Shown here in pieces: positions 1 through 64,000 of a stretch of 64,000 nucleotides of DNA (its first letter is position 1; every line of letters starts with the position of its first letter). The notes under the pieces are model-generated. The model had not been told where the DNA came from. It saw only the letters and a list, made by a program, of their open reading frames with translations, and ran no database searches. This DNA comes from Heterotrichella gracilis (taxonomy: Eukaryota > Sar > Xanthophyceae > Tribonematales > Xanthonemataceae): contig JAULBX010027495.1 of the NCBI GenBank assembly GCA_032358255.1, positions 124,001 through 188,000 of the forward strand, written 5' to 3'. Made by a program: the position numbers and the translations under genes.

Positions 1-3000
1 ACCTGATTGCTTGTACAAAGTACGAATTGTCCATCAACATCCACCAGAAATAAATGTACCTCCGGTCTCCGTGAGGCTCCTGCGGATGGCCTCCTGCAGC
101 TCCCCGTCCCCTGCATCCACCTCCTCATCGCTCCCCCTGTCATTAGGCCCCTTGCCCCAGTCCCCCAGCTTCCTCCCAAACGCAAACCCCTTGGCCAGGC
201 TCCAGTACTTCTGGCGCTGCTCTGCCCGCTGGCGCCAGTGCGTCTGCTGGCGCTGACTGCTGTTGGGTTGGCTGCCAGGCTCTTGGGATGATTCAAGCTC
301 CTGGGAGGGTGGCCCTGATTGGTCGACGTCCTCCCATTCGAAATCTTCATCGTCCTCCCCTGCAATGCATACACATTGGGGTAAATTCACATGACAGATG
401 CCAGCCTCAAAATGAGGATTCTGTTGACAGAAATGCATTGCCGCAACACCGATCGCAGTATATTGACGCATGTGAACAGCATCCAGATTCTTTTCTCAGA
501 ATATAGATACCACAGAACAAAGGTCTTTCACAGCAACACTGTTGATGAATTGCTCACAACAACATCTTATAATAAACGTGGCATACCTTCCCTTCCCACA
601 GCCACCTCAAAGCTGATCTCCACAGGCGCCACTCCAATGCCACCCACGCCACCCGGCGTCGCCCCACCAGCCACTGCAGCACCACTCTCACCACCGGCTG
701 CTTCCTCAGCCTTGGGTCCCGGGGAGGGCAACGATCCCGGCTCCAGGACATCAGTTTGCAGGATATATTCCCTCCCCTCCTCTCCTGCAATCCGACGTGA
801 GCGCACCCCATCCACGCCCCCAGCTGCAGCGTTCATTGCCTCCTTGATGCTGTCAATCTGGCGCCTGCAGGGGGTGGATGGGCTAGGGTTATTGATGTTC
901 AAATGCAGCTATTTACACCATCGTCATGCATGCGCTTGCTGTGCATGCAAAATGCCATGCGAACGCCTGATGAGCATCATTTGCCCGCCATTCACAAAGA
1001 GTTACCCATTGGTGGTCCATGGCTTACATCACTAGCGTATCCTGTTGTAAAGGGTCTAGGCCCCACCTGACCGCGCTGGCCTTGAGGAATGTCTGCATCT
1101 GGAAGGTTGAGAAGTTAAGCGGGTGGCCTGTGCGCGCCTGGAACTGCTCCCTGTTCTCCGCCATCTTTGCCTCCCTGGCACGCAGCAGCACGTCGTACTG
1201 CACAGAGGGCGGCAGGGTGGACAGGACCTCTGGGTCCAGCTCCTGCAGGAAGTGGGTGTGTGCGTGTGTTAGGGTTTAGGATGTGGCATTTGAGGATTAA
1301 GGGTTTTTGGGCGCAGAGGGCGGCAGGGTGGACAGGGACCTCGGGTTTTAGCTCCTGCGGGAACGAGGGATGGTTTAGGATGTGGCCTTTTGAGGCTTAG
1401 GGTTTTGGGTCCAAAGGGAGGCGCCAAAGTGGGCTTTATTTCCTTGGGGCAGGGGTTAGGTGAGGGCTTGTGGTATGATGGGCAAGCGCCACGATGGAAA
1501 GCGCCCTACCAGGGTTTCTACCCTGGAAGGAGAGGGTATTGGCCTTCCGTGGTATCAGCATGGGTAGGGTCTGTGAGGGTTTGCGCTAGGGCTTTGAGTG
1601 GGAGGGAAGGTATTGGCCTACCCCAGGTATCAGCATGGCGCCATCCTCGTCGCTGCTATCCTCCTCTTCCTCCTCCTCTTCCTCCCCTTCATCCCGGTAG
1701 TCCTCGTCACTCTCCTCCCCCGCCGCCTTGCCTCTCCCCTTGCTGGTTGATGGCCCAGCAGCGGTGGGGTGACCAGTGAGGTCCACCTGCACAACACAAT
1801 ACCTTCACTTATTAATAACAGAAAGTATATTTATTTATTTGTTGTTTGTTTTTGTTTTTTTGTGTTGGATAACACTGTCAATGAGTGGATGTACAGGTGG
1901 AGCATTATCAAGTAAGTGGGAAACCCATCAGCAGCAAATCGGCAACCATAATGCCAGCGTTAGCCAGACCACTGATGTCGGTGCTCAAGCATAAGCACCA
2001 ATATTATGCCATTCAATTACTCCTGCCACGCCCACCAGGCTGTTATTCCAAGCCCTAGGCCAGTAAGAAACCTACCTGTCCCGAGGGCCCAGCCCCTTCC
2101 TCCTCCTCCCACTCCATTGCCATCTGAGCAGCCAGCAGAGCATCTGCCTCCTCATTGACTGCCGGCCCCCCACCCCCCTGCGCCCTGCCCGATGGCCCAG
2201 CCGCCCCCAACTCCGCCACCTCCCTCCCTCCCTGTTGCGCTGCAGGCCCTGCCCCACCTTGCGGCTCAGTAGCCTTTCGGGGCGGCGGATTGCTAGGGTT
2301 TTCAGGCCGCGCACTGGTAGGGTTATGGGGTTGGCCCCCATGGGCTGCCACCTGCCCCAATGCATGCTGCTTGAGCCTGTTTAGGAGCAGCTTCTCGGCT
2401 GTCTTGCGCAGCTTCACCGTCTGCTGCTCCCGCCGCCTGAAACAAGAGCCAGCACAATCATGATAATGCACCTTTAACACAATTGGCCTGAGGCGCAGGG
2501 TGGGTGGCCCATGCGGTGAGTAAAGCCTCGCCCAATATATGGTCTAATCCATAACCCCTGCTCAACGCATGCATGGCGCTCAGGGTTTCAAGAGGGCCAT
2601 GGACACCCTGGATGGCCAAAATGGGGTGATATTGCATGTCATCCCATCCAGGATGCAGGGCGTTGTTGCATGAAATTGACCGTTGATCCAAAATATCAAT
2701 CGCTCACATGGCTGCATTTGCATCAAGTGCGCGCAAAATTCGGGTGCATACTGGAGTGATTGGAATATGGCACTGCCTGGCAACATGATGCTTGAGCAAA
2801 CTGGGTTTTCATGCAGGTGCATGCCTGCTGTTTAGGGTTTAGGGTTTTCGATTGAGGGATAGTCACATATCGCACCTCCTGCGCGCGATGGTGGTGCGCC
2901 GCTTGAGAGCAGGAGTGGCGCCATCAAATACAAACACAGGGCGGACACGATGGAACAGCAGGCTGCAAGGGTGGGAGTGATCATCAGCTGAATCGGAGAG

Positions 3001-3922
3001 GCCAAATGGGGAGTTTCGGCAGTGGCGCGACCATTCTGATGCAACCAAAAGCAAGTGCATTTGAAAAACATTTACTGGCATATCGGTGATGCATGCTAAT
3101 GGCAATGCAGCACCAATTTCTCTTACAGGAAATCTGCTCAGTTTGCTCTTTCGCCAGGTGCGTATTCTGCCCATACCATACCAATCACTGACCCCACTGC
3201 AAATGCAATGTCACAGGAATTGCAGATGGGTGCTTTTGCATGGTCATGAAGTTAACTTGATCTATCTGCCGGTACAGAAATGACCTCGACGCTTTCCCCA
3301 GGGTGCGGCACAACTGCTAGCCGGGTTCACTCACCGACATATGCGCCTGAAGAAGCCCAGCAGGTGTGCGTTCTTCATGACCTCCCCTTTGTCGTTACGC
3401 ATGGCCTTGAGGAACTGGAAGATCCATATGGACGCATCTGCAGCACCAGGGCGGTGTCACCACACAGAGAACAAGCCTAGACAGGTACAATCTTGTACAC
3501 AACCCACATGCCATTGCGCTGAAGCATCGCCTGGAGGCGGTGATACCAACAATCAGGCTTTCAGATACACGATCCACATGAAGAAGTTGAAGCATGTTCA
3601 GGACACAAGTACACACACCGTGGCACAACTGACAAAGGCGTATTGAACCATGCTGTGCCATGCTGGGCTGTACCAGCTGGGCTTAGTGGCAACGATGTGC
3701 ACGCCGTTGAAAATTTAGATCCTTTTGAGGCTTAAACCAGTTATTCAACAAATCTTCGTTGTGGGCACAGAGAGACACCCACCCCAGGCATGCGTATGGC
3801 ATGTAGCTGTCCATATGCATGCATATGCACCCACCAATAGCCAGACGTTTGTTCGTCAGCGCCTCGATGTTGATGCGCCTGCCCACAGGCTCCAACAGCG
3901 ACCAAAGGTTCTGAACACCCAT
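1..3922 (-). CDS. XPG/Rad2-family DNA repair endonuclease (UVH3/ERCC5-like), C-terminal part outside window
   Basis: Structure-specific 3' flap endonuclease of nucleotide excision repair; acts in the nucleus. Exons (minus strand): 3922-3835, 3437-3335, 2962-2876, 2436-2076, 1786-1622, 1242-1067, 864-587, 359-60; it continues past the left edge. Phases agree at every junction. The protein begins [12 protein letters not shown], the typical XPG N terminus. Asp30 (LAI-DAS) and Asp77 (FVFDG) match the metal-binding acidic residues of the family N domain. The spacer holds an acidic run (1660-1720) and the conserved segment [20 protein letters not shown] followed by [10 protein letters not shown], typical of plant UVH3 and human XPG. 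The last visible exon has a UIM-like [10 protein letters not shown]. The XPG-I catalytic core is not in the window. Introns hold decayed copies of the exon 5 end (about 1530-1563) and exon 6 start (about 1310-1366). The family call is very safe. Confidence 0.93.
1310..1563. repeat. Intronic decayed copies of XPG exon edges
   Basis: Between XPG exons 5 and 6, the stretch near 1310-1366 repeats the beginning of exon 6 (around 1200-1256), sharing the cagagggcggcagggtgg block. The stretch near 1530-1563 repeats the end of exon 5 with its donor (around 1609-1637), sharing ggtatcagcatgg. Runs resembling agggtttagg lie between them. The copies are frame-broken and are not taken as exons. Confidence 0.7.
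3812..3827. promoter_or_regulatory. RY-type palindrome in XPG intron 1
   Basis: Perfect 16-bp palindrome CATATGCATGCATATG, about 8 bases past the exon 1 donor. The same 16-mer occurs at 19431-19446 in BUD13 intron 1. Confidence 0.55.
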
Positions 3923-5685
3923 ACTGAACCGGACAAACTGCTAGCAAGTAGCTTGTTCTATGCTAGAACAGGGTGGCAAGGACGTCCGCAAAGGCTTGCC
4001 CTCGATAGCTAGCGCAACCAGTACATACTAAAGACAGATAGGCCTGATTATCCCGCGGCGTGTTGGTGTCTGTCAAGCCCGCGCCTGCCCTGAAGTGGGC
4101 GCACTCCAACGCAAACAATATGCATGCAAAACTATGGGCCACCACCTTTTCAGTGTTTTTGGCGCTAACAGGGGTGGGGCCAGGCCTATAGGATGGGTCA
4201 GGCTTCAGTTGGGTTCTAAGATATAGCCCCTGCTAACTCCATATTTTACCGTTTCACTTTACTGTTTATCTCAGTTTGCAAAATATGTCGTGGCTCCCAC
4301 AGTTGCTTTGCCACGATGTGTGTCTTTCACCCACTGTCAAGTTACGTTCCAGTAAGATGGGATTGAGCCACAAGCTTTTGCAGACCCAGCTCAGAGTCTA
4401 ATACCACTGGACTAGTGCCCAACAGCAAAAGGCTTCCAAACTGGAGGATAGCTGCAGCCAATGGGGTGCAGCCAGTCCACTCAACTGTAGCTGCAGACTC
4501 GTCGTCCCAGGACCCAAGCTGCTGAACAGCAGCGGATCAACCCATACAGCCCACCAGGGCATAGGTACAGTACGATGGGTAGTGTAATGCCTGGAAGATG
4601 GGGGAACCCTCCTGCAGAGGAAGTGTGGCCCCAGGATACCACCCACTTCGTTCCCTAGCAGAGCTGCACCCAAACATAGCGCAACAATGACCTGCTTTCT
4701 CAGAAAGATGCACGCCGGTTGCAAGTCCTTGCTGATACAGCTTGTGCACCCACAGCTTGATAAAAGAATCGTCCTCGGGTGCACATCATGCAGTATGGGT
4801 GTAGATGCACACCATGATACACACTTTGAAACACAAGCCGCTGCAGCTACCTTTGGATATATCACATGCAACAGGGTGGGTGAAAAAAGCAACCACACGA
4901 TATTTCCCTAAAGTGTTGAACTGACCTCCAACCTTCAGACGCTGCCAAGCTGCAGGTTTTGACCAGAGGACGAGCAACGGAAGCGTAAACATGGGTTGCT
5001 TGGAAGCTGATGGAGGGATTGTGCAGCAGGTGTAACCCGTTGTGGTATGAAAGGAGGCAACTGGCACATGAGGTGCTACATACTCAGCCTTGCCTTAGCC
5101 ACTTGGCGCACTGAAGGACTTGGGCCACTTCCACGGTGGCTGCTCCTGTCAGGTTGTGCTTTTCAACTTGAGAGCACACCAGAGAACCATTGAGATAAAG
5201 GAGGAGTTACAGATTCCATACAAGTGCACATAGCGCAAGGTACCAAGTCAGCCTGCGCAAAGACGAGTGCCTTTGCAAGCTGTGCAACAAACACGTGCAC
5301 CGCAACTAGACCGGAGGGAGCTTGCGCACCACAATGTGACAAAAGGTCCCGTCAGAAATGCACAGGTGTGCACACACCGCTCAGCAAACTGTACGTTGCT
5401 GAGGTCATAACAACACTCTCTGCCGCCCACAGCCCGTGTTTCCAGGTAAGTAGTAAAGTCGCGACTAGTAAGTTGAAGATGCAAACTAGCCCAGCTATAG
5501 TTGCATACTAAACAGTGGGAAAAGGGGAGTTTCAATACACCGCAGTATCAAAGCGTGCTGCACGGTGAACAAAAGACCTGGAAATATCACCACTAACCCG
5601 ATTGCAGCGCACCCCACTGGATGACTTATGCAACGTGTGTGACCCAGACCATTATAGAAGCTTCACAGAACACGATCAGAGGGGT
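3923..5685. other. Intergenic region between XPG and 14-3-3
   Basis: This spans the XPG promoter side and the 14-3-3 3' UTR side. I see no exon that fits a gene here; open frames are short and lack family resemblance. A TTACA (TGTAA on the minus strand), the poly(A) signal used by chlorophyte algae, lies near 5206 and could end the 14-3-3 transcript. Confidence 0.5.
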
Positions 5686-7096
5686 TTATTCGGCGTCCTC
5701 CAGCTTGACGTCCCCAGCCGCGTCCCGTTGGTCCGCGTCTTGGTCCTGCACAAGCACAGCTCAAAGTTTACAAACAAGCCACGGGAAACTGCCCTGTTTG
5801 CAAGCGCTTGCAAAAGACTTGCGCTTGCAGGACTGCGCTTAAAATCCAGGTACGCAGTGCTCAAAAAGTGGGCTCCACCACAAAAGCAGGAGCAAGCAAT
5901 AACACAGCCTCCTTACCTGCATGTCTGAGGTCCAGAGAGTCAAGTTGTCGCGCAGGAGCTGCATGATAAGCGTGCTGTCCTTGTAAGACTCCTCGCCCAG
6001 TGTGTCGAGCTCAGCAATAGCTTCATCAAACGCCTGGCACACACACGCAAGGTTACAGATACCCTCTTACCACAAGTTCTGCAACAAGCCCAGCAGGCAA
6101 CCATCAAAGAAAGCAGCTCCACACTGAGGCTCACCTGCTTGGCCAGGTGGCAGGCCCTCTCAGGGGAGTTGAGAATCTCATAGTAGAACACTGAGAAGTT
6201 GAGGGCCAGACCCAACCTGATGGGGTGGGTTGGTGGCAAATCAACCAGGGCGATATCCTGCGAAAAACCCAGTAGCTTGTGAGCTAAAGATGGCCGCGAG
6301 AACGGTAGGGCATACGACGCACTGCCAGTCCTGCGGCTGGTTCCGGAAACACAGTCCGCGGGGCGAAAACCAGCAAATTCTGGGCTTCCTACCTGTGCTG
6401 CCTTGTAGGCAAGCAGTGTGTGCTCTGCTGCCTCCTTGCGGTCAGCCCCGGTCTTGAACTCGGCCAGGTAACGGTGGTAGTCGCCCTTCATCTTGAGGTA
6501 GAACACCTTGGACTCACCAGATGATGCAGTGGGGATCAAGTGGTCATCCAGCAGCTGCAGGATGCTGTGGCAGATGTCGCTCAGCTCCTTCTCAACCTGC
6601 GATTAGGGGACCGGTTAAGGGTCGCTGCATCGCGTTTTGGAGCCCGCCAATATTGGGATGATGACAGCTGCTCAGCAGTGCAAACCCGAGGGGGACACTG
6701 GCAGTGCCCGTGCCGTCCAAAACCCTCAGTCTCGCCGCCCAACAAAAGCCTGCTTCTTCCAAGGCAGGCGCGCTTGCAAAGGAACAAGAGAGGCCCCCGT
6801 CCGGCACTGGCACTCACCACCTCGCGGTACTTCCTGATTCTCTTGACGTGCTCCTCGTTTCCCTTGCTCTCCTCCTTCTGCTCTATGCTGGAGATGATTC
6901 TCCAGGAGGCACGGCGCGCACCGATCACGTTCTTGTACGCCACGGATAGCAAGTTCCTCTCCTCCACTGACAGCTCCTGGTCGTGCACCATCTGTGCGAC
7001 TTTCTTCATGGCCTCCACCATCTCATCATAACGCTCTGCCTGCTCAGCGAGCTTTGCCATGTACACGCATTCCTCACGGTCTACCAGACCTTCCAT
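5686..7096 (-). CDS. 14-3-3 protein
   Basis: Dimeric phosphoserine/threonine-binding adaptor of cytosol and nucleus. Exons (minus): 7096-6818, 6596-6393, 6257-6135, 6033-5917, 5745-5686; predicted 260 aa, normal for the family. It starts [20 protein letters not shown], followed by the 14-3-3 signature [20 protein letters not shown]. The groove helices include [18 protein letters not shown] and [18 protein letters not shown], and helix 9 is [12 protein letters not shown]. The tail is short and acidic (DVKLEDAE), as in green-algal 14-3-3s. The start is the ATG at 7096; an in-frame GTG nine bases upstream was not used. No exon-edge copies are visible in its introns. Confidence 0.96.
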
Positions 7097-8260
7097 CTTG
7101 CCCACCCTTCAGCTGCTGACCATACACTGGAGCAAGGGAGCGGTTCTAGGGAGACAGGGTGCCCGCAACGACAGTATGTTGGCCTGGGTATGCGTTTGCG
7201 TGGGTTCAAAAGGACGAAGCCAGCAGTCATATCCTCTGCCAGCCGTTTGCCCCTTTGGATCCGAAAATCCGCCAGACTTTTCGGCCACATCAGTGCGTGA
7301 TGATCAGCTGCCGTTTACCTCCTCGTTGTCCAGCGTATCGTACTCGACCTAGAACGGCGGCGACCCCTCGGATGTGGTGCCGGATGTGGACTCGGATGAT
7401 TCCGGCCGCAGTTTGCCGTCATGCAACGGCGGTCATGATCAGGGGGATACCATTGTTACGTTTGGGGTACAAGCGAGGAGGTTGACAAATGGCAATTACT
7501 AAAATTTTAATGCTTGCCGAGGAGGCACTGGGCGGAACCCGTCAGCTGTAAAAGCAGCAGGACGTTCAGACGAAGAGCGCAAAACCGTGATTGCTATACA
7601 TCTGGTTTGGTAACGGCTGTGTAATGAACGTTGGAAGCAGCTGAGCGTGAGGAGTGGTTCGGCGTTCAACCCACTGGACTGGCCTGGAACCGAGGGCAAC
7701 TGTTGTGTTTTTAGCGCCAAGTGCACTTACAGCTGGCGTCGTACCCTCGTATTCACGAACCCACATTGCCCTTTTGGAGCGTTGCCTTCTCATCTGTTGC
7801 ATAGGTACGTTGGTGCACCACCGGGAACGCACGACATTGCTGCTTCAGTACCCAACGGAGGTAAGCACCCACAAGAGCTTACGCTGTGCTACGGTTGCCA
7901 ACTCTGTGCACTGGCGTAAGACGCTTGTTCTGGTTCTGGGCTGGGCTCACGCCTGGCAACCTTGTTGCAACGCACAAACACTTCAACAGTGTGCATGCAT
8001 ATGCTTTCAGGGACCTGCAACCAGCTTTTCTGGACACCACGCCTGGCCAGCACCTGGCAGGAGGTTTCCTGTGTGTGTGCGAGTCCCTTGGGTGTGACTT
8101 GCTGCCAGTACAGGGGCTGACTGCACTGGTTGCGTCGGCCACGCACCCAACAGCGCACAATGCCCTCAGGTACACATAAAGCCCTGTTTTGAAACGTGGT
8201 GACCACTGTCCTTGTGTGCAACCAGGACTTTGACAGCCTGTTTGTGTCCCAGGTCTACGA
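7097..8260. promoter_or_regulatory. Shared upstream region of divergent 14-3-3 and SNARE genes
   Basis: The two flanking genes are divergent, so this 1.2 kb should hold both promoters. No convincing exon is seen. An RY-type motif (tgcatgcatatgc) lies at 7992-8004, about 260 bases before the SNARE start codon. Confidence 0.45.
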
Positions 8261-10306
8261 ATGGACACAGACCCTTGGCACAAGGGCTATGAGGAAGCCA
8301 AGCAGCTCGCCAATGACATACTTGCTTCAATACAGGTACATGCTTGACCCTCGGCCCCTGGAGTGTGTGTGTGTGTGTGCCACCAGCACAGCGACTTTGA
8401 TTACAGCAGTGCCTCAAATTTTCCTATGTAACCTCATTGCGCACAGAGGCCGGTGTTGTCCTTGGTATGTCAAGTGGGTTGTCGTCACCTGGCACTGCCT
8501 GTGTGCCATAGGAGCGCAACACTCGAGCAAGGGCTGGTGGGGACCCGGAGGCCTCTCGGGTCACGGCACAGGCGCGCCGCAACCTGGGGACGTTGGGCAG
8601 CAGGCTGGACGCGCTGCGCGACTCCTTGGAAGGGGATGACAACTCAGCACTGTGAGTCGTAAGGAGCTGGTGTTGGGAAACCCTTGTAGGGTATAGGTGC
8701 AGGGTTTATTGGGTGGCACTATGCCCTAGCCAGAACACTGCCGGGTGTATGGGTTGGAAGTAAATATGCACCTGTATGTGGACTGTAACGTACACACTGG
8801 GGGAACAGTTTTTCGTTACCTACCTCCCGGCCCACGTGCTATGGTGACAGGCTTTGCATGTCCATCTATGTGTTACACAAGGGCTGATCCCTGCATGTGT
8901 GTGCTTGGCGCAGCACTGAGAACGAGCGCAACCGGCGGCGCGACCTTGTGAACGCGCTCAAGGGCAGGCGGGAACAGATGCTCATGGCGCTCAAGCGGGA
9001 CCAGCACACGCAGAGCAGGTGCGCGGCTCACAGGAGCACACACACCTCACGCTACGTAGTGCATCTGGTTTGTCCTCATCGCTGCCTCCCCAGCTGTAGG
9101 ATATTGCTGCACGGCTGAAATTGTGGTCACCTAGTGCAGCTGGGTGCGGTTGTCAACACTCCTCACACACGTCTGTGCCAATGGGGACACGATGTGCACA
9201 CCAGGGCCCTCCTCACCACGCAGCACCACACCTGGGTCGCTGTCCTTAGCTTTGATCCCCCTGGAAAGAAAGAGAGAAAGGGGTTGCACAGAGGCGGAGT
9301 TAGGGAGCCACTATTCAAGCCTTGGATAACCCCTCCCTTGGCCACGCAGGGACTCGTTGCTTGGCGGGCGGGGCGAGGCCTCGGGCGCCGCGCGCGAGAC
9401 TGCGCGCACCGCTGACCAGGACAACGACGGCATTGTGCAGATGCAGCGCCACGTGATGCGCGAGCAGGACTCTGAGCTGGCTGAGCTGGAGAAGACCGTG
9501 GCAAGCACCAAGGTGGGCGCACTTCCTCCTCGCTGTGCTGCTCGCACTGGCTGCTTGGGTAGTCAGTTCCTGGACTTTGTGTTTTAAGAATGTCACTTCC
9601 AGCAGCTGTATAACACGAGTCCTTCCCACCCCACACACACACACACTCCCACAGCACAGCGCTTTGGCTGTGAACGAGGAGCTTGGCCTGCTCTATACCC
9701 TAATCTAGAAACCCCTAAACCCTACACAGTAACGCCTCCCTCCCTCATTGGCCTGCCGTAAGCCTTAAATTCCAAACCCTAAACAGTGGCGCCCACCTCC
9801 CCAACCCCCAACCCCTGCAGCACATTGCCCTGGCTGTGAATGAGGAGCTAGGGCTGCACAACCGCCTGCTGGACGAGCTGGACGAGGATGTGACGGCCAC
9901 GCACTCGCGCCTGCACACGGTGCAGCGGCGGGTGAAGGACGTGCTGCGGCGCAGCGGAGAGTGCAGGTGGGGGTGGGGAGGGTGGGGGCCCAGCGCGGCC
10001 TCGGGGGGGCAAGGGCCAAAATCCTAGCTGGGTGCCTCCGCCTACTGGGTGAGTCGCCTCTTGTGAGAATTTGCGTGTATCGGGAATGAAGACCCTTGTG
10101 ACAGTTGACGGTTGTCCGCTATTTGACTTGAATCTGTGGCATTGATTGAGCATGATGCGGTGAGGTTCAATGCATCAGCGCACACCGCACCCCTGACGTG
10201 CCCGCACCCTGCCCTGCGCCGCAGGTCCTGCCTGCTGCTGACAGTGCTCATTGGGGTGCTCCTGGCGGTGGTGGTCATAGGCTTCAAGATCGTGTTCAGG
10301 CTTTGA
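8261..10306 (+). CDS. SYP5/syntaxin-8-like Qc-SNARE
   Basis: Tail-anchored Qc-SNARE of the late endosome/vacuole fusion machinery. Exons: 8261-8335, 8512-8651, 8914-9018, 9350-9512, 9821-9966, 10225-10306; predicted 236 aa. It starts MDTDPWHKGYEEAKQLAND, like plant SYP51/52 (Trp-x-x-x-Tyr-Glu-Ala). The linker has ENERNRRRDLVNALKGR. The SNARE motif runs from DNDGIVQMQRHVMREQD through ALAVNEELGLHNRLLDELD, with the central-layer Gln in the QD pair, and is followed by a C-terminal hydrophobic anchor (LLLTVLIGVLLAVVVIGF). Intron 4 carries a second copy of the exon 5 start. Family certain; SYP5 subfamily by resemblance. Confidence 0.93.
9650..9693 (+). repeat. Extra copy of SNARE exon 5 start inside intron 4
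   Basis: About 41 bases repeat the acceptor and first codons of exon 5 (9817-9860) with roughly 80% identity. Most of the third-position changes after the first residues are silent, so the copy still reads ALAVNEELGL before hitting a stop. CCCTAAA-like runs follow at 9708-9725 and 9772-9783. It could be a decaying duplication or a rarely used alternative exon. Confidence 0.8.
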
Positions 10307-11589
10307 TGCACAAGGGTTGGAGTCCTGCCAGGGCGTGTGACTTAAGAGCTGAGGTGGTGCTTGGCAAGGAGCGCTGTGCCCAGGAAGGCTGGCGGCATGT
10401 GGCCAAGTGTGGATGGGCGGCCTCGTGTACAAAATTTTCCGTGTGTATTTTCGGTTCAGTTAAAGTTCTAGTACTTGCAGGTTTGAATTACAGCATTATG
10501 CTGCAGTGCCGTGCCATGCGCACCTCGTGCAGGTGAATAGTCTAAATACAAACTGGACAAGACCTGATGACAGGCAGTCTGCTGATAATGTCTATGCTTG
10601 GTCACCAAAAATGTAGTGGTAAAGGTCAAAATGGCATTAATTATCGTGCGCGCTTGCAGCTCGCAGCCAATGATTGGTCAATGATGGCACGACATGTGGC
10701 ACGACAGCTGTAAATGATCGACTCGAGACTCTTTGCATGTGCTCTCGGAGAGTGAACACGTGACCACATGCAAACGGTGAACGTGTTGAAAATACTTTCC
10801 AAAAATGTGGGGAATTTTGGACGGTGCGCTGCATCACGCAGGGAGGAGGAAGGAAAAAAGGGGCACTTGCATCACACACGACTCAAAAGCGCTGTGCGTA
10901 AGATTCCCCTCACTGTGTGGTAAAGAAAACATATTAAGCAAACAATAAGGATTTCAAATTGAATGTAACGAGTGCTGTCTAATGGCCTGTTGATGCACAT
11001 ACATCACTGTGATACATGTACGAGCACCCTCTGCATGAAATTGTCAATGACGAATGTACCTGAAATGGTACATGCGCAGCGCAACGAAATATGCATAAAA
11101 CAGAAACAGTGTTGGGTTCTGAAGGTGCAAAGCACCGCGTCACTCTACATACAACACACTCCGGTCATGGTATGGTTGGCAGGAAACAGAAAAGGCGCAT
11201 CACGGGTGCAGCGAGACCAAACATCTGCAGCCATCATTTTCTTTTCTGCTTGCTAGTAGGTGTTCAAGTGATGATGATGTTCTTGAATTAATTCCTTTCC
11301 CAAGTCCCTCGGCGTTTGACAGTGTTCATTCTTTTCCCTAAAATTTATTTGCTCTGACGGTCCCCACTCTGACAGTCCCCAAGTCTCTAGGCCGGCCTTC
11401 ACCCCTCCCCTGCCTCAGAGGGTGCAGTAGTATGAATGTGCGCATCAAATATTATTACTATGGTATGGATGGGCGCGTTGATACTATTACTCCTGCTCAC
11501 CACAAGGCGCGTGCCAATCCAACGTGCGCGCATATCCTCGCACCTCAACCTTCCAAACCCCGGGTTCCATTATTGACTAAGCTGCTGTC
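10307..11589. other. Convergent 3' intergenic region
   Basis: The region lies between the 3' ends of the SNARE and SGNH hydrolase genes. It is AT-richer than its neighbours. I see no exon or repeat of note. A TGTAA at 10710 could serve the SNARE transcript. Confidence 0.45.
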
Positions 11590-13944
11590 TCACCCCTTGA
11601 TGACCGCCCGCTTGCGCTTGGTAGTGCTGGTGGGGGGGAGGGGCTTGAGGGGAGGGGGGGAACTGGGGGGCGGCGAGGCGGCCTGGGGAGGACCCAGGTA
11701 CTTGCGCATGTAGGGGTCCAGGCAGGTGAACACCCTGCTCCAGCCTACAGGTGCCACATGGAGCATGTCAATGACCCACCGCAGGGAGGAAGGTTACTTC
11801 CAAGGAGAGTATAGGGGCAGGTGCCCAACATGGACAACATCAAATTGTCAGGGGAGTCACTTGTCATAGAGTCTGTGTTGTAGGCCTAGGGCTGTGCACC
11901 CTGGGACATTTGTGCTGCCGTGGTATGTAACTGGGAAATTCCATATACCAAGATGGACGAGGTACGAGGCCTACCATGGGTGAGCTCTGCCCTATCCAAT
12001 TTTGTATCAATTATACAGTCTGTGATGCACTTTGTTGCCTGGAAGTCAGTAAACAAAGAGGACTGGCAGCATGGTGTGCGGCATGTTAATCAACTACGCC
12101 AACCACCCACCACTGATCAGGGTTTTGTGAGGGTGTGCGCCCCTACCTGCTACGTTGAGGTGCAGGTTGTCTGTGCTGTACTGCAGGGGCAGGTCCCCGG
12201 GATTGGAGGTGAGGAAGGAGTTGCAATCCACAAACACAATCTGCGGCGCGGGGGAGGCCAGGTGAGACGCTGGCAAATAACAGGTGAATTACTAAAATAG
12301 GTGAAACACCTCATCACTAAAAGCATTAACTGCGTGATGCGCTACCCTGCGGCATGACGCGCCATCTGTGATGTGAAAATGGCGCAACGCAATATGAGTA
12401 GTGATCAGCATGGTCACACCAAGTCACAGCATTGCCACCCCCTCCCACCCCCATTCTCCCCCATGACTCACCCTCCCCTGGGTGGCCTTTTGATAGGTTG
12501 GCATTCATCACCTGAACCCTAAACCCAAAATTCTCACCCCCAAACACCCCAAACCCCACCACTCACCCTCCCCTGGGCGGCCTTGGACAGGTAGCCATTC
12601 ATCAGCTGGATGGCGGTGCCGTAGATGGCGGGCGACCGAGCCAGCATGCCCATCATCAGCACAGTCACCCCCGGGTCACTGGCTGCAATGACCTTGGAAA
12701 TGGCCAGTATGCGTGCTGCAGTCACGTTTGCCCGCCTGGACCAGCTTACAAAGTCCTGGGGCACCCCGTTGAAGTCGTTGGCGCCGATCTGCACGATGGC
12801 TAGCTTGGTGCCGGTACCCTGCGGTAGGGTAAGGTGCCAGGGTTTGTGTGGGGCGAGAGGGGGTGCGGGGCGGGTGTTTAAATCGGGTCTAGGCTGGCAG
12901 CCTCACCCCAACCCCTAAACCCTAAGCCCCACCTAGACTGTCCGCTCAACACAGTGCGCCACCAACTCAACCCTAAGCCCTAAGCTTTGAACCCCCCCTC
13001 CCAAAACATGTGCACTACACCCTCCTCAACTTGGGTCCCTCCTTGTTAAGCAAACACCAGAATGAGCCCATTTGTAACCTACCAGAACCCTAAACCCTAC
13101 ACCCTCCCACCTTTGGCGCCTCCCCGTGCAGCAGGCGCCACATGAGCCCCCACGCGGTGTCGCTGCCGATGCCCCACACAGCGTTTGAGGGGTAGGCCCT
13201 GGCGATGCGCTGCTGGTACAGGGGTGCCACGCCTGGGCACATCCACGCGGACTCTATGCGCAGGCACTGGATGATGGAGTGGCCATACCACACTAGTTTG
13301 ATAGGCTGCGGGGAGGGGGAGGGGAGGAGTACAGTTTTTAGCTTTTCTCTTCCCTGATACAATGGAAGAGGAAATAAAAATCATGATACGTTAAATGATA
13401 CCAAGAAAATAGAAAAAGTGTATACACCATAATAGAGGCAGGGAGGCAGGAAAGGGTTGTGGAGAGAGGATGGAGTGGTTGTGGCACATGGTGTGGGGAG
13501 GAGGGGGCGCCAAGGGGCGTGAAGCGAGCACAGAAGTGGGTGGTTGTCAGCATGCCAGCGATGCGTCTAATATTGGGTGCACAGGGTCTGCCAAGGGGGT
13601 TGTAGCACAGCCACTAGGGTCCACGTGCATGCGCCCCCATTCTTAGGTTTCTCCTTGATGCTATAACCCATACACAGCACTGTGCCCGTTCGGAGGGTTT
13701 GGGGAGGCCTGTGTAGGGTTTTGCATACCGTGTGTGTATCCCTCGCCCTCTTGGCCTCGGCTGAAAACAGGGTGTGCAGCATATTGAACCCCTGCCGGTT
13801 GTCCCAATTCCGCACCGCCCATGGGTATGGGGGGATGAGGTTCCAGGTGGGGCGGTAGTCAAACACGCCCCACCCCTGCACCGGCGCTGCAGGGGGTGAT
13901 ACCAAGAAGAACAAGAGGAGGGGGAGGAAACGAAGTGGCGCCAT
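11590..13944 (-). CDS. Secreted SGNH/GDSL-type hydrolase
   Basis: Predicted secreted esterase/acylhydrolase; substrate unknown. Exons (minus): 13944-13729, 13305-13111, 12818-12567, 12240-12147, 11744-11590; predicted 303 aa. The N terminus (MAPLRFLPLLLFFLVSPPAA) is a signal peptide. SGNH blocks are all present: block I WYGHSI with nucleophile Ser82, block III IGANDF with Asn151, and block V DNLHLN with Asp245 and His248. The C terminus is Ser/Pro-rich and then basic (TKRKRAVIKG), an uncommon tail that might bind the wall or be processed. The oxyanion Gly of block II was not assigned. Intron 3 contains a copy of the exon 3 end. The fold call rests on the blocks and their order. Confidence 0.85.
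12463..12512 (-). repeat. Intronic copy of SGNH exon 3 end with donor
   Basis: This stretch repeats 12557-12613, the last bases of exon 3 plus its GT donor, sharing actcaccctcccctggg and most of the following 25 bases. It lies in intron 3, followed by aaccctaaaccc. It offers a second, displaced donor site. Confidence 0.8.
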
Positions 13945-14791
13945 CGGGACGCCCCTGCGGGCTTCTGGGCTGACGTTTCTGGACCCTGGATGACTTTCCT
14001 ATGGGGTTATGTATGGGATTCTGATTCAGAGCTTCCAGGGTTGACGAGGGCGTCTGTGCTCCCACTCCTGGTGAGTGGTATCCAGCTAGCTAGCCTTGTG
14101 CGCCCTGCCAACAAGGGTGAAGCCTAGGTAGAGCAAGCGCTGACGCTGCTTGATTCTTTGGACAGCTGTCACCTCTGCTGCTGGCACTCGGTAGTGTGGG
14201 TGTGGCTGCCAAGTGGTGCTGCTGCAGGTGCTTGCTGTAACCAATGCTGTCCAGGCGAAAACTCCTTGACCCGCTGGTCTGACACAAAACAGGCTGGTGG
14301 GGTTCCTGCGGGTGGTGAGCAGCAGTTCAGTACTGGGCAACCTATAGCACCGGTTTGCACGCCGAAGAGCCACAGATGGGGACTGCTAATTGGCTTATGC
14401 GCACAGGTACTGGCCTCGCCTTATCTTGCTAGCCTGCCAACGCCTGCACACTGACCAGACTGTGGTGAAAGTGAGTGCCAATGTACTTAAAAGCAAATAA
14501 AAGTGCTAGGCAGACATGGTGGTGCGTCAATTGCAACCCCCTGGTCGCGGTGCTAGGGTAAGGCCTTCGTCCCCCTTTCGGCATGTGTTCGGCATCAATT
14601 GCCCCGCTGCCCTATTCGCGAAACGCTGCATGCGTGGCAACCAAGGCACGTAGGATGCAACGCAAGGATATGATACGGCTTTTATATATGTTTGCGAGTG
14701 CCAGTTGGCTGGAAGGAGCAACCCTGTGCGCCATGCCTGAGGTGGAACCCACATGCGAATGCACCACACACGTGGCTTGCGTGTGTGGGCT
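13945..14791. promoter_or_regulatory. Upstream region of SGNH hydrolase; possible short exon
   Basis: Upstream of the SGNH start on the minus strand. On the plus strand, 14406-14470 looks like an exon between cacag and gtgagtg, coding YWPRLILLACQRLHTDQTVV, but no gene could be built around it with confidence. Confidence 0.3.
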
Positions 14792-15387
14792 ATGGCTGAC
14801 CCAGCCGAACCGAGCGAGCTCAACTACTCGTCCCACGAAATTGCAGCCTCGGTAAGGCAGGTACACAGCTATGGAGCAACAGCTATTCTATGTGCGCCAC
14901 AAATTGGGTTTCAAACACTTGAAACAATGTGACTAATAGCGCCGCACCACACCGATTAGCAAGGCTACCGCATGTGCCGCGTGCTCCGCGCCCAGACCTC
15001 TGGTGTCTCTCCCAACCTTGTGTCAAGAGTACCCAGGTGCAGATCTACAGCGTAGGGAGGCGCCCACCTCTGGTTTTGGGTGGAATTTGTGGGTCCAACA
15101 GTGCTCTCACGCTGAGGGGGGTTGAGCAAGGGGGTGACAACACGCTCCCCAGTTTGCTGGCCCAGGGTAATGTTTAGGTTACACAACATTTTCGAGATAA
15201 TACAGTGGATAATACCAAATTGATCACAAATAACATTGATTTCCTTTGCAGCAACTGTTGTGAACAAGCACAGAAAATAGGCAGCAACAGACAGCGCAGG
15301 GTTTGCACGCGTTGTTCCCAGATAGGCCACGCGCCACCATGGGTTGGGTGGCTGGGGCCCAACACTCGCACTGCAACTAGGGCATAG
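14792..15387 (+). CDS. Possible small spliced gene, unrecognised
   Basis: Tentative model: exons 14792-14851, 14960-15036 and 15252-15387, which keep one frame and give about 90 aa starting MADPAEPSELNYSSHE. The third exon would hold CC and CTRC pairs that could bind zinc, but this is weak. An in-frame ATG at 14752 is an alternative start. I do not recognise the family. Phases agree, but three-exon agreement can occur by chance. The neighbouring minus-strand BUD13 3' region overlaps nearby. Confidence 0.22.
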
Positions 15388-15871
15388 AACAGAGCATAGA
15401 ACAACAGGGCACAGAACAATAACTGAAGAAAAGGTGTCCAAGCCAGCGCTGGCATTACTCCCACTGGCGTGGATGCTCAAGTGAATAGACCTCGCAGGGG
15501 AGGGCATAGTCAACCAGCCACACAGGGCAAGACAACACGGGTCCTTTTCAGTCTTAGTGCACGAGGTCTCCCTGTTCAAAACTTGACAAATGAAGCAGTA
15601 CATACAGATCCACCGTTTGTACAACCCGAGCGGGCCCTTAGGCGCCCTGTTGGCACACAGCACCACCCACCCCTTCCACGGCCCCAACAGCGCCTGCAAG
15701 GTATGGGTGCACCCACTTGGCAGTGCGCAACAGGCACCCGCTGCATCGAAGCCTGGAACTGGCATGCATTTCAGGCACCCATGCACTGCACCTTCCGCGC
15801 CGCCCCCTGGCATACACACGGCCACAGGGGCGTGCCACCGAACCGCCATGCCGCACCCATGCGGCATCTGG

Positions 15872-15962
15872 CACTCGCCTGAGTACTTGGGATCACATGC
15901 GCACATCCCACTGCCGCCCTGTTGCCTCCATATTGAACACGTCGCGCTCCACCCTATTGCCC
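15872..15962 (-). repeat. Decayed copy of BUD13 last exon beyond the stop
   Basis: Downstream of the BUD13 stop codon, this stretch repeats the terminal exon (about 16104-16196). Shared pieces include the acacgtcgcgctc/acatgtcgcgctc block and the cacatgcgc region. It is a diverged tandem duplication of the gene's 3' end, with no open frame kept. Confidence 0.7.
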
Positions 15963-16107
15963 GAGCCCACCCCCATTCTCCCCGCCGCCGCTGCACTCCC
16001 CGCGCCAGCGCCTGCCACTCACACACCCCCATGCACCTCCACAGCCCCGCTGCAGCACCGCATGCAAGCCCACATGCACCTGCCAGCCCCGCAGCGCCGC
16101 CGCGCAC

Positions 16108-19100
16108 TCACATGTCTTCCTGGGACCACATGCGCGCCTCCCGCTCCCGCCCCGCGGCCTCGTTCTTCATCTTGAACATGTCGCGCTCAAAGCCGTTGCT
16201 GCGGTCCACGCCGTCCCAGTGGCGCCCTGGGCGGATGCCGTAGCGGTTGATGGGCGGGCCCACCTTGCGGCGCAGCCACGAGTGGGGGGGGACCTGCTGG
16301 GGGATGATGAAGCCTGCGGAAGAGGGGGGTGGTGCGTAGGTTGGGCTTGAGGTGTGGGGTAAGTGGTGGAGGGGTGTGGCGTAATTGGGGAAGGTGAGTG
16401 GCATTTTTAGGCGTACAGCCATGAAAGGGCGACATGTAATGACATGGTCCATTGTAGGGTACTAGTACTAGCGCCCTACAAGGCAAAACAATATTCTGAG
16501 CTGCTGAAACACAAACGTTCTAGAACGGAGACACCATTTTTGGGGGTTTCAAACAAGGAAATGAAATGTCATTGTACTTCAAGAAAATTCATTACTTATT
16601 ACAGTGTCTGACAATAGAGGCTAATCACGTAATTATCAGTCTATGTGCAGTTCTTTCTCGCTGAATGCGCATTGCTAGACCACTATGTGGCTATTCCACT
16701 AGCATATATAGATTTTGAGAGTGGAAAAACGATGCAAGAGTATAACCAGGCCGCGTCCCCCTCCCCACCTGACTTCTTCATCCCCTCTGCGTTGTGTGCA
16801 TCCAGCGCCACTGGCCCCAGGTCAGCGGGGTCCCTCTTCTTCACAAGCCCCGCCATGGGGTCGCCCCACCGGTCCCGGTCGCGCATCAGCTGGTCAAGGT
16901 CAGCGTCGTCCCTGCGCGGAGGTGTAGGGTTTAGAAGTAGGGTTTGTGGACAAGGGTTTAGGGTGTGAGGTCACAATAGCATTCCTGGCCACGTATGAGC
17001 TGGTCGAGCCTGTGGTGGTGAGGGGCGTCAAAATACCTGTCTTGTCCCAAACTTCATAAAAATTCTGAGCAATCCAGATTTACTGACCGTTTCATGTACT
17101 AATTAAAATATGAACACAAGGTAACAGCCCTGACACACACACTTTCCCCAGTACAGCCAGTAAAATCCCCCTTCCCTGCCACGCACTTGTAGCGTGCAAA
17201 GGGTTTTGCTGCCTCCGCTGCCATCTCCTGTGCGCGCTGTTCCGCCTCGCGCCGCTGCTTCAGCCCGCCGCCCCACTCCAGGTTGGCCTCGCTCTCGAAA
17301 TCGTCCTCCTTTTTCTTCTTCTTCCTCGCCTCCCTGAACTCCTCGGCGTCAGCCAGGCGCTTGCCGGACTTGTCACGGTACACCTGACATGGAGGGTACA
17401 AATGAGGGGTTTTACTTGAGCTTTGTTGCGGTTTTGCTTGGGCTTTGATACGTATTTGGGAGCAATTCACGCCTCCACTGGGACACCATGATCCCCCCTC
17501 CTGGGGATGGCATACAGTTAAAGTGAAATGCATTCGAGCCGATTGCCTCCTCATGTGCCCGAAAAGCCACACATCTGGGACACCAAGTCCACAATTCCAT
17601 GATACTTAAAGAGTGAGCCATGGGGTGCATACCGTGTCCGCATGCCGCCCCGTGGTGTCTGCATCCAGCGTGGCAAAGCGCGCCTTCTCCGCCTCCCGCT
17701 TGCGAGACATCTCCTGCATCAGGTCCTTGCCGGTCACCATACCCGCAGTGGTGCCGTCAGACATTTTGGTGCTGCCTGCACACAGAAATAAGGGTCCAAA
17801 TCTTAGGGTGTCCTTTCCTATGCATCTCTTGCTGAGGGTGGCGGTAGAGCTGTTAGTTCTGGGAAAGTGGGCTTTGGCAATAACAAGGGGTAGGTGTAGG
17901 GTATCCAATTTTGGTGGATGTCGGGGATGCGCAGGTCCATCCCGGTGACCACACCCGCGGTGATGCCATCAGACATCTTGGTGCTGCCTGCACACAAGTG
18001 TTGGGTGGGTGGGTGGGTGGGTGGGCACATGCATTCCAGGGGTGAATAGCATTGAGCCTTGCGCAAGCGGCCCCAAGCTGCTCCATCAGAGTGTTGCCAT
18101 CACGCCTCTTGGCACACCATGAATGGATGAAATAGATTTTTGTTTGTATTTCCCCTATGCACCCACCCAATACCTAAACTGACAGGCTGCCTGGAGTGAC
18201 CACATGCAACGAGAACAATGTAAGAGGCAGGAAATCAGGCCACGTGCATGTGCCATGCATGTAGGGAGTAGATCATTTTGGCGTGTGTCCAATGCATGCG
18301 ACAAGGATGCGTACCAGTCTGGCCATGTCTGGGTGCGGGGCCTGGGCTGCCCCCCCGCCGCGCCTTGCGGGGAGGCGACAAATCCCCGCCGTCTAAGTCA
18401 CGCTTCCGCCGGGGAGGGCTGGCATCCTTTCGCCGGGGCAGCGACAGGTCGGGGCTGTCATGGCGTCCACGCCGGGGTGGGGAGTTGTCGGGGCTGTCAT
18501 GGCGGCCGCGGCGGGGCGGCGACATGTCGGGACTGTCATGGCGCGCGCGCCGGGGCGGGGAGTTGTCGGGGCTGTCATGGCGCGCGCGGCGGGGTGGCGA
18601 CATGTCGGGGCTGTCGTGACGTCCGCGCCTGGGCGGTGAGTTATCAGGGCTGTCATGGCGGGCGCGCCTGGGCGGAGAGTTGTCAGGGCTGTCATTGCGC
18701 CCCTTGCGCGGTGGTGACAGGTCACCTGCGGGTGCCCCCCGCCCAGTCACCCAGCCACTCCCGTCATCTCTTTGGCGATAGTACCCCTCGCGCTCCTGAG
18801 GGAGACATGCATATCAAATGACAATAATTGCAAATGCAGTAATATGGGTCCGGGTCCTGGATATGCGCTGAGGGATCTGAAATTTGCAACGCTGCATGTG
18901 GTGTTGAGGGAAAGCGCGACATGCGATGAGGGGGCGCGGTAATAAACGCCATGGCATTGCGGGTGCAATGGCATGGGCGAGCGTGCTGTGCAGCGCCACT
19001 GCCTGTTCCATGGTCCTACCTCTTCCAGCTGGCGCTTGAAGAATTCCGCCTCCTCAGGGTTGGCCACTACAGGAGCCTCTGCAGGGGGTGTGATACCACA

Positions 19101-19785
19101 GGTCAATACCCGCAAACCATGTGGTTTTTTCACATGACTCCACAGCATGCCAGCCAGTGCATGCCGGGACAAGATCACAAACAGCGCCAGACAGTAGGCA
19201 ATACAAGACCCATTGCTTTCGAACATGGTGTGGGAATATGGTGTGTGTATGTGTCGAATCTGTTGTGGAGCTGCCCACTGCCCGTACAGTTTCATTGTGA
19301 CAGGTGCACCGCTAGTATAGCAACATATGCAACAATCAAAACACTACTGGTGTTGTAAGTGGTGTCTTACAACGTGCTGCCCCTGCAAGCGTGTCCCTCG
19401 AGAGGTTGCCAATATGCATGCATCTACATTCATATGCATGCATATGCCTTGTGTCACTGCCCCTATTTGCGTGACGCGTCAGCCATACTCAAGACGCAAC
19501 CCCGCACGGTGAAAATATCCCACCTTCGTCTTCCTCGTCCACGTTCCTGCGATCCGCAGTTGCAAAGCCACTCACGTCTTCATCGACAATCCTGACACCT
19601 GCTGCGGTGGGCGGTGGTGGCTTCTTCTTTTTCTTCTTCTTCTCCTTGCCGCCATCATCGCCGTTGTACTTTTGCAGGTAGGCTTGCAGAGCCTTTGCTT
19701 TCTCTGACAGCTCAACAGGCTTCTTTTCGTTGGCCCGAAGGGTGGAGAGCCCAGCGAACAAGCTCGTCTTCTTGTCGCTTGCCAT
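16108..19785 (-). CDS. BUD13: BUD13 homolog, RES-complex splicing factor
   Basis: Component of the pre-mRNA retention and splicing (RES) complex in the spliceosome. Exons (minus): 19785-19524, 19078-19020, 18795-18315, 17775-17633, 17383-17187, 16911-16769, 16313-16108; predicted 496 aa. The N terminus carries the Bud13 [12 protein letters not shown] and [11 protein letters not shown] segments. The middle has seven 13-residue repeats of the HDSPDxSPPRR type, typical of animal and plant BUD13. The C-terminal Bud13 domain includes [15 protein letters not shown], the Lys-rich [10 protein letters not shown] stretch and a tail with [20 protein letters not shown] ending in EDM. The start ATG at 19785 was chosen over an in-frame TTG upstream. 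Intron 1 contains RY motifs (19413-19446). Confidence 0.95.
17931..17998 (-). repeat. Second copy of BUD13 exon 4 start in intron 3
   Basis: About 62 bases match 17722-17785, including the tgtgcag acceptor, with about 87% identity. The copy still reads [18 protein letters not shown] against [18 protein letters not shown] in the real exon. It has no matching donor at its end, so it is probably skipped. Confidence 0.85.
18380..18700 (-). repeat. Coding minisatellite, 39-bp unit, seven copies
   Basis: GC-rich tandem repeat inside BUD13 exon 3, coding (H/N)DSPD(N/M/L)SPPRR(A/G)R. Units differ mainly by silent changes and by the N/M/L and A/G positions. The SP dipeptides suggest proline-directed phosphorylation sites. 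Confidence 0.9.
19413..19446. promoter_or_regulatory. RY-type motifs in BUD13 intron 1
   Basis: atatgcatgcat at 19413 and the perfect palindrome CATATGCATGCATATG at 19431-19446, about 80-110 bases inside the first intron. Confidence 0.55.
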
Positions 19786-20590
19786 TGCTTTAAGGAGTGC
19801 CGTCAAAGTGTGCTTCTAGAGCATGATTGATCTTTTTAAAGGCAGTTTGCGTTCAACAATGTGTGCGTATGAGGTTTCAACTTGAGCCATGTGCACAAGG
19901 GCACATAGTTTTGGAAGCCCTATTCCTCCTTTTACCTGAACAGGGCAACCCTACTAGGCAAGCTAAAACAAAAGACGACGAACAACCAGCCTGGCCAAAC
20001 GTGCTGGTGCCATAAAGCTACATAGTACAAGGGTGTCTGCCAACAAGTGGCTACATAGCAAAAGTGAACCCTAAATCCTAAACCCCATCGATAAACCCTA
20101 AATCCTCGACTGGTGACTCCAGCTGTTCAGCACGGTTGGGACCTCTTCAACTGTGTCCCGTGACGCACATACGGCCAGTGCCAAAAGGAAACAGTATTCA
20201 CTGGTCGACTTGCATGTTTCTAGCACAGTAATATCTCCCGCTTCGGGCGCAGCCACTGACACCCACCATATTCTAATCACGTTTGTTAGCGGAAGTGCTC
20301 CACACACATTTTCACTGCCTGACAACTGCTATGGTGTAACGGACACCCCATGTGCAGACACATGGCTGCATTTGCATCACCAGTTGATCTAAAAGTGAGG
20401 TGCTATGTACGTTGCAAACTCTGGACAAACCCTTTGGCCGCAATACACAGGGGGCTCTGCAATACCTTTAAGTTGAAGATTGAATGACCAGCCAGTCATT
20501 CAACAGGCTGCATGGATCAGGCAATCCCGCTCTGCATGAACCATTCTATAACCGCATCAATCGTTACAACAACTGTCTTCAGCATGTCAT
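19786..20590. other. Intergenic region
   Basis: This lies between the BUD13 start and the 3' end of the LEA-like gene. It holds degenerate CCCTAAA runs at 20067-20107. A TTACA at 20562-20566 (TGTAA on the minus strand) lies about 25 bases past the LEA-like stop and is a good poly(A) signal candidate. No exon is seen. Confidence 0.5.
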
Positions 20591-22332
20591 TTACCATCCA
20601 ATACCCTTGTTTGTCAGCTCGTCAGCTGCCCTGTCCACACGCTCGTCCTTCCATCCCAGTTGCATTGCTGCGGCCTCAGCAGCATCAGGGAACTGGCCCT
20701 CAATGTCCCTCCCCTGCTCATTCAGCTGCCGCATGGCTGACTCGGTGGCGGGGTGGGCCTGGCCCTCACGCTCGTGCACGTCACCACAACTGCAGAGGGG
20801 GGAAAGGGGTCTCATCACAAGAAATCAAATATGTTCCATATTTATAGTCGATGCAATTGCGTTATTATAACAAGCATGTGACAAGCCTTGTATAATATGC
20901 ACTACAGAATTTGCAAAGATAGTCGGCATGAGACAGGGTACGAAAGCAACAGCAGTCATTGAAAGCAGGTTTTGGGAACTATCTTGCCATATATGTGGCT
21001 GACTGATACAGAATAAATGACAGTGTGAACTATTGGGCTGGGCACGGTAGAAGAATCAGTAATAACCTGCATGCATGGCATATGGCGATGTCTGCAGCTT
21101 GGAAGCCTTCTTCTGTCATCTTTCTTGCACAAGCATGTGCCACCCTTACCCCTGTGATCCCGCTGGGAAACCCTCTTTGGTCCGCTCCACCCCATGCTTG
21201 ATTGCCTCCCCAGTGGACGATACCCCAGAGCGCGCCAGCTGCTCGGCATCCACCCCCAGCGTCTTCACATCCTCCCCCACCTCGCGAACGTACTCAGATG
21301 CCTGTCATGCCATGGATCAGTGGTCACCAGTGAGCGCTGATGGGTTTAGGGTTTAGGGTTTAGGATTAGGGTTCAGGTTTAAACTATTGCATATGTGGTT
21401 ACCAGTGATTTTTAAGGGTGCATGGTGTGGGCAAGGCTCACCAGGGGCTTGTCAGGAATCACAGCGTGCAAATGCATCACAGCTTCCTCTCCTCATGCAT
21501 GTGGCATAGTAGGGCATGGGTCTCAACCCCGCATGTGCAAGCACAAACATTCCCAAACCCACTGCACTTTGCCAACATCCTCCAGCACACCTCATGCGCA
21601 GTCTCACTCGCTCCTTGCATCACACCCTTCACGTTCCTCACCAAGCTCCCTGCCATGTCCTTGACCACATGCTCTGCCTGGCCCACCACACCCGCGCCAG
21701 TGGTAGGGGACACCTGGGGCCGGGTGGTGCGGCCATGGTTCTGCAACCACAACTGATTTTTGTTTCGATTGTAACAGGTGGCATGTGGATTTGGCGCACC
21801 GATACCTTGCTTGCACTTGTGAATGACTTGCATACACTATTAGACCCTGCTCTTGCTGCCATACAGCACAGCTCTACCACACCAAATCAGTGCTTTTGTT
21901 TCATCCTTCCCCACAGGTTCTGAAATTTGAACAACATGTTTCAACTCTCCAGAGCTGCGAGGAGGGAAAACAAAAGCACCGATCTGGTGTGGTAGAGCTG
22001 TGCGTATGGCAGGCAAGGACAGAGTCTATGCAATCCAGTCACAAGGGCGAGCAATTGCCCTATGCGGGTGCGTACACCCTGACCCTGCCAACAATGAGGG
22101 GACACCCTTGAGCTACCGTAAATCACCAGAGTACGCCTGTATATAGTTGTAATGGAGGTTCTTGGTGCAGATTGGCTGGACCACTCACCGAGTCACTGTA
22201 GGACCTCACACCAAGCCTCCCATTGGCTGAGCAGTTGGATGCAGCCCAGCAAAGCGCTGTGAAGTCTGTTGGATTGATGCCTGACTGCCTAAGCCTCAGC
22301 TTGGCATGGAGCTTTGAGCAGCGCTGAAGCAT
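20591..22332 (-). CDS. LEA-like small protein with mitochondrial-type presequence
   Basis: Unrecognised at family level. Exons (minus): 22332-22189, 21740-21591, 21301-21150, 20789-20591; predicted 214 aa, phases consistent. The first exon (MLQRCSKLHAKLRLRQSG) is Arg/Ser-rich and lacks acidic residues early, as in a mitochondrial presequence. The rest is a hydrophilic amphipathic helix pattern resembling LEA proteins: AEHVVKDMAGSLVRNVKGVM, EYVREVGEDVKTLGVDAEQL, EAIKHGVERTKEGF and EREGQAHPATESAMRQLNEQ. LEA-type function (membrane or protein protection under drying) is inference. Intron 1 harbours an inverted repeat and intron 2 a TTTAGGG run (21341-21362). Confidence 0.6.
21867..22002. mobile_element. 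Hairpin/MITE-like inverted repeat
   Basis: The arm at 21867-21903 (cacagctctaccacacca...) is the near-perfect reverse complement of 21963-22002, with a loop of about 60 bases. It sits in intron 1 of the LEA-like gene. Arms of about 38 bases with few mismatches, and no coding capacity, fit a short foldback element or a structured intronic RNA. No target-site duplication was established. Confidence 0.6.
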
Positions 22333-23851
22333 GGCGCAGATGTACTCTAGTGCAGTTGCAAAGTGGTTCTGGACCACAGGAGTGAATGCCCCAGTGCTAC
22401 AGCGTACCAAACGCCACCCAACTGAGCAGCTGGTTTATTTACAGCTGGTTATTTATAAAAGTCAAATGACCATCAGAATCATGGACTGGAAAATAAGTGA
22501 AGTTTGATACAGTATGGTAGTACAGCGATGCAGCAGCTGCAAGCTGCCAGCTAATAGAGGTAAACTTGACCACTAATAACTTCAGCCCAGGTGAAAATTG
22601 AAGGGCTCGAGATCAAGCTTTGGGTCAAGGTGTCCAAGAGATGTTGCAGTGACTGCCAGTCGTGCAGTGACTATCACACTGTCGGTGGTTTAGTGCAGCA
22701 GTAGGCTACTGCTAAGCTAAGCTTTTTACTGAAGCCTACACAGTCACTGTACGGTACCTGCCAGGGCGACCGTTTGCCGCTGATCGGACCTGCATAGACA
22801 CCGCATGCAAAAGTGTGCAACTTTCAGAGTTCCAGTCACAGTGTATCACATTTGGATAACGAGACGTGTTCCAAGGGCTGTGTTCCAAGCCCAAATTGGC
22901 CAAGATACTTTTATGGCCCCTGAAGTGAAATTGCGCTTGTCGACACCTGCTAGGTGCTAGGATCCCAAATCCCTGGGAAGCGTGGAACATTGGATTTCAC
23001 AGTAAGCATCCCAGGCCAAGACCTAAGGCCATGCGCATTACAATGTCATTTTGCATTTTGATCCTCTCTGGAGATCCTCACCTTGTATACGCAGAATGTC
23101 ACGTCGAGGCCCTGCATTGCATGGGCGCCGGCAGCGCTGCGGAAAATGCAGTTCAATGCAGTATCAGATTGACACTGAGTATCATGCAGCCAGCCAGCCT
23201 TTCCCATAAACTTTAAGTTCCGGGCCCTAGCGCATGGTGCCCACACAGCAGCCGCTCCCCAAAGCCAGTGGCTGGGTAGAACGAGGCTGTGACAGTGTGT
23301 CACACTGTGTGCCAACAGCGCCAAGCCTTGTGACAAGCCTGGAATCAAAAGGTAAAAAATCCAAAGATTACAGGGAAGGCCTCTCAGCCGAACACCGGCT
23401 AGGAGCCATGGCCTAACCCCTTGGAAGAAGAGCATCATCTTGGCATGCTCTTCCAAATGACTCTGCATAAGCCCAACACAGCAAGGCCCAAGCTGGAGCC
23501 CAGAACGTCACCCAACAGATGCAAGGCATCAACGGGGCGGGATGTTGGCTGGCAGTCCGTCGCCGCATTCAATGCACTTTGCCGCAAAAACCATGGGCTG
23601 TCGCCATGCCTGCACATGTCCCCACAACGACCCCAGCAGCCCGTGACAATTTGGTGCTTTTAGTTGAATAATTATTCTGGTAATTGCAACTGTCACCTGA
23701 CTCTTAATTATAAATATAATCGCAGCTCGATGGAGCTGAAAATGACCCTCATGACATATGCTACGCCACCGCATCCAACGCCCCCACTCCCCCCACTTCC
23801 AAATTTCTCGGGCTAGTGCGCCAGCCACCACATCCACCGCCCCCCCTCGGG
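22333..23851. other. Intergenic region upstream of LEA-like gene
   Basis: Promoter side of the LEA-like gene and 3' side of the fucosyltransferase-like gene. Open frames here have no family resemblance. A small duplicate of the fucosyltransferase last codons (gggctagtgcgccagc) occurs at about 23809-23824 as well as in the gene at 23849-23866. Confidence 0.5.
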
Positions 23852-26800
23852 CTAGTGCGCCAGCACCGCCGCGGAGTCAAACAGCCAGTCTGTGCCGATG
23901 GCCGACATGTTGACCAGGGTGGAGGTGGCGCGCGGCATGCCCGCCAGCACCCTCGCCTCGCGTATGTAGTAGCTGAAGGTGGAGCAGCCCAGGCCCACGA
24001 ACTTGTCCGCCTTGAGCAGCACCAGGAGGTCAACCAGGGCCTTCTGCTCAGAGTGGAGCGCTGCGGGGTGGGATGGAGGGGTGGGATGGAGGGTGGGGAC
24101 TAGGGTGTGGGGCGGTTTGGGATGGAGGAGGGGAGCGGTGCAGGATGGGGGATGGGGGGTGGGTATATGTGTACATGCAGCGGGGGAGGAGGCAGGCGCA
24201 CAACAAAACGGGGCAATTGGGTCATACGCTGCATTTCTGCTGCGATGTGAAGTGATGTGCAAGCAGCAAGGGGTTCATTACCACAGCGTCACAGGATAGG
24301 TTGTAGGGTCCAAGGGGTCCTACCTCCTAGCTGCGTCATGGGGATGTACCTCTCCTTGTGTAGCACGTCGCTGCACACACCGCGCTTCTGGAGCCTGTCG
24401 CGTGCACCCGCCATGCCTGCACACAGAGCAACAGGGCTGAGATGGGTCCTGGGGCCCGTGGGGGGGTCCACACAGCGGCAACGGTAATAAGATAACAAAA
24501 TAGGCTTTTTGTGATATTATTGTTACCCTTGATAGCGGTGGTGGCACACAAGCACAGGGGCAGTGCAGCAGGGGGTGGCGCTCATGCACACTGGGGCGGG
24601 GAACATGTGCCTGCGGTGTTTGCTGCACGCGACAGCAGGGGTATACTCTTTTTTCTCCCGTTCTTTATTCTCCCGTTCTTTACTAAGATTATTTAGTATA
24701 TTACTTTACCCCTGGCCCCAGCCCCCACCTGTGTTCTCCCCATCAGCATACGACATGATGCCGCTGGCCACATACAGGGGGGTGGCGGAGTCAAAGCCTG
24801 CGCCCTTCATGCTATCCAGGTACATGCCCCACATGGCCTGCAGGAGAGGGGTGCGTGGCGGGGCTTTTGGAGGGTGTACACGAGGCTGCCATGTGGTTGG
24901 CAGTGGTGGTGGTGAATGCAATGTGGCCTTGGTGGTGGTGGTGATGGCGGTGGTGGTGGTAGTGGTGGTGGATGCAGTGTGGTCTTGGTGGTGGTGGTCT
25001 GGTAGCTGGATGCACATCAGCCCCTTCAATCACGTTCAACCACGTTTACCTTCTCCCCACCACAACATACTGCTGCCCCTCAACTTCAGCCACCCAATCA
25101 GATTCCACCCTCCACCAACCCATGGAGATGTTGTGCAATCCCTTCCTTCCTTCCACCCACCCACGCACTCACACACACACATCCATCCCACCTACCCCCG
25201 CTCCTCCTTCAGCCCACCAACCACGTTGTGCCAGTCCCCCCATCCCTCTCCACCCGCACATCCCCCCCTTCCGCACCACACCACCTACCACCACCCACTT
25301 CCAGCCCGCCGGTATCCCATGCCATCCCTCCGCATCCCTCTCCACCCGAAAGCGCCCCCTCTAATCCCTCAACCACACCCCCTTCCACCACAACCCACCT
25401 CTAGCCCGCCCACCACATTGTGCCAGTCCTCGGCATCCTTCTCCACCCGCAGGTGCACCCCGTTGAAGGGCCGCTTACCCCCCTCTGTTAGCCGCGCCAC
25501 AATTGCGTCCGCCATGGCGTGCATTTGCGGGGCAAAGGGCAGGTTGCGCGTCACCTCGCCAATCAGTTTCAACTTGCTGTGGGGGACAGGGAGGGGGGAG
25601 GTGGGTGAGTGGTGAATGGTGGCATGGGGTGTGGTGGTGGTGGTGGTGGATACATGGGCATGGTGGTAGTGGTGCATGGCATGGCGTTCAAATGCTAGGC
25701 GAGGGCAGCGTTTGGGCTTCTCGTGCATCAGCTTCCCTTGAAATCTCGCAGTAGATCCTCCCAACCCACCTGCGGGTGCGCAGCATGAAGAACGTGCACG
25801 GCAGGTCCACCACAATGGTGTCCACAACCCTAGCAGGGTTTGCCCGGATCAGCTCCGCCGCGTGCCCCACCACCGCATGCCTCAGCAGCTCCATGAGCCT
25901 GCTCATGCGCATGTTGGCCTTGTGCACGTCGTGCAGCTTGGTGGCGGCCCAGTCGGGCAGCGAGGGCTGGTCGTAGATGGGGAAGGCGGTTTCGGGCTCC
26001 GCCAGGTCGGGGAACTCGGGCACAAAGGGGGTCTGTGGGCAGGGGATCGTGGTTTAGGGCTTAGTATTCTAAGCCTGTAACCGTAATGCCTGGCCACACC
26101 AGTTGCCCGCATGCAAACGCACCACCAGGCTACTACAATGCAAGCTGTAATGTATGATAATAATAACAATGATAATAAAATGAACAATAGAAAATGCAGG
26201 CTATGACCTATCATATTATCAGCAGTACTACCGTACTACTGCTACTACTTTGAATACTAATGCAGGCTACGACCCAAATCCTATTCGGCATCACCTTGTG
26301 CACGACCAGCCCATGCTGCGCCCAAAATGCGATGATCTGCTCCACATCAAGCACCGACTCCACCGGCGCTGCCTGCCACTTTGCCTGGTTGAGCTCCTTG
26401 ATGATGCTGGTCTTGTCGGCAAAGGAGCTGCGCTGCGCGGCGGGTGGCAGCACGATCTCCGACCCCGTCATGGCGGCCAGGGCAAAGGCTGAGATGTGGC
26501 TGTACTGCTGGTTGATCAGGCCGGTGCAGGCGGTGTACCTGAGCGGGAACAGGTGAGGGTTTAGGGTGAAGGTTTAGGGTTTAGGGTTTAACAGGGCGTT
26601 GCAGGCGGTGTACCTGGGCAGGAACAGCATAGGGTTAGATTTAAGGGTTTAGGCTTTAGGGTCTATCAGGGCGGTGCAGGCAGTATACCAGAGGGGTACA
26701 GGAACGGGACATCTACAAGGGCGGGTGCATTGTAGACCTCCTGGGGACCCCCGCATGGACCAAGGAGTGGGAGGTATGGCCACTCAAGCTTGGCTTACCC

Positions 26801-27410
26801 ACCCTCCCAGGATTTAGGGCTTAGGGTTTACAGCACTACCCTATACAGCGCGCAGCTGTACCTGTGCACCACGCGCAGCCGCTTGTGTTTAGGGTTTAGG
26901 GTTCACAGCACTACCTTCGCCGTACCTGAGCACCACGCGCAGCCGCTTGTGCAGCCTGCCCTCCTGTTTCCCCGTCTCCAAATAGTGCTTCAGGGCGGTG
27001 GACTCCGACCCGATACCCTCTTTGATCAGCTCGGGATAGTATAATAGGTAGGCCTTCCAGTCGAAATTGTCGGGCACCTCCGAGTGGTGCTGCCACAGGG
27101 AGAGAACGCTCTGTATGGAGGTGTTGGTCAGGGAAGAGTTGGGGAAGTGGATGACGGGCAGCGTGATGGGCTTGAAGTGTACTGACAGCATCTTGTGGCG
27201 CACGCTGTACATGTAGACCCCTTGCACCACGATGCCAATCACGAGGGTGAGGGCGATGGCATACACCAGGAGGTCCTTGCAGCGAAACCTGCTCCCCGAC
27301 TGCCCCGCTCTGACGATGGCCATGGGTGGTGCAGTGTTTGCTGGGCGGAGGACTGCTGGCGTGGTGCGTATGACCATGGGACCCCCCCTCAACACCCCTG
27401 GAGCTACCAT
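23852..27410 (-). CDS. Type II membrane O-fucosyltransferase-like glycosyltransferase
   Basis: Probably a Golgi/ER GDP-fucose O-fucosyltransferase-type enzyme. Exons (minus): 27410-26926, 26538-26295, 26032-25770, 25576-25399, 24837-24729, 24416-24324, 24060-23852; predicted 526 aa. A single N-terminal membrane segment (about residues 47-68) follows a short cytosolic tail with Arg/Lys. Evidence for the family: GVHLRVEKDAEDW (residues 370-382, resembling the conserved HLRxExD) and the late KFVGLGCSTFSYYIREARVL, like the conserved G-x-STFS region near the C terminus. The exact acceptor is unknown. Introns 1 and 2 carry exon-edge copies, and intron 4 has long GGT/CAC-type simple repeats. Confidence 0.75.
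24893..24998. repeat. GGT-rich simple repeat
   Basis: Irregular (ggtggt)n microsatellite in intron 4 of the fucosyltransferase-like gene; a smaller one lies at 25626-25651. It creates spurious long open frames on both strands. Confidence 0.85.
26515..26951 (-). repeat. Exon-edge copies around intron 1 of the fucosyltransferase-like gene
   Basis: The exon 2 start (26515-26552) is repeated at 26592-26631 and again, more decayed, at 26665-26702. The exon 1 end with its donor (26901-26951) is repeated at 26831-26887. Runs of gtttagggtttaggg separate the copies. Thus both sides of one intron have duplicated inward. Confidence 0.85.
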
Positions 27411-27547
27411 GGCTGCACCTGGTTGGCTGCTAGTTGGGTTTACTTTTCCATTCTAGGCTGAAGTGGGTAACAGCAAGCCCAGGTTGCGTTACTGGATGCG
27501 AGGGATACTTGGACAAGCGTTACGAAGGGTGGGCTATTTGAGCTGGG

Positions 27548-28142
27548 CTAGCCAAGGCGCAGCATGCTCACCAGGCCCGAAATGCCGAGCATAAAGTGGA
27601 TGACAAACGTCTTAACGATGTAATTGAGCCATACTGGAATCAGGAACCAACTGGGCGACGTCATGCTGCCCCCATTGTCGGGGCCTGTAGCATGGCGCAC
27701 ATGCATGCATATGGCCAATGCATGCATAAAACAGTAGGACAATCATGTTGAATGTAATAGGAACAGGTATTTGTTACTAGCCTTCCTTCGTAGTAGGTGG
27801 TTTAAGGCTGTAGCAGGTTGTCACAGTGCTTTCTTGAGTGTGTTTGGGCTCGACAAGGTTCTGTATGTACGCCACTCCCGTTCAGTAAATGTATTTTGCT
27901 ACTTGTGATGACACCACCAGAGTGTTTGATCACACTGCACAGCGGTTGTCGATGCAGTTGTGGTGATCCAAGCATAGTGGAGATGTAGTTCTGCACTGCA
28001 ACATCGCCTGGTACCGGTTTGGCATTCGTGACTGGCTTGGGCTAAACAATACAATTAAACGCTGACATTGCGCCTCATTCCAGGTATGAGGGTGCTGACT
28101 GAAAGAGGGACAAAAGTGAGAGAGATACTCACAGGCTGACAT
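27548..28142 (-). CDS. Small membrane protein, unrecognised
   Basis: Tentative model with exons (minus) 28142-28133, 28007-27903 and 27684-27548; all phases close, giving 83 aa. The last exon is the best supported: it follows a clear acceptor and codes a hydrophobic stretch (WFLIPVWLNYIVKTFVIHFM) ending SMLRLG, so one or two membrane spans. The N-terminal exons are weak. The RY motif at 27699-27714 lies in its second intron. It could belong to a small ER or mitochondrial membrane subunit, but I cannot name it. Confidence 0.38.
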
Positions 28143-29574
28143 TGCCCTCTCGTGTCCCTACCGTTGGGCGCTTAGCTGATGGGTACCAGTGCGTGGGTAC
28201 CAACGCACCAGTGCGCGCATGTGTGTCAGGGCCCAAGAGGACTAATTCCTGAACCCTTTTCCTGGACCCAAGACGCCATTGCTGGTATACTTTTCATTCT
28301 TCATTTATAATAGGTAGATACCAGAAAATACCCTATTTTAATTTATGCTGCGCGCCCAAGGGCCCGCTCCATATGCATCCTACTCCGCCACACAGCCTAG
28401 CGCGCCACCCAGACAGCTCCATATGCTGTCTCAAAGTGCTAGCTCAAAATGGGAAAGCTGTAGCAGCAGCCGCATTTTCGTGTGTGGCAAGTGGAAGGGG
28501 TTCACTTGCATGGGGCGGGAGCTGGCCTAGTGCATTGCACCATGGCAGCGCCTCACCCTGGCCGCCCTAGAAGCCCCCTCCCGCATACCAGCACGCAGGG
28601 GACACAGGCATGGGCGTGATGTGCTGTGCAATGGGTGCAGTAGCACACCAAAGTAGCCTGAAGCACACGAAAATGGCGTTCTGCGCAAGCGTGCGCCAGC
28701 ATTCCTCTCATTGCTGCCACAGCACACCTTCCACTGCCGTGCTAAGCACTGAGCACGCGCTTGTAAGTATCCAGCCGCCAGTAAATCATAAATACCTGAA
28801 ATGGATGCATTTGGGCTAACGAAATCCCCAACCTTCTCAAGAAACCGCCTGAGGGTGGTGGGTCAGTGCCATGCATGGATGCCACCTTGCATGGATGACA
28901 TCACCACCAATGGGTACTGATGCCAGGCAGTAAGCAATACTGCGGGAAAAGCAAAGAAAAAAATCGCCCAGTAGGGCGTGGAGTTTGTGCTTGACACACA
29001 AGAAATCGGTTCAGGGCCCAGGATTGCAGAGTTTACAGTGGCCCAAGAACCCTTGTCCAGGGTAATAATACCTGCGTGCGCGCGGAGGTGCGCGCGGTAG
29101 CACGGTCACCACGTGCGCTTAGCTTCCTGCTGCAGACAGCGGTGCGGTGCTTACGGAGCAGCCCCGCTGAATCCAGCGCGCAGGTACCGCCTGAAGCCCC
29201 GTCAGCCGGAATGGGGCGCGCGAAAACGTGATGGTCAGGTGCCTTACAGGTCGCTTCATGCCAGTTGCGCCCCAGCGATTGTGCGCAGCTGCGGAAAAGC
29301 AGTGCGGCCAACCACAGCGGGATAACAGCGCGTGGAGGCCCCCGTGGACTGGCGTCCCACCCAACCGGTAGCTGTTGGAAGAAGGCACCTTTCCCTCCCT
29401 GCTGCCTTCCCAAGCAAAGGCTTGGCAACGCCCGATACTTAACCAGGCCTTGCACCGTTGCCGCGGTTAACCACCTCACCTGTTCCAGAGTCTCTTTCTC
29501 GAGCCAGTGACCCGCTACGACCATCAACTTTGGTTGCACACTTTTCCGAGACCACACACAACACACCAATCACC
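28143..29574. promoter_or_regulatory. Intergenic region upstream of the plastid LEA gene
   Basis: Contains the promoter of the plus-strand LEA gene; its 5' leader is probably CACAACACACCAATCACC just before the ATG. Long minus-strand open frame 29569-29033 has no family resemblance and starts at a non-ATG codon, so it is not annotated. No repeat of note. Confidence 0.45.
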
Positions 29575-32500
29575 ATGTCGTCTGCTGTCGCAACCACCGC
29601 CATGCAGGGGTCTATGCGCCCCAGCACCACCACCCGCCTCCCCACATCCAGCTTCAAGAGCTCCAGGCGTGTGGTGGTCGCTCGCCCCACATGCGCAGCT
29701 GGCAAGAACGAGGTACTGCCACACCCTTTCCGGAACCAGGAACCTGATGGCTGCAATGCTGGCCTTGCCGATGGGTAGCAATGTGCCACACATGGGGCCA
29801 TTGTATAGCTGATGCTGTCCGTTCAGCCCCCTGCTGTGGCCTCGCATCAGGAGCAACCTATTCGTTGCTACAAGGAATATATTCCCTGTTGTCTACCTGT
29901 TTGGTAGCTGCACTTGTATTTAATAGCATGCGCCCTTCAGATTACAACAACCTGCAAACACCGGTACATTTTGCAATGGCATAGCATATTTACACCACAA
30001 TGCCAGCGTGGTACAAACTATTGGGGGTATGTTGCATGGGCCATGGACTGGAGTATGCCCAGGCGGTGCCTGCACTTGATACCCTAATACCCTAATGCAG
30101 TGCAGCTGTCAACGTGCTGGGTGGGGTGTCAGATTTGCATAGGCTTGCACTACATGTAAAGCCCTCTCAATTGATGACGCCTGATTCAAGCTTTAGCGTT
30201 GCCACCCACGCAAATGTAATGTTTTGGTAGGCCACTGCCCACGTGTATCTTGGTTGTGAAAGATGTAAATTCAGGGTGTAGGGTAGTCAACTATGCCTGC
30301 GTTGCAAAGGTTTATTTACCCAGCTGTGCTCACACACGGGCTGCTGATGCGATCACCACGAGGTGACACCTGTCAGGCAACCCAAGTGACACTCCAATGA
30401 ACACAACAACTCAGGCTGAAGTCCGCTGCAGCTGGGTACTTCGTCTTAATAATGCAACAATTCTTTGTCCTCATGCCTATGGGCCAAATGCCACAAAACC
30501 CTTGAAACCCTTGAACTTTCGCTCACTGCATTAGGCGTCGGAATTTTTTATCATCATGTCTTGTATACTGAGCTTCCCCCTCCTCTTTTCTTGCAGGATG
30601 CTGCTCCCTCCCCCCTACGCAATATCCTCAACATGGCCGCTGCCGTGGCTGCCACCGCAGCACTGATGGGGCCAATGACTGGTCTGGAGGCACAGGCAGC
30701 GGTGAGCAGCAGGCTAGCATTGCCCAGTGGTTGGTGCCTGTTGTAATGTTGCGGGATCAACACTCAGTGCTGATATGTGCACAGAATGGCCATTGTGAAA
30801 TGGATTACATGCAAACTTCATGAAGCTGCTGTATCCTTGGCCTACCTCCGCTTTGTTACTCATGCAGAACATGCAATCTGGTACCAGTTACACACCCTCA
30901 ATTCTAAAGCCCACTGCCCCTTTTTTTTCCAGATCCGCGCCCCCTCCGAGGCCCCCCAGGAGCAGAAGCCCCTGGTCCAGGTGGCCAGGGATGTGCTGGG
31001 CAGGAGCATTACGGTGAGGGACTGTAACATCCTACTAGGGTGTTATGTATAGTTGCACCATGAGAATGATGTATATGCGAGGGTAGAGAGTAGTTGCTGC
31101 CCTTTCGGCTGTGTGCAGGCTGTAAAATGTGGCAGAAGTTTTGATTGTGTACAAGTACATACTGGATTATAACTTGTATTGCACTGTGATATGCTGCACA
31201 GGAAGATGCAATGCACTGCCACATGCAAGTACTTGAATGGCTGTCATGTATAGCGTGATTTACAATGCATGTCAGCAGCGCCATGTCGTCACTTTAAACT
31301 GCCATTTGCCATGGGCGGAAGAGTTTCCTTTGCGCTCCAAATCTTGATATGTGTCGCTAATCCCTGGTTGTCCATTGTTTTTGCAGGAGAAGGCCGAGGA
31401 TGCCGGTGACGCCATCAAGGGCAAGGTGAGCTCCGACATCGACACCGTGAAGGGCAAGGTGAAGAGCGACATCGGCACCGCCAAGAGCAAGGTGAAGTCC
31501 GATGTGGGCTTTGCACAGGAGAAGGCTGGGGAGGTGCAGGGCGCTGTGGAGAAGAAGAAGGGTTGGTTCAGCGGCTTTGGCTCCAAGGCCAAGGGCAAGT
31601 CAAGCGAGGTGCAGTCAGCGGTACGTATCGTACATATATATGTGTATTGACATGTGGATAAGAATTATTAAGATGGGTGTGCATTTATGGTCCAGTTAAT
31701 GGTCAGTGTATCACTGTCCTGCTTCGTAGTTTGGGCAGGAGGCGAGGGAAATATGTGCAATGACGTGATTGCTTGAACAGGTGTGAATGGATAGATTTTT
31801 CATAGAAATTTGCAAAGCTGGCCTGCTTATCTGCCATTTTACATAGCAGATCTGCTGACTAGCTTTGTGCAGCACTTACTGTTAAAATATGTGGCACGAC
31901 TGGCAAGGGTGGGTGTAGGTGATATTGTGAGGCTTAAGTAATGACCTGTTAACTGACCATTTGCCTTCTGTCCACAGGCCAAGGGCAAGGCTGGTGAGGC
32001 CAAGAGCGCCATCAAGGACGCAGCCGACACAGTGGCCGACAAGGCCGGCTCCATCGGTGACACTATCAAGGACAAGGCAGATGACCTCTTCAACACTGCT
32101 GACAGCAAGGCCAACCAGGCTGGCAGGTCAATCTCCTCCAAGTCCCCTGACGTCGGCTCGGCAGCCAGCGACGCCAAGCGGGGCCTCAAGGGCAAGGTGA
32201 ACGAGGCCCAGTCCGCCTTCAAGGATCAAGCCTCCTCAGCGAAGGATACCATCAAGGACAAGGCAGGCGACCTGGGCGACATTGTCAAGGGCAAGGCTGA
32301 CGAGGTGTTCAAGGCGGTGGACGACAACACCCCCAGCGCACCCAGCAAGGTGTTCTCCAGGACCACAGTGGTGGCCTCCCTGGGTGACAGGATCAGCGAC
32401 AAGGTGGATGACGCCAAGCAGGGACTGAAGGACACCCTGTCCAAGGGCAAGGCTGGGGAGGTGCAGGACACCATCAAGGGCAAGGCCAATGATGCCCGCA

Positions 32501-33380
32501 CAACCCTGGACAAGACCGCGGCTGACGCCCGCCAGACATTGTCAGGTGAGCAGCTGAGAGATATGTCTGTGATTACATCAGGTATTATACTGTGGCCATC
32601 GAAGATGCAGCAAATGGTATTGTAATGAAAGTACGAATTGTTCTGGCTTTGTTTGTACAGTGCTGGAAACTGTATGGCAATTACACAGCTAATTATTCTT
32701 GTACTTTTTACTGTTGTTCATTTTTCCAAAATGGAAGGGTCTGATATGGTCAAGCAATGCCCCTATCATAGCACTCTTTACTTTACAACCTGAATGTGCA
32801 GTTGACTGATTTTTTTTTTGTATTTTGCAGCCGACACCAACTTTGGCGATGTTGGCATGGGCCGCAAGGGTGATGCTGAGGCCAACAAGATCCTCAAGGG
32901 TGCAGCCAACGATGTGCAGACCAGTGGAGTGGATGCCAAGAACGCTGTTGAGAATGTGGGCGACTCCGTGAAGGATAAGGCGCAGGAGGGCAAGAGCGCA
33001 TTCTCCAAACTGGCTGGAAAGGTGGGGAAATATAACCACTAGTTGAACTTTGTGCCATGTATGCTGAACTGGGAAGATTGTTATAAATGAATGGGGTGCT
33101 CTTGTGTGACAAATGCTGATGGATCTGCACTTCTGGGAACTGGGGTGGTTTTGTTCCAGTACCTTACCTTACCAGGGTGTGCATGTTTTAATTACTAATA
33201 AGGCTGAGCCTTGTTATATACGAAGCTGAAGTGAATATTTGCTTGAAAAATTTATATGTGCCGCATTGGCTGCAAAATAATTCTTGCAACAGTAAAGCAG
33301 AAAAATAATGCCTGTTTTGTGATGTTGTGCAGGTCCAGGATGCTGGTGAGAATGTGATTGATAGCATCAAGGGCCAGTAA
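29575..33380 (+). CDS. Plastid-targeted group 3 LEA (LEA_4) protein
   Basis: Stress protectant of the chloroplast; resembles Chlorella cold-induced LEA proteins (HIC6 type) by composition and layout. Exons: 29575-29712, 30597-30701, 30933-31013, 31387-31620, 31978-32545, 32831-33021, 33333-33380; predicted 454 aa. The N terminus (MSSAVATTAMQGSMRPSTTT) is a transit peptide. A second hydrophobic, Ala-rich segment ending EAQAA (about residues 55-80) looks like a thylakoid lumen signal. The body consists of loose 11-residue amphipathic repeats rich in Lys, Asp, Ala and Gly, such as DTIKDKAGDLGDIVKGKADE. Introns lack exon-edge copies. Lumen location is inference. Confidence 0.88.
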
Positions 33381-34871
33381 GCTGGGAAAAGTTGGAAATG
33401 TGATGGATGTGGAAATATGTGGCAATGAGTAGAGATATGCGCAAGTGACAGGTTGCACTCAAATCTGATTGGAAGTGGGTAAGATTTTCTCTGAAGTGTA
33501 GACGGCAATGGCTGGTGTCAGCTGCTGTGTGTACATGGATCGTTTTTGTTGACAATTTTGCATATTTCTGTTGATTGTTGGAGGCTGTGTAGGAGATGGT
33601 TAGCTTGTGACGTTGTGCCAAGCGGCTTGATACCTCGCAAAACTCAATGTAGGATGTAGGGCAAGTACTTTTTCACTCTGGAATGGATCTTGATTGACTG
33701 TGTCATGAAAGTTAGCATGGGAGATTGTATTGTACTCTGAAATGAGATGAAAGTTTGCTGTGTTTATCATATGCTATAGCTTTGCACTTTCTCATTTTAT
33801 TGTGTTGGCACTGATGAAGTAAAGTTGCTGCATAGCTTAAAATGTGTACGTTTGGGTGAGACTGGTAGATAGGGTGAAATTGGCCACATATTGACTTATG
33901 CAACTGGATGAGAGATGAAAGATAAGGTAACTGTAAGTGACTTATCTGAGATATGAAATATGCAATGCAGTGCCAGTTGTTGCCCATTATACTATACACT
34001 TCATTCCCATTTCCTAAGTAGTGAATAACCTGGCGCATGCAGACATGGAATGCTACATCATTCTTTGCTGGTTACTAGCCATCAATAACAATGTTTAAAC
34101 CATCCATATCTAGACAGGTTTATGCAAGCTACGCTGCCCAATTTGGAGAATGACGCAGTATGGTACTGTAAAACACCGCAAAGCATGGCATGCAGCACAG
34201 CATGACAAATAAACCAATATCCCCCTTGGGGTACTGACGTGGCTAATGCCTTCACATACTCAACCACTTATGCTGATTATGTTGCCCTGATACGAGCCAG
34301 TGGCCCCCTACCTCCACACCTCTGCATTCCCTTCTTTATTTTTTTGAAAAACGGTCGCTATGATTACCGTGCTGGGTAACCATTGGGCAAATCGTGAGAA
34401 TGAGGGTCTTTTGGTCGGTAATCATATGTATCACTGGCTGGCCACGTGGGGCAATCGTAACTGATTATTGAAAAAATAGTAGGGAGCTGTGTACAGTAAA
34501 AGCTGAAAATGAACATATGGTGCTTGCATGGCACCCCGATGACATCCTTGACACCGCCATACATATTTCAAGCAAGCACCACACAGCGCTGAAATTAAAA
34601 GAAATGAGGACAATGCCATATTGACCCATGCTTGTCAGCAAGGTATTGAGTGATGCTTCTGACAAAACTGTCATTGCAACCAGCCAGCAATGGAACCTGC
34701 TAAAATGATACACCCACGATTACACTGTCTGAGCAGCTGAAGTGCAAGATACACCCTGAGACAGTGCGGCATGTTCCAAAATGTGGTCGAGTGTGACATT
34801 GTGCTAACCCTGTTGTCCCCCCGCACACATAAATAACTCCCCTCCCCCCATCCCTTCCTTTCTCCCGCCAG
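33381..34871. other. Convergent 3' intergenic region
   Basis: AT-rich region between the 3' ends of the LEA gene and the Cys/His-module gene. It holds no exon I can support. TTACA at about 34717 (TGTAA on the minus strand), roughly 150 bases past the module-gene stop, is a poly(A) candidate. Confidence 0.5.
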
Positions 34872-37800
34872 TTACCGCTCAGCCACCCCATGCTGGGCGC
34901 GCCAGTCCGCCAGAAACCCTTCCACATCCTCCACGCCCTCGGGGATTACCCTAGGGTGTTCGCTGCCGCCCTGCGCCAGGTGGCGCGCACACAGCTGCCG
35001 GCCCCGCACCCACTGCCCGCACCTGTGCCCCCACGCGGTGATCCCCCTGCATCGCACTGTCGCACCCCCCTGGGAAAGCCTCTGGCGCCACTTGGTGATG
35101 AAACCCTGCAGTGTGGATGGTGGGTGGGTGGTGGATGGTGGCGATGGACGATGCAAATGGGTGAGTGCCGGGTGGTGGAAGGGGGTATCGGGGGACAGGA
35201 GGAAGCCTCTCTTTACTTCCAGCCCCACGCCCCTTCCTGCCTTGCTTCCTGCTGGTAGGGCAACACCTACCACCCTGTACATCTACAGTGAAACGGCATT
35301 CCAAGCCGAAGACGATTCTTTGGCCTGTGTACCCTCAAGAGGGTTGCCAATATCCTTGAGGGCTTGCCGGTACCCTTGAGGGGCATGCCCAAAAACCCAA
35401 TGCATGGTGCACACAAGGGACGCACACCCCTGCCAATGCCTCAATGCCCTGTATAACACCACAGGCACTGGCACAGGCAGCCACCACAGCATGCACCCAC
35501 CCTCCCCCCTTTCTCACCTCCACATCCTCCACCCCCTCTGGGATCACCCTGTCAGTCTGCGCCAGGTGCGTGTGGCGCCAGCACAGCACCCCCGCGCCCT
35601 CGCCTTCCTCCCCGCCGCCCCCTCTCACACCCACCCCGCACTGGCGGTTGGCTGTGGTGATGGCCCGGCAGCGCTGACTGGATCGGGCGGTAATAAGCTG
35701 CAGGCAGGGGAAGGAAAAAGGTGAAGTATGAGACGCATGCGGCCAGATTAGCGGGGGAAATAAGAAACATCGCACAATGCTATGCACAATGCCTCCCATG
35801 TTACAGCTCGTACGCTCATAGTTCGGTGCATTGAACCAGCATGCAACCCCTTTTGTTGCAAGGGGCTTATAGCCTATGTTTCCAGCTCCCAGCTTTCAGC
35901 CTGCCTAGTCCTCCTAGCCTGGATAACAACAGACACATGTGCTCCCCACACAATGCCCGGCTGTGGCATGCTATGGGCCCTACCTGTGGCATGACATCCC
36001 CAGTGGCAGGTGGTGACACCCCCCCGGCAGCCGCAGCCCCATAGTGGTTAGTGCACAGCCCATCAGCAGCAGCAACATGGAGGCACCTGGGGGGTGGGTG
36101 GGGGGTGAGCGGGTGGAGGAGTCGGGGGCTGGGGAGGACAGAATTTGCAGGGGAATCATGCGAGTGGCAAGGGGTCTTGACAGCATGCGCGTGTTTAAGC
36201 TGGGGTAGCAGGCATCCAGCGTAAGCCCTCAACCCTTAATATTCATCTCTGACCCCTCTGACCCCCTATCCCCAAACCCCACACCCACCGGTGCCTGCGG
36301 GGATGGTGGCAGGGCACAAGGTCTGCAGGAGCAAGCCCAATCCCCAAACCCTACACCCTAAATCCTGGACCACAGCGCCCCACCAACCTGATCCCTGCAG
36401 AAGCAGTAGCTGAGCACCTGGTTCGCAGGAGCAAACACAAACCCTAAACCCTAAAAATGACCCACATTGCCCCACCCACCTGGTGCACGGGAGTAGACCC
36501 AAACCCTAAACATTACACCCTGGACCACAGCGCCCCACCCACCTGATGCCTGCAGGGGTGGTAGCTGAACATCTTGTGCGCGGGAGTGAACCCGAGGCTG
36601 TTTTCTGGGCAGCCATGGCGGCCAATAGAGCAGCAGCGGCAAGGGGGTCATCGGGCAGCATGCGGATCTGGGACGGGGAGGGACAACGGGAGGTCAAGAG
36701 GGGCGGACAAAGGTGTAAGGGGAGCGACTGAATGTGGGGAAAGGGGCAGGACTGCCAGGCGCCAGATGTGCAGGGCTGACTGCCAAACTGGCTATGTTGC
36801 TGGAATGCATGTAACTAAGTACCGGGAAGGGCAAGCGCATGCGGATTTGGGACGGGTTTGTGCAGAAGGGGTACCAGCAAAGCTTCGAGTTTAAGACCCT
36901 AGGCACAGGGGATGCGCACGGGGCACTTCAAAATCATGTCACGTTCCCGCAGTAGAGGTTCAGGCATTGAAAATCCAGGGTTCAGTTATGCTGATTTGGC
37001 GCACGCGCACCTATGTCAAGCTCATGCAAAAATGCCTCCTGCACAGCCTTCCACACCTTGCGGCCTGGTTAGGGTTTAGGGTCTAGGATTTAGGTCAACT
37101 GCGCACCTGCGCTGGATTCATGAAGAAGCGCCTCCAGCACAGCTTCCAGTAGGTGGACAACTGATTAGGGTTTAAATCTAGGTTAAGGTCACAGGGTTTA
37201 GGTCAACTGCACACCTGTGCTGGGTTCATATAGAAGTGCCTCCTGCACAGCTTCCAGTAGGTGGCGGCCTGGTTATGGTTTAAGTCTAGGGTTTAGGGTC
37301 TAGGTTCAGTCCTGCACACCTGCGCCGGGTTCATGAAGAAGTGCCTCCTGCACAGCTTCCAGTAGGTGGCGGCCTGGTTAGGGTTTGGGGTTTAGGGTTT
37401 AGGTCCTGCCTACCTGCGCTGGGTTCATGAAGAAATGCCTTCTACACAGCTTCCAGTAGGTGGCAGCCTGGCAGCACTGGACGCCCTGCGCGGTGACGGC
37501 ACGACACCGCTTGGGGGCACGCACGGGGTTGGCGGCCACGCGCGCCGCCGCCTCCTCTTGGAAGAAGCGCAGCGCCACCGCGGCTGCTTCGGGATCCGTG
37601 GGGAGGATGCGCACCTGTACACAAGGGGAGGAAGTACCGTTGACACGGGTTTTCGGGGAAGGACTGGGGCATGCATGTCAGGCTTCACGGTCCCTGATTT
37701 GGGATGGGCGCCTCACAGCTACATATTAGGGTGTGGGGCTCACATGTCTGGCCAGGATTCGTGCTGTTGACGATTCAAGGTGGGTGCACCTCCCGTGGGT

Positions 37801-39117
37801 GCATGCGGTGGTGCTTGCCGCACAGCTTAGGAAATACTGTTAAGGCCTAGGGTTTAAGGCTACAACTTTGAGGTCAAGATCTAGGGTTACGAGCTAAGGG
37901 TTTAGGGCATGCGCACCTCTGCAGGGTTTATGCGGTGGGGCTTCCCGCACAGCTTAGGATGTACAGTCAAGGCCTAGGGTTGAAGTCTACAACGTTGAGG
38001 TCAAGATCTAGGGTTAAGAGCTAAGGGTTTAGGGCGTGCGCACCTCTGCAGGGTTCATGCGGTGGTGCTTCCCGCACAGCTTCCAATGCGTTGCTGTGCG
38101 TGTGCATTGGACCCCATTGGGATTGACTGCAAGGCATGGCTGGCGTAGCTTGCGGCGTGGGGCGCGTGGGGTGGGGGGCGGGGGTGGCTTGGTGGATGTT
38201 GAGGCTGTGGCTGTGGCTGTGGGGTTGCTGATTTCATCTGAATCCGTGGTGGGGTGGGATGGTGGCGGGAGCGAGGGTGGCTCTGGCGTGCTCGTAGGGG
38301 TTGGACTGGTGGCGGGGCTGGTGGGACTGGTAGGATGGTCCCTGGCAATGGAATCAGCACTGGCAGTGGATTGGCCATTGGCAGTGGATAGGCCATTGGC
38401 ACTGCCCTCACTGACGCCATTTCCCCGGCCGAGGGTGCTGGGAAACCCTAGGGAAATATCGCCGTTGACAGTAAACCCTAGAGGAGTATCATTGCTGGTA
38501 CTATTGCTGCTGCTGCCTGCAGCGCCGCTGCCAATGCCACCGCCAGTGCCCTGCGTTACATCGCTAATGCTTGGCATTGCGCCCCGAAGTTGCTCATGCG
38601 ATCCGGACATGGCCTCTAGCCCAGCAAAAACAGCCTCTAGCGAGCCATCAACTCCCCTGCCTGCTGCCACCTGGCACACTGTCGCAGGTCTGCTGGCGCA
38701 GGCTGTCTGATGGGATGCAAACGACCCACCATGGTTTGCATACCCTTGCGTAGGGTATTGACGGGCCCTGGACCCATTGCCATTTGTGGCGCTTAGAGAG
38801 GGGTTGCTGCAGGCGTGGGGGCGCAGTAGCCTCCAGCGGATGCTGCCTGGCTGTGGCTGTGGCTGTGGCTGTGGCTGTGGCTGTGCCCTGGGGATGGCGT
38901 TGCGAGGCACGTGACTGCCATGGCTGCATGGCAGCTGGCGCGTCATGTGGTGTGTGTGCTCCTGGTTGTGGTGTGTGCTGCTGTGTAAGCGCTTTGCCTC
39001 ACGGGTTGACGACCTGGAGGCAACAGTGTGGACCTGAGGACCTGGATGGTGTGCATGGAGGCATGGAGGGTTACAGCCACCCAGGAGTTGTACTGCCATG
39101 ACAGGGACTACAAACAT
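34872..39117 (-). CDS. Protein with five C-x9-C-x9-C-x2-H modules (putative zinc-binding), novel
   Basis: No named family is assigned. Exons (minus): 39117-38044, 37614-37414, 36667-36543, 36086-35984, 35697-35518, 35105-34872; predicted 638 aa with all phases closing. Residues 1-320 are low complexity (QP repeats, Ser/Thr/Pro-rich). Five modules follow: C328/C338/C348/H351, C395/C405/C415/H418, C458/C468/C478/H481, C511/C521/C540/H543 and C580/C590/C600/H603. Spacing is C-x9-C-x9-C-x2-H, except 18 between the second and third Cys of module 4. Leu precedes the third Cys in all. Modules 1 and 2 share WKLC and MNPA; 4 and 5 share VIPEGVEDVE. The motif recalls DUF5763-like Cys/His repeats, by memory only. 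Start ATG 39117 preferred to an upstream GTG. Confidence 0.75.
36283..36600 (-). repeat. Minisatellite of exon 3 end in the module gene
   Basis: The exon 3 end with its donor (36534-36600) recurs at about 36470-36495 (short), 36378-36430 and 36283-36345. CCCTAAA-like runs separate the units. Copies keep the ccacc-donor region and the gcaggagcaa/gcgggagtga blocks. Confidence 0.75.
37016..37476 (-). repeat. Minisatellite of exon 2 end in the module gene, about 100-bp unit
   Basis: The exon 2 end with its donor (37410-37476) is repeated at 37312-37376, 37211-37272, 37103-37165 and, more decayed, near 37016-37065. The nearest copy differs at about 5 of 59 bases, and it still codes the half-module TYWKLCRRHFFMNPAQ followed by GT. 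Each unit ends in ggtttagggtt-type sequence. Copies lack the first half of the module and an acceptor. Confidence 0.9.
37784..38092 (-). repeat. Minisatellite of exon 1 end in the module gene, about 125-bp unit
   Basis: The exon 1 end (38036-38092) is repeated at 37909-37962 and 37784-37836, with the intervening ~75 bases (gcctagggtt...ctaagggtttaggg) also repeated. The copies retain the LCGKHHRMNPAE codons and the donor with few changes. Confidence 0.9.
38852..38884 (-). repeat. (GCTGTG)n coding repeat
   Basis: Hexanucleotide run in exon 1 of the module gene, coding alternating Gln-Pro. A shorter run lies at 38202-38222. Confidence 0.9.
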
Positions 39118-40205
39118 GTCCGGTCCCACCCAGTGAATATGCAGTCACGGTTGGCAGCACAGTGGGTATATTGGGGCGGTGGGCTCTACTCGTTATGAAA
39201 AACCCTATCCCCCTACCAGTATACCACTGCTGGTGGGGTGGTGACTCAGGATGTTGGTGACTCAGGATGTTGGGCAAACGCACCCAGATGACACAAGACA
39301 AGAACCCGCGCACAATAATCCATCACCGAGTACCTGGTGCATCGTGTCATGCACAAGCCTGAACTTTCAACCTGTGTCTGCAAACTGCAAGGGAGAAGAC
39401 TGGCCCATGGCATGAACCGCATACCCGCCACCCACAAGCCGTTTGAGGTCAATTGAAAGCGAGATCGACACCGAAACACGCTCTATAAAAGTTTACCAAC
39501 TACGGGCAAGTACCTGCCAACGTGGCAACAGTGCCGCGAGGTCAGCCAACGCATGGATTGCTGCAACCCCCCCACATCATGTTTCGGGTTGGCTCCAGCT
39601 TGCTCCTTGCTCCCGACTGCTCCCAACCTGCTTTAGGCCTGATACAGTTGCAACCATACGCTTGAATGAAGCCGAATAGCTCGTTTAGGAGGCAAGGCAG
39701 CGTCTCGTGTTGCTTCCAAACACACACACATTCGCAGCCACACACCAATGCATGCACATGGGCGATGGCGATGAAGTCGGGTGATATTTATGCTGGGGGT
39801 ATAAGATGTGAGAGATATGGCGCTGCAGCCGTCTATTAAACACACCGGACGTATGCAGGCGAGAAATGGGTGTGGGCTGCTCCTTGTTCGTCGCTTTCGC
39901 TACGCGCCACTCACCAGCCGGTTTGAGTTCGCAGGGTTTGGTGAAGGGTTTTGCTCTGCTCTGCAGCCGGGCTGACACTGTGGGCCACTCGACAGATATA
40001 AGTGTCGGTTGCGTGCCACACCGGCAGTGTTCTAAGAGCAGAATAGGACCCATGTCACTCTGTACATAGTTCCCTATTACAAGCTGCACCTCGGCGCACC
40101 ACCCTGGTATGCATGCACATGCAACGTCTCCTCTCAGTCCTTTCGTAAGCTGCCTTACTGCTGAAAGAGACCCGCATGCTTGTTTGAAAGCAAGTTTCAG
40201 TAGGC
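39118..40205. promoter_or_regulatory. Divergent promoter region, module gene and carboxypeptidase
   Basis: Upstream of both flanking genes. RY-type motifs occur at 40109-40123 (tatgcatgcacatgc), about 100-150 bases before the carboxypeptidase start, and at 39746-39759 (caatgcatgcacat). No exon is seen. Confidence 0.45.
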
Positions 40206-43200
40206 ATGGGCGTGCGTACCGGTAGACAGGCAGCGGAGGGCAGCTGGCATGACCACATGCAGGCATTCACAGTGACATGCATCCTGGCCATGATCCTTGC
40301 CTTGGCCCAGAGCGCCTCAACCACGGTGGTCCTCCCCAACGTCACCTCTTCTGGATATATACCCATCAACCATACGGAGGGCAGTGCTATGTTCTACGTG
40401 TATTACGAAGCTGGTGAGGTGGATGTGGGAGACACCACACCCATCGTGCTGTGGCTGCAGGTATGCATGCAAGCCAGTTTTGGCCGTATATAACCCGCTG
40501 CGTAGGCTGTGTTGTAGTTGTGCTCGTTCTTGTGTCCCCATCCCTCCCGTATACGTGGCCCCCTTGACCCTACCCAAGCCACCATGCCCAGGCAATGAGT
40601 GCATTTCATGGACCTGAAAGCAAGCAAGCAAGCACCTTAAAACGTGATGTAGATATTGGTTCAGTACAACTGCAGCTGAACAACCATCATGAAACCCCTG
40701 CTGACAGGACTGTAAACTGTGCGTAACCCTAAACCCTGGCCCCACCTTTCCACCCACGAACCCTAGTAGGACCCTACTCTATCCTATAACCCTTGTGAAA
40801 CCCTACCATGACCTGCTTCTGCACGCCGCTGCAGGGCGGCCCTGGCTGCGCCAGCATGTTTGGCAACCTGTATGAGCTGGGACCCCAAAGGGTTTCTGCC
40901 AACCTGACCCTAAACCCTAACAAGGGGTCCTGGAACCGGGCAGCGGGTCTGCTGTTCATCGACCAGCCAGTGGGCACAGGCTTCAGCCCGGAAGGTAGGG
41001 TTTCACCTAGGGTTTCAGCTTAGAAGGTAGGGTTTCCTGGGGTTCATCGACCAGCCGTTGGGCACATGGTTCAGCGGGAGGTAGGGTTTTACCTTGGGGT
41101 TCAGCCAGAGGTAGGGTTTCAGCCCGTCAGACGGGCTCCACACAGGCACACCCTGAGCAGGTCATCTTATTATTTTATAAACACCCTCATCTATCCCCAT
41201 GTGGTTTTATACATGTATCCTATAGGGTGTCACCTGGTATGATGGCTTCTGACCTGGGTACCCCGAGCCCTCAATCATACGCCCTAACCCTTACAGCTGA
41301 ACCCTGAACCCTGTACCAACCCTGTTGTAGGGACGGGGCGCATCCCTGATGACGAGATGCAGATGGCCGCTGACCTGTACACCGGCCTGCAAGGGTTTTT
41401 CAGGGAGCACGAAACCCTAGCGCCCCGCCCGCTGTTCATCACCGGCGAGAGCTACGCAGGGAAGTACATCCCCTCTATAGGTGAACACGCATAGGACCCC
41501 TTGGGAGATGTTGGAAAGATTTTCGAATGCATCCCCTCTCCTCCCCCTACTACCCCTGGGTGATGTCTATATAGCAGCCGGATAGCGCCACCTATATATT
41601 TTCTCTCCCCCAAAGGGGCCTTCTTCCTGATGTTCACCATACATGTGATTCCTCCCCTGCACCAGGCCATTTCATATTGCAGCTCGAGGCGGCGGCTGGC
41701 AGGAGGAACACGCACATGGCGCACTCCAGGCGACTCCCCCTTGGCTTCGATCCCCAGCCCCCCTTGTTCAATCTCCAGGGCTTGGCGATTGGGAATGGCC
41801 TCACAGACCCGATCAACCAGGTGCGGCAAACCCTGCATTTTTAAATTCAAACCTTTGGTTGGCATGCAACCGAGCAGTTTCAGGCACCAAGGTGGCGATA
41901 CATGCCCTGCAGGGTACACATGTGTTTCTTTTAGAATTTATTTATGCTCCCCAAGGGGTCCTGCACTCCACACCCTACCACATCGTGCCATGTGTCCCCA
42001 CATGCGTAAGAAAAATATAAATCATTATTAGGTGACAACGAATGTTGCATACCAGCTCTTCCAATAATTTTTCATATGCAACTGAAACCCTCAATCTTTC
42101 GCATTGCTGTTCAGGTTGCGACCAATGCCGATGCAGCATACTTCCACGGCCTCATCGGTCCCCTGCAGCGCCTGTGGGCAATGCAGCACCAGCTGGAAAT
42201 ACAGCAGCTCATCGCGGCAGGTGGGGAGGATGACGGGGGTGTGCATTAGGGTTTTGATGGGGTGAGGGTTAGGGTTTAGGGACATGACAGAGCGGGGTTT
42301 GGGTTATGCATTTGGGGGCTTCTTTCTATTCCAACTGCACTTCAACACTACCTTTGTAGCACAACTCAATGTATCAGTAGGGTTCAAATTCGATGCACGC
42401 GCCGGCCATACTCTGTGGAGCATGTAAGGGTGTGGCCCATAAGAATACCCTGGTTGGACCCTGCCGTAGGGTTTTGGGAGCAAGCGCACATTGAGCGCAG
42501 CCAGCTGCTCAAGTTCATCATTGAGAACAGCGCCATTGCCACACCATTTGACATACGACGGGCGGCCGACTATGACTCCACCCTGGCAGTGGACCGCTAC
42601 CTCAACCAACCAGAGGTCAAGGTGGGTGCAGGCGGCTGTGTGGGGGTGAGGGGGTAATGTGCATGTGCATGTGCCGTTGCGGCGTGTCCGCACAATCGTT
42701 GTAAAGAGTACAAGGGAACGTTCATGAGGAGGGGGTTGCACACACCCTTGACGTACAACGGGCGGCTGAATTGCTACCTCAACCCACTAGAGGTCAAGGT
42801 GGGTGCAGGAGGCGGTGGGGGCAGGGGTGGGCGCTATCAACATGAACAAATCAGGGGATCAGGGAGAGATGAAAAGTTGATGCCAAACCAAGAGGATTCA
42901 TCTTTGCATCTCTCCCTGCGTGGTGAAATCACCCCCCACCACCCTCCGTTTATAATTGTGCCCCTGTGGCCGCAGGAGTACCTTGGCGTGCCTCATTCCA
43001 TCACGTTTGAGGGGTGCAGCGAGCGGGTGGGGCGCGTGCTTGGCCCTGATGTGATGAAGAGTGTGGAGTACCTGGTGCCGGACCTGCTGGCGGCATACCC
43101 AATGCTGCTCTACCAAGGTGGGCGAGGCTGCTAGGGTGTAGGGTACAGGGCGGCACTAAGGTGGCTTAGGGGGAAGGATTGAGCATTGAGGCTCATATCT

Positions 43201-44159
43201 ACAATCAATGGGCAACGACATCCACCACACGTGCCTGCAGCAGTACTGTCAACCAGTCCGTAGCCCTACTGCAAAGATCATTGTCGCCCCATCCAACCTT
43301 CGCAAGCGCACATCACATCTCATCGGAGAGGACAAGGCATGACCTATCGCTTACATTGTTGCCCACCCTGTTGCAGGGCAGTATGACATCCAGGATGGGC
43401 CAGCCTCAGTGTCAGCCTGGTTGACCTCGCTGGATTGGGACCTAATTGCACCCTGGGCCGTCGCCCCCAGGAAAATCTGGGTCATTTCGGAGGAGAACGA
43501 AACCCAGGGAAATGAGCCCTTGGACCTACAGATGCCGGAATTTGTGGCGGAGAGTGAGGGTATCGGGGGCAAAAAGGGCGTGCCAGCTGGCAAGCGACTC
43601 GCGGGCTATTGGCAGAGCTATGGGGGCCTGACTCAGGTGGGGTCCTAAACCCTAAATCCATAGCCAGTGCACACTTGGCAGATCATTACGGCACATGTTG
43701 GGGTGAGTGGCTGGGTGAAGTGCAGTTAGGGTATGCTGCTGTGCAGGCTGAGGTGCTGTGCACATTTATGCTCCCCGCTGTCATGAGATTGGCCTTCAAC
43801 CTGGAGAGACGACCCCACACATCTAGCGGCATCGTTAAAACATCGCTTGCAATTGGTGAAAATGCCACCACCATGAGAGCATCAGCATCATGGTACAATG
43901 ATGGAATGCTGAGTGACGTCGAGCTGCACTCCATCATTTGGCTGGCATGGACGCAAAATTTTATTTCCATTTGATGCGCTGGGAATTACAGCTTATGGCA
44001 TCATTCGTATGATAAGCATGGATACCCACGCAGGTGATTGTGAGTGGCGCGGGTCACATGGTACCACATGACCAGCCCCTGGCGGCCCAGGTCATGCTGG
44101 AGGGGTGGATGCAACAATCAATGCAACAAGGGGGGCACCAGCATGGGGAGACAATATAG
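40206..44159 (+). CDS. Serine carboxypeptidase (peptidase family S10)
   Basis: Secretory/vacuolar carboxypeptidase, CPVL/retinoid-inducible type by resemblance. Exons: 40206-40460, 40835-40994, 41331-41480, 41666-41820, 42115-42220, 42470-42621, 42976-43117, 43377-43636, 44034-44159; 501 aa. ATG 40257 (484 aa) may be the true start, as it places the signal peptide [20 protein letters not shown] first. Catalytic triad (numbering from 40206): Ser179 in [10 protein letters not shown], Asp377 in GQYDIQDGP, His468 in [11 protein letters not shown]. Substrate-recognition motif GGPGCASM and [11 protein letters not shown] are intact, as is [11 protein letters not shown]. Introns 2 and 6 carry copies of the preceding exon ends. 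Confidence 0.95.
41037..41115 (+). repeat. Copies of carboxypeptidase exon 2 end in intron 2
   Basis: The exon 2 end (about 40955-41000) is repeated at 41037-41090, sharing ttcatcgaccagcc and gggcacatggttcagc, then more briefly at 41095-41115 (ggttcagccagaggtaggg). Each copy ends in the ggtagggttt donor sequence. Confidence 0.8.
42748..42815 (+). repeat. Copy of carboxypeptidase exon 6 end in intron 6
   Basis: Repeats 42545-42635 in shortened form: the acgacgggcggc block and the ctacctcaacc...agaggtcaaggtgggtgcagg block are kept, including the donor. Confidence 0.85.
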
Positions 44160-44732
44160 GTGTGGCGTTTATCGTGAAAGCTGTTTAATGTTATAATGTT
44201 TTGAATGCACATGTAGCCAGGCGGAGCTTTTGGGTGACGCCAAGGGTGGCCCGAGGATTTGATGTAATTTAGCCAGGCCTGGCACACATACATAATCAAC
44301 CACGCGATAATTTTAAGTGCCAATATGACACGCAATGTCATGCTCCTCAAGGAGGTTGTTTTTGTTGCGCCTCTTGGTTGTTACAGAGCCCACACCTGTC
44401 AACCATACCGGGTCATTGCATAGACCTTGAAATTGCACAGGCCTCCGCTGCTGCCATCACATACAAGTTTTTTCACCAGGCTCCAAAACAGGGTGAGGTA
44501 CACCGTATCCCACCGCAGTACCCATGTAGTCAACCTTTCCTTTCCAACCTAACCTACAAATTACGCGTGCATGCCCCTGTGGTCCTAGATGTCTTTGCAC
44601 GACCCCTTTCTACTCTCCCTCTAACCTCAATCAGTCTGTGCACAGCCCCTAGGGTCATCGCTCACCACCACTCCTCTTCACTTTTGCTGTTTCCGGCCCA
44701 AAACTCTGAACCCTTGAACACTACAAAAACCT
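44160..44732. other. Convergent 3' intergenic region
   Basis: Between the carboxypeptidase and NO66-like 3' ends. Besides the TGTAA listed separately, a TTACA near 44384 could serve the minus-strand NO66-like transcript. No exon is seen. Confidence 0.5.
44263..44267 (+). terminator. TGTAA poly(A) signal candidate, carboxypeptidase
   Basis: TGTAA, the usual chlorophyte poly(A) signal, about 105 bases after the stop codon. Confidence 0.45.
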
Positions 44733-49329
<4,597 letters not shown>

Positions 49330-50161
49330 CCTCACCTGCGACGCAGAGCAAGGCAACAGTTGAGCGCTGCATGCATGCATATGACATGCCACAGTCCCAG
49401 ACATGCACCCATGCACCCGTTGGCAGCGGTCAGCTGCGACAGACGAGGGTATAACTGACAAAAAGGGTGTTATATAAGGAAAGGAGCGGCACGTGTCCGT
49501 GCTATGGTACAGGTGTTGACTTATTATCAGCGTGGTTCTGCCGCCTAACTCTGTGACAGGTGGAACCTGAACTGCTAGCCGCAGTGCAAAGCAGGCTACG
49601 GAGAGAGGCATAATCTCCTCTGCGGCCAATAGAGAACCATAAGGAATTTATGCTATATCCCGCTGCGGTGTACTAGCGTCCGTGGTGACGTACCTTGTGG
49701 TTTGGGGTGCGTGCCACTGCGCTAGTTGGTTGTGGGATGGCAGAGAGTGGCGATGCCGACCAGCGGTGCAGTGAGTTGGGAGGTGCAGGCGTTTAGGCTA
49801 CCTTTTGAGACCTTTGTGGGCAATGTACGACAGCGCTTGGGCCTGTTGACTGTCGAGAACGGGTTCAGGCGCCGCCAGTGACTGACTAGGGTTTCGCTTC
49901 AGGACAAACCCTACTGCAACCACCCTCGCTCCGAGCTGGCAGCAATGATTGACCCGAGAATCTTAAGTGTTGGCAAGTCCACATACGCTCTTCCGACACG
50001 GGTTAACGGTATGTATCTTGTTGTCCTTCTCCCTACCCGCCTCCCACAGAGCCTAGCCGCAACCCCATGCATGCATCCTTATGCATGCATATAGCTCAAA
50101 GTGCAACTGCGAAACAGCCGCTAGTACATACGCAAGCCCGCGAGCCCGCACACACATATAC
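49330..50161. promoter_or_regulatory. Shared promoter of divergent NO66-like and PCD genes
   Basis: The two genes are divergent across 0.8 kb. RY-type motifs flank the region: 49369-49384 (gcatgcatgcatatga), 40 bases from the NO66-like ATG, and 50066-50094 (two copies, catgcatgcatcc and atgcatgcatat), about 70 bases from the PCD ATG. An ATG at 49946 opens a short frame that is probably upstream of the PCD coding region. Confidence 0.5.
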
Positions 50162-51655
50162 ATGCGGCGCGCCGCTTATTGTTTGCCGCGCTTGTTCACA
50201 GCAGCACGTGGTCCTGTCCTCAGAAACCCTGTAGCATCGTTCTCGCGCGCGATGGCGGGAAATAGCGTACCATCGATTGACGAGCTGAAAGGGATGTCGT
50301 GCGTGGGGATGTGCAGCAAGTAAGGCACCGCATGTCACGTGGTGTCGGTGGGAACCACGGCGAGAAGCATGGCATGCATTGGGTGTATTTGTGTATGCAT
50401 GCAACTGCAGCTTCCAGTCCAATGCCCTGAAACTTTCTAGCCCCGTGCTATCCTTGTCCCCCCCCCCTGCGTCCCTTGCCTTCCCCAGAATCACCCGAAA
50501 CCCTCTCTGCGTCCACTCTCTTTACCATCACCCACCCACCCTCCAGTGCACTACCCCCAGCACCCCCACACCTCCTGGGGCCCCTTCACACTCCCACTCT
50601 CTGGCCTGGGCACTGTCAATCCCCCATCGACCCCATGCATCCCCATGCCTTTAAGAGGAGATTACAGTCCTAGGCTGACAATCTCCTCCCCTATTTCCCC
50701 AGGGACACCCCCGCTATCCCACCTGCCGAGCTGGCCACCGCACTTGAGTCGCTCCCCTTGTGGCGGTTGAGCGATGACAAGAAGTCGATCACCAGGGAGT
50801 TTGTGGCAAAGAACTTTGTTGCAGGTAGGAGCTGCTGCCACGTGATGGCTGCAAGCTTGAGCAACGTACACACCTAGGGATTGCATGTGTCCCTTAGTGT
50901 GGGTGTGGGTGTTTGGTCAGGGTGAAGTTGCCCAAAGCATGTCAGGAATATTTCTTAACATCCCTTCATATTTTTCATTAAAATCTTATTTCATTTTTTC
51001 TCGGCGTTCCATTTTTTGTGTTTTGCTTATACGTTCTCTTCCTCCTGTCTTGCAGCCATTGACTTCTTCACCCGCGTGCGTGACCTTGCGGAGGCCGAGG
51101 CACACCACCCAGACCTGCACCTCACAAGGTGGGACGCATGGGTCATGGCACCGTGGTTTCCATACGTGCGATCTGTGAATTAGAAGCATGTTGCAGATCT
51201 TTGCAGCTCCTGGCAAGCTGAACCAGCATCATACATGATGTGCATAAACATGACTAGCCTTGCATGCAGTGAGCCACCCAGCAGCTTGTAGGGCTTGAAA
51301 ATAGCATTATGAAAAATACTGTCATGCAGTATATCCTACAGTACCCACCCCATGAGAACAGGTGGACCAAGTCATGCACGCCACGCCTGCACACTGTTGT
51401 GTACCCCGCTGCATCCTCACCTGCTGCAGTGCTTGCCACTCGCACAATGCACCTAACATGCTGTGCAGCGCCTGAGACATGTTCCCCCGGCTCCCCAGCT
51501 ATCGCCACGTGGCGGTGACCTTGTCCACCCATGCCATTGGTGCGCTGGCGCTGCCCGACCTCATCCTGGCTGCAAAGCTGGATGGGCTGGCGGTGGAGTA
51601 CAGCCCAAAGTGGCTGCGGGAGCACCCAGAGGCGCAGCACCCACACCAGTCATGA
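50162..51655 (+). CDS. Pterin-4a-carbinolamine dehydratase, plant type, organelle-targeted
   Basis: Dehydrates 4a-hydroxytetrahydropterin, recycling pterin cofactor (and related to moco/pterin homeostasis in plants). Exons: 50162-50319, 50703-50824, 51056-51128, 51499-51655; predicted 169 aa. The first exon gives an Arg-rich, acid-free N terminus (MRRAAYCLPRLFTAARGPVL), a mitochondrial or dual presequence. The catalytic signature is intact: EAEAHHPDLHL with His110-His111-Pro112, Tyr119, and His129 in STHAIGAL, followed by DLILAAKLD. The C terminus extends past the usual end with EYSPKWLREHPEAQ. A decayed copy of the exon 4 end lies after the stop. Confidence 0.93.
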
Positions 51656-51818
51656 AAGTCTGGATCAGATCCTGGGGAGCAGTTGGGAGTCCATTGGGCG
51701 CAGCGTGCTGCCATGCGGCATGCGCCGCGCCATGGATGGCGTGCGCGGGCGCTGCGTAATCATCGACAACCATGACATGGTGGGCCACCAGGCGGCAAAC
51801 TCAGCTCAGCTAGTAGGG

Positions 51819-51823
51819 TGTAA
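51819..51823 (+). terminator. TGTAA poly(A) signal candidate, PCD
   Basis: TGTAA about 165 bases after the PCD stop, at the very start of the duplicated exon copy. Confidence 0.4.
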
Positions 51824-51896
51824 ATGGATGGGCTAGCAGTCCACAGGAGGCACCTGAGTATAGGCCCAGGTGGCTGTGGGAACACCCACAGGCACA
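51823..51896 (+). repeat. Decayed copy of PCD exon 4 end downstream of the stop
   Basis: Repeats 51575-51646: the gatgggct, gagta and ggtggctgtgggaacaccca blocks align. It lies about 170 bases past the stop, so it is a tandem duplication of the 3' end with no function in the reading frame. Confidence 0.8.
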
Positions 51897-52903
51897 TAGT
51901 TTCAAACTCCTCATTTCTTTCATGCGTGGCGCTTCGTGATTGCAATACTTTGCGCAATTGCCACGCTCCAACTGCCAGTCAGAGTAAGCGAAGTGTATGG
52001 AACAGTTCAGAGTCTTTGATGCACAGTGGTGGTGATTTACTTCAACGTTGTAGGTAAACAACAACTGCATAACGCAAAGTGAAATCAGTAGGGGTATGCC
52101 AGAGTTGCAGCTGGCCCTTGCATGCTTTTCAATGAAACTGGCTGTTGCATTGGATTTTGGTGTGCATTACGGCGAGTACAGACTGAGTTGACAGCGCGCA
52201 CATTATTTACTTTACACGCAACCAGAGCTTGGGTCCAAGAATCAAATCGTGGTAGTTATCAAAACAAATCTGACTGTCACACTCGCAACATTTTTCTGAG
52301 CAACCTCTTCAGTAATCATAAAGGCAACATTGGTGTCTTGGTGTTGCTGCTTGGCATCTCCATCAAACCAATCCCGCTGATAAAATGAACAGTGTATACA
52401 GTATTTACTACCCCTGTGCCTACAAGTTTGTGCCAGGCACAGCCTGCACTGCCAGTAAAATGTACAAGAGTGGAGAGCGTGCACCATCACACTCAACCCT
52501 CTCCCCTTTCCCTCCCACATCCACCCACCCTCTTGCCTGCCATGGGCCCAGGGTCAGAATAAGGTACCAGAGTAAGAGTACAGGAGCAACCACACTAGAA
52601 AGCCAGATCCTACTAGAGCTTGAGCCTTTTGCGGCAGCGTGTGGCTACTGGGTGTGTAATATCGACCTTGCCAGAAATATTTAGTATCAAGGAGACTGCA
52701 AGACCCAGCCCCCTCCTCCACAACCCGGAGAGCCTTCCCCCGCCCGCACAATACACCCAGCTCCCCCGACCCCTCCACCCCCTGTCGCCGCCCACCTCCA
52801 CCACCCCTTGCTCCCCGCCCACACCAAACACAGCAGCACCTTGAATTGAAGGGATCTGTAATCCCACCCAGGTGGAGCGGCGCGCCCACCAATCCCGGCC
52901 CCC
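51897..52903. other. Convergent 3' intergenic region
   Basis: Between the PCD and IscA 3' ends. Nothing beyond C-rich low-complexity sequence near 52700-52830 is seen. Confidence 0.5.
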
Positions 52904-54051
52904 TCACACCCCGAATGACTTCCCGCACCCGCACGTGGACTCGGCATTAGGGTTCTGGAACTGGAACCCGCCCCCGATGAGCGCGTCGCTGAAGTCCAGC
53001 TCCAGCCCAAACAGGTACAGCAACGACTTTGGGTCGCACACCAGGCGGAACTGGCCCTGGTAGCTCATCACGCTGTCGTCTGGGCCCACATTGGCCTCCT
53101 GCTCAAAGTCCATCACGTAGCTCATGCCGGAGCAGCCGCCTGCGGGGGAAAATGAGGGTTGCGGCCGTAAGGTTTTAGGGTTTAGGAGGGCGGCATGTTG
53201 AGTTGCGTTCAGTAGCCGCCTGCGGGGGAAAGCTAGAGTTTTAGGATTCAGGGTCCAGGATCTCGGGGTGCGAGAGAGCAGGCCGCGTTGTGGCCTCAAG
53301 TTAAAAGTTGAACGGGCTTGCTAGGGTTAAAGGACACCGCCCCAGTAACTTCACCTGACTTACATCCCATGCACAGCTGCAGGTTGTCCCCTGCCTCCTC
53401 CCAACAGGAAAGCAAATATTCTCTAGGGCTGGAGGGTGCTACTCAAAGGTTTGCTAGGGTTACGGTCAGCAACTTGCGGACTACCACCAGGGTTTCTTAC
53501 CTGATTTGACCCCCACGCGCAGCAGCAGGTTATCCCCAGCCACCTCCCCGCGCAGCTTGTGCAGGTGCGCGAGGGCTCGGTCGGTGATGGTGATGGCGGG
53601 CGGGGGCGGGGCAGTGGGGGCCGCGACGGCGGCTGCACACCCACAAATTATGGGTCAGGCGGTGCATGCGGGGGGGTGCAGCGGCCATGAGTATGGGACT
53701 TAGGCGCATATATAGCGAGGCTATACCTATTCGCGACATTTAAGCATATGTCCTAGCTTGCATATGCACGAAGTTGGGACAGCTACACAACCCTGATTGC
53801 TGTGACCTAGGCAGGCAGGCAGCATGTGCCGATGGCATCAATGCATGGTTACCGATTCCAGAGTTCCCAGCCCTACCTTCAGCAGTGCAGGTGGTGAGTA
53901 CCCTGGCGTGCCTGGCCGGTGGCGCCTGCCGCCGGGCGAGGGCTCTGGTGTGTGTGTAGGGCCTGCAGCGCTGGGGCTGTGTGGCAGGGGCGGGGGCCCT
54001 AGAGGCTGTGCAGGGCTGGCTGCGAGCCGATGCTACCATGGAGAAGCTCAT
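52904..54051 (-). CDS. Plastid HesB/IscA iron-sulfur carrier (SufA/CpIscA type)
   Basis: A-type carrier delivering Fe-S clusters in the chloroplast SUF pathway. Exons (minus): 54051-53877, 53632-53501, 53139-52904; predicted 180 aa. Exon 1 ([20 protein letters not shown]) is a transit peptide rich in Ser, Ala, Arg. The mature domain begins at [16 protein letters not shown]. The three cluster Cys are Cys105 ([12 protein letters not shown]) and Cys172/Cys174 (STCGCGKSF). [20 protein letters not shown] is the plant/cyanobacterial IscA-type core. Both introns hold exon-edge copies. Confidence 0.95.
53193..53402 (-). repeat. Copies of IscA exon edges in intron 2
   Basis: The exon 3 start with acceptor (53121-53150) is repeated at 53193-53230, sharing agccgcctgcgggggaaa. 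The exon 2 end with donor (53496-53548) is repeated at 53350-53402, sharing cacctga and gcaggtt. One intron again carries an inward copy of each of its flanks. Confidence 0.8.
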
Positions 54052-55587
54052 GTTGCTTCACTGCACAAGCAAGTGGTTCAAGGTTTGAGGGAGTGGTTTG
54101 AAAGGCAGCGGGTGAGCGCTTTAAAGTTATCTTGCTGGCTTGACTTGTCTGGGTCACCTGTCACAGGCGGCAGGTTGGCAAGGCAGTCACACAGCTTTCC
54201 TTTCAACACAGCAGGAATAGAGTTCAAACAGCCCATCAGCAGCGTTGTGTTTGTGGTTTGACAGGCTCAATCAGACTATCAGAAGGAAGCTTGCTTCCAG
54301 GCATGTCACCACCACCTTGGAGCCCTCTTTGAACACCCTGTGCTGGCAAACTTTGCACCGACGTAGCACAGAGAAGTCCCCTGGTTGGTTGCAACGATAG
54401 AGGTGTTTCTTACCAGTGCAAAGGTGTCGAGGAAGTGTGAGAAGTGTGAGAAGTGCAGTCCGCCCAGGGCGATGTAGGCTGCTGTTCTAATCAAGGGCCT
54501 CGAGAGGTACCTCCCGCTGTTCACCAGCTGTCTGTCTGCGGACAATTGCAGGAGTTTCCGAAAAGAATCGGGGACACACAGGCGAGCAAACCCCCTGTCT
54601 GACAGGCGTTCGTGATGGGCTTAGTGGGCAATCACTACTACAGTTCTCGAACGGGACAACAGAGATGCGCAATCTCAGCCGACAACGACAGTCGGGGTTG
54701 TACTGGCAGACGTGTACTACCTCATCTGCCTTGTGAAGCTTTTGAAGACGTGAGTGCTACTTTTGGAATCCTATGCATGAAAGTTCCAGCAAAGTATCCC
54801 ACGATATTTCGGCCCCTTTTCCAAGACAGGATAAACCCTTAGGGTTTTACAAGCAATACTGTGAAGCAACAGTGTTCCTTGACCCCAAATTGTAGCAACA
54901 TCAAACCCTGTCTTATACCCTGACAAGCCTTCCTGCAGCACCAGACGCGTGACACAATGTGCAGATTTTACAGTTGTACCATCAAGACTGCCCAAACAGC
55001 CCAAAACTTGTTCTTTACGCCACATAGTGAAATGGAGCGCGCCTTTACAGCATAAATTGTGTCTCAAAATTGCAGCTGTACTGTCTACCCTATTGGCGTC
55101 CGTCCACGTTCAAAAACATTGGCATTTGCAAACACCCTACTACATTGAAAACTGCAGCAAAAGAATACTGCTGGGCCCCCAACCCCCCTCATGCAAGCAC
55201 GCACTCCCTTACTCCCTCCCCACACCCTGACAACAACATCACGCTCGTCAACCATATGATGGGCATATGATGGGTAGGATGCCACGGTACCTGCACGCAA
55301 GGGATGTCCTCAGCTGAACCAGCCCACACAGCCCCTGGTGAACAAGCACATACAGTTTCAATCGCACCACATGCCACACCACACCACTCCTCTTCATCAC
55401 AATTGCCACAGCAAGCAAGCAGAGCAGCAGCAACCCACCCAACCCACCCATTTGACACCCCACCACCTACACCACCAGCTGATGCATCAGCACCCTGCAT
55501 GCCCCCCTTCCCTCCCCATTCCCGTCCCCAGAATCACATACCTTTTCGTCTCCCCCTTAACCCTTCCGCATGCCAAGGTACCAGCCA
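54052..55587. other. Intergenic region with one unexplained open exon-like stretch
   Basis: Minus-strand frame open from about 54610 to 54310 reads ERLSDRGFARLCVPDSF, SADRQLVNSGRYLSRPLI and a hydrophobic AAYIALGGLHFSHF, with a possible donor at 54412 (gtaagaaac). On the plus strand, ATG 54615 opens a frame to a gtgagtg donor at 54750. Neither could be extended to a recognisable gene. The rest is IscA upstream and CreA 3' sequence. Confidence 0.3.
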
Positions 55588-58500
55588 TCACTCAGCCGCG
55601 GCCACTGGCTCCAGGGCCGACCTCGGCAGCGGCAGTGCGCACAGCGAGGTCCTGTAAGGGTTGTGCAAACCACCGTCACCCTGCCGTTCCTTTTGCACCT
55701 TCACACTACAGCGGCAAGGCAGCGGGGGAAGGGGGGGGGTGACCATGTGCCTGGCGTTGACCGACCATGCAACAACGTGCATGGGGCGTGGGGTGTGTAC
55801 AATGGAAAATGGGGAAATAAAAATGATGACGTAGGGGTGTCTGCTAAGTCCAACGGGATTAGCGCTAGGCTGGCAAGGAGAGCCAATCAAGGGTGATAAC
55901 AATGCAACACATAACATGATAGGGGGGAAAAAGAAGGGGAAAAACCGTGCATAAAAAAATGCCAGCAACAACAGGCATGCCCACTGCAGCAGTAACAGAA
56001 TGAGCTTATGGCGCCCCACAACCACACCATGTCAATCCAGAGCACCGGACATGCACATCGAAACAGCAGCTCGTGGAGCATGGAACCTATCAGTACAGGC
56101 AGTCGCATAGGCCAAAACAAAAGGGTGTACCCATTAGAAGTACCCTGGTAGGACTGCAATGTCATATAATCATCTGTAATGCCTCATTATCAGCAAACCC
56201 CTGTCACCCAGAATAGCTCTCTGTGTGCTCTCACCTGTACCGCCCCGTTGAAGGTGCATCCCCCTGCAAGGTTTGCACAAAACCATCAGCAACCTGGTCA
56301 TACGCACCCCCACGAGAACGCCAAAGACCACTACACACAAGGGGCATATGGCCAGCTGCATCCCACTTGCAAGGTCCCTGCATCATTGCATGCATGCCAC
56401 TCATAAGCACGCTGCGCTCCGGTATGTTGGCTGTTGCGCATGTTTCTTTCAGGCAAAGAGCAACATCTTCCCTGTAGGACGCATGCCACAGCCACACAAA
56501 GCCACCTTCTACAGACACATTACGCTGCACATCTCTACAAACGCGCATCCCACATGCTTGGAGGGCACACCCTTCGACATGGTCTCATTAGGGTATAAAA
56601 ACATGAGGTTGAAGATCCTCCATTAGGGTTAAGGTTCTCACCGTGCTGAGCCGCGTGCTGTACGCCACATACAGCAGGGTGTTGCGCTCCTCGTCGTAGA
56701 TGCGCCGCACGCGCTGGGTCTGGAAAATTTACACAAAGCGTTCAGGAACGATATTCCAGAAGGCAAACCGCACGACGTGGATAATACCATCAATAATCAC
56801 AAGTGTCATTTCTAAGAAAAAGATGTGCTAGTCGTCGATGTTACCCCTCGCAAGAGTGCAAGCGTATAATGAGCACTTACCACTGCCTGCCGGAATGACA
56901 GCGTCCAGTGTCTATAGGGTAATCAGCCTAGACAGTGCATGGCTTGACACACCCAATATGCGCTGTCAGCTGTCATACCCGCAGGGGGAGTGATTGAGCA
57001 CATCACACGATCTATACTCTGTGAGGGGCAATGTAGACTACATTTATTGCTTAGAAGTGACACTCGTGATCATCAATACTATTGACACAGTTTGCCACCG
57101 TGCAGCGCCATCGTGCCAATTCAGAGCATGTGCCGCCATTTGCATTTGCTGGCAAGGTGTTCACAGGGTGAAGAGTACACCAGTGCAGCCAGTGCTGTGG
57201 CTGGCTTTTGTGATTCATCTGCGGATCACAAATCAGCAATCTAAGCTGCCCAAGTAGCCCAAGCTTATGCGTTCAGGCTATCCACCCCTGCCGCAAGGAG
57301 GAAGAGCAAAGTGTTCAAGGTTGGAATCTGGTAATGTTACAGCAAACAATACCAACCTTGGACACAGTGTGGCAGGGTTAGCTGCACGTACTGCCACCGA
57401 CATAGCTTGGCTGCGATAGACACTGCATTGACTGCTCGCATACAGCTTGACACCTGATCTTTGGGTCAGGCAGGGCGATATGCCACGCAATCTTCAGGCA
57501 CTGCTGTGGTATCTGGCTAAGGGATCCTAGCTGCAGCTGTGTGCTATGCACCCGGCGCACAACAGATCCACCCTTGAGCTGGACAACACCCAATACACGT
57601 AGAATACCATGTGCGGTTGCAACCCTAGTGTAGGGTTTGCAGCGTTCCGTACCCCTTGCCTGTCCCTGACTTTGGCAGCACCATTCACAGCACTGCAGTG
57701 CGTGTGCATAAATTGCATCAAAGCTTAGCAAGGGTGGGTAGCGGCATTCTAGGGTTTAGGGTGGTCCCGAAGGGTTTTGGGCGGTTCCCTAGGGGTTTGT
57801 TCCCATTATGCGCACCTTGTTGTTGAAAAAGGCAAGGGTCTTGCGCTCCGAGAACACCTCCTTGCCCTCCGAGCCACGCACCTCATTCAGGTTCTTGATG
57901 TGCACAGGGCCGGTGATAGAGCAGGTGACAGAGGACTACAAGGGGGGCATAAGGTGTCAAAGGGAGGGCAGGTGTGTGCACGTGTTGAAGAGGATACTCC
58001 TAGCTATGTTCGTTGTTTGTCCAATAGCAAGAGGGCACTGAACGAAGGGGGGGCAAGATCTGCGTCCAGATGCTGGCAAGAAAGAGTGTGCAGCTGACCC
58101 ATGTACCACCCGTGTGCACGCCACGCATTGGCTAGGAATGGTGTTTGGTGTTATTGGGCAAGGGAAAGGCCCTAAAGTGCAAAATGTGCTGCACGGGGCC
58201 AGGAAAGATACTGGCGCCCCGTACTCCTAGAATGTACGAGCCATGGGGGGTAAACGTGGACTTGAGAATTGAAGCAGAGGGGTGTACGGTATGCACAAGC
58301 TCTTTCAGATGGGACATGGACAGCCTGGTACGCCTGCAGCTACCAGACAGACCAGGGCTGCATGTAACGGCTTCCAGTGGGGTGCAATACCGTGCGCCCT
58401 ACCTGGCTGGGGTCCGTGAAGGGGTCGGAGAAGATCTTGTCTTTGATGGAGCGCTTGAAGTCGGATATATAGATGGTCACGCCCTCAACTGCAGGGCACA

Positions 58501-59064
58501 CAATAAGGTTCACAGGTGAGTGGGTGCAAGACTTGGCACTGATATAGAGATACTCACCAGGTCAGGCACCAGTGAAACGTCTCAATTACAGGCATGCTCC
58601 CATACAGACATATACGAGGAGGGTTTACAAGACCAGAGCTAGGTAGCTAGCAAGGCAGTTGCTCCCCCATAGGCCCCAGTATGAGAAAAGGGGGGGTTAC
58701 AGTACTTACTGTCGGGGTCAGGGATAGCCTCCACCTCCACAGAGTCCTTGAATAGAAATCCAGAGGCAGAGAACTCTGCTATCTTGTCCTCTCCAGCTAG
58801 GGCTGCGCCAGATAACGTTATGGATAGGGCTGCAGCCAACCCCATGCTCGCCATGCGTTTAGCGCCCTCTACGGCGCTGGTACGTAGGGAGTGCCACTTT
58901 GAGGCGTCCCAAGACGCGATAGGGCTCTGCTGGAAGCTGGGTTGGCGAGTTGACTGGGTCGTTTTCGGCTGGAACGTGGCGCAACCCTTCTGTGCGCTCC
59001 GCCCCATGCTATGGCATGGTGTGGGCCGAGTTTGCTGCAAAGAGCTGCAAACGAGCGAGTTCAT
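55588..59064 (-). CDS. CreA-family protein, plastid lumen-type targeting
   Basis: Homologue of bacterial CreA, a periplasmic protein of unknown reaction, conserved in plastids. Exons (minus): 59064-58710, 58488-58403, 57935-57816, 56719-56642, 56263-56235, 55651-55588; predicted 243 aa, all phases closing. The N terminus is a transit peptide; it is followed by a hydrophobic segment ending SGAALA (about residues 80-96), a thylakoid lumen type cleavage region. CreA marks: VEGVTIYISDFKRS, VTCSITGPVHI, EVFSERKTLAFF, RVRRIYDEERNTLLYVAYS, and the C-terminal TSLCALPL. Exon 5 is a 29-base microexon (GDAPSTGRY) that supplies the correct frame; skipping it would give a different tail. Confidence 0.88.
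56235..56263 (-). other. 29-nt microexon of CreA
   Basis: Bounded by ttgcag and gtgagag. It joins STRLST to RTSLCALPLP in frame; direct splicing of exon 4 to the last exon gives an unrelated, also open tail. The spliced sequence matches what the family has before its conserved end. Confidence 0.75.
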
Positions 59065-59701
59065 GGCGATATAGTGTGGTTGTTTCCTAGGCGAAAGATC
59101 GTATTTGGCAAAATACGGGACAGCGTCACGGAAAGCCTTGTGCAAGGTTGATGGTGGGCAATGCGTTTATGCATGCATCGATGCACGACAAAGATGAGCG
59201 AAAGTGGCCAAACCGACGAAAAGATACGACAGTGGCACACTTTCGATGGCAACCAGGAGTTGGAAGGTTGCAGTGACGGTACGTAGCGGTAAGAAAGGCT
59301 GGTTTTGGCGCAAACATACGATATCCATGCCACAGACTGCCCACTACCAAATACCTGAAAAGCGCGGGAGTTCATGCCTGTTCGAGATTAGCTTTAAAAA
59401 TGTGTCACTGCTGCGGAAATTCATAACTACTCTTGCCCAAAACTTTCTTGAACGGGCACTATTCGGGGAGTCCGCGGCCCTCGAACTCGAACAGCGCGCA
59501 TTGCGGCGGTTTGCAAGCCTGGTATTGAGTGGAGGCATCACCCATCGCTGAGCCTCTTGGCCTGCACTGCGACGCCAATAGCACTTCCCATAGTCCCTTT
59601 GGCACCAGCATCAAACTGCCGGTGTCCTGTACGGTTCAGCAGTACGCTTCACTGCGCTGCGAGCGTCTCGGTCACTGCCCTTGACACCAGCTGAGCCCAC
59701 T
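59065..59701. promoter_or_regulatory. Divergent promoter, CreA and Nup50-like genes
   Basis: Contains an RY-type motif at 59167-59184 (ttatgcatgcatcgatgc), about 105 bases upstream of the CreA ATG. A short plus-strand frame at 59193 (MSESGQTDEK...) lacks support. No exon is annotated. Confidence 0.45.
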
Positions 59702-62680
59702 ATGAGCAAACGGAAAGCGGCGGAGCAACTGACCAAGGTATTGCCCAGCACCGCCTCTGTGCATACATATACATCCAGCAGCTGAATTCTAGAAGCACTC
59801 TTTGCGACAGTCGAGCCACACCAGCGGGCCTTCACATGCATGCATATGCGGACCGGCATGCCCCTGCAAGTGCTCCAAGCCAACAGCCTGTGTGGCCACA
59901 ACCCGCCATATGGCATCATGCATCACATGTGTGACGTTTAACCCACTCATCCACTCTGAGCTACTCCTGGAATGGAGCTGCATGGCACTCATACGCCTAT
60001 CCCACACCCGCAGGATGAAGGCGGGCGGAGGGACACCTTTGCGCGCCACCTCAAGGCCCTCAACAAGCAGTTCGCAGAGTGAGTGCAACAACATTCACAG
60101 CGATGCAGCACGCACAACCCACACTCCACCGCACAGCTCAACCCACATCCCTTGCACCAGTGCAGCGATACTGACCTAGTTGCCCGCTCCATCTGTGCAC
60201 GCGTTGCCCCATGTTGACCTAGGTTGGCTTCATGTACCCATCAGGCTTCAATCGCGGGGTGACGTTGCGCAGCCCTAGCTTGAACCCTCGCCGCCCACCA
60301 TGGGGTTTACCCAGGCAATACGTTTACCCTACAGGCCCTAGCTTTCGTCCTCACCGCCCACCGAGGGGTTCAATCACGTCATCCACTTACCATAATAGAT
60401 TCCCTAGCCTATACCCTGACCCTGCAGGTGGGTTCAGGACCAGGCAAACGACTGCCTGGGCCAGCTGTGGACAAATTGCGCCATGGACCATGCGTGCCGC
60501 CGCAACCCTACGTGCTACACCCTAAATTGCCTTGTCCCCTAGCTGGTCAACCCCTAACACTAACCCTAATCGTGCTTTTGCCCAGGTGGGTTCAGGACCA
60601 GGCCGACGACTGCCTGGGTCAGGTGTGGACTGATGGGGTCATGGACTATATGCGCCATGCCAACCAGCTACTTAAGGATTTTGATGACGTGGTGAAGGAG
60701 GAGGCAAGCAAGGGGGGAGAGGAGGGCGGGAGTGGAGGGGAGGCAATCGGCAAGCCTGCACCGGCGCCAGGGGGTGCGTGCACGCACCCGCCGTGCTTTA
60801 CTTCAGTTTACTTCAGTATATTGTTGATAGTGGCCCCTTAACTCCGCCTTTGCGCGTCCCCCTTCTTTTTCTCTCGATTGTTTTAAACATGCTGTCAATA
60901 ATCATATTATAGGGCCGGTGTGTGCATGTAGTTACAGGGTGCCATTACCGCAGGCGCATTCCCCATGCTAGGCGGGACCCCCGCCTCCGCCCCAGCCGCA
61001 CCCCCTACCCTCTCCTTTGCCGCACCCCCCACGGAGACACCTGGCGCAACCTTCGGCACAAACGGGGCCGCCCCGCCTTTTGGTGGGAATTCCTTCGCCG
61101 CCGAAGCCACACCCACCACCCCGCTTTTCGGCGCAAAACCCGCCGCCGCGCCCGCCAGCATCCCCACCACCCCGATTTTTGGCGCAAAAACAGCGCCCGA
61201 CGCCGCGCCCCTCTTCGGCGCACCCCCCACCGCCCCCACCACAGCCGCAGCACCCACCGCAATGTTTTCCTTTGGGGGGGCAGCATCCACCCCTGGGATT
61301 GGCCAACAGGGGACGGCTGCAGGGGGTGCCTCGACTGGGGGCTTTGGTGGGAGTGGCATGTTTGGGAGTGCCGGCGGGGGTTTTGGGGGTGCTGGCGGGG
61401 GTGCCACCATGTTTGCGGGGATAGGCGGGGGGGGCACCAAGCCAGGGGGGTTCAACTTTGGGGGCCCTGGCGCCAACTCCTTCTCTGCAGGTAAGCATCA
61501 GGCTGAATGATAAACAGATTAAAATAAATATGACTTAATTGTTCCACCTGTGCCCCGCTGGCAAGACTGATAATTTTGATTTCATTCTTTGAATTTGAAT
61601 GAAGCAATTGCAAATAATGTTCAGAATCTAATTTTCGTTTCACCTGTGCCCGCCCTGCGCACCTAATCCTAACATCACCGGAGGTTTCCTGACTACCTAC
61701 ACACAAGACCCTATATGATTTTCTTGTAACCACTTGCTGCAAAAAGCCCTGCCGCAGGGTTTCTTGACCCTTTACATGTTCGCAGGCACCAGCGGGTTCA
61801 GCTTTGGCGCCACGCCCGCCCCCACCAATGGCAGCAAAACGCAAGGGGGTGATGGTGAGGATGAAGAGGAGGAGGAGGAGGAGGAGCCAGCCACCACGGT
61901 GCGCCACCTGGCGTTTTGTGCACTTGACTTCCTTATGTGTGCCCTATTACATGTCGCATGCCACAGTGGCCAGATGAGCAGGGTGCGCTACATGCTTTGT
62001 GTCAGGCAGTCAAGTCTTGGCTGCATGTATAATATCTTGCTCTGGCAAAATTCATCACCATAGCATCATACATGAGAGCGCTGATCATAATTGAGAGCAT
62101 TGAGCTATTCCTGCATCCACACAGGTGGAGGTTAAGGCCCAGAACCTGCTGTACAAGGAGAAGGCCACCCTGCACTTGCATATCAAAAGGGCCTGGGTTC
62201 CTACGTTTGACCGTAGCGAACCCTGTAAATGTGCACACCAACCTCACCACAATCATCACATTATGGAAATCCTTGTTGAGCACCTTGAATTGACCAACTT
62301 TGCCTTTTCAGGTGGAGGTAGAGGCCCAGAACCTGCTCTACAAGGAGAAGGCCACGCTGCACTTCCAGGTGGACGGCAAGTGGACCAGCCGGGGCAAGGG
62401 GACGCTAACACTGCGCAGCGACACGGGAGGGGGGGCACCCTTCGTGGTGTTCACCTCAGAAAACGGGCGCATTTCTCTCAATGCCCGGCTGTTCAAGGGG
62501 GTGAGCATCAAGCAATTAAACCCCGAGAAGGGGTCCGGCCAGATGCTGACCTCGCTGTATGTGGTGGAGGAAACCGAGGAGGGTAGTATACAAAAGTTGC
62601 AGCCGGTGATCCTACGGGTGGCGAGTGGGGAGAAGGCGGTGGCGTTCATTGACGCTTTCACCAAGCACGCGCCCAAGTGA
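59702..62680 (+). CDS. Nup50-like FG nucleoporin with RanBD
   Basis: Nuclear pore basket/transport protein that binds Ran and importin. Exons: 59702-59737, 60014-60078, 60586-60773, 60954-61490, 61786-61898, 62312-62680; predicted 435 aa. It starts MSKRKAAEQLTKDEGG, like the Nup50 importin-binding N terminus. A helical segment (WVQDQADDCLGQVWTDGVMD) follows. Residues about 110-285 are FG/GFG-repeat (FGAKPAAAP, FGGAGGG). Then an acidic run, and a C-terminal Ran-binding domain from VEVEAQNLLYKEKATLHFQV to the end. Acceptor at 60953 chosen over 60936 because it keeps the frame. Introns 2 and 5 hold close copies of the next exon's start. Confidence 0.9.
59833..59850. promoter_or_regulatory. RY-type motif in Nup50-like intron 1
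   Basis: cacatgcatgcatatgcg, about 95 bases inside the first intron. Confidence 0.5.
60421..60490 (+). repeat. Near-identical copy of Nup50-like exon 3 start in intron 2
   Basis: Repeats 60580-60640 including the cag acceptor; 41 of the first 45 bases match. In frame it reads WVQDQANDCLGQLWTN. No donor follows, and a stop comes in the frame later. Two older-looking repeats of a ccctagct...ccgcccacc unit precede it (60282-60400). Confidence 0.88.
62120..62180 (+). repeat. Near-identical copy of Nup50-like exon 6 start in intron 5
   Basis: About 52 of 57 bases match 62308-62370, including the cag acceptor. It reads VEVKAQNLLYKEKATLHL. Use of this acceptor would keep the frame for 30 codons but lacks the RanBD end. 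Confidence 0.88.
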
Positions 62681-62719
62681 AGATTTTCGGAATCTTCGGA
62701 ATCTGGGGTTGGAGTTGGC

Positions 62720-62724
62720 TGTAA
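62720..62724 (+). terminator. TGTAA poly(A) signal candidate, Nup50-like gene
   Basis: TGTAA 40 bases after the stop codon. Confidence 0.45.
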
Positions 62725-63785
62725 TGGGAGTGGGGATTGGCTGTTGTGGCGGTGGGGGTTGGCTGCAGGGCCATTGGGGATTGGTTGCACTGCTAGAGGA
62801 CTGGAAACTGGCAATTGCAGCATTGATTGTGTTGGGGTGGTGTTGATGAAATTTGCGTCAAGAGTCAAAGGTGCCGGGATTGATTGCACTGCCGACGGGG
62901 AAGCATTGTTGTTGTTACTGACCTATAGCGTGACGTTGCTCTGTACCAGTTGCCCTCATTCCCTATTGGTGTGATTCAGAAGGGGGATGGAAGCTAGGAT
63001 GGACCATGCACCAGGTGGATACAGTTGGTTTGAGATGGGGAGTGAAGCCTCGGAGGAGTCCTTAGGATAGCTAGGCTACTGTAGCGTCACCACCTGCTTC
63101 ACGCCTGACACTAGTGTGGTCCACACAGTAATGCGGGACAATCATTGACTGCGTTCAACGCAACTTGCGCATTGGTATGAATTGTGCACGGCCTGCCATC
63201 ACATGCGAGCCATACATTTCAACTGATTGGTGCTATACAGCCTTACACGTGCTTTGAGCAGAGTTTGTAACATCACTGCTTATACCGTATTTGTGACTGA
63301 TGTCCCAGCCAGTCATGGATGATACCCATGCCACTCGCCCTTGCAGGCACAGCCGACTTGGAATGGCCTTGAAGGCCGCCTGATGATCCTGATTCAGAAG
63401 CTGTTTCACCAGTACACTACTTTTAAAAAGCTTTTAAAACTAGTGTGTTGTAGTAGTACTGTAACAGCTTTGCACCCCCTTGCGATATTCGTTGAACCTT
63501 GGAAAAGCAAAATAGAAGACAAAAAACGGCACGACTGCCCCAAACACATGTGGGCAGCGACCACATTCAAATTGATTGAATATGAGCGACCCAGTGTTGA
63601 CGCTCAGCTTCCTGAGCAATCACACGCTGCAGGGCCCAACCGCCTGACAATGTTGGCCAGCATGCCTGCCACGCTGTTTCGTACCACTGAAATGAATGAA
63701 AGTAATACTTCTATGTTCCACGCACTCTCAGCAACTGGGCCTGGCAGCGGCTGCAGGGCCTGGTCCCGGACCAGCCCGGTTAAGT
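62725..63785. other. Region without recognised gene
   Basis: A possible exon follows a cttgcag acceptor at 63347 (QPTWNGLEGRLMILIQKLFHQ), but nothing identifies it. It may belong to a gene starting beyond the window. Confidence 0.3.
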
Positions 63786-64000
63786 GATGATCATGCATGG
63801 CCATGCCCTACTGCTGATCCAGCTAGCCACTAGCTTGCTGATCATCTAGCTGAATGGCCATGATCACTGCACCATGATGATACATCTAGCCACTAGATCA
63901 TCTAGCTGATTGGCCATGATCGCTGCAGCACGATATTTCATCTAGCCATGATCGCTTGCTGATCATCTAGCTGAATGGCCGTGATCGCTGCTGGTCCATC
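63786..64000. repeat. Tandem repeat, unit about 55-65 bp, cut by window edge
   Basis: Units begin tgatcatctagctgaatggc and recur at about 63839, 63894 and 63960, with gatcgctgc and catctagcc blocks in each. The array is rich in the palindromes tgatca and ctag. It runs off the right edge, so copy number is unknown. Confidence 0.85.

Follow-up and report, generated by a model that had tools for sequence, protein, structure and literature searches.

Introns of Heterotrichella gracilis carry diverged copies of the edges of their neighbouring exons, and telomere-like repeats lie close to many of these edges. This raises the question of whether exon-intron borders are preferred sites of duplication, and what process would place both kinds of sequence there. 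The question arose from a single stretch of 64 kb, referred to here as the window. It was addressed in a sample of 314 kb, comprising three separate stretches, window included, of the 68.5 Mb assembly.

Exon-edge copies in the window

The 461 introns of the sample were predicted by a self-trained gene finder without RNA evidence; certain adjacent genes were merged, and certain copies were called as short exons. Counts of repeats are counts of pairs, of which one repeat family may give several, and are not independent events. A Pfam scan that left out the 'module gene' gave matches above cut-off in nine named genes (XPG_N, SNARE, O-FucT, Bud13, GDSL lipase, Peptidase_S10, JmjC_2, Pterin_4a and Fe-S_biosyn), while the FG-nucleoporin match of the 'Nup50-like' gene was weak and below cut-off. 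The duplications found in the window, with one example of a telomere-like tract, were as follows.

1200..1422, minus strand: XPG_N gene, duplicated exon start and acceptor side; arms 1200-1324 and 1311-1422, 75% identity; exon 1067-1242, arm 1 being 43 nt exon and 82 nt intron
9652..9857, plus strand: SNARE gene, exon start with CAG; copy 9652-9691, 166 bp upstream of its source 9818-9857 (3 nt intron, 37 nt exon), 82.5%; telomere-like runs in the spacer
12459..12608, minus strand: GDSL/SGNH gene, exon end and donor, 12554-12608 copied to 12459-12514, 84%; TTTAGGG-like run in the spacer
15871..16188, minus strand: BUD13, last conserved exon part, with a diverged copy past the conserved C-terminus; arms 15871-15949 and 16104-16188, 74%
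17720..17996, minus strand: BUD13, exon start and acceptor; 17720-17784, copy 17932-17996, 87.7% over 65 bp; TGCAG in both
21342..21381, no strand assigned: telomere-like tract (GGGTTTA)n, TRF scores 52 and 57, in predicted intron 21302-21590
25203..25460, minus strand: O-FucT-like gene, two intron copies of an exon end, 82.5% (distance 192) and 73.6% (distance 91)
26510..26702, minus strand: O-FucT-like gene, acceptor-side duplication of period 75, 81-85%; telomere-like runs within the unit
26813..26951, minus strand: O-FucT-like gene, donor-side tandem duplication, 78.7%; arms abut, CCCTAAA-like runs close each unit
36264..36586, minus strand: module gene, copies in a cluster with telomere-like runs, 70-91%, spacings 62-155
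37022..38085, minus strand: module gene, exon-edge units in arrays, TAGGGTTTAGGG-like sequence within the units; periods 108/94 and 127 bp, neighbouring copies about 77-89%
40954..41120, plus strand: serine carboxypeptidase gene, exon end, donor and TAGGGTTT-like intron start duplicated, 84.3%; 41 nt exon and 42 nt intron
42596..42821, plus strand: serine carboxypeptidase gene, exon end and donor, 42596-42644 copied to 42773-42821, 89.8%
46831..47072, minus strand: NO66/JmjC-like gene, triplicated acceptor side, 75-82%, spacings 81 and 172; TTTAGGG heptamers within
47724..47890, minus strand: NO66/JmjC-like gene, exon start and acceptor, 47724-47799 copied to 47816-47890, 80.3%; 38 nt exon and 38 nt intron
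51596..51896, plus strand: PCD gene, last exon part copied past the stop codon; 51596-51636 and 51856-51896, 80.5% over 41 bp
53131..53548, minus strand: IscA-like gene, exon-end copy, 53353-53402 and 53499-53548, 78%; second, short pair, 53131-53151 and 53211-53231, 95%
60425..60649, plus strand: Nup50-like gene, exon start and its CAG, copy lying 158 bp upstream, 85% over 67 bp; homology ends at the acceptor CAG
62122..62367, plus strand: Nup50-like gene, exon start and its CAG, copy lying 187 bp upstream, 91.5% over 59 bp; homology ends at the acceptor CAG

Self-alignment showed at least one pair in all ten genes for which the preliminary description had reported exon-edge copies. That description had also placed copies beyond two stop codons. 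The one in PCD was recovered; in BUD13 the pair exists, but most of both arms is predicted as exon. Plain coding repeats within exons (18431-18702 and 31979-32479) were also among the pairs.

Concentration at exon-intron borders

Copies had been described as lying in the same orientation as their source, and this was true of the sample: pairs at most 600 bp apart numbered 157 direct and 2 inverted (41 and 0 in the window). For window pairs less than 2 kb apart the counts were 56 and 8, seven of the eight inverted pairs being palindromes. Identity between arms was about 68-97%, and arm length varied from 30 to more than 100 bp. Of 92 clusters, 90 had their arms 55-280 bp apart, and spacing had modes at about 95 and 180 bp; in single-pair clusters the unduplicated spacer had a median of 38 bp in the shorter class (n = 33) and 110 bp in the longer (n = 31). 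A decayed middle copy, sought as the source of the bimodal spacing, was detected in 3/29 cases in direct orientation and equally in 3/29 reverse-complement controls.

The clusters were not distributed at random. Exon-intron (EI) clusters numbered 52, compared with a random expectation of 24.6, while intron-intron (II) and intergenic clusters were scarce (8 against 23.2 and 5 against 21.2, respectively). Among the 15 youngest clusters (at least 88% identity over at least 35 bp), 10 were EI, 4 EE, 1 EN and 0 II. The enrichment at exon borders raised by the preliminary description therefore holds in the 314 kb sample, and the copying of exon edges into introns is confirmed as real and as reaching beyond the window.

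Border events comprised 25 acceptor and 22 donor cases, all direct exon duplications that included a splice-like site, and certain events had the order exon edge, filler, exon-edge copy. Of 54 events that pair an exon with intron sequence or with sequence beyond the gene, 7 copied exon-internal pieces and left the splice border untouched, an event at a stop codon being left out. In 43 of the 461 introns, a copy of the edge of the adjacent exon could still be recognised. In none of the 47 border events did the copy lie within 5 nt of the opposite splice site, so that existing introns appear to have been lengthened and no intron birth was seen; classical AGGT intron birth was rejected on this count.

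Differences between exon and copy amounted to 12.6, 11.4 and 20.5% at codon positions 1, 2 and 3, which indicates that the copies evolve without coding constraint, and the exon arms changed more slowly. No frame preference was found in copy spacing. Any link to transcription was weak, the strongest result of four tests being rho = 0.40 (p = 0.011, 40 genes). These data show that exon-intron borders are hot spots for the copying of exon-edge pieces into the adjacent intron, often with the splice site.

Telomere-like tracts at intron edges

In the sample, tracts of the TTTAGGG/CCCTAAA type accounted for 2.1% of the bases in introns, 0.3% of those between genes and 0.08% of those in exons. In introns of at least 200 nt they peaked in the outer 60 nt, compared with 0-0.3% throughout for 19 control units, and the edge peak was seen in each of the three stretches. 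Genome-wide, a telomeric 10-mer followed AGGTGAG 588 times and preceded it 135 times (CCCTAAA-type, 243 and 55; TTTAGGG-type, 345 and 80), a count of pattern order that is independent of gene models. The proximity of tracts to exon borders was thus borne out both in the sample and genome-wide. Together, exon-edge copies and telomere-like repeats at the same borders suggest that these are recurrently broken and repaired, with introns growing from their ends.

Tract-bearing introns overlapped duplications at odds of 4.0 (p = 1e-6), and tract density in spacers and intron parts of arms was 5-6 times that of other intron sequence. Telomere-like runs had been said to lie often between the copies; among spacers of at least 14 bp this was so in 18 of 66 (12/28 in the ~95 bp class, 6/34 in the ~180 bp class) and not in the other 48. 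Simple telomerase extension of 3' ends would give TTTAGGG continuing the left arm and CCCTAAA preceding the right arm. Inspection by eye of 14 spacers gave nine CCCTAAA-type and five TTTAGGG-type tracts, with no clear polarity towards the arms. Certain duplicated units contain a tract, which may therefore pre-date the duplication.

The tracts could instead be kept at the edges by selection, as splicing or chromatin signals, with this fragile, slippage-prone DNA secondarily causing local tandem duplications across the exon edge close by. Candidate roles include branch point or pyrimidine tract before acceptors, G-runs after donors, and telo-boxes. Such a scheme would accommodate the duplicated units that contain a tract, the tract-rich edges of introns without detected duplication (870 edge bases against 494 ± 75 when rotated), the predominance before acceptors of CCCTAAA, which lacks AG, and the retention of GT/AG in 38 of 43 copies (73.7% expected from exon dinucleotides, p = 0.017). 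Signals under selection would not readily explain why both orientations are common after donors, in the sample and genome-wide, why no more than 92 of 376 introns of at least 120 nt carry a tract, or why the tracts differ in length, from 14 nt up to 35 nt or more. Moreover, 48 of the 66 spacers are tract-free, yet the events overall are edge-biased. We regard this explanation as the strongest competitor, although a rather unlikely one.

Origin of the border bias and comparison with known systems

Random tandem duplication everywhere could mimic a border bias if exon-spanning pairs stayed visible longer because their exon arm is conserved and exon-internal copies are purged. The slower evolution of exon arms fits this account, as does the continuation of homology into the intron in 29 of 47 border events (p ≤ 0.02), which plain tandem duplications would also show. 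The account was simulated with insertions placed uniformly, selection on splice sites and neutral decay (4,920 placements, the first 2,400 aligned). The simulation yielded 544 EI and 1044 II detections, with EI:II at 0.52 for all ages and at 0.72 when old ages alone were used, against an observed 52:8, or 37:8 like for like (only border events keeping at least 5 nt of intron, as simulated). The EI excess over simulation was 6-12-fold, and still 6-9-fold when only old ages were used. Nor was purging apparent within exons (24 exon-exon pairs against 19.6 at random), and edge tracts are not predicted. This account is improbable.

An origin from mobile intron-like elements (introners), or from other transposons that make long target-site duplications, is very improbable. 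Arms around an unduplicated insert do resemble target-site duplications, but arm length is variable and the spacers form no dispersed family, three or more distant matches being found for 0.03% of intron bases in the 314 kb. In a genome search with one 1.5 kb query (60400-61900), only a dispersed motif of ~46 bp matched elsewhere among the 40 candidates that were scored, of 42, and none of these 40 matched spacer 60492-60582, which lies inside the query. No second haplotype of this region was found, nor was one intron region matched by any close paralogue, the best hit reaching 74% over ~240 bp. Introners were rejected as a fit, the sample holding no many-copy near-identical inserts. An assembly or gene-model artefact, for which predicted models, copies called as exons and fused genes might speak, is hardly credible given the agreement of three separate stretches, a genome-wide order test free of gene models, and identities and unconstrained divergence that would be unusual for assembly error.

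We favour, at about even chances, a reading in which exon-intron junctions are recurrent sites of staggered breaks. On repair, the 30-100 bp lying between the nicks would be duplicated, often with filler, sometimes telomere-like, left between the copies. Each strand would be nicked once, the one close to the splice site and the other some 45 nt into the exon, to produce a break with long overhangs. Published work makes it plausible that these are filled in by the CST-Pol alpha machinery, which has the further task of finishing the ends of telomeres. Filler or telomeric repeats may be added or captured at the break, and end joining would then leave the observed direct arrangement of exon edge, filler and copy. 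Splicing would pick one site, the other copy becoming neutral intron sequence, and the intron would grow inward from its edge. Targeting might come from RNA:DNA hybrids that intron RNA forms and that end at splice sites, or from a chromatin change there. A fuller version is less likely and is only tentatively put forward: junctions in this lineage would be physical break hot spots, perhaps at the ends of such hybrids, repaired by telomerase and CST-Pol alpha, with introns lengthening edge-inward in quanta of ~95 or ~180 bp and shedding spare splice sites. The interpretation first given to the copies is partly supported.

If true, the geometry of splicing would be tied to breakage of DNA and to repair of the telomere type, and a source of cryptic splice sites would be explained. 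How introns grow, and for what reason mutation would respect exon borders, are open questions; the introns with exon-edge copies offer many events of differing age for testing break-repair models of intron evolution.

Introner elements, as outlined in PMC9860276, likewise have a mass effect on the introns of one genome, but no shared insert sequence occurs in our sample. Intron gain by tandem duplication or staggered-break repair, in the relevant part of a review (PMC3443670), shares with our events duplicated exon sequence, splice-site duplication and direct repeats at introns; here, in contrast, no copy abuts the opposite splice site and existing introns appear longer. Telomeric insertions at mammalian breaks, among the loci described in PMC2246262 and PMC7215372, are similarly short internal tracts, sometimes with target duplication (4.6% of 130 rodent and 16% of 25 primate loci; in the horse 4.5% of 66 loci, to which complex cases add 3%). 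Human interstitial telomeric sequences are reported there as intronic at chance level (31%), whereas the tracts described here have ~7 times the density in introns that they have between genes, and are piled at intron edges. A further parallel comes from the experiments described in PMC8355091, where Cas9 nickase-induced breaks with 3' overhangs (49 bp in one test) gave tandem duplications through CST-dependent fill-in and end joining. There, too, orientation is direct and the duplicated length approximates the overhang, and the machinery is that of telomere C-strand fill-in. Unlike those induced breaks, the present events are natural, concentrated at junctions and often accompanied by filler or telomere-like tracts. 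Duplication by break repair is itself known; what is unusual here is its aim at exon-intron junctions.

Sample, gene models and local direct repeats

The analysis covered 314 kb of the 68.5 Mb, 903-contig genome (the window plus stretches of two other contigs, C2:1-200000 and C46:100001-150000), with pattern counts made genome-wide. C2 and C46 were picked for their length as seen in a search that was itself for telomeric repeats. Gene models came from a hidden Markov finder that started from a generic GT-AG consensus and was applied to the 314 kb on which it had been trained. The self-trained splice consensus was NAG/GTRNG for donors and TGCAG/G for acceptors (the slash marks the splice site). 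The finder predicted 461 introns (median 280 nt) and internal exons with a median of 146 nt. Intron lengths showed a main peak near 300 nt and a small one near 80-100 nt; no pattern of 95 bp multiples was apparent in the histogram, as judged by eye. Window genes were intron-rich, and those named in the preliminary description were recovered, although some neighbours were merged (one model covers the O-FucT, BUD13 and SGNH genes) and some copies were scored as short exons. Pfam upheld nine gene identities, PCD included, and Rfam gave no match across the window. A light-harvesting exon from C46 matched photosystem I antenna proteins, mostly of the Lhca3 type; together with the intron-rich genes, this would suit a green alga or a related lineage.

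Self-alignment of the window gave 56 direct and 8 inverted repeats less than 2 kb apart, seven of the inverted ones being palindromes. Two imperfect palindromes of about 250-290 bp (window 21807-22054 and 56793-57073) could form long hairpins. For pairs at most 600 bp apart in the 314 kb, the counts were 157 direct and 2 inverted. The direct excess lay mostly below about 400 bp, with the exception of arrays in the window and 2-5 kb repeats in C2. One BUD13-region repeat (window 18431-18702) comprised seven units of 39 bp, which in one frame encode arginine/serine/proline-rich repeats. C2:1-10000 carried a gene family, leucine-rich-repeat-like by eye, whose relatives on many contigs were 69-77% identical. 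Best-pair spacing was bimodal, at about 70-115 and 145-220 bp, with modes near 95 and 180 bp; the trough between them spanned 115-145 bp. The idea that pairs near 180 bp are triplications whose middle copy has decayed was not supported, as a middle match occurred in 3 of 29 cases in direct orientation and in 3 of 29 reverse-complement controls.

Diverged copies of exon edges had been described in neighbouring introns of ten genes (XPG, SNARE, SGNH, BUD13, O-FucT-like, module gene, carboxypeptidase, NO66-like, IscA and Nup50-like). Each gene contained at least one such pair on self-alignment, and the observation also held in the C2 and C46 stretches.

Position of the copies relative to exons

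Copies were targeted at exon borders. After exclusion of alignments below 30 bp, with each cluster classed by its best pair only, 52 of 92 clusters had one arm that contained exon and another that was intron only, compared with 24.6 ± 4.2 by random placement. Intron-intron clusters (8, 23.2 expected) and intergenic clusters (5, 21.2 expected) were depleted, while exon-exon (24, 19.6 expected) and exon-intergenic clusters (3, 2.8 expected) were near expectation. The count of 52 is probably an underestimate, because some exon-exon cases resemble intron copies called as short exons. Exon-intron to intron-intron ratios were 10:2 in the window, 34:6 in C2 and 8:0 in C46. The 15 youngest clusters (at least 88% identity, at least 35 bp) comprised 10 exon-intron, 4 exon-exon, 1 exon-intergenic and no intron-intron cases.

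Since an exon arm decays more slowly, the resulting visibility bias was simulated. Events of the form arm-filler-arm, with observed sizes, were inserted uniformly and lost if the splice site was not regenerated; introns below 80 nt were omitted. Introns and copies then decayed neutrally and exons under constraint, with detection by the same BLAST. The first 2,400 of 4,920 placements, which were aligned, gave exon-intron to intron-intron detections of 544:1044 for all ages and about 277:386 for old ages only. The observed 52:8 was 9-12-fold above simulation. The simulated exon-intron class required at least 5 nt of intron, as was true of 37 of the 47 border events (those with an arm touching a splice site). 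On this like-for-like count the excess was about 6-9-fold, and we therefore give it as 6-12-fold.

The 55 exon-intron and exon-intergenic events comprised 25 at acceptors, 22 at donors, 7 exon-internal pieces and 1 at a stop codon. Homology extended into the intron in 29 of 47 border events (p ≤ 0.02, with 100 randomly chosen intron positions as the comparison for each), a pattern that plain tandem duplication also gives; in 8 it was wholly absent from the intron. In 12 of 47 pairs an arm ended no more than 5 nt from the splice site. Given the 12/47 and 29/47 counts, a sharp end at the splice site does not hold for every event. Homology did halt there despite 91-97% exon identity at window 62122-62367 and at C2 181168, 189606 and 191005. 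In some young cases (C2 189606 and 181168) the order was exon edge, telomere-like filler, exon-edge copy. An empty site was not found, either as a second haplotype (one region searched) or as a recent paralogue (one intron region).

The first, second and third codon positions differed between exon and copy by 12.6, 11.4 and 20.5%. This pattern was read as the sum of about 12% contributed by a copy free of constraint and of synonymous change on the exon side. No reading frame was preferred in the spacing (12, 21 and 14 pairs for remainders 0, 1 and 2 modulo 3). This, and the 11-13% divergence at positions 1 and 2, argue against the copies being functional alternative exons. Of 43 copies, 38 kept their splice dinucleotides, compared with a rate of 73.7% for dinucleotides of the exon (p = 0.017), which hints weakly at retention of spare splice sites. 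At window 37107-37614, successive predicted exons carried near-identical AATYWKLCRRHFFMNPAQ-type modules with telomere-like pieces between them, possibly exon-edge copies turned coding.

Telomere-like tracts at intron edges

Tracts were defined as (CCCTAAA)n matches over 14 nt with at most 2 mismatches on either strand. Their coverage was 2.14% in introns, 0.29% between genes and 0.08% in exons, and 19 composition-matched control units averaged 0.13% of intron bases. Within introns of at least 200 nt, tract density was 5-7% over the first 40 nt, about 5% at 20-60 nt upstream of acceptors, and 0-2.2% more than 60 nt from both ends. When tracts were rotated 2000 times within their introns, the edges of 86 introns received 873 ± 101 tract bases and never more than 1191, whereas 1672 were observed. 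Restricting the count to the 53 introns in which no duplication had been detected gave 870, compared with 494 ± 75 (maximum 737). GGT-type simple repeats (GTGGTGG and rotations) were also 5-7-fold denser in the first 60 nt than in intron interiors. Two dispersed motifs lay in predicted introns: one of about 55 bp in C2:1-10000, and one of 46-47 bp at window 60829-60875, found at 39 other places among the matches listed genome-wide (83-98% identity), with weaker copies at window 9264-9312 and in C2.

Both tract orientations occurred after donors. Before acceptors CCCTAAA prevailed, and TTTAGGG was near zero within 30 nt, as expected if it is selected out because it contains AG. Genome-wide order counts, which are free of gene models and include overlapping matches within one tract and some tandem copies, gave 243 cases of AGGTGAG followed by AAACCCTAAA within 3-33 nt and 55 in reverse order. 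AGGTGAG with TTTAGGGTTT gave 345 and 80. The acceptor test, AAACCCTAAA then TGCAGG, gave 1081 and 672, and was blurred because TGCAGG is donor context as well.

Duplications were associated with tracts. Among introns of at least 120 nt, 35 of 92 with a tract overlapped a duplication, as did 38 of 284 without (odds ratio 4.0, p = 1e-6). In single-pair clusters the median spacer was 38 bp at the spacing near 95 bp and 110 bp at that near 180 bp; among spacers of at least 14 bp, a tract was present in 12 of 28 cases for the former and 6 of 34 for the latter.

A possible mechanism and comparison with known systems

A staggered break at the junction, followed by fill-in and end joining, would produce a direct duplication. 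Such repair would fit the direct-only orientation, the overhang-sized arms and the non-duplicated filler. CST-Pol alpha, the telomere fill-in machinery, is reported to produce such duplications at 3′ overhangs (PMC8355091), and insertion of telomeric repeats at mammalian breaks is reported, in some cases together with duplication of the target (PMC2246262, PMC7215372). We infer that the two may be combined here in one process. The preliminary description had proposed that a single process, perhaps break repair with telomeric-repeat addition, copies exon borders into introns. This interpretation was partly supported, in its border targeting and its association with tracts. Less in keeping with simple telomerase extension, tracts showed no clear polarity towards the arms in 14 spacers, judged by eye, and in some events lay inside the duplicated unit. 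In such events the tract could predate the duplication and behave as a fragile site. Across 40 genes, event density rose weakly with coding-model score (rho 0.40, p = 0.011, the best of four tests). This trend would agree with a cause tied to transcription, but more accurate gene models might also produce it.

Titles and abstract openings, covering few subscription journals, yielded no report of exon-edge copies in introns together with telomere-like tracts. The defining feature of classical AGGT-duplication intron gain occurred in 0 of 47 border events, and the reading of the copies as intron births was rejected. Introners do not fit either, because their typical shared insert is missing from the 314 kb. 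Telomeric insertions in human introns are reported to fit chance (PMC7215372), unlike the intron tracts of this genome.
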